Under the pieces are notes generated by a model. It was not told where the DNA came from. It worked only from the letters and a program-made list of their open reading frames with translations, and ran no database searches. DNA of 23,117 nt from a virus, in IMG/VR virus record IMGVR_UViG_3300013132_000275, positions 1-23,117 of that record. One strand, 5' to 3'. Shown here one piece after another: positions 1-23,117 of the stretch; position 1 is the first letter of the stretch, and each line of letters starts with the position of its first letter. The position numbers were made by a program, and so were the translations under genes.

Positions 1-1464
1 GAGGTCATCGAAGATTGCAGAAATCTCTGAAGATACTACGATGAAGTTAGCACCACCACGAAGAGTAGACTTGTGAATCTGAGCAGAAATCTGGTTCACC
101 TTAGTGATAAGGGTCTGGTTCCAATCCTTCTGAGTGTAAGCGTTAGCAGCAAGGCTAGCCTTTCTCCAACCGTAGTAGTCCCAACGCATCTGCCAAGCAC
201 CAAGGCTACGGAGGTCACGAAGGATTTCACGGTCGATTTCAGAAGCAACTTGCTCAGAAAGCAGAGCGGTAAGTTCAGCCTCAGCATCGATGTTATGGAA
301 TGCACTTACGTCTTGAGCAAGCTCAGGAGACCAAGTAGCACGAAGCTTACGCTCTTCAACAGATACAACAACTTCATCAAGACGGAAGGATACTTCGCCC
401 ATTTCAGTCTCGAATTCGAGAGTTGCATATTCAGCCCAAGCAACACCGAAAGTAGTTGCACTAGCAGTGGTAGCTGACATACCGATGTAACCATCGAATG
501 TGGTGTTTGTTGCGTTGATAGATACTGGGTGAGTAAGGTCAAGACCTAAGTAGATGTGACCTGCGTTATCGCAAATATCATCATATTCAACGATACCCTT
601 ACCATATTTCTGAGTTACTACACGGAATGGAACTTTATTGGTACCATCAGTAACTGAAGAGGCCCCGATAATAGTATTACCGTTAGAATCGAGAATAACT
701 GAACCAGTATTATACACAATCAAGGAAGCTAAGAACGATTCAGTATCCATTTGGTTACCATCAGGACCTGTCAAACGACCTTTATTAGTACTAGTAAAAC
801 CAGACACACGAAGGATAACTTCACGAACTGAACCATCGGTTGCGGTGGCTAATGTTGCAGACGGGGCGATATCATCAAAACCACCATTCACGTTCAATGC
901 AACTTTATTAGCGGTACCAGCCTTAATAGTCAATGTACCTTTTGAGTTATCGAACAAACCATCGTTATAGAAAATATCATACAGATTCTTCTGCAAGAAC
1001 GGAGTCACTACACAACCACCAAGACCAACACACTCAGGAAGCTGATTCATACCAGTGTGAGCTGAGAACGTAGTTCCATAAGGTACAGTAGCATAGTCGT
1101 TACCAGCAGTACCAGCACCGTTTACCCTAGATGAAGTAACAGGTACGAAGTAGAACAGCTTACCGATAGGCAGGTTCATAGCTTGTACAGATACGATATC
1201 ATTGGCAAGCAGTTTGGAGAACACACGTCTCACGATTGGGAACACAACAGTTTCGAATGAACCAGAAGAAGTTGCATCGGTAGCCTCAGTAATCAAGCTG
1301 GAAGCTTGGTTCTCATACAGCTGTGCGATGTTTTCTTTGATGTGGCCTTGAAGACCTGTAAGGAAGCCTGTTTGATCCCATTTTTCTTGGACTTTCTTCC
1401 TTACTTCTTTCATGTGGTTAAGGCCGATGTTACCGACCATACCAGAAGTTAATAGATGTGACAT
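1..1464 (-). CDS. 23: Major capsid protein (T4 gp23-like), C-terminus cut by window edge
   Basis: The frame is open without a stop from ATG at 1464 to base 1 (488 codons), so the end lies outside the window. T4 gp23 has 521 residues, so only a short tail is probably missing. Features typical of the gp23 family are visible: a PIVRRVF segment near residue 80 followed by SVQAMNLPIGKLF (T4 has MVRR and GVQPMNSPTGQVF), the segment DVSAFHNIDAEAEL near residue 390, the helix SEQVASEIDREI, and GGANFIVVSSEI near residue 470. It should form the hexamers of the capsid shell and be trimmed by the protease at 2851-3546 during maturation; the cleavage site was not located. It follows the scaffold gene by 32 nt. 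The leader is A-rich (AATAAAAACAAAAAAAAATG) with no Shine-Dalgarno sequence and no copy of the ATATTTAT motif, so it is probably co-transcribed with the scaffold. Confidence 0.93.
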   Translation of the reverse strand, partial: MSHLLTSGMVGNIGLNHMKEVRKKVQEKWDQTGFLTGLQGHIKENIAQLYENQASSLITEATDATSSGSFETVVFPIVRRVFSKLLANDIVSVQAMNLPIGKLFYFVPVTSSRVNGAGTAGNDYATVPYGTTFSAHTGMNQLPECVGLGGCVVTPFLQKNLYDIFYNDGLFDNSKGTLTIKAGTANKVALNVNGGFDDIAPSATLATATDGSVREVILRVSGFTSTNKGRLTGPDGNQMDTESFLASLIVYNTGSVILDSNGNTIIGASSVTDGTNKVPFRVVTQKYGKGIVEYDDICDNAGHIYLGLDLTHPVSINATNTTFDGYIGMSATTASATTFGVAWAEYATLEFETEMGEVSFRLDEVVVSVEERKLRATWSPELAQDVSAFHNIDAEAELTALLSEQVASEIDREILRDLRSLGAWQMRWDYYGWRKASLAANAYTQKDWNQTLITKVNQISAQIHKSTLRGGANFIVVSSEISAIFDDL

Positions 1465-1496
1465 TTTTTTTTGTTTTTATTTAATTGTTATTATTA

Positions 1497-2723
1497 TTAA
1501 AGTAATTTCTTACCTTCAACTCGCTCCATCAGTTCACGGATACGAGCAGTTTCATTATCTACATAAGCGGTTTGTTCGCTTAAGTTGGATTTTCCAGAAG
1601 TAACAGCTTTATCGAGTTTTGACACACTTTCGCTGATGGTCTTCCTTGAACCCAGCTCACCTACGATTTTGTCGTAAAGAGCTTTTGATTCTTTGATTGA
1701 TTTAACACCATCAAATCTTTCCATGATGCTAAGTTTCTCGTCCTTAGTTGTTGCATGCTCCAAGAACAACTTAGTTGCATAGGTCAGATTGAAGTTGTAG
1801 AGAGCGGTCTCAGCAAGCGTCTTTCTGAAACTAACCAGATTCTGCTTAAATTCTTCGTTCTCTTTTTTGAGTTTTTTGGATTCAGTAAGAAGGGCTTCGT
1901 ACTGTGAAGATTTAGATTCAACCTTAACACCTCTTGCACCAGCACCTTTGATAGGTGTGTTACGACCTGGCATTCTACGAGCTTGAGCCGTACCGACAGG
2001 GATTGCCTCTTCGATTTTCTCAGCCTCTTCCACATCCTCAGCTTCATCCATTTCTTCGGCCATATCATAACCTTCTTCCATTTCTTCAGCTTCGTCCATA
2101 TAGACCTCATAGATGGCTTCTTCCATACCCATTTCACCTTCCATTTCCAATTCATCATCAACCTCGATTTCAACTTGTGAATTCTTTGGCTTGAGGATAA
2201 ACCTACCTGGCTCCTTGATGTCCAAGTGAATCTCATCACCTACGACCTCAATCTCATCGGTAGCTGACAGTTCTTTATAAACTGAAAGTACCATGTCATC
2301 AGAAGCGCCTGTTAGATCGATTTCTTCCGCATCTGAGTCATCTGCCAAATCAACGTCAACCACGTCCATATCGTCCATGTCAACCTCTTCTTCGTCAGCA
2401 CCCATTTCGACATCATCAACATCGATTTCCAGTTCAGTGTCACCATCAAGTGAATCAAGGTCCATTTCAACCTCTTCTTCACCTTCGGCTTCCTCAGAGT
2501 CCATTTCCATTTCCTCTTCTTCGGAACCTTCTACCTCCGCATCAACATCCTCTTCTTCAAAATCATCCTCATCCTCTGATAACGACTCTTTGATCACGCT
2601 GTCAATTTCTTCCCTAGCAATAGCTCGAAGTGTTTCTTTCGCGTTCTCGGTTAAAGCTTCTTTAATAGACAGAATGTCTGAAAGAGCTTCTTGCACCAAA
2701 TCATTTTTTTTGTTTTTTTCCAT
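1497..2723 (-). CDS. 22: Prohead core scaffold protein (T4 gp22-like)
   Basis: This 408-residue protein sits between protease and capsid genes, the T4 gene 22 position. The layout fits a prohead core protein: a short helical N-terminus (1-45), an extremely Asp/Glu-rich stretch (about 48-140), a small mixed segment (142-180, DDMVLSVYKEL...), a second acidic stretch (185-240), a basic linker (248-268, ARRMPGRNTPIKG), and a C-terminal coiled-coil-like region (270-408) with LYNFNLTYATKLFLE, a pattern seen in T4-type core proteins. Core scaffolds fill the prohead, organise the capsid shell and are degraded by the prohead protease. It is longer than T4 gp22 (269 residues), mainly because of the acidic insertions. 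The identification rests on position and composition as much as on motifs. Two copies of the ATATTTAT motif lie in the 127-nt gap upstream. Confidence 0.78.
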   Translation of the reverse strand: MEKNKKNDLVQEALSDILSIKEALTENAKETLRAIAREEIDSVIKESLSEDEDDFEEEDVDAEVEGSEEEEMEMDSEEAEGEEEVEMDLDSLDGDTELEIDVDDVEMGADEEEVDMDDMDVVDVDLADDSDAEEIDLTGASDDMVLSVYKELSATDEIEVVGDEIHLDIKEPGRFILKPKNSQVEIEVDDELEMEGEMGMEEAIYEVYMDEAEEMEEGYDMAEEMDEAEDVEEAEKIEEAIPVGTAQARRMPGRNTPIKGAGARGVKVESKSSQYEALLTESKKLKKENEEFKQNLVSFRKTLAETALYNFNLTYATKLFLEHATTKDEKLSIMERFDGVKSIKESKALYDKIVGELGSRKTISESVSKLDKAVTSGKSNLSEQTAYVDNETARIRELMERVEGKKLL

Positions 2724-2766
2724 TTGTATTTTAGTTTATTACTTTTTTTATTAATGGTTTTTTCTA

Positions 2767-2776
2767 ATAAATATGC
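2767..2776 (-). promoter_or_regulatory. Repeated intergenic motif GCATATTTAT upstream of scaffold gene
   Basis: Sense-strand GCATATTTAT lies 43 nt before the scaffold ATG in the gap 2724-2850. It is one of eight near-identical copies in the window, all between genes and in the same orientation relative to the following minus-strand gene. It is a candidate phage promoter core or leader element; function is inferred. Confidence 0.5.
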
Positions 2777-2819
2777 AACAGTTGCGTAAATGATAAAAAA
2801 AAATTATATTTCGTTATAA

Positions 2820-2829
2820 ATAAATATGT
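2820..2829 (-). promoter_or_regulatory. Second repeated motif ACATATTTAT upstream of scaffold gene
   Basis: Sense-strand ACATATTTAT, about 96 nt before the scaffold ATG and just after the protease stop. The plus strand here reads TATAAATA (2815-2822), the exact T4 late promoter octamer but facing away from the gene. The doubled motif before the scaffold and capsid genes may reflect strong expression; this is an inference. Confidence 0.42.
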
Positions 2830-2850
2830 TAACTTCGTGTAAAAATTTTT

Positions 2851-3546
2851 TTATCCTAATAAAAATTTATCTAAACCGCTGATTATCTTACTTTTAGATT
2901 CCACAACCTCCATTTTCATTGGTTTGGATTCTTTCATATCATTGAATATCCAAGAGCCTGGTGTACTTGGATTAGTCACAATATCCCAACAAATCAATTC
3001 GAAATCGTTCTGAACCACTTGTATTCCATTAACATCTTCAACTGAACCGACACCTCTGGACGATACACCTATCTTGATTCTATGTCTTAAAAGATTGGCA
3101 ACTTGGTCACCCATGGTGGATACGATACCCATGTTAATGAAACCTGGCGACATTAGTATCTCAACCTTACCCATCATAACGTTACCCTCCCACCACATTT
3201 CAACAATGTTATGGGACACTCTATCACCAGCTATAATGGAAGCCTCTGGGTGGTCTAATTCACCTATGGCCCTTCTCTCATCAATAAGTACTTGATAAGC
3301 CTTTCCTTGTGACTTTAAAATATCTTCTGGGTATACACGACCATTACGGTTCTTAACACCGTATTTCTGCAATACAGCGTATACGTAATATGGTTCTGTG
3401 ATAACATTCGAGCCTTGCTCGAACTTCTTCATTTCATTTATAAAAGGCAGGTTGCGTTTGTCATCTGGGGATATGAAACCTGCATCGTGTTCGATGAGAT
3501 ATCCTTTACCAGTCTCGCCAGCCCTTAAAATCGATAGATTCGACAT
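2851..3546 (-). CDS. 21: Prohead core protease (T4 gp21-like)
   Basis: At 231 residues it is close to T4 gp21 in length. It carries the hallmarks of the gp21/assemblin-type serine protease family: ELDHP with candidate catalytic His99, GVSSRGVGS with candidate nucleophile Ser162 or Ser163 at about 64 residues spacing, and the following WDIVTNPS with Asp188 as possible third member. These enzymes sit in the prohead core, activate by self-cleavage, cut scaffold and capsid proteins after assembly and then digest themselves. Gene order protease-scaffold-capsid matches T4 21-22-23. The start is ATG at 3546, 14 nt downstream of a GCATATTTAT motif; no Shine-Dalgarno sequence is seen. Confidence 0.92.
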   Translation of the reverse strand: MSNLSILRAGETGKGYLIEHDAGFISPDDKRNLPFINEMKKFEQGSNVITEPYYVYAVLQKYGVKNRNGRVYPEDILKSQGKAYQVLIDERRAIGELDHPEASIIAGDRVSHNIVEMWWEGNVMMGKVEILMSPGFINMGIVSTMGDQVANLLRHRIKIGVSSRGVGSVEDVNGIQVVQNDFELICWDIVTNPSTPGSWIFNDMKESKPMKMEVVESKSKIISGLDKFLLG

Positions 3547-3560
3547 GTTTGCATTTTATA

Positions 3561-3570
3561 ATAAATATGC
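3561..3570 (-). promoter_or_regulatory. Repeated motif GCATATTTAT upstream of protease gene
   Basis: Sense-strand GCATATTTAT ends 14 nt before the protease ATG. If it is a -10-type element the mRNA leader would be only a few nucleotides long. Confidence 0.5.
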
Positions 3571-3586
3571 AATATGTCGATAAAAG

Positions 3587-4009
3587 TTATTTTTTTCTTT
3601 TGTTGAACTCCAAGTCGTCCATATATTGATTTTCAACCTTATTAATCAAGTATGAACAAAGGTTAATAACATCTTCACCAATTTCATTAAAATTCTTATT
3701 GGTGAATAAAGTTATATCTGATGACATGAAACTTTTCTTGGTTTTTTTTATTCCAGAACTTCTTAAATCTGTATCAACAATATATTTTGAAATCGTGTCA
3801 ACACTTGATAGATAAGTGTGTAGGTGCTTTCTAATATCTTTGTTAAGTTTTTTAACCAGTACTTCTGGGGTCAATTCAGATTGTTTGGGTCTGACCCATG
3901 TGTTTATGTTCACATATATGGATTTATTATCATTAAAATCCACGGTACCGTATTTTACCTTATGGTTTGTGAATGTGTTGATTTGATTAACTCTACCTTT
4001 TTTCTGCAT
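3587..4009 (-). CDS. Hypothetical protein, 140 residues
   Basis: I do not recognise this protein. It is basic and Lys/Asn-rich, with an N-terminal part that looks beta-rich (NHKVKYGTVDFNDNKSIYVN, residues about 15-34) followed by helices. There is no signal peptide or membrane segment. It sits between the protease and the cupin gene, where T4 has small prohead-core genes, so a head-assembly role is possible, but only from position. The start is ATG at 4009; the 73-nt gap before it (4010-4082) is AT-rich and holds no copy of the repeated motif. Confidence 0.72.
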   Translation of the reverse strand: MQKKGRVNQINTFTNHKVKYGTVDFNDNKSIYVNINTWVRPKQSELTPEVLVKKLNKDIRKHLHTYLSSVDTISKYIVDTDLRSSGIKKTKKSFMSSDITLFTNKNFNEIGEDVINLCSYLINKVENQYMDDLEFNKRKK

Positions 4010-4082
4010 TATTGTTACTTATTTTATTAAGTATAACAATAATTTTGTGTCGAGTCAAATTTTTTCATAAAAAAAGTTTATA

Positions 4083-4466
4083 TTAAGCGGCAATTTTTTT
4101 GACGACCTCTTGCTTATCGGTCATAACACAGAAAACATATGCCTCATCGATACATTTAATTTCGTGTTCTTGGCCTTTATCGTACACTATAGTATCACCT
4201 TTTGAATAAACCTCATTGGTCATTAAATCTACTATGATACCATCTCTAACTTGAAGTATCTCATACTCTTCAGAGTTATAATGCTTTGGTGTTTTCATAC
4301 CCTTATCATATCTAAGGAGAAACCCTTTATAACTGTCTGGTGTCATTATTCGCTTGCAATGTATGCCGTTACAGAAATCCAAAGCATTCCATGCATTATA
4401 ACTTGTTTGATTAACTAGAGCATCACTAGATACTTCCGTTACGATGGTATCATTCAGAACGTTCAT
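4083..4466 (-). CDS. Small single-domain cupin-fold protein
   Basis: A 127-residue protein with both cupin motifs in degenerate form. Motif 1 is G-x5-H-x-N-x4-E-x6-G (GMKTPKHYNSEEYEILQVRDG region), with Asn in place of the second His. Motif 2 is G-x5-D-x-G-x2-H-x3 (GDTIVYDKGQEHEIK), with Asp in place of the usual Pro. The first His, the Glu and the late His that bind metal in cupins are all present, so a metal site with an altered third ligand is plausible. Many cupins bind small molecules, sugars or act as dioxygenases; the substrate cannot be told here. The ATG at 4466 lies 1 nt after the stop of the upstream gene, so the two are probably translated together. Confidence 0.75.
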   Translation of the reverse strand: MNVLNDTIVTEVSSDALVNQTSYNAWNALDFCNGIHCKRIMTPDSYKGFLLRYDKGMKTPKHYNSEEYEILQVRDGIIVDLMTNEVYSKGDTIVYDKGQEHEIKCIDEAYVFCVMTDKQEVVKKIAA

Positions 4467-4467
4467 A

Positions 4468-5223
4468 TTACACCAAAGAATTTTTTAAGCCTATTATTCT
4501 GACCATATCGGTCTCATAACTATCATCATTATAATGCATCTCTAACAAGCGTTCTTTAACTGATAATAGTTTTTCTTTTACCGTGGTATCACTTTCAGAT
4601 AATTGAGCGTTTACAGCTTCGATACATTCTTTGACAACTTGTCTAAAGTTCTGCTCTTTTTTTTCACCGTTCTTCTCAACCACGGTTTTAATAATATTCA
4701 GTTCCGATTCAGACATGTCAGAATATTTTTTGTTAAAACGCTCTGATAATACCTTCACCAACATATCCGTAGGTACGTAATCAGATGACTCAACCAACTT
4801 AGGTTTATTAGCTTTAATATGCTCTTTTATCACATTCTTAGCCAAAGACTTTTCACTAGGCTTAGTAGATGACAACGCTCTATATATTGCAGAGTCCAAA
4901 TCAGACGTTTCAACGATAGCCTTACCACCTGTCAGCTTATCCAGTTCACTCTTGAATAGATTGTTAGCCGATTTAAGTTCTTTTGCCGAGAATTTCTTTA
5001 CGTTGGCAATAGATTCATTGATATATTCAGATATGGTGAAATCATCCTCAGAATGAAATTCGTCAAACTCCTCATATACCTTGAATTGGGCATTCAAAGC
5101 TGAATTCTCACGTATGAGCTTAAATACAGATTTAAGCGCTTTCTTATCATATGGTTTTTTGTCTACGATTGAATCAGTGACAAATTCTTTAAGTGTATCT
5201 AATAACGAACCGAAGTTATGCAT
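4468..5223 (-). CDS. Hypothetical helical protein between portal and protease (possible prohead core component)
   Basis: The 251-residue protein is predicted by eye to be almost wholly alpha-helical, highly charged (many Lys, Glu, Ser) and without Cys, membrane segments or known motifs. It follows the portal gene and precedes the protease region, which is the T4 gene 67/68 location; those encode prohead core proteins. The position and the charged helical character fit a core component, but I see no sequence motif that proves it. ATG at 5223 is 16 nt downstream of an ACATATTTAT motif. Confidence 0.75.
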   Translation of the reverse strand: MHNFGSLLDTLKEFVTDSIVDKKPYDKKALKSVFKLIRENSALNAQFKVYEEFDEFHSEDDFTISEYINESIANVKKFSAKELKSANNLFKSELDKLTGGKAIVETSDLDSAIYRALSSTKPSEKSLAKNVIKEHIKANKPKLVESSDYVPTDMLVKVLSERFNKKYSDMSESELNIIKTVVEKNGEKKEQNFRQVVKECIEAVNAQLSESDTTVKEKLLSVKERLLEMHYNDDSYETDMVRIIGLKNSLV

Positions 5224-5239
5224 GTGAAAGTATTTTCAT

Positions 5240-5249
5240 ATAAATATGT
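5240..5249 (-). promoter_or_regulatory. Repeated motif ACATATTTAT upstream of 251-residue protein
   Basis: Sense-strand ACATATTTAT ends 16 nt before the ATG at 5223. The complementary strand reads TATAAATA at 5239-5246, identical to the T4 late promoter octamer but pointing back into the portal gene. Confidence 0.5.
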
Positions 5250-5266
5250 TCATTATCAGTAATAGG

Positions 5267-8200
5267 TCATCTTTTTTTAACGGTCTCATCAATATTTTTC
5301 AGAATATCATTGATTTCCTCATTTAACATGAACCCCTTATCATACATTTTAACCTTATTTTCGTTAACAATCTTGTCGTGGTCAAACCTATTTACGGATT
5401 CCAAAAGTCTATCCATGTAAATGTCAGAATATTTTTTAACCCTAGACTCAACTTGTTTCTTGAGTCTAACAATTTCTTCCGTTAATAACTTTTCAGTTTT
5501 CTTAAATGATTCACCTATCTCTGGTACTGGTGCGGTTTCTGGAGTTTCAGCTTCAGCTGGGGCCTCTTCAGTCTCTGGTGTGGGTATTTCCTCACCACCT
5601 TCAGCTTCACCACCTTCGGCCTCACCGAATTCAGTGTCACCTCCTAAGTCACCTCCGAAACCTCCACCACCTCCGAAACCTCCACCACCGCCACCTCCGA
5701 AATCACCACCAGCGTCACCGCCAGCTTCACCTTCACCACCTTCTGGTAATACACCACCCATCTTTGCGATTTCTATATCACCATATAACTTATCAACCTT
5801 ATCAAACATACCTGTGTACTTAATAACGTTAGCGGTGTTAGCCAATTCAGCGGATGCCGCCTTTTCCATTCTCTGCTCCAACAGGTCTTGTCTGATTTCT
5901 TCATCATTCCAACCCAATATCTCTCTTCTGGCCCTAGTCAATGACATGACACCGAAACCATTACCTATATCAGATACAGCATCTTTCACCAGAGTTACTT
6001 TGGACTGTAAGTTCTGAATTCTCAACATCTGAGCCTGTGTCGATGGATTATTCATTGTGATGGTGAAATTATCCAACTCATCATCAAAACCTAATAGAAT
6101 AAGATGTATAATGGCAATCTTATTCAGTTCTTGTATAATAGCTTGTTGAATACGGTTAATAGTTCTTGCAAATCTGATATCCAAAAGAGCTAAATTCTTA
6201 CCTTCACCTTGAGCTTCATCGAAACCTAAGAATGCTTTAGGTACCCTTAACGCTGTGAAAAGTTTACGCTGAAGGTACTCAATATCTGCGATTTCTCCAA
6301 GGTTACTATTTTTAATAAACACACCACTTTCGGTTGCGAATGTGTGATAATTATGATAAATTTCGTTACCGTCTACGGTTATAGTACCAGTATCGATTGT
6401 ATCAGTCAACCATTCTATTGAAGTTATTTTATGGTTATATAATTCAACTTTATTTTTATCTTTTTCAATAAAATACCTCCAAGCTCTAAGATTCTTATAA
6501 CCTAATTCTAAAGCTTTGGTTTTTGACCATTCTCTATAATTGTTAAATCCTCTATCTTTCAACATTTTACTTAGATGGTTATGTGTAAATTCACCTAAAT
6601 TGGTTAATGAGCTTCTGATATCTGAATTTGGTTCATTGAATTCACGCATAAAGTCTTCTGACTGGTTCAATTCGGTTAATGCTAAATCGGCTCTACCAGT
6701 TAATTTAAACATTTCAAAAAACATATTATAAAGTTCATCAGTAAAAATTAAGTTTTGTTTTTTAGAGAAAACTTTATTTTTGTATTCTTCGGATTGCCAA
6801 TTAGTTTTAGCAATTTCAGAAAACTTCTCTTTGAATTCTAATGTAGATTTAGCTTTACTGATAGATTTACCTCTAGCCTTGATTATTTCTTCTCTATTAG
6901 GGTTATGTTTAAATGATTCAAGAGCTTTAACTCTAGAATTAATTGAATTTAATTTGGATTGGTTACCCCTAAATTTCTTTTCCTCTTCAGTTAGACTTGA
7001 TATGTAGTTATTTATACCATCAGTTATTTTTTTAGTTGTTGTACTATGTTTTTCAGGTGTCGACCAAAGTTCATGTCTATGATATCTATAATGATCCTTA
7101 GAATCCATAAAAAATAAATTTTTAGGATTATTATTAAACCTGTTATTATCCATGTGATGAATAGTCTTCATATTATCTTTTTCATAAGACCCTTCAAACG
7201 TGTGATATTGTTCATTATTACCTTCTTTCATAAACCAACTAACCATTCTATGTGTGTAGACCCATTCTTGTTTAGACGAATCCCAAATACGCTCATATTT
7301 TTTAGAATATTTTTTATTTAAAATATGCTCTTCATCCCTATAGAAAGGCATTAATGAATCACCGACAACCAAATCCTTAGCTTCGACAAATCCGTTAGTT
7401 CTATGAACCCATTTATGGTCTGGAGTTGTCGTGATGGATTCACCATTATCTAACGTGATTTTAATCACCTCAGCGTTCTTTCTAGTGACCCCTGCCCATG
7501 ATATAACACCTGGCGCTAGTTCTCCCGTAATCGGGTCACATGAATAAACCCACAAATCTCTATTACCGTTATCCCATTCATTTATTATTTGAGATAATTC
7601 TAGAGTTCGACCATCTAAAAGTGGTATACGAGTATCTAATGCGATACATGCCCCTGGCAAAGATTCAATAGGGCTAGGTGCAGACTCATCCCTGACAGGT
7701 ACAAAGATATCTTGGTCATTACCCAATACGTTCATCCTTAAATCCAACTGACCTGTTTTAGGGTCAATCACTGGCATTCTTTTGAATCTATTGGCAATTT
7801 CATTGATGTATGGTTGTACATCTTCTGGGTCCAAATTACCAACATATATTTTATAAACTCTTCGCTCTGGTGCTCTAGTGATACGATAAACCATCATCGC
7901 ATCTTCTGATAACAACAATAATTTCCATATGCGTCTGGCCTTTTCTAATACAGATGTGCCATATGGTAATCTTCTATCATCACCCAATAACCTGAAATGT
8001 GCAATCTGCCAATTCTGGAATTCGATGTCCTTACCCCTCCAATAGAATTTAACCTTATCTTCTCTTGGTTCACTACTATTTACTGCTCTAGAATAAACGG
8101 CATCGTAAATACCACCTTCTCTACGCTCAATTTCGAAGTTCGGTAATTGTTTTACGCCAGTCACACCTTTTTTATCGTCTGTATTTAAAAAGACAAAGTT

Positions 8201-8668
8201 ATCACCGTATTTCACCAAGTTCCTCACCCACATGGGTAAGCTGGTATGAATATCTAATCTGTTGAAAAATAAGTCCTCTAAAACACCTTTGACTCTAGGT
8301 GAATTTGAGTAAATATTAAGAACACGACCAATATCGTTTACTGTTGTCGCTTCTTCTGACATAATATCCAAAGTTGCAGCGATTTCTGGATAGAATTCCA
8401 TATTCTCAAAGTCAGAATAACCACCAATCCTAGTTATCTCGTATTGTATGGCTTTTTGGAATGTTTCATTCTCAACCTTCTGCCATAGACCGCTTAGGAA
8501 TTTATTCTGTCTAGCTTGTAGTGATTTAGTTTCAAATTCAGCTTTAGAAGTGGTTCTGATAAGCTCAGTCGGTGCTATGGAGTATTTATTACTTATCTTA
8601 TCTTGGTCTATACCAGACGGTGTGAATACGCTGGTAAGCCGTTGGAATATTGTTTGCTCTTTAGCCAT
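5267..8668 (-). CDS. 20: Portal vertex protein (T4 gp20-like) interrupted by an in-frame intein
   Basis: The precursor has 1133 residues. Removing the intein (341-787) leaves a 686-residue portal. The flanks join as ...IESLPGA + SNLGEIADIEYLQRKLFTAL..., the well-conserved gp20 segment. Other gp20-like parts are EFYPEIAATLDIMSEEAT (93-108 region), LVKYGDNFVF (151-160), YGTSVLEKARRIWKLLLLSEDAMMVYRITRAPERRV (about 236-271) and IRFARTINRIQQAIIQELNKIA (831-852). The portal dodecamer sits at one capsid vertex, starts head assembly and forms the channel through which the terminase pumps DNA. The C-terminal part carries an unusual Gly/Glu/Pro-rich stretch (976-1050) before a last helical segment (1055-1133). 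ATG at 8668; a degenerate motif copy (sense TTATATTTAC, 8682-8691) lies 13 nt upstream. Splicing is needed for function. Confidence 0.94.
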   Translation of the reverse strand: MAKEQTIFQRLTSVFTPSGIDQDKISNKYSIAPTELIRTTSKAEFETKSLQARQNKFLSGLWQKVENETFQKAIQYEITRIGGYSDFENMEFYPEIAATLDIMSEEATTVNDIGRVLNIYSNSPRVKGVLEDLFFNRLDIHTSLPMWVRNLVKYGDNFVFLNTDDKKGVTGVKQLPNFEIERREGGIYDAVYSRAVNSSEPREDKVKFYWRGKDIEFQNWQIAHFRLLGDDRRLPYGTSVLEKARRIWKLLLLSEDAMMVYRITRAPERRVYKIYVGNLDPEDVQPYINEIANRFKRMPVIDPKTGQLDLRMNVLGNDQDIFVPVRDESAPSPIESLPGACIALDTRIPLLDGRTLELSQIINEWDNGNRDLWVYSCDPITGELAPGVISWAGVTRKNAEVIKITLDNGESITTTPDHKWVHRTNGFVEAKDLVVGDSLMPFYRDEEHILNKKYSKKYERIWDSSKQEWVYTHRMVSWFMKEGNNEQYHTFEGSYEKDNMKTIHHMDNNRFNNNPKNLFFMDSKDHYRYHRHELWSTPEKHSTTTKKITDGINNYISSLTEEEKKFRGNQSKLNSINSRVKALESFKHNPNREEIIKARGKSISKAKSTLEFKEKFSEIAKTNWQSEEYKNKVFSKKQNLIFTDELYNMFFEMFKLTGRADLALTELNQSEDFMREFNEPNSDIRSSLTNLGEFTHNHLSKMLKDRGFNNYREWSKTKALELGYKNLRAWRYFIEKDKNKVELYNHKITSIEWLTDTIDTGTITVDGNEIYHNYHTFATESGVFIKNSNLGEIADIEYLQRKLFTALRVPKAFLGFDEAQGEGKNLALLDIRFARTINRIQQAIIQELNKIAIIHLILLGFDDELDNFTITMNNPSTQAQMLRIQNLQSKVTLVKDAVSDIGNGFGVMSLTRARREILGWNDEEIRQDLLEQRMEKAASAELANTANVIKYTGMFDKVDKLYGDIEIAKMGGVLPEGGEGEAGGDAGGDFGGGGGGGFGGGGGFGGDLGGDTEFGEAEGGEAEGGEEIPTPETEEAPAEAETPETAPVPEIGESFKKTEKLLTEEIVRLKKQVESRVKKYSDIYMDRLLESVNRFDHDKIVNENKVKMYDKGFMLNEEINDILKNIDETVKKR
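5519..5743 (-). repeat. Low-complexity Gly/Glu/Pro-rich segment in portal C-terminus
   Basis: Residues 976-1050 of the portal precursor consist largely of Gly runs broken by Asp, Phe and Glu (GGGGGGGFGGGGGFGG), then a Glu/Ala/Pro/Thr stretch. At DNA level it is a run of ACC and TCC triplets on the plus strand. It would be flexible and disordered. Such triplet tracts expand and shrink easily, so length may vary between related phages. Confidence 0.85.
6308..7648 (-). mobile_element. Intein with HNH homing endonuclease in the portal gene
   Basis: The intein spans residues 341-787 of the precursor (447 residues). Block A begins with Cys341 (CIALDTRIPLLDG). Block B has the TxxH motif at Thr415-Pro-Asp-His418 (SITTTPDHKWV), followed by FVEAKDLVVGDSL. 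The centre has an HNH-type nuclease: IHHMDNNRFNNNPKNLFFM (503-521) with further His at 526 and 530. The C-terminal blocks are DTGTITVDGNEIYHNYHTF and SGVFIKN, ending at Asn787, with Ser788 as +1 nucleophile. The residue before Asn787 is Lys, not the usual His. The region between the HNH motif and block F (about 540-745) is rich in Lys and Asn and may be a DNA-binding part. Splice junctions fit the uninterrupted gp20 sequence exactly. Intein identity is very secure; endonuclease activity is inferred. Confidence 0.93.
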
Positions 8669-8716
8669 AATAACTTTTTAAGTAAATATAATCGAATTTG
8701 ATTAAAAATGAATTAT

Positions 8717-8959
8717 TCATTGAACATAGTCGCATTGAACATATGCAAAACGTTTAATTTGTCCATTGATAATGACTTGTTCATAAACATAACCATTTGT
8801 CCAATCCTCACCTTGACTGTTAGGCAATGCATCACAACCTTTTGCGTCAGCTCCCTTGAATCTAGTTTTATCCTGTGGACCAGTTCTAACATTCCACCTG
8901 TATAGTGACTGTGGATTATTGCCGTATGTTTTTCTAGTGAAAGTTCTTTGTGTTGCCAT
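8717..8959 (-). CDS. Small hypothetical protein, 80 residues
   Basis: I do not recognise this protein. It is polar, with a basic N-terminus (MATQRTFTRKTYG), several aromatic residues and Cys42 and Cys76, and probably a small beta-rich fold. It lies between terminase and portal, where T4 has tail genes 18 and 19, but is far too short to be either. An upstream in-frame GTG at 9016 would overlap the terminase end; ATG at 8959 is preferred because it lies 13 nt past the terminase stop and begins a clean conserved-looking N-terminus. Confidence 0.7.
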   Translation of the reverse strand: MATQRTFTRKTYGNNPQSLYRWNVRTGPQDKTRFKGADAKGCDALPNSQGEDWTNGYVYEQVIINGQIKRFAYVQCDYVQ

Positions 8960-8972
8960 ATTTAGGTGTTCT

Positions 8973-11900
8973 TTATATATAATTATTGAATCCTCCGAAA
9001 AGCCACATGTATTCACCAGTGGGGTCTTGCATATTTTTTGCTACCATTGGACTAAAGTTTGGTTTTTTAGATTCTTTTCTGACAGGCGCCTCCGTTGATT
9101 TAACATCACCAGCCATTGAGAAAGACACCCAACTGGCAAGCATAGCCTTAGTTCTGGTCTCATTTGCCTTTAACTGCTTAAAAGAGTGTTCTAGAACAAA
9201 TAAGGCCATAGCCATGGCCATAATCAAGTCATCATGTTTATTCTTAGCGTGGTCAGCTCTACCGTTTATATAAACAAAAGAATGTAACTCAGATATAAGT
9301 CTTGCCGAACGTATTTTTATACCGTGATTATCACCTTCATCTTTATTTATTCTGACCATTTTTTCAAAAGTCGAGACCAATCTAGTTCTATCACTACCAA
9401 CTTGGAATCCAGCAATTTCATTTTCTGAATTATATTTATGCATATCTTTACGCTTCTTAAGCGCTTGACCCCCCTTCTCACCATAATATAGGTTGGGATA
9501 TTTCATATCTTGTAGTTTCAAGATGGTGGCAACGCCCATACCTCCAGTGATATCCACAACTAATAATGCGTTATATAATGTACCGTATTCAAATAGTATA
9601 TCAGCCAACTTATCAGGTGGGATTCTACCCATATATTCAGCAACTTGTGTCATAGTGGTGAAATCTATAACGGTGAATGTAGAATAATCTTCACCATCTC
9701 CCCTAGATACGTCACAGTTATGCGTTGTTATATGGTGACACATGAACGTATGTGTGTCACATTCAAAATTATACACATTTCCAGTAAAAGTTTCTTTTAC
9801 AATGTCTTTTACTCTAAAATAAATAAATTTTTTATCTTTACTAAAATGACAAGAACTTATAATCCTATTATTTTTAGTTTCAAATTGATTTATATCGAAC
9901 TTATTTAATTTTGGGTCTAAGGGGTCGTTATTTAATAGATTTATCAAATCTAAACTATCTTGGTTTGCTAATGTTAAACTATACGCTTGTTTCACACTAA
10001 CAGTTCTACCTCCAATTATATGTTTTTTAGCACTCCTCAACTTATTCAAAGATGATACGATACCTAATGAAAATATAATATCTTGAAAACTTTCTAACAA
10101 TTCTAAATTTACGGACGTAAAAGAAACCTTAGAATTAGTTTTTCCTTTTTTATCGGTTTTTAACCAACAACCATCACTAGCTAAATAACCCTTAATTAAT
10201 TCTATTTTATGTTTTTTATCGATATATTTCACCCATTCCGATATTTTTTTACCATGTGAATACCTACCAAAATTTTCAAGTAAAAAATGATATAAAAATT
10301 TAGAGGTGAAAATTAGGTTATATGTATTATTTTGTTTATCAACAAATGAAGCTTTTCTATTAAATAACCTATCAATCAGGTTATCTAATTTATCCAAATA
10401 ATATTCATCGTTAGAATTAAAACATACACTTATACTGTAATGATGGTTTCTTTGACTCAACCACCCATCACCTAACCATAACCCAATAAACCACCAAAAT
10501 TCAGGATTGTTTAATGGTGATTTTATATCAAAATCATATCTAGTATTAGCAGATATAGTCCATTTATCGTCTAAAGCACCATCAAGCTTTTTATCGTATA
10601 TGTTAGGTACTTTAACCCAATCACCGACTTCTATTTCACCGACCTTTTTATATTTAAAATCGAAATCCCAATATCTTTCATTAAACCTATAAATGTTATG
10701 TTGTTTATCATAATTACGTTTTAATACGGGTTTACTGATTAAAATGGGGTGTTCTTTTGTGAATCTAGTTCTTCTAAACGTGTTATCTACTTTGATGTCA
10801 TATACATCTTCATTCACGACAGGGTATATTTGTTTGTTAATAATATTAACATAATCACCATTTTCACAAACTAACTTATCGTTAAGTTCAACATCTTCTA
10901 TATTGATTAACCCTCTATCTGTCAACACTTTTTCATTTGGAGGTAAACAACCTAAAATGTACTCATGACCCTCAATAGGTTGTTCCCATATCCACAATTC
11001 ACTTTCTCGACCACTTAAGAATACTGGGTCTTTAACATTTTTATTTTTATGATGCTCGATATATTCATCAGATATGACATTACCCCCAGAACCTAAGAAG
11101 GAAACATCCAATTCTTGGGCAATCATACGAGGGTCATTATTCATACCACGACACATCTCCTCATACCAAGGTGATGTTGGTTTATAGCCGTCCTTTAACT
11201 TTTTATCATATGATTCAAAGGTGAAGTCCTCCTCATCAATAACCTCTTTGTTTTTTTTATCCTTATCGGTGTATTTATACCATTTTAGACCTATGTTATA
11301 TCGGTCATCTTGGTACCATCTCATTTCAATTATATTGAAATTATTTTGTTTTTTTAAAGCTAAATCATAGGTTTCATAATATAATTCATCGAGGCCATTT
11401 GGGGTTGAAATGAGTATGGCCCGACCTCCAGTACCTAAAGCGGTAAGCGCTGCACCAAATAAATCTTTACCATCGTCAATGAACGCAGCTTCGTCCATAA
11501 TAAGAACTGTAGGTGTATAACCTCTAAGCGCGTCTGGTGATGTCGCAACAGCCTTTACCCTACAACCGTTAGGTAACTTGATTTCTTTTTTTGAGTCAGA
11601 ACTGAAGATGCTCTTTTTTTCCTTCTCAGGTGTGCCGTAATAATCTGGACCCCAAACCCACCTAGGTAATTGGTCTAAGAAATATTTTATCTTAGCCAAG
11701 AATTCAAAGGCCATATCCTGTTTGTTAGCTACAATCAATATAGCCTCTGGATTATTCTCGTCAGCGAAACCCAATAGAACTGAGCTAGAAGCCGCCACAG
11801 TTGTGGATACACCTGCTTGTCTAGGTTTGGCTACTATATTGAATCTATGGTCTTTAAGAGATTTTACAATCTCTTTTTGTTTGCGGAATAATTTAAACGG

Positions 11901-12011
11901 TACATAACCGTTTCTTGTTTTATCAAACGTTTTAAAATACGTCTCAATTACATAAATCGGGTCGACAAGACAATTGGCGTATTCCTTATATATCTCAGTT
12001 GCAGTAAGCAT
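8973..12011 (-). CDS. 17: Terminase large subunit (T4 gp17-like) interrupted by an in-frame intein
   Basis: The precursor has 1012 residues; without the intein (355-765) it has 601, close to T4 gp17 (610). ATPase domain: Walker A-like PRQAGVST (63-70), Walker B TVLIMDEAAF (168-177, Asp173/Glu174) and coupling motif ISTPNG (201-206). Nuclease domain (RNase H fold): CDVSRGDGEDYSTF, with Asp767 matching the first catalytic Asp of T4 gp17, then VVDITGG (Asp820) and KHDDLIMAMAMA (Asp927/Asp928). The enzyme pumps DNA into the prohead through the portal and cuts concatemers. No gp16-like small subunit is evident in the window. ATG at 12011 is 20 nt downstream of a GCATATTTAT motif. Confidence 0.95.
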   Translation of the reverse strand: MLTATEIYKEYANCLVDPIYVIETYFKTFDKTRNGYVPFKLFRKQKEIVKSLKDHRFNIVAKPRQAGVSTTVAASSSVLLGFADENNPEAILIVANKQDMAFEFLAKIKYFLDQLPRWVWGPDYYGTPEKEKKSIFSSDSKKEIKLPNGCRVKAVATSPDALRGYTPTVLIMDEAAFIDDGKDLFGAALTALGTGGRAILISTPNGLDELYYETYDLALKKQNNFNIIEMRWYQDDRYNIGLKWYKYTDKDKKNKEVIDEEDFTFESYDKKLKDGYKPTSPWYEEMCRGMNNDPRMIAQELDVSFLGSGGNVISDEYIEHHKNKNVKDPVFLSGRESELWIWEQPIEGHEYILGCLPPNEKVLTDRGLINIEDVELNDKLVCENGDYVNIINKQIYPVVNEDVYDIKVDNTFRRTRFTKEHPILISKPVLKRNYDKQHNIYRFNERYWDFDFKYKKVGEIEVGDWVKVPNIYDKKLDGALDDKWTISANTRYDFDIKSPLNNPEFWWFIGLWLGDGWLSQRNHHYSISVCFNSNDEYYLDKLDNLIDRLFNRKASFVDKQNNTYNLIFTSKFLYHFLLENFGRYSHGKKISEWVKYIDKKHKIELIKGYLASDGCWLKTDKKGKTNSKVSFTSVNLELLESFQDIIFSLGIVSSLNKLRSAKKHIIGGRTVSVKQAYSLTLANQDSLDLINLLNNDPLDPKLNKFDINQFETKNNRIISSCHFSKDKKFIYFRVKDIVKETFTGNVYNFECDTHTFMCHHITTHNCDVSRGDGEDYSTFTVIDFTTMTQVAEYMGRIPPDKLADILFEYGTLYNALLVVDITGGMGVATILKLQDMKYPNLYYGEKGGQALKKRKDMHKYNSENEIAGFQVGSDRTRLVSTFEKMVRINKDEGDNHGIKIRSARLISELHSFVYINGRADHAKNKHDDLIMAMAMALFVLEHSFKQLKANETRTKAMLASWVSFSMAGDVKSTEAPVRKESKKPNFSPMVAKNMQDPTGEYMWLFGGFNNYI
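9717..10949 (-). mobile_element. Intein with LAGLIDADG homing endonuclease in the terminase gene
   Basis: The intein spans residues 355-765 (411 residues). Block A starts at Cys355 (CLPPNEKVLTDRGLINIEDV). Block B has Thr418-Lys-Glu-His421 (FTKEHPIL). Two dodecapeptide motifs of the LAGLIDADG class are present: FIGLWLGDGWL (508-518, Asp515) and LIKGYLASDGCW (605-616, Asp613), about 98 residues apart, as in a single-chain enzyme. The C-terminus is GNVYNFECDTHTFMCHHITTHN with penultimate His764, Asn765 and Cys766 as +1. Excision joins ...HEYILG to CDVSRGDG..., restoring the first nuclease motif. All residues needed for class 1 splicing are present. Confidence 0.95.
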
Positions 12012-12031
12012 AAATTATTGTTTCTTTAACA

Positions 12032-12041
12032 ATAAATATGC
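12032..12041 (-). promoter_or_regulatory. Repeated motif GCATATTTAT upstream of terminase gene
   Basis: Sense-strand GCATATTTAT ends 20 nt before the terminase ATG, in the short gap 12012-12055 after the 417-residue gene. Member of the eight-copy motif family. Confidence 0.5.
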
Positions 12042-12055
12042 TGATAATGAGAATA

Positions 12056-13309
12056 TTAGTTTTCCATCCTATCTATAAGCCCTTGCATCCCTGACTTTAA
12101 AGCGGCTCTAAGTTCAGCGACTGTGCGTTCTTTAGCTGAATTTACCTCTGAATTAAGCTCTTCTTCCAAAGCATCAAGTTCCATATTTTCCTTAACCTCA
12201 TTAATGATTTCAGATACGATTTTCTTACCTTCTTTAGTACCTACCATGATTTCTCTCATACAAGAATTGAACTCATTAACAGGTTTCTTAACTAGATTAT
12301 GGAACACATGATGTTTCATGTTATGGTCTTCTGGTGGCATGCATGATAACATTCTACCCCATAGGGCTGGCCCCATTCTTAAATCCCAAGGTTCAGCTGC
12401 GATGAAATCGGCTTGAGAGACAACGAACTCGTTAAGTTTCTCATTATCAGTGAAACCGTGCAGTGATATTGCCTCCAACACACCCTTAACCAGTTCGTGT
12501 ATAAGTACTGGGAAAATAAGAGCTTCAGCGGATATTTTAATTCTACCGTCATCAGTGTAATTCACATTAACAACACCTGCTGGGGTGCTACTGTCTGGTT
12601 TAGGGGTTGTGAAGTACAGATAATCATTGAACGCCATAAGTTTCTTATACTTATTCAGTAATGTGGGGTCAATATCCATAAGTTCTTTGTTCTTCATATG
12701 ATACATATGATTACATTTATTTGCACCACCTTGAACCATAGCGTTGACAAATCTCCTCTTCATGATTTCACCCTCGGCATTATCCATATCCTCGGCCTTA
12801 TCAAACTCCATAGAGAACTCTTCGTCCTCAAATTCTCTGGTCAGTTGTTTACTCATGGTTAGTTCATCAACCAATTTAGCATCGAATTCAATCAGGTCTT
12901 CTGATATACCATAATCTTCCATCACAGTTTCTATTGCCATCTGTTCAAGCATCGGTCTATGTTTTCTTTCAGACTCCATGCAACCCAACAATAACTTACC
13001 TGTGTTTTTGGTTATATTTTCTAAAGTAACTTCATCGATTTGATTGACATCGAAGGCTTCTTTACAAGCATTGGTCACTTCTAAGAATCTATCCAACAGA
13101 AGTTTATGGTCGTATGCTCTAACACCAGTCCTAGGTAATGCTGGGTGGTCACCGACTGAGGTTTTTCTATTCTTAATAGCCTCCTCAATATCTGGGTGCA
13201 TACGTTCGGTTATATGTTCTGGGTATCCGAAACCCTCATATAACATACCTTTATCAGATGACTGATTCAAGGCCTTACGTATCAATTTGGTATATCTGTT
13301 ATCTGACAT
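12056..13309 (-). CDS. Conserved-type phage protein of unknown function, 417 residues
   Basis: I can assign no function. An N-terminal region (1-75) includes GYPEHITERMHPDIEE. The middle (130-190) is acidic. Residues 260-290 contain AEALIFPVLIHELVKGVLEAISLHG, a pattern I remember from uncharacterised proteins of large myoviruses, which suggests a conserved virion or assembly protein. The C-terminus (350-417) is helical and coiled-coil-like. His271-Glu272 are not followed by His at the HExxH position, so there is no reason to call it a metalloprotease. It starts 2 nt after the upstream stop and lies directly upstream of the terminase gene. Confidence 0.82.
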   Translation of the reverse strand: MSDNRYTKLIRKALNQSSDKGMLYEGFGYPEHITERMHPDIEEAIKNRKTSVGDHPALPRTGVRAYDHKLLLDRFLEVTNACKEAFDVNQIDEVTLENITKNTGKLLLGCMESERKHRPMLEQMAIETVMEDYGISEDLIEFDAKLVDELTMSKQLTREFEDEEFSMEFDKAEDMDNAEGEIMKRRFVNAMVQGGANKCNHMYHMKNKELMDIDPTLLNKYKKLMAFNDYLYFTTPKPDSSTPAGVVNVNYTDDGRIKISAEALIFPVLIHELVKGVLEAISLHGFTDNEKLNEFVVSQADFIAAEPWDLRMGPALWGRMLSCMPPEDHNMKHHVFHNLVKKPVNEFNSCMREIMVGTKEGKKIVSEIINEVKENMELDALEEELNSEVNSAKERTVAELRAALKSGMQGLIDRMEN

Positions 13310-13311
13310 GA

Positions 13312-14022
13312 TTACTTCTTTTCTTTTTTAACGTTTTCAATAAGCGCACCAAGCTGACCTTTGGTGATTTTAATTTTTGACTCAGAAAGATTAATGACTG
13401 ACACCAATGAGCGTATTGCATCAGCTACTCTTCTAAGCTCATCATCATCCATTTGTCTGCTGAACATATCCATATAATCCTCAAGACTATCTTTTATTCT
13501 CAATAAAGCCATTTTCTTATTGACCTTCGGTGAAAGTTGTTCATTTGTTTCCATATCTGTTTTTATTTTTAAAAAATCTTCATAATCCTCTTCAGAAGCT
13601 TCTATATCTTCAATAGATTTAATATCTTTAACTTCATTAGTTCTCACGTAATCATCTTCTGGTTTACGTCTGTGGGATTTCTTTATTGCTGATGCTCCCA
13701 AAGAGGCTTGACATACAGCATAGGGGTCAACATCAGGGCTATTCTTCTTAACATCCGCAACACACCTATCGAATTTAACCGTATGAACCTTTTCTGGGCC
13801 GACTTCATTAATATTTGAACCTTCGTTCTTAACTGCGCTTGAAATAGCTGCTGAGGACAGTTCACCAGCTTCAGTGTCACCTATATTTGGTAATGATTTC
13901 ATCTTACTTACAGTTGAATCGTAAGCATTCTTTATTTCATCAGCAGATTTGTTAATCCTAGATGTTAAAGGCTCACTAGATGCCTCATGCAACTTTTTTA
14001 ATATGTCGTTAGTGTACTTCAT
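13312..14022 (-). CDS. Hypothetical protein with a paired-Cys motif, 236 residues
   Basis: Function unknown. After a helical N-terminus (1-60), residues 83-119 hold VKFDRCVADVK...DPYAVCQASLG (Cys87, Cys104) followed by a basic patch KKSHRRK. Short motifs of this C...YAVC type recur in proteins of large phages, to my memory, without a known role. The second half (125-236) is acidic then helical. The frame is open seven codons further upstream to a TTG at 14043, but ATG at 14022 is preferred: it is preceded by an A-rich stretch (ATAAGAAAA) and overlaps the upstream gene by 14 nt, an arrangement also found at 15893/15906. Confidence 0.78.
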   Translation of the reverse strand: MKYTNDILKKLHEASSEPLTSRINKSADEIKNAYDSTVSKMKSLPNIGDTEAGELSSAAISSAVKNEGSNINEVGPEKVHTVKFDRCVADVKKNSPDVDPYAVCQASLGASAIKKSHRRKPEDDYVRTNEVKDIKSIEDIEASEEDYEDFLKIKTDMETNEQLSPKVNKKMALLRIKDSLEDYMDMFSRQMDDDELRRVADAIRSLVSVINLSESKIKITKGQLGALIENVKKEKK

Positions 14023-14413
14023 TTTTCTTATATTTCCATTCAATTATTATGTCTTTGGCGTATAACTTATCATTAACTGATTTCAAGTCATCACCAAAGA
14101 AGAATTTAAGTCTATTCTCAGGGTATTCATCATAATCCGTGATGTCTTCCCAAGCCATAGCCACAACACCGTCAACTGAATCCCAAACTGAGAACGTATC
14201 ACTGTCTTGTATACACACCAAAGAGAACTCATCAGTTTCAATTCTGCCTACGGCATCGATATATTGCTTATCTGGTGGCTCAGGTTGACCGCTTGCTGGG
14301 TATGTGTCCCAATATTCACCATCGACACCTTCCGTGGTATCGGAGAATATGAATTCATACATGGTATTACCATCCCAATCCTTACCGACTTTATTTATGT
14401 ATATTAGTTTCAT
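14009..14413 (-). CDS. Hypothetical acidic protein, 134 residues
   Basis: Not recognised with a function. It is acidic and aromatic, with WDTYPASGQPEPP (about 35-47), DTFSVWDSVDGVVAMAWED (about 72-90) and YPENRLKFFFGDD (about 97-109). The alternation suggests a compact alpha/beta fold. Its ATG shares the ATGA overlap with the stop of the upstream 498-residue gene, and its end overlaps the next gene by 14 nt, so three genes are translationally linked. Confidence 0.8.
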   Translation of the reverse strand: MKLIYINKVGKDWDGNTMYEFIFSDTTEGVDGEYWDTYPASGQPEPPDKQYIDAVGRIETDEFSLVCIQDSDTFSVWDSVDGVVAMAWEDITDYDEYPENRLKFFFGDDLKSVNDKLYAKDIIIEWKYKKNEVH

Positions 14414-15906
14414 CTGCTTGCTTTAGGTTTTGTACTAGGTCTTGTTGCTGGAGGTGTGAAAGGTGAATCACCAACTTTGCGTTTAGGGGTTCTTTCCACA
14501 TCTGGTTTAACCTCTGGCTCAACAATAGCAGGTTCACTCATTCTTTCATCCTTCTCGTATCTATAAATACCAATCACCTCATCAATTTTTTCTGATTCAA
14601 CAAATTCTTTCAACATATTTTTTATCAAAGATACGGTATTTTCGCTTTTCTTACCCCATTTTTCTCCTTTACCTTTTGTTTTGCAAGCCGATGGTGTCGG
14701 TCTGCAAGATGGATATTTGGCCCTTTCCTCACCTTCTTTGCGACCACAAGGTTTGCATTTTTTTCTACCAGTATCTGGGTCTTTTCTACATGTATTACAA
14801 TCTACCCAACCTTGAGAACCCTCACCGCCACGTCTTTCAAACCAACCATGTAAACCTTTTGATTTTTCTTTTGAATAATCGGTTTTTTCTGATAAATTAT
14901 CATAAACTTCATATGTGTTCTCATCAACCACGCTTGGGTAATTCTCATAGTCATCATTCTCATCGAAAAGTTCAATCGACACGATACCATCTTCACCCCA
15001 GATACACCCACTGGCAACATCCCAAGGATAATACCACATCATCGACATTCTAGCTTTATTGATATATGGGTTTATTTCAATGCCAGCATATTTTTCAGCC
15101 ACCCTAACCCAATCAATATATACGTAATTTGGACCCATACCACTAATCTGACTACCATATTCATTAGTGAAAGCCACTAATTCATCATAAGAACTAATCC
15201 TTAGCACTCTATTCTTATTAATCTTAACAATATGGATGTGGTCTGTTTCCCAGTCAGGCATTTCACTTTTTACCCATTCTACCCAAGAATCCCCAAATCC
15301 GTACCAAAAACCTATAGGTTTTGAACCGACTTTTTGTTTGTCTATGGGAGTTGGTCTGAAATTTATTTTTTCCTCATGTGACATGACAACTCGGATATCC
15401 CGATATGACGTTAACATGTAAGCCATATAATCTGATACTTCATTAACATCAGATTCACCTTCTTCCAAACCCTCAGATTTATTACCCCAATTCTTAGCAC
15501 CCACCTTTCTGCACTGAACTAAGGCACCTGACCCGTAGGCCGATGGCCAGACCGAGTACCTACTTTTGACTTTATAATAGCAAGCGTCTTTCTTACCCTT
15601 ACCTTTTTTCTTAGCCTCATCCAATGAGTCGAATTCTTGGATTTCAACTACTAAGTTGCTATCGCCTTTAATGACTCTATGGTATGTTTCTTTAGGTATG
15701 ATAACTGATTCACCTATAATTAATTTCTTAGGTAAATCGTTATCAAATTGAATCATCCAATCAGATTCATTAACGACCGTTACAAGACGGTCTTTTTTAT
15801 CCTTGTGCCAAGTCAATTCATGAGAATCAGTATTAGCATCAAAAACTCGTTTAATGATACCAGATTCTAGTATTTCCTGTGTATATGGTCTATTACTTTT
15901 GGACAT
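14410..15906 (-). CDS. Multidomain protein: cupin-like part, Cys motifs and zinc-ribbon-like module
   Basis: A 498-residue mosaic. Residues 29-92 look like a degraded cupin (WHKDKK, then GESVIIPKETYHRV with G-x5-P-x4-H). Residues 104-143 hold a basic Cys module ending WPSAYGSGALVQCRKVGAKN (Cys109, Cys132). Residues 168-315 form an aromatic-rich domain of unknown type with SKPIGFWYGFGDSWVEW, YIDWVRVAEKYAGIEI and WDVASGCIWG; a distant resemblance to ADP-ribosyltransferase-type folds crossed my mind but no catalytic triad can be defended. Residues 352-421 hold a metal-binding-like module: CNTC (370-373), CKPC (384-387), then Cys401 and Cys408. The tail is Pro/Lys-rich. ATG at 15906 is preferred to far-upstream non-ATG codons because it gives the 14-nt overlap with the previous gene. 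Probably virion-associated, from context only. Confidence 0.82.
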   Translation of the reverse strand: MSKSNRPYTQEILESGIIKRVFDANTDSHELTWHKDKKDRLVTVVNESDWMIQFDNDLPKKLIIGESVIIPKETYHRVIKGDSNLVVEIQEFDSLDEAKKKGKGKKDACYYKVKSRYSVWPSAYGSGALVQCRKVGAKNWGNKSEGLEEGESDVNEVSDYMAYMLTSYRDIRVVMSHEEKINFRPTPIDKQKVGSKPIGFWYGFGDSWVEWVKSEMPDWETDHIHIVKINKNRVLRISSYDELVAFTNEYGSQISGMGPNYVYIDWVRVAEKYAGIEINPYINKARMSMMWYYPWDVASGCIWGEDGIVSIELFDENDDYENYPSVVDENTYEVYDNLSEKTDYSKEKSKGLHGWFERRGGEGSQGWVDCNTCRKDPDTGRKKCKPCGRKEGEERAKYPSCRPTPSACKTKGKGEKWGKKSENTVSLIKNMLKEFVESEKIDEVIGIYRYEKDERMSEPAIVEPEVKPDVERTPKRKVGDSPFTPPATRPSTKPKASR

Positions 15907-16153
15907 CTGATATTTTGTTTTTAAAGAAATTATATACCTCCTCAACATCGTCTTTTGATGTTGATATATGGTCAGCAGCCCAATCGTGACCATTTGTGAT
16001 AATAGTATCCAATGTTGATGGGTCCATCGCCAACATACTATCTACCGCTTCCTTAATAGTATTAAGGTTTTGAAAAAACATGTAGTTGACATGTTTATTA
16101 TCACCTTCTGATAGGTTTCTTAATGACTCCAATATTATTTTTTTCATAATCAT
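15893..16153 (-). CDS. Small helical protein, 86 residues
   Basis: Function unknown. Predicted helical, with NLNTIKEAVDSMLAMD (29-44) and HDWAADHISTSKDDVEEVYNFF (56-77). The second segment resembles a short module I have seen in small proteins of large viruses, but I cannot name a family. Two in-frame ATGs lie close together (16153 and 16147); either could be used. It overlaps the following gene by 14 nt, suggesting coupling. Confidence 0.75.
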   Translation of the reverse strand: MIMKKIILESLRNLSEGDNKHVNYMFFQNLNTIKEAVDSMLAMDPSTLDTIITNGHDWAADHISTSKDDVEEVYNFFKNKISDVQK

Positions 16154-16168
16154 TAGTTTAATTGTATA

Positions 16169-16813
16169 TTATTTTTTTTCTATTTTATAAAAAAAGTCAT
16201 CTTTATCACCTGATGTCCACTTAAGGCCGTCCTCGCAATAAAAATTATTGGTAGACACTTTAAAATCAGGTATCGTAACACCATTAGGTGTTAACGATTG
16301 GTCATAGAATAACACCCTATTGTTAGGTTGGGCGGCAAATTGCCCATTATCTAATTTTATGATATTGAAACTTTTATGTTCGTTAGGTGTTTCAGATAAA
16401 GAAACATTCAACTCATTAGGTTCGCTGTGACAACTATCTATGGTGAATATATATGAACCATCATATAGTTTTTTATCTTTCATAAGTACCTTACATTTTA
16501 AGTTACTTAACGTTGTTTTGGTTAACACGGATATGTGATAAGAAAAAGCGTCCCATATCTCAATATAATCTAAGGGTAATAATTCACCTATATTTAAATC
16601 AGTTTTCCACACATATGCTGATATCGGTAACTTATCATACAATGCACCATATTTAGTCAACAGGCTTTCAATATATAAAGCCTTACCCTTAATCGATTTT
16701 ACCGACACCCAATAACAAGGCTCGTATTCACCATGACCACTTTGGAAGTCATAGAGAAATTCCTTTCTTACGAAACATTGTATCGGTGGTAAATTTGCGA
16801 TTAAATAACTCAT
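16169..16813 (-). CDS. Conserved phage protein of unknown function, 214 residues
   Basis: The sequence (MSYLIANLPPIQCFVRKEFL, then HGEYEPCYWVSVKSIKGKAL, GALYDKLPISAYVWK, SETPNEHKSFNIIKLDNGQF and IPDFKVSTN) matches my memory of a family common in T4-like and other large myoviruses and annotated only as hypothetical. The strong conservation of such segments among distant phages suggests a core role, possibly structural. No membrane segment or known catalytic motif is visible. ATG at 16813; spacing to the upstream gene is 25 nt. Confidence 0.85.
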   Translation of the reverse strand: MSYLIANLPPIQCFVRKEFLYDFQSGHGEYEPCYWVSVKSIKGKALYIESLLTKYGALYDKLPISAYVWKTDLNIGELLPLDYIEIWDAFSYHISVLTKTTLSNLKCKVLMKDKKLYDGSYIFTIDSCHSEPNELNVSLSETPNEHKSFNIIKLDNGQFAAQPNNRVLFYDQSLTPNGVTIPDFKVSTNNFYCEDGLKWTSGDKDDFFYKIEKK

Positions 16814-16838
16814 AGTTTATATACATTCTTTGTTATTA

Positions 16839-18173
16839 TTACCAATAACGACCACCCCCGCTCAAACCAAGGCTCTTAGCGAACCTTGGCAAGGCGCAGC
16901 TCCAGTATCCTGCGGTTGTTTTATCTGTCTTTTCTGGACAATTATGTCTATCTGAGAATGCTTTTCTAGCTTTTGGGTCTCTTAATTTAACAGCCAGATT
17001 TCCACCACCAGATTTTGCACCGAAAGAGACTTTTCTGACATTACCAGATTGGGGGTCTCTCACATATACATAGAATTTCTTTGAACCACCTCTTTTGGGT
17101 TTATTCAACTCTACTTTCTTACCTTTGTATTCAGCCTCTTTAATGATGCCTTTAATACCTTTCAATGCTTCATTTACTGAATCTGGATTTTTATCCTTTA
17201 GTTCTTTATTAAGGACTTTTTTAGCTTCTTCTTCGTTACCTTTAAGTATGTTTCTTACGATATAAGCCAACACTGGTACACCTAAAGCTGCAATCTGGGC
17301 GAAACTAGGTAAGTTTTGAACCATTTCGTCCTCAGACATGATTTCATCTGACTCTTCTTCTTCATAAATGGTATTCAAGACTATTTCTTTTCCATCAACG
17401 AAAGCAACGCTTGGTGTTGCGCTATTAACAATGAATTCATCGTTCTCATTCAAAGAAATAATACCAGCCTTATACAGTGATTTAACTTCTTTAATGAGTT
17501 TAATATATTTCTCAGAACCATATCTGAATACAGATTCACCCAAAGATATCCTATTGTCCAAATGATATTTAAGACCTTCAGAAACGGTTACGGCTTCTTT
17601 TATTTGCATTGGTTTTGACCACTCAGCGAAAATCTCTTCGATATCATCACCTAATGACATTTCTTCTACAGGTTCTTCAGTATCGTCTTCAGCATCAACT
17701 TCGATTTCTTCTTCAGATTCTTCATCAGCATCCGAGTCTTTACCAGACCCACTGGTCTCAACCTTATCAATGATATCTTTTTGGTCATCTTTATCCATAT
17801 CAGCAGTATTTGTAGCTGATATCACAGAATTAATGACGAACTTTTCAAGTTCAAAATCAGGGCTACCCAATTCTTTCTCATATTCTCTTAAAGACTGACC
17901 TATTTTACCAGCTAACTGCTGTATGAATTTTTTCGGGTCTTCTTTTTCGTCAACCTCAACCCCAGCATCAAAAGGTTCTTTATCAAAAGGGTTATCGTCT
18001 TTCGGAGCTTCATCAGCACCAAAGTCTGGTTCAGAGTCCATCTCACCACCGAAGTCAGGCTCAGGTGTAGGTTCAGGTTGTGCATCTGACTTAGGTGCAT
18101 CAACTTTAAGTTTATATTTGGTTTCGTCAAGTAAGTAATCATCCTCTTCCTCAGAGAATAACCCTGTTGACAT
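16839..18173 (-). CDS. Acidic multidomain phage protein with C-terminal Cys module, 444 residues
   Basis: N-terminal 1-80 is disordered, acidic and Pro-rich, with repeated PDFG (39-42, 49-52). A helical part follows (80-137), then an acidic linker (145-175). Residues 205-250 contain ISLGESVFRYGSEKYIKLIKEV, a segment type I know from uncharacterised large-myovirus proteins. Residues 290-311 are hydrophobic (IAALGVPVLAYIVRNIL) and could be a membrane-active helix. The C-terminal module (345-444) has GKKVELNKPKRGGSKKFYVY, FSDRHNCPEK, GYWSCALPRFAKSLGLSGGG and ends in YW; similar tails with RH-x-C and YWSC occur in other phage proteins of unknown role. The fusion of several recurring modules suggests a virion protein, but function is unknown. 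Confidence 0.85.
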   Translation of the reverse strand: MSTGLFSEEEDDYLLDETKYKLKVDAPKSDAQPEPTPEPDFGGEMDSEPDFGADEAPKDDNPFDKEPFDAGVEVDEKEDPKKFIQQLAGKIGQSLREYEKELGSPDFELEKFVINSVISATNTADMDKDDQKDIIDKVETSGSGKDSDADEESEEEIEVDAEDDTEEPVEEMSLGDDIEEIFAEWSKPMQIKEAVTVSEGLKYHLDNRISLGESVFRYGSEKYIKLIKEVKSLYKAGIISLNENDEFIVNSATPSVAFVDGKEIVLNTIYEEEESDEIMSEDEMVQNLPSFAQIAALGVPVLAYIVRNILKGNEEEAKKVLNKELKDKNPDSVNEALKGIKGIIKEAEYKGKKVELNKPKRGGSKKFYVYVRDPQSGNVRKVSFGAKSGGGNLAVKLRDPKARKAFSDRHNCPEKTDKTTAGYWSCALPRFAKSLGLSGGGRYW

Positions 18174-18193
18174 ACCATCAGCCTTAGTCTCGC

Positions 18194-19015
18194 TCAGAGT
18201 TTTTTTTTTACTGTCATATTCTCAAGAATTGACATGATTTCTTCTTTTGAAAGTGACTGTAGGATTTCTTCAGCTTCTGACAATTTTTGTTTTTTCTTTT
18301 CGCCAGTAACAACTGAAACAACCTCATCCAGTTTTTCAAGTGTAGAAAGCAGACTCATTGGTTGTTTTACAACGATGTTACCTTCCTTAACCACAACGTC
18401 TTTACCTTTACCTGTGAGAATGTTATTGATGCGCATTTCATTTTCAGTCAATTTAACATCTTCAAACTCATCGATAACATCTTTATCGGCAACGTTATCA
18501 CCGAAACCGTCCTTAGCTTTACCTTCTTTACTGTCAAATGACAAAGCTTTACCCGCCTTATCAACAACATACTCTTGGCTATCACCCATACCCTTTGTAG
18601 CGGAAAGTTTCTGGTCAGATTTATAAGGGTGATGTTCTGATACAAGTTTATCATTTATGAACATGTTAGCATCAGACTTGATACCGAGTGATTCACACAG
18701 TGACATGAATTTTAGATTCAATTGCTTGATAGCCTTTGCGTAAGATGGATAAACAAAAGATTTTTTATTCTTAAGTCCACCTATATAATCGAAACTTTCT
18801 TTTGTAAGATTAGTAGAGTTCTCTGCGATTTTAATATAGTATTCATGGTTTTCTCTTACAATACCATATACTTTACCATCAGGGCCAAGTTTAGTTAACT
18901 CAATTACCGAACGGTCAACGTTCTCTTTAATGGGGGTCTGATTCATGAGTTCCATGATTCTGTCCATTTGTTCTTTACCCTTAAGACCTGTTGGTTTAAT
19001 TGCTGTTCTTTTCAT
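18194..19015 (-). CDS. Hypothetical protein, 273 residues
   Basis: Function unknown. Residues about 35-115 form a compact-looking domain (LGPDGKVYGIVRENHEYYIK, FDYIGGLKNKKSF, YPSYAKAIKQLNLKFMSL) which I believe recurs in large-phage proteins. It is followed by a polar, probably disordered part (130-185) and a helical C-terminus with NEMRINNILTGKG and SLSKEEIMSILENMT. There is no membrane segment. It follows the small beta-rich gene by 12 nt and is probably in the same transcript. Confidence 0.8.
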   Translation of the reverse strand: MKRTAIKPTGLKGKEQMDRIMELMNQTPIKENVDRSVIELTKLGPDGKVYGIVRENHEYYIKIAENSTNLTKESFDYIGGLKNKKSFVYPSYAKAIKQLNLKFMSLCESLGIKSDANMFINDKLVSEHHPYKSDQKLSATKGMGDSQEYVVDKAGKALSFDSKEGKAKDGFGDNVADKDVIDEFEDVKLTENEMRINNILTGKGKDVVVKEGNIVVKQPMSLLSTLEKLDEVVSVVTGEKKKQKLSEAEEILQSLSKEEIMSILENMTVKKKL

Positions 19016-19027
19016 TTTTTTATTGTT

Positions 19028-19297
19028 TTAAGCTACGGGGCCTCCATAGCCCCCTATTATAGACGTTCCTAACATAACATTGATAGGTACACCCAATAAG
19101 TAAATATCTCCACTAACGCTAGATATACTATTAATCATGATGTCAAAATGACTACCTGCCGCCAAACTCACCGATGTACCATTTATTGTCGCGGTACCGC
19201 CAATTGTTCCAGCGTATATTTTCATATATGTGTATGCGCTAAGCGTTGCTCCGCTAGCTGGGTGTATGATTGGTGGTATACCGTGAAAACTTGACAT
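19028..19297 (-). CDS. Small beta-rich protein, paralogue of next gene (possible decoration or fibre protein)
   Basis: An 89-residue protein dominated by Gly, Ser, Thr, Ile and Val with alternating hydrophobic residues, typical of beta-sandwich or fibre folds. Its first 80 residues are about two-thirds identical by hand alignment to the product of 19345-19794 (shared HPASGATLSAYTY, IMINSIS, IYLLGVPINV). It ends soon after the shared domain. No function is proven; a capsid-surface or fibre-tip role is a guess from composition and the neighbouring head genes. ATG at 19297 lies 17 nt downstream of a GCATATTTAT motif. Confidence 0.8.
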   Translation of the reverse strand: MSSFHGIPPIIHPASGATLSAYTYMKIYAGTIGGTATINGTSVSLAAGSHFDIMINSISSVSGDIYLLGVPINVMLGTSIIGGYGGPVA

Positions 19298-19314
19298 ATC
19301 TATATTTTATAATA

Positions 19315-19324
19315 ATAAATATGC
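19315..19324 (-). promoter_or_regulatory. Repeated motif GCATATTTAT upstream of small beta-rich gene
   Basis: Sense-strand GCATATTTAT ends 17 nt before the ATG at 19297, in the gap 19298-19344 between the two paralogues. Confidence 0.5.
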
Positions 19325-19344
19325 AGATATCACCAAAATGATAA

Positions 19345-19794
19345 TTAATTGAAAATTATTGTACCACTGTTGTTAACGGTACCATTATTTATTATTGTAC
19401 CACCTGTTATAATCAATGTACCGCCAGCTTCGATAACCAAAGTACCATTAACAGTCAAGTTACCATTAACTGTATATGTTTCACCAGCATATATGGTGAA
19501 TGTACCGTTAACTGGGTTAGGCATAGTGAGTTGCTGCGGTATATAACCACTTAATGTCGGTGTACCTTGGAACACATTGATAGGAACGCCCAATAGATAT
19601 ATATTACCCACGACATCAGATATTGAGTTAATCATTATCTGTATGGTTGAAGCTTCGGACAGTATGAACGGTATACCATTCACTGTCGCTGAACCACCAC
19701 CTGTACCGACATATACATGAAAATATGTATAGGCGCTTAAAGTTGCACCACTGGCTGGGTGTATGATTGAAGGTACTCCGTGAAAAGCCGACAT
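19345..19794 (-). CDS. Beta-rich protein with beta-solenoid-like tail (possible fibre or decoration protein)
   Basis: The 149-residue product has the same N-terminal 80-residue domain as its neighbour at 19028-19297, plus a C-terminal extension (about 95-149) built of short repeats: TYTVNGNLTVNGTLVIEAGG, then TLIITGGTIINNGTV and NNSGTIIFN. Repeating hydrophobic-Asn-Gly/Gly-Thr units of this kind are typical of right- or left-handed beta-solenoids in phage fibres and adhesins. It may therefore be an elongated surface protein. Function is not shown. ATG at 19794 lies 17 nt downstream of a GCATATTTAT motif. Confidence 0.82.
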   Translation of the reverse strand: MSAFHGVPSIIHPASGATLSAYTYFHVYVGTGGGSATVNGIPFILSEASTIQIMINSISDVVGNIYLLGVPINVFQGTPTLSGYIPQQLTMPNPVNGTFTIYAGETYTVNGNLTVNGTLVIEAGGTLIITGGTIINNGTVNNSGTIIFN

Positions 19795-19811
19795 GTCTAG
19801 ATTATTTTATT

Positions 19812-19821
19812 ATAAATATGC
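19812..19821 (-). promoter_or_regulatory. Repeated motif GCATATTTAT upstream of beta-solenoid gene
   Basis: Sense-strand GCATATTTAT ends 17 nt before the ATG at 19794 and begins at the last base of the TAG stop of the 43-residue gene. The other strand reads TATAAATA at 19811-19818. Confidence 0.5.
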
Positions 19822-19952
19822 TAAAAACAAATATCACCATCCGAAGTAGGCGTGAATACACATCCGTCAATAAATTCCTTATCTCGGCTATCCGACTCTG
19901 ATATTAATTCCTCATCAATCGGCTCTATAGGGAGTTCATTTAGCTCCTCCAT
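19821..19952 (-). CDS. Short acidic protein, 43 residues
   Basis: An ATG at 19952 opens a 43-codon frame ending in TAG at 19821-19823. The product is acidic (MEELNELPIEPIDEELISES at the start) and ends ...DGDICF. It overlaps the upstream membrane-protein gene by 13 nt and fills the space to the next motif exactly, which matches the packed style of this cassette. It is the only gene in the window that ends in TAG. Moderate confidence because of its size; function unknown. Confidence 0.5.
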   Translation of the reverse strand: MEELNELPIEPIDEELISESDSRDKEFIDGCVFTPTSDGDICF

Positions 19953-20266
19953 TTTTTCAAGATGTTACCTATAACTTCTTTCATCAGATAACCTGTCATC
20001 ACCAAACCTATCAATATTGGTGGATATATGAAAATCAGCGGAAACTCAACCAATTCATGTAACATCCAGAATATATTAAGCGATAACCAAGAGGTTAGAA
20101 TGCCGTTCTCAAGTTGATTATCCTTCTCACTGATGAGCATGTATAACGCTATGACTGAAGTTGGTATTATCATGAATACAGCTAATTTAGTTAGCCCAAA
20201 ACACCAGAAAATATCCTTTAACAGCCAGAATGCTATATGCAACCTCCCCAATTCATTTTTCAACAT
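19940..20266 (-). CDS. Small multi-pass membrane protein, 108 residues
   Basis: Hydrophobic segments at about 10-23 (HIAFWLLKDIFWCFG), 25-45 (LTKLAVFMIIPTSVIALYML), 56-70 and 74-95 suggest three or four membrane spans, with a basic C-terminus (LKKWRS). Function unknown. Size and topology would allow a holin-like role, but nothing specific supports it. Its ATG overlaps the end of the SpeD-like gene by 7 nt, so the two are probably co-translated. Confidence 0.75.
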   Translation of the reverse strand: MLKNELGRLHIAFWLLKDIFWCFGLTKLAVFMIIPTSVIALYMLISEKDNQLENGILTSWLSLNIFWMLHELVEFPLIFIYPPILIGLVMTGYLMKEVIGNILKKWRS

Positions 20267-20643
20267 CTGCCAGCTTCTATTATCTTAAAACCATCATTTC
20301 TATCTATCAGCATCCATTCTGCTGATATCAACTCAAATTCATTTAAATGTTCGATAATCTCTTTTGAATCAAAACAACTGCATGAATACAAATCGAATTG
20401 AAACATAGGTGGTGTATTCTTATCCCAAATATGTATGGACGCGTGACTTGTGGCCAATGTTACCGTACCTGTCAACCCCTCGTTACCTTCTTCAGATACA
20501 TATACTGATGTCGGGCCAGCGACAACTACCATCCTGACTCTGTTAACCAACCTAATAAACCAATCATTTAACTTGTCTACTTCAGTTGGTGGATTATGGC
20601 AAGTACCTTTAACAAGTATGTGTAGATGGTCTGGTGTAAACAT
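20260..20643 (-). CDS. speD: AdoMet decarboxylase-like pyruvoyl enzyme (SpeD family)
   Basis: The 127-residue protein matches the short bacterial S-adenosylmethionine decarboxylase family in length and motifs. The self-cleavage region reads TSHASIHIW (65-73), equivalent to ESHLSIHTW in known SpeD; Ser66 would become the pyruvoyl group. His71 and Cys88 (FQFDLYSC) correspond to the processing His and the catalytic Cys. The N-terminal HLHI strand is typical. SpeD makes decarboxylated AdoMet for spermidine synthesis, but some SpeD-like proteins, including viral ones, act on ornithine or arginine, so the substrate is open. The Glu normally before the cleavage Ser is Thr here. ATG at 20643 is chosen over an upstream TTG at 20667 because that codon lies inside the motif at 20657-20666, and 13 nt spacing from motif to ATG matches the other genes. 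Confidence 0.85.
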   Translation of the reverse strand: MFTPDHLHILVKGTCHNPPTEVDKLNDWFIRLVNRVRMVVVAGPTSVYVSEEGNEGLTGTVTLATSHASIHIWDKNTPPMFQFDLYSCSCFDSKEIIEHLNEFELISAEWMLIDRNDGFKIIEAGRC

Positions 20644-20656
20644 TCTTTTTTTCTTG

Positions 20657-20666
20657 ATAAATATCA
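20657..20666 (-). promoter_or_regulatory. Variant motif TGATATTTAT upstream of speD-like gene
   Basis: Sense-strand TGATATTTAT ends 13 nt before the ATG at 20643. It differs from the other copies in the first two bases but keeps ATATTTAT and the spacing. Confidence 0.42.
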
Positions 20667-20667
20667 A

Positions 20668-20781
20668 TCATAGAAAAAAAAATATACCACCTAAGAAAAT
20701 ATAACAAATAACTATGAACACAACTATTATTGAGGTCATATCATCTCCAAGAACCTCAAACCAATCTGGTTCCTCAAACAT
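20668..20781 (-). CDS. Short single-span membrane protein, 37 residues
   Basis: ATG at 20781 opens 37 codons ending in TGA at 20668-20670. The N-terminus is acidic (MFEEPDWFEVLGDD), followed by one strongly hydrophobic segment from about residue 15 to the end (TSIIVVFIVICYIFLGGIFF). This is a textbook single membrane helix with the N-terminus probably outside or anchored by acid residues. It overlaps the KTSC gene by 8 nt and ends just before the speD motif, leaving no unexplained gap. Function unknown. Confidence 0.6.
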   Translation of the reverse strand: MFEEPDWFEVLGDDMTSIIVVFIVICYIFLGGIFFFL

Positions 20782-21202
20782 ATTTTTCTGTGATTTCCAA
20801 ACCTTTTTCACACTCTTTGATAATTCTATTTAACGTATCTGGCGAATGTTCATCGCTACTTGATATTATGGTTAATAGCCTGTCAATCACACCAGTGACC
20901 ACGTTCTGAATTTCAAGTTCCTTAAATTTGTCGACATCTTCCTCAAGCTTTTTGGATTCAATGACATCCAACTTAGTAAAGGTGTATTTTTTTATATGTG
21001 AATTAAGAACTTGACCTTGGCTATCGGCCAACTCAAACCTCATATAATCCACGTTATCCACACCCTCATACAGATATCTGGCACCCCTCTTAAAGACGAC
21101 CTCCAACGTTTTATTATTGGTGTCATATATTGAACTCAATATGTTACTTGAGTTATAGTATGCGGTAACTTGATTACCTTTAACGTCTCTTCTTAAAATC
21201 AT
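20774..21202 (-). CDS. KTSC-domain protein
   Basis: Residues 12-73 match the KTSC domain, first noted at the C-terminus of some lysyl-tRNA synthetases: SSNILSSIYDTNNKTLEVVF, RYLYEGVDNVDYMRF and NSHIKKYTF. The domain is widespread in small bacterial and phage proteins but its biochemical role is not settled. The C-terminal half (about 78-142) is helical and acidic and not part of KTSC. The ATG shares an ATGA overlap with the stop of the upstream gene. Confidence 0.82.
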   Translation of the reverse strand: MILRRDVKGNQVTAYYNSSNILSSIYDTNNKTLEVVFKRGARYLYEGVDNVDYMRFELADSQGQVLNSHIKKYTFTKLDVIESKKLEEDVDKFKELEIQNVVTGVIDRLLTIISSSDEHSPDTLNRIIKECEKGLEITEKYV

Positions 21203-21423
21203 AATCCCGATCTTTTAAGCCTTATGTTATGTATATTATTATCGACCATTGGTAATATGATAACATCAGATTGATCTTGAGGAACCAATACAATCATTGA
21301 ACATGTCACATAAAGTTTATAATCATTATACACCTCAACATTGCAGTTGCATGAAGAACAGCCTACACCGCCACAATCACCTAATTTTTTAATTTCGATA
21401 TCTCCGAATCCAATATAGTCCAT
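21199..21423 (-). CDS. Small Cys-rich protein, 74 residues
   Basis: Not recognised. Residues 17-27 hold a dense Cys cluster, CGGVGCSSCNC, with a further Cys41; four Cys within 11 residues could bind zinc or an iron-sulphur cluster. The rest is beta-like (YKLYVTCSMIVLVPQ). It is the first gene of the minus-strand cassette and is preceded by a TATCTTTG box at 21441-21448. The Met start is 18 nt after that box, so the leader would be short. Confidence 0.7.
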   Translation of the reverse strand: MDYIGFGDIEIKKLGDCGGVGCSSCNCNVEVYNDYKLYVTCSMIVLVPQDQSDVIILPMVDNNIHNIRLKRSGL

Positions 21424-21440
21424 GTTAGTTTACTTTTTAT

Positions 21441-21448
21441 CAAAGATA
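21441..21448 (-). promoter_or_regulatory. Bacteroidota-type -7 box TATCTTTG (leftward)
   Basis: The sense strand reads TATCTTTG, a full match to the TAnnTTTG -7 element of Bacteroidota housekeeping promoters. A clear -33 TTTG at about 20 nt upstream is not seen (only T-rich sequence), so the call is moderate. It would drive the minus-strand cassette from 21423. Confidence 0.45.
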
Positions 21449-21496
21449 CGTAATTTTCAATAAAAAGAAAGTGCTATGTGAATGGAAAAATTAATG

Positions 21497-21504
21497 TACC
21501 TTTG
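21497..21504 (+). promoter_or_regulatory. Bacteroidota-type -7 box TACCTTTG (rightward)
   Basis: TACCTTTG matches TAnnTTTG and lies 30 nt before the ATG of the Clp-like gene. The -33 region has only a weak match (TATGTG). Together with 21441-21448 it makes the 111-nt gap 21424-21534 a divergent promoter region. Confidence 0.45.
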
Positions 21505-21534
21505 CTAGCGTAATAACTAAAAAAAAAATAAAGC

Positions 21535-23117
21535 ATGAAAGATAATATTAGCAGTGAATTAACTAGGGTGATGGATGCGGCAAAAGCTGATGCTATCAAT
21601 AATAACAGCCAAGAATTAAAGGTTGAACATGTGGTCTTGAACTTAATCATAGACCAGAATAACAAAGCGATAAACATCATAAAATCAATGGGTGTCGACA
21701 CCAACACACTCCACGACACATTATATGAAATAGTATATAATAGCAATCTTACACCTAAAGTAACTCACGGTAATATTAAAATAAGCCAAGAACTTAAGAA
21801 AGTTCTTGATGCGGTGGATAACGAAGCCGCTTGGTTAGGTGACATCAAAGCTGATACTTCGCATCTTATGATGTCGGTGCTCAATATCCCATCATTGAAG
21901 ATAAATCGCGTACTGACAAAGTTCAATCTCACCTATAAAGGGTTTAAACAAGCTATGACCGCTGGTGAATTTGATGATACCATGGATAATGAAAAACCAT
22001 CGAACGGTAATAAAGCTAAAAAACCAACACCTAAAAACACCCCTGCACTGAGCAGTTTCTGTCGTGATGTGACAGCCGCTGTTGAAAAGGGAGAAATCGA
22101 CCCTGTCATAGGTAGAGAAAAAGAAATTAAAAGGGTTACACAGATTTTAGCCAGACGTAAGAAGAGAAATCCAATATTGATTGGAGATGCGGGGACGGGT
22201 AAGACCACAATTGTTGAAGGTATCGCAAAAATGATTCACGATGGTACAGCACCCAGAATCCTAGCAAAGAAAAGAATATTGTCGCTCAGCCTGACATCGA
22301 TTGTCGCAGGTACAAAGTATAGGGGCCAATTCGAGGAACGGATGAAAGCCATCATGGATGAACTTAAACAGAACCCAGATATAATCATATTCTTGGACGA
22401 GTTACACACCATAGTTGGCGCAGGTAATTCCAATGGAGGTCTTGATGCCTCAAATATTTTCAAGCCAGCTCTGGCCAATGGCGAGATACAAGTGATTGGT
22501 GCCACCACTCTGGATGAATTCAGGGAAAATATCGAGAAAGATGGTGCTTTGACCAGAAGGTTCCAACAAGTATTGGTCAATGAACCCACTGTCCAAGAAG
22601 CGATAACAATTCTTAAGAATGTTAAGGGTACCTATGAGAAATATCATAAAGTGAAATATACCGATGATGCGATAGAGGAGTGTGTTAAGATGGCTGATAG
22701 ATATATCACAGATAGGGCTTTACCTGATAAGGCTTTTGATATTCTGGATGAGGCTGGCGCTGCTGCTAACATCAACCACGAAAAACCTGAACATATTAAG
22801 AAGCTTGAAGCGGAAAGAGATGTCCTTATCAAACAGAAGTTAGATGTTGTACATAAACAGAAGTATGAAGAAGCAGCTGAGCTACGAGATAAGGAGGTTA
22901 AATTGGATAAAGCTTTGGAAACGGCAACGGCTGATTGGGAGAAATCTTTAGATTTAAAAAAGACTGAGATTGGTGTTGAAGAAATCTGTGACGTGATATC
23001 TACTATGACAGGTATACCTTTGAGTAAATTATCCAGTCAAGAGAATAAAAAACTATTGAACTTGGATAAAATCTTAAAAGATAATATTATCGGTCAAGAT
23101 GAAGCCATCGAAAAAAC
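21535..23117 (+). CDS. ClpC/ClpA-type AAA+ unfoldase, C-terminus cut by window edge
   Basis: The frame is open from ATG at 21535 to the window end (527 codons). Order of parts: Clp N-domain with two helical repeats (about 9-67 and 83-141); a linker; first AAA+ domain with DPVIGREKEI (189-198), Walker A GDAGTGKT (217-224), pore loop KYRG (261-264), Walker B IIIFLDE (283-289), sensor 1 IGATT (321-325), arginine finger RRF (341-343); a UVR-like segment KQKYEEAAELRDKE (441-454), typical of ClpC; then TGIPLSKL and the start of the second AAA+ domain (DNIIGQDEAI). Such hexamers unfold proteins and, if a ClpP loop is present in the missing part, feed them to ClpP. Pyr/adenine-rich leader, no strong Shine-Dalgarno. 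Being on the opposite strand with a host-type promoter box suggests early or separate expression. Confidence 0.92.
   Translation, partial: MKDNISSELTRVMDAAKADAINNNSQELKVEHVVLNLIIDQNNKAINIIKSMGVDTNTLHDTLYEIVYNSNLTPKVTHGNIKISQELKKVLDAVDNEAAWLGDIKADTSHLMMSVLNIPSLKINRVLTKFNLTYKGFKQAMTAGEFDDTMDNEKPSNGNKAKKPTPKNTPALSSFCRDVTAAVEKGEIDPVIGREKEIKRVTQILARRKKRNPILIGDAGTGKTTIVEGIAKMIHDGTAPRILAKKRILSLSLTSIVAGTKYRGQFEERMKAIMDELKQNPDIIIFLDELHTIVGAGNSNGGLDASNIFKPALANGEIQVIGATTLDEFRENIEKDGALTRRFQQVLVNEPTVQEAITILKNVKGTYEKYHKVKYTDDAIEECVKMADRYITDRALPDKAFDILDEAGAAANINHEKPEHIKKLEAERDVLIKQKLDVVHKQKYEEAAELRDKEVKLDKALETATADWEKSLDLKKTEIGVEEICDVISTMTGIPLSKLSSQENKKLLNLDKILKDNIIGQDEAIEK

Follow-up and report, generated by a model that had tools for sequence, protein, structure and literature searches.

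Genes and motif copies in the window

The window analysed here, a 23,117-nucleotide stretch of viral DNA, carries on its minus strand a set of genes for virion assembly. Specifically, the gp23-like major capsid protein gene (1..1464; PHROG 138, E 5e-43), truncated by the window end, is preceded by an acidic scaffold-like gene (1497..2723), which had no match in a PHROG search and was recognised from the open reading frame list and from its place between the protease and capsid genes, like that of gp22 in T4. The gp21-like head maturation protease gene (2851..3546; PHROG 207, E 2e-41) comes next. ORF 4468-5223 (hereafter ORF5223) lies beyond it, and 8973..12011 holds the gene for a gp17-like large terminase subunit (TerL; PHROG terminase large subunit) with an intein-like insertion.

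An earlier note on this DNA had listed seven copies of RCATATTTAT and one variant, all in gaps between genes and in one orientation relative to the next gene, six of the eight ending 13-20 nt before an ATG. Our exact-match search and matrix scan, together with the measured distances, bear this description out. The exact motif occurs seven times (2767, 2820, 3561, 5240, 12032, 19315 and 19812), always on the minus strand, which is the gene strand; shuffled versions of the window gave a mean of 0.35 and a maximum of 2. The shorter ATATTTAT occurs nine times, namely in these seven sites, in the TGATATTTAT variant at 20657 and in a single plus-strand copy at 9432, within the TerL coding sequence. 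Non-coding DNA makes up 3.9% of the window and holds all eight motif sites, the 20657 copy counting as intergenic if its gene begins at the ATG near 20643 instead of the mechanically called TTG at 20667. A position matrix for the putative late box, built from relatives only, the window and its near kin being kept out of the training set, returned the same eight sites with scores of 12.4 to 21.2 and none on the opposite strand, whereas a Markov null gave 0.5 sites above a score of 9.

All eight putative late-promoter boxes are on the minus strand. The scaffold-like gene is preceded by two of them, the first (ACATATTTAT, 2820..2829, score 19.4) 96 nt and the second (GCATATTTAT, 2767..2776, score 16.7) 43 nt before its ATG, with a TTT upstream of each (2841..2843 and 2788..2790). 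This gene opens the scaffold-capsid unit, whose only boxes are these two, the capsid gene having none of its own. The protease gene is served by GCATATTTAT at 3561..3570 (score 20.1; 14 nt before the ATG; upstream TTT at 3582..3584), ORF5223 is preceded at 16 nt by ACATATTTAT at 5240..5249 (score 21.2), and TerL is served at 20 nt by GCATATTTAT at 12032..12041 (score 17.2). Two further GCATATTTAT boxes stand 17 nt before ORF 19028-19297 (19315..19324, score 18.9, upstream TTT at 19336..19338) and 17 nt before ORF 19345-19794 (19812..19821, score 12.4), a TTT at the exact offset being absent from the latter. The last box, ATATTTAT in its TG-ATATTTAT form (20657..20664, score 16.3; upstream TTT at 20678..20680), lies 13 nt before the ATG of a SAM-decarboxylase-like gene. 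The degenerate copy before the portal gene (8682), also proposed earlier, was rejected as a regular member, because its matrix score falls under the threshold and a site is present in only 6 of the 55 orthologues of the portal gene.

On the other strand, the T4-type octamer TATAAATA does occur at 2815, 5239 and 19811, opposite to the genes, as had been noted before; further copies lie inside genes at 14562 (+), 7016 (-) and 11279 (-). A different kind of box, TAnnTTTG, of host type and to be contrasted with the late box, is found on both sides of the divergent gap of the window, as TACCTTTG (21497..21504, plus strand) before the gene for an ATP-dependent protease (ClpA/B/C-like) at 21535 and as TATCTTTG (21441..21448, minus strand) before the gene starting at 21423.

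Conservation and geometry of the element

Among orthologues 26-95% identical, presence of the box is all-or-none gene by gene. It was found upstream of the protease in 60 of 63 cases, of the scaffold gene in 36 of 40, of ORF5223 in 50 of 57 and of TerL in 27 of 40, but before none of the 56 major capsid protein orthologues, none of the 61 of ORF4009 and no internal genes of operons. Some non-structural genes are preceded by it as well. In the jumbo relative LR756508 no box appeared in the 100 kb examined. A literature search, covering few subscription papers, found no earlier description of the motif.

A strand bias was seen as well. In 70 relatives anchored on the capsid gene, the exact motif was found 133 times in intergenic sense orientation and never in intergenic antisense orientation, and matrix sites faced the next gene in 254 cases and opposed it in 6. 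The 80 loci anchored on a sigma gene, which have genes on both strands, gave 68 sites with the gene and 5 against, while ATATTTAT upstream of their genes counted 167 sense and 12 antisense copies. All five opposing sites fall in divergent gaps. When upstream 8-mers were ranked de novo, ATATTTAT showed the top sense-antisense excess in Mel-JY01 (14/0) and one of the strongest in immuto (14/1). In the window as in its relatives, a motif search of the kind that had been suggested as a check shows a bias to the gene strand and to upstream gaps.

The fuller element reads TTT-N13-ATATTTAT-N4-AAA, the box often being RCATATTTAT; the earlier note had missed two of its parts, a TTT that precedes the box by 13 nt and an A-run 5-7 nt beyond it. 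With sites selected by the 8-mer alone, 78% of the terminator-free head-region sites had TTT at exactly -16..-14 relative to the box, and its frequency was at most 0.23 at offsets beyond that T-run. Across four whole genomes (G007, G016, G005, G002) it accompanies about 40-60% of the sites, and it is lost in G011 (1/14) and in immuto; therefore, it is an accessory, non-universal part of the promoter. The A's persist with the ATG 35-110 nt away, and are thus anchored to the box, independently of the start codon. In addition, 47 of 139 non-redundant sites (34%) directly follow an intrinsic terminator, compared to 7 of 150 control genes (5%). RNAalifold gave no consensus on the scaffold leaders, whose stems MAFFT apparently misaligned.

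The sigma factor of the relatives and the competing readings

A gp55-like sigma factor, the reader that had been proposed as a search target, has a candidate in the relatives. Their late region, including that of the nearest kin of the window, encodes a syntenic sigma-like protein of about 240 residues. Of 19 records, 13 match PHROG 234 (the gp55 family) and 17 match Sigma70_r2. The protein is annotated merely as 'hypothetical', even in isolates. Its gene is not contained in the 23 kb fragment; the genome of the window would carry it about 9 kb past the window edge if gene order is that of the nearest kin. The best VIA match of the predicted structure is T4 gp55 (7d7c_F, Z 9.6, rmsd 3.5, 114 residues), several other sigma chains scoring within 1 of that Z, and hhalign against RpoD region 2 gave a probability of 70 (E 4e-5). 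The ~242-aa protein has sigma region 2, with its core-binding and -10 recognition segments.

The C-terminal region of this protein, about 100 residues long, is conserved and has an HTH-like register (LETMRNYTNLSTKDIR). Its assignment as sigma-4 is unsupported: hhalign gave a probability of 0.7%, and the fold search found no fold match, the best Z being 4.7 to unrelated helical proteins for a model of pLDDT 65. A phrog_12791 search gave no match. Nor do the C-termini, for example LLKHHGL, show an obvious T4-like sliding-clamp epitope. A covariation of TTT with the sigma C-terminus looked promising at first, and it is not claimed because TTT content varies between sites of one genome. It is possible, though doubtful, that the C-terminal region is a sigma-4 equivalent that reads TTT, which would make a one-piece late sigma for a two-part late promoter. 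If true, this would contrast with T4, where late sigma is split into gp55 and gp33 held by the sliding clamp; a fused late sigma has been noted by the T4 field as not found (PMC2988020). The T4 clamp gp45 was undetected in the relatives with PHROG 223 or PF09116, a search that gives a signal on T4 itself and that a diverged clamp might escape. The same search was silent on Mel-JY01, although that phage is annotated with a clamp-loader gene.

On these grounds, and from sequence comparison, we consider it likely that the motif forms the -10-like core in a late promoter of the phage, read most probably by the phage-encoded gp55-related sigma. This option, already raised before, is favoured because of the sense bias, the position conserved per gene, the adjoining terminators, the fixed-spacing upstream element and the gp55-like sigma in relatives. 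The best of the competing readings, which we hold to be improbable, is a promoter whose reader is the primary sigma of the host or an RpoD-like sigma of the phage, with a variant -7 box and perhaps an activator at TTT. The late box shares the -12 to -5 register of the Bacteroidota primary promoter (-33 TTTG / -7 TAnnTTTG, read by sigma-ABfr) and presumably the same host polymerase; if CATATTTA is aligned one base upstream, A-11 and T-8 T-7 T-6 are common to both. T4 middle promoters, where an activator box also stands about 12 nt from the -10, offer a parallel, and several relatives carry RpoD-like sigmas of 270-300 residues, which could also read the box. However, these occur in only some relatives and the gp55-like sigma in nearly all. 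In the late box, A replaces the near-invariant host G-5, and T-12 gives way to C or any base. Its sole conserved upstream element is TTT at 13-14 nt, far from the host spacing of 17-23 nt. Both box types also coexist in the same genomes, TTG-N17-23-TAnnTTTG upstream of genes giving sense/antisense counts of 50/6, 29/5 and 24/4 in three kin.

Much less probable are two further options raised earlier, both rejected because of the strand bias, the distances and the flanking sequence. As a leader-RNA signal for ribosomes working without Shine-Dalgarno, the box would fit its usual place 11-21 nt before the ATG, and Bacteroidota do favour A-rich leaders (PMC6847099); against this, the start codon may stand anywhere from 11 to about 97 nt away, with TTT and AAA keeping their spacing to the box, terminators lie directly upstream of it, and internal operon genes lack it. 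The second option, antisense RNA driven into the gene behind by the T4-like ATAAATA of the other strand, has in its favour the exact TATAAATA copies there. It is opposed by a motif that follows gene orientation also where genes lie on both strands, by the tight box-to-start distance and conserved flanks in the sense direction, and by the terminator of the gene behind, which often adjoins the box. That an AT-rich word is enriched by chance because the gaps are themselves rich in A and T, an idea to which we give practically no weight, is refuted by the 14-fold strand asymmetry of the sigma-anchored loci and by the all-or-none pattern per orthologue, in addition to the shuffle and Markov nulls. 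In conclusion, the element is a promoter, and neither a translation signal nor an antisense promoter.

Proposed late promoter and comparison with T4

In the mechanism that we propose, TTT - 13 nt - ATATTTAT - 4 nt - AAA points toward the following gene, and transcription would start on the A-run or beside it, some 5-7 nt downstream of the box. The predicted leaders are then about 9-16 nt long at six of the eight sites, those of the scaffold gene measuring about 39-92 nt, so that the earlier expectation of nearly leaderless mRNAs holds only roughly. The few late operons driven in this way, all of them short, would be TerL, ORF5223 with the next two genes, the protease, and the scaffold with the major capsid protein. 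The gp55-related sigma would act on host RNA polymerase, and the TAnnTTTG promoters would be retained for other, presumably early, genes. That the promoter class is late is suggested by the homology of the downstream genes.

The motif is thus very probably the start signal of the late, virion-building genes in a large group of T4-related Bacteroidota viruses, most of them uncultured. For this very large group it would supply both a signal by which late genes can be read and a candidate for the late sigma, making operon and early/late annotation possible directly from contigs. Since some promoters here have a fixed-spacing upstream element, they also form a natural contrast to T4, in which the question of why late sigma is split becomes testable.

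Like the T4 late promoter (TATAAATA, served by gp55, gp33 and gp45), the element has an AT-rich box of 8 bp, roughly one helix turn before the start, and an AT-rich stretch downstream, precedes head and tail genes (here the protease, scaffold and TerL orthologues) and goes with a phage-encoded gp55-like sigma, found here in relatives. Unlike in T4, the sense box is ATATTTAT; TATAAATA does not hold the sense position (about -13 to -6), and in G016, for example, it occurs upstream of genes 16 times in sense and 40 times in antisense. The resemblance of the motif to a T4 box in reverse is apparently accidental: it had been framed as a T4 promoter on the wrong strand, and the sense TATTTAT is itself a plausible -10 element. 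On the T4 late region, which offers too few clear gaps upstream of genes, the same pipeline found a weak TATAAATA bias (9 vs 6), so that it cannot serve as a calibrated control. In T4 the sliding clamp substitutes for a -35 element. Many sites here have TTT 13 nt upstream, whereas the -35 region of T4 late promoters is not conserved (PMC2988020). A late box that has drifted within one lineage, in company with a diverged gp55, has been described before in Aeh1 (CTAAATA; PMC1524935) and is a parallel to the present case. In the other T4-like phages (KVP40, 44RR, S-PM2; Aeh1), however, the late box either is TATAAATA or differs from it by one to two bases, and the present box is not derivable by such steps. 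As for the sigma factors, T4 gp55 (PHROG 234; PDB 7d7c chain F) shares the sigma region 2 fold with that of the relatives, whose top structural match it is, but the sequence similarity of the two is weak (13% in the structural alignment), and the T4 protein has 185 residues and the relatives' about 240, with a conserved C-terminal region and no obvious clamp-binding C-terminus of T4 type.

A probable late-promoter box in the window and in its relatives

The window is a portion of a T4-like myovirus, encoding a gp23-like MCP, a scaffold-like gene, a gp21-like protease, a portal (5267-8668, with tblastn matches to portal proteins), TerL (8973-12011) and, on the plus strand, an ATP-dependent protease; in both the portal and TerL an intein-like insertion interrupts the family match. 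Among named phages, Flavobacterium phage immuto (160 kb) and Microcystis phage Mel-JY01 are closest to it, together with metagenomic jumbo phages. The eight motif copies reported in the earlier note, seven exact RCATATTTAT (2767, 2820, 3561, 5240, 12032, 19315 and 19812) and a variant at 20657, were confirmed on the minus (gene) strand, all of them intergenic, in a window of which 3.9% is non-coding; shuffles of the window predict 0.35 copies, compared to the seven exact ones found. When a position matrix was built from relatives, excluding the window and its near kin, it recovered exactly the same eight sites of this putative late box and none on the opposite strand; under a Markov null, 0.5 sites would pass the threshold used and 0.02 would exceed 14. 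The adjoining ORFs 19028-19297 and 19345-19794, each preceded by a late box, have very similar N-terminal halves (MS.FHG.P.IIHPASGATLSAYTY...) and are likely a tandem duplication.

The strand bias, for which the same note proposed a motif search, is evident in the loci of relatives. Specifically, in the MCP-anchored set (70 relatives from IMG/VR) the exact intergenic motif occurs 133 times in sense and never in antisense orientation, while with a wider matrix 254 sites point to the next gene and 6 are opposed. A further 80 loci were collected around the sigma gene; they have genes in both directions and a few contigs in common with the first set. Here 68 sites versus 5 were counted, all five opposed ones lying in divergent gaps, and the core ATATTTAT is found upstream of genes 167 times in sense and 12 in antisense. 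ATATTTAT is also the upstream 8-mer with the top sense-antisense excess in Mel-JY01 (14/0); in immuto TATATTTA ranks first (23/2) and ATATTTAT reaches 14/1, the genes that follow it including terL and those for tail sheath, tail tube and baseplate hub.

Across relatives the box is all-or-none by orthologue, and the window shows the same pattern. It precedes orthologues of the protease (60/63), scaffold (36/40), ORF5223 (50/57) and TerL (27/40), but only 6/55 of those of the portal and none of those of the MCP (0/56), ORF4009 (0/61), the cupin-like gene (0/12) and ORF13309 (0/20). The transcription units would accordingly be short: TerL, with or without the genes behind it, ORF5223 with the next two genes, the protease, and scaffold plus MCP. 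The scaffold-MCP leaders of relatives carry a small stem-loop (AAATGAG...CTCAT) that starts within a few nt of the presumed 5' end (L055:8669-8728, L036:8722-8783 and 18 other loci); its pairing is kept with changed bases, z is negative against simple shuffles in 20/20, and it is perhaps an mRNA stabiliser.

Anatomy of the element

The 82 non-redundant exact sites show a TTT upstream and A's downstream, both at fixed positions. With sites chosen on the 8-mer alone, TTT occupied -16 to -14 from the box at 78% of 92 terminator-free sites, compared to a fraction of at most 0.23 at offsets outside that T-run; it is therefore not merely the T-tract of the intrinsic terminator that lies just upstream of 47/139 sites (versus 7/150 control genes). 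Present at the exact offset in 5/8 window boxes and at about 40-60% of sites in four whole genomes (G007, G016, G005 and G002), and nearly absent in G011 and immuto, the TTT is an accessory element in part of the clade. The A's at +5 to +7 are kept at sites with the ATG 8-25 nt downstream (0.91/0.76/0.95) and also at those with the ATG 35-110 nt downstream (0.72/0.79/0.69), so they belong to the box and not to the start codon; the A-run is the predicted melting and start region.

Candidate reader and host

The search for a gp55-like sigma factor, also suggested earlier, led to a protein of about 242 aa in relatives, encoded on the strand opposite to the MCP, about 8-10 kb away, which matches PHROG 234 (T4 gp55 family) in 13/19 records and Pfam Sigma70_r2 in 17/19. 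At least 580 stretches encode it in a second scan. Such a protein is encoded by L008, the window's closest kin with an MCP 93% identical, and immuto gp118 (L079:28174-28872) and Mel-JY01 WWT39502.1, both annotated as hypothetical, are homologues. The top VIA match of its AlphaFold model (pLDDT 71, pTM 0.40) is T4 gp55 in the late open complex (Z 9.6, rmsd 3.5, 114 residues), closely followed by further sigma chains (8.0-9.5), as expected of a sigma-2 domain; hhalign to RpoD region 2 is consistent with this assignment. Conservation includes the C-terminal ~100 aa, which finish with an HTH-like stretch and could conceivably be a sigma-4 equivalent. Three homologues measure 318 aa, one of which (L030:12272-13228) has a ~75-aa insertion near the N-terminus. 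In addition, some relatives encode an RpoD-like sigma, 270-300 aa long (G007 near 128923, G016 near 176668 and 288158, G003 near 2451), whose closest bacterial homologues, for G007, are mostly from the FCB group; a phage-type one (55% identity) is encoded on a Prochlorococcus sp. AG-409-L21 single-cell contig (L288), possibly a phage contig within the assembly.

Upstream of genes, TTG-N17-23-TAnnTTTG occurs 50/6 (sense/antisense) in G016, 29/5 in G003, 24/4 in G002 and 16/0 in Mel-JY01, with five more genomes similar; the same genomes hold two putative promoter classes, the late box and this host-type one. In the divergent gap of the window (21424-21534) TAnnTTTG is present on both sides and the late box on neither, all late boxes running from 20664 leftward. 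The flavobacterial -7 box spans -12 to -5 (PMC9723704; PMC6847099), a register that ATATTTAT takes if transcription begins with the first base of the A-run. The host-type promoters and this shared register make a member of the Bacteroidota the most likely host. Mel-JY01 (PP395634.1, L159-L164), listed with host Microcystis elabens, has bacteroidetal-type promoters (16 sense, 0 antisense) and clusters with a Flavobacterium phage; its host label may be wrong.

Comparison with T4-type late promoters

In T4 the late promoter, TATAAATA, occupies -13 to -6 and lacks a conserved -35 element; gp55 reads it together with gp33 and the sliding clamp (PMC2988020; PMC1524935). The late box described here has another sequence and, often, an element upstream; it therefore falls outside the T4 consensus. 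Its likeness to an inverted T4 box, pointed out in the earlier note, is best taken as coincidence, because AT-rich boxes resemble each other on either strand. In Aeh1, the late box has drifted along with gp55 (PMC1524935). Like the T4 promoter, the late box is a short AT box before head genes, and a gp55-like sigma is encoded in relatives; in its predicted working, if not in its consensus, it resembles the T4 late promoter.
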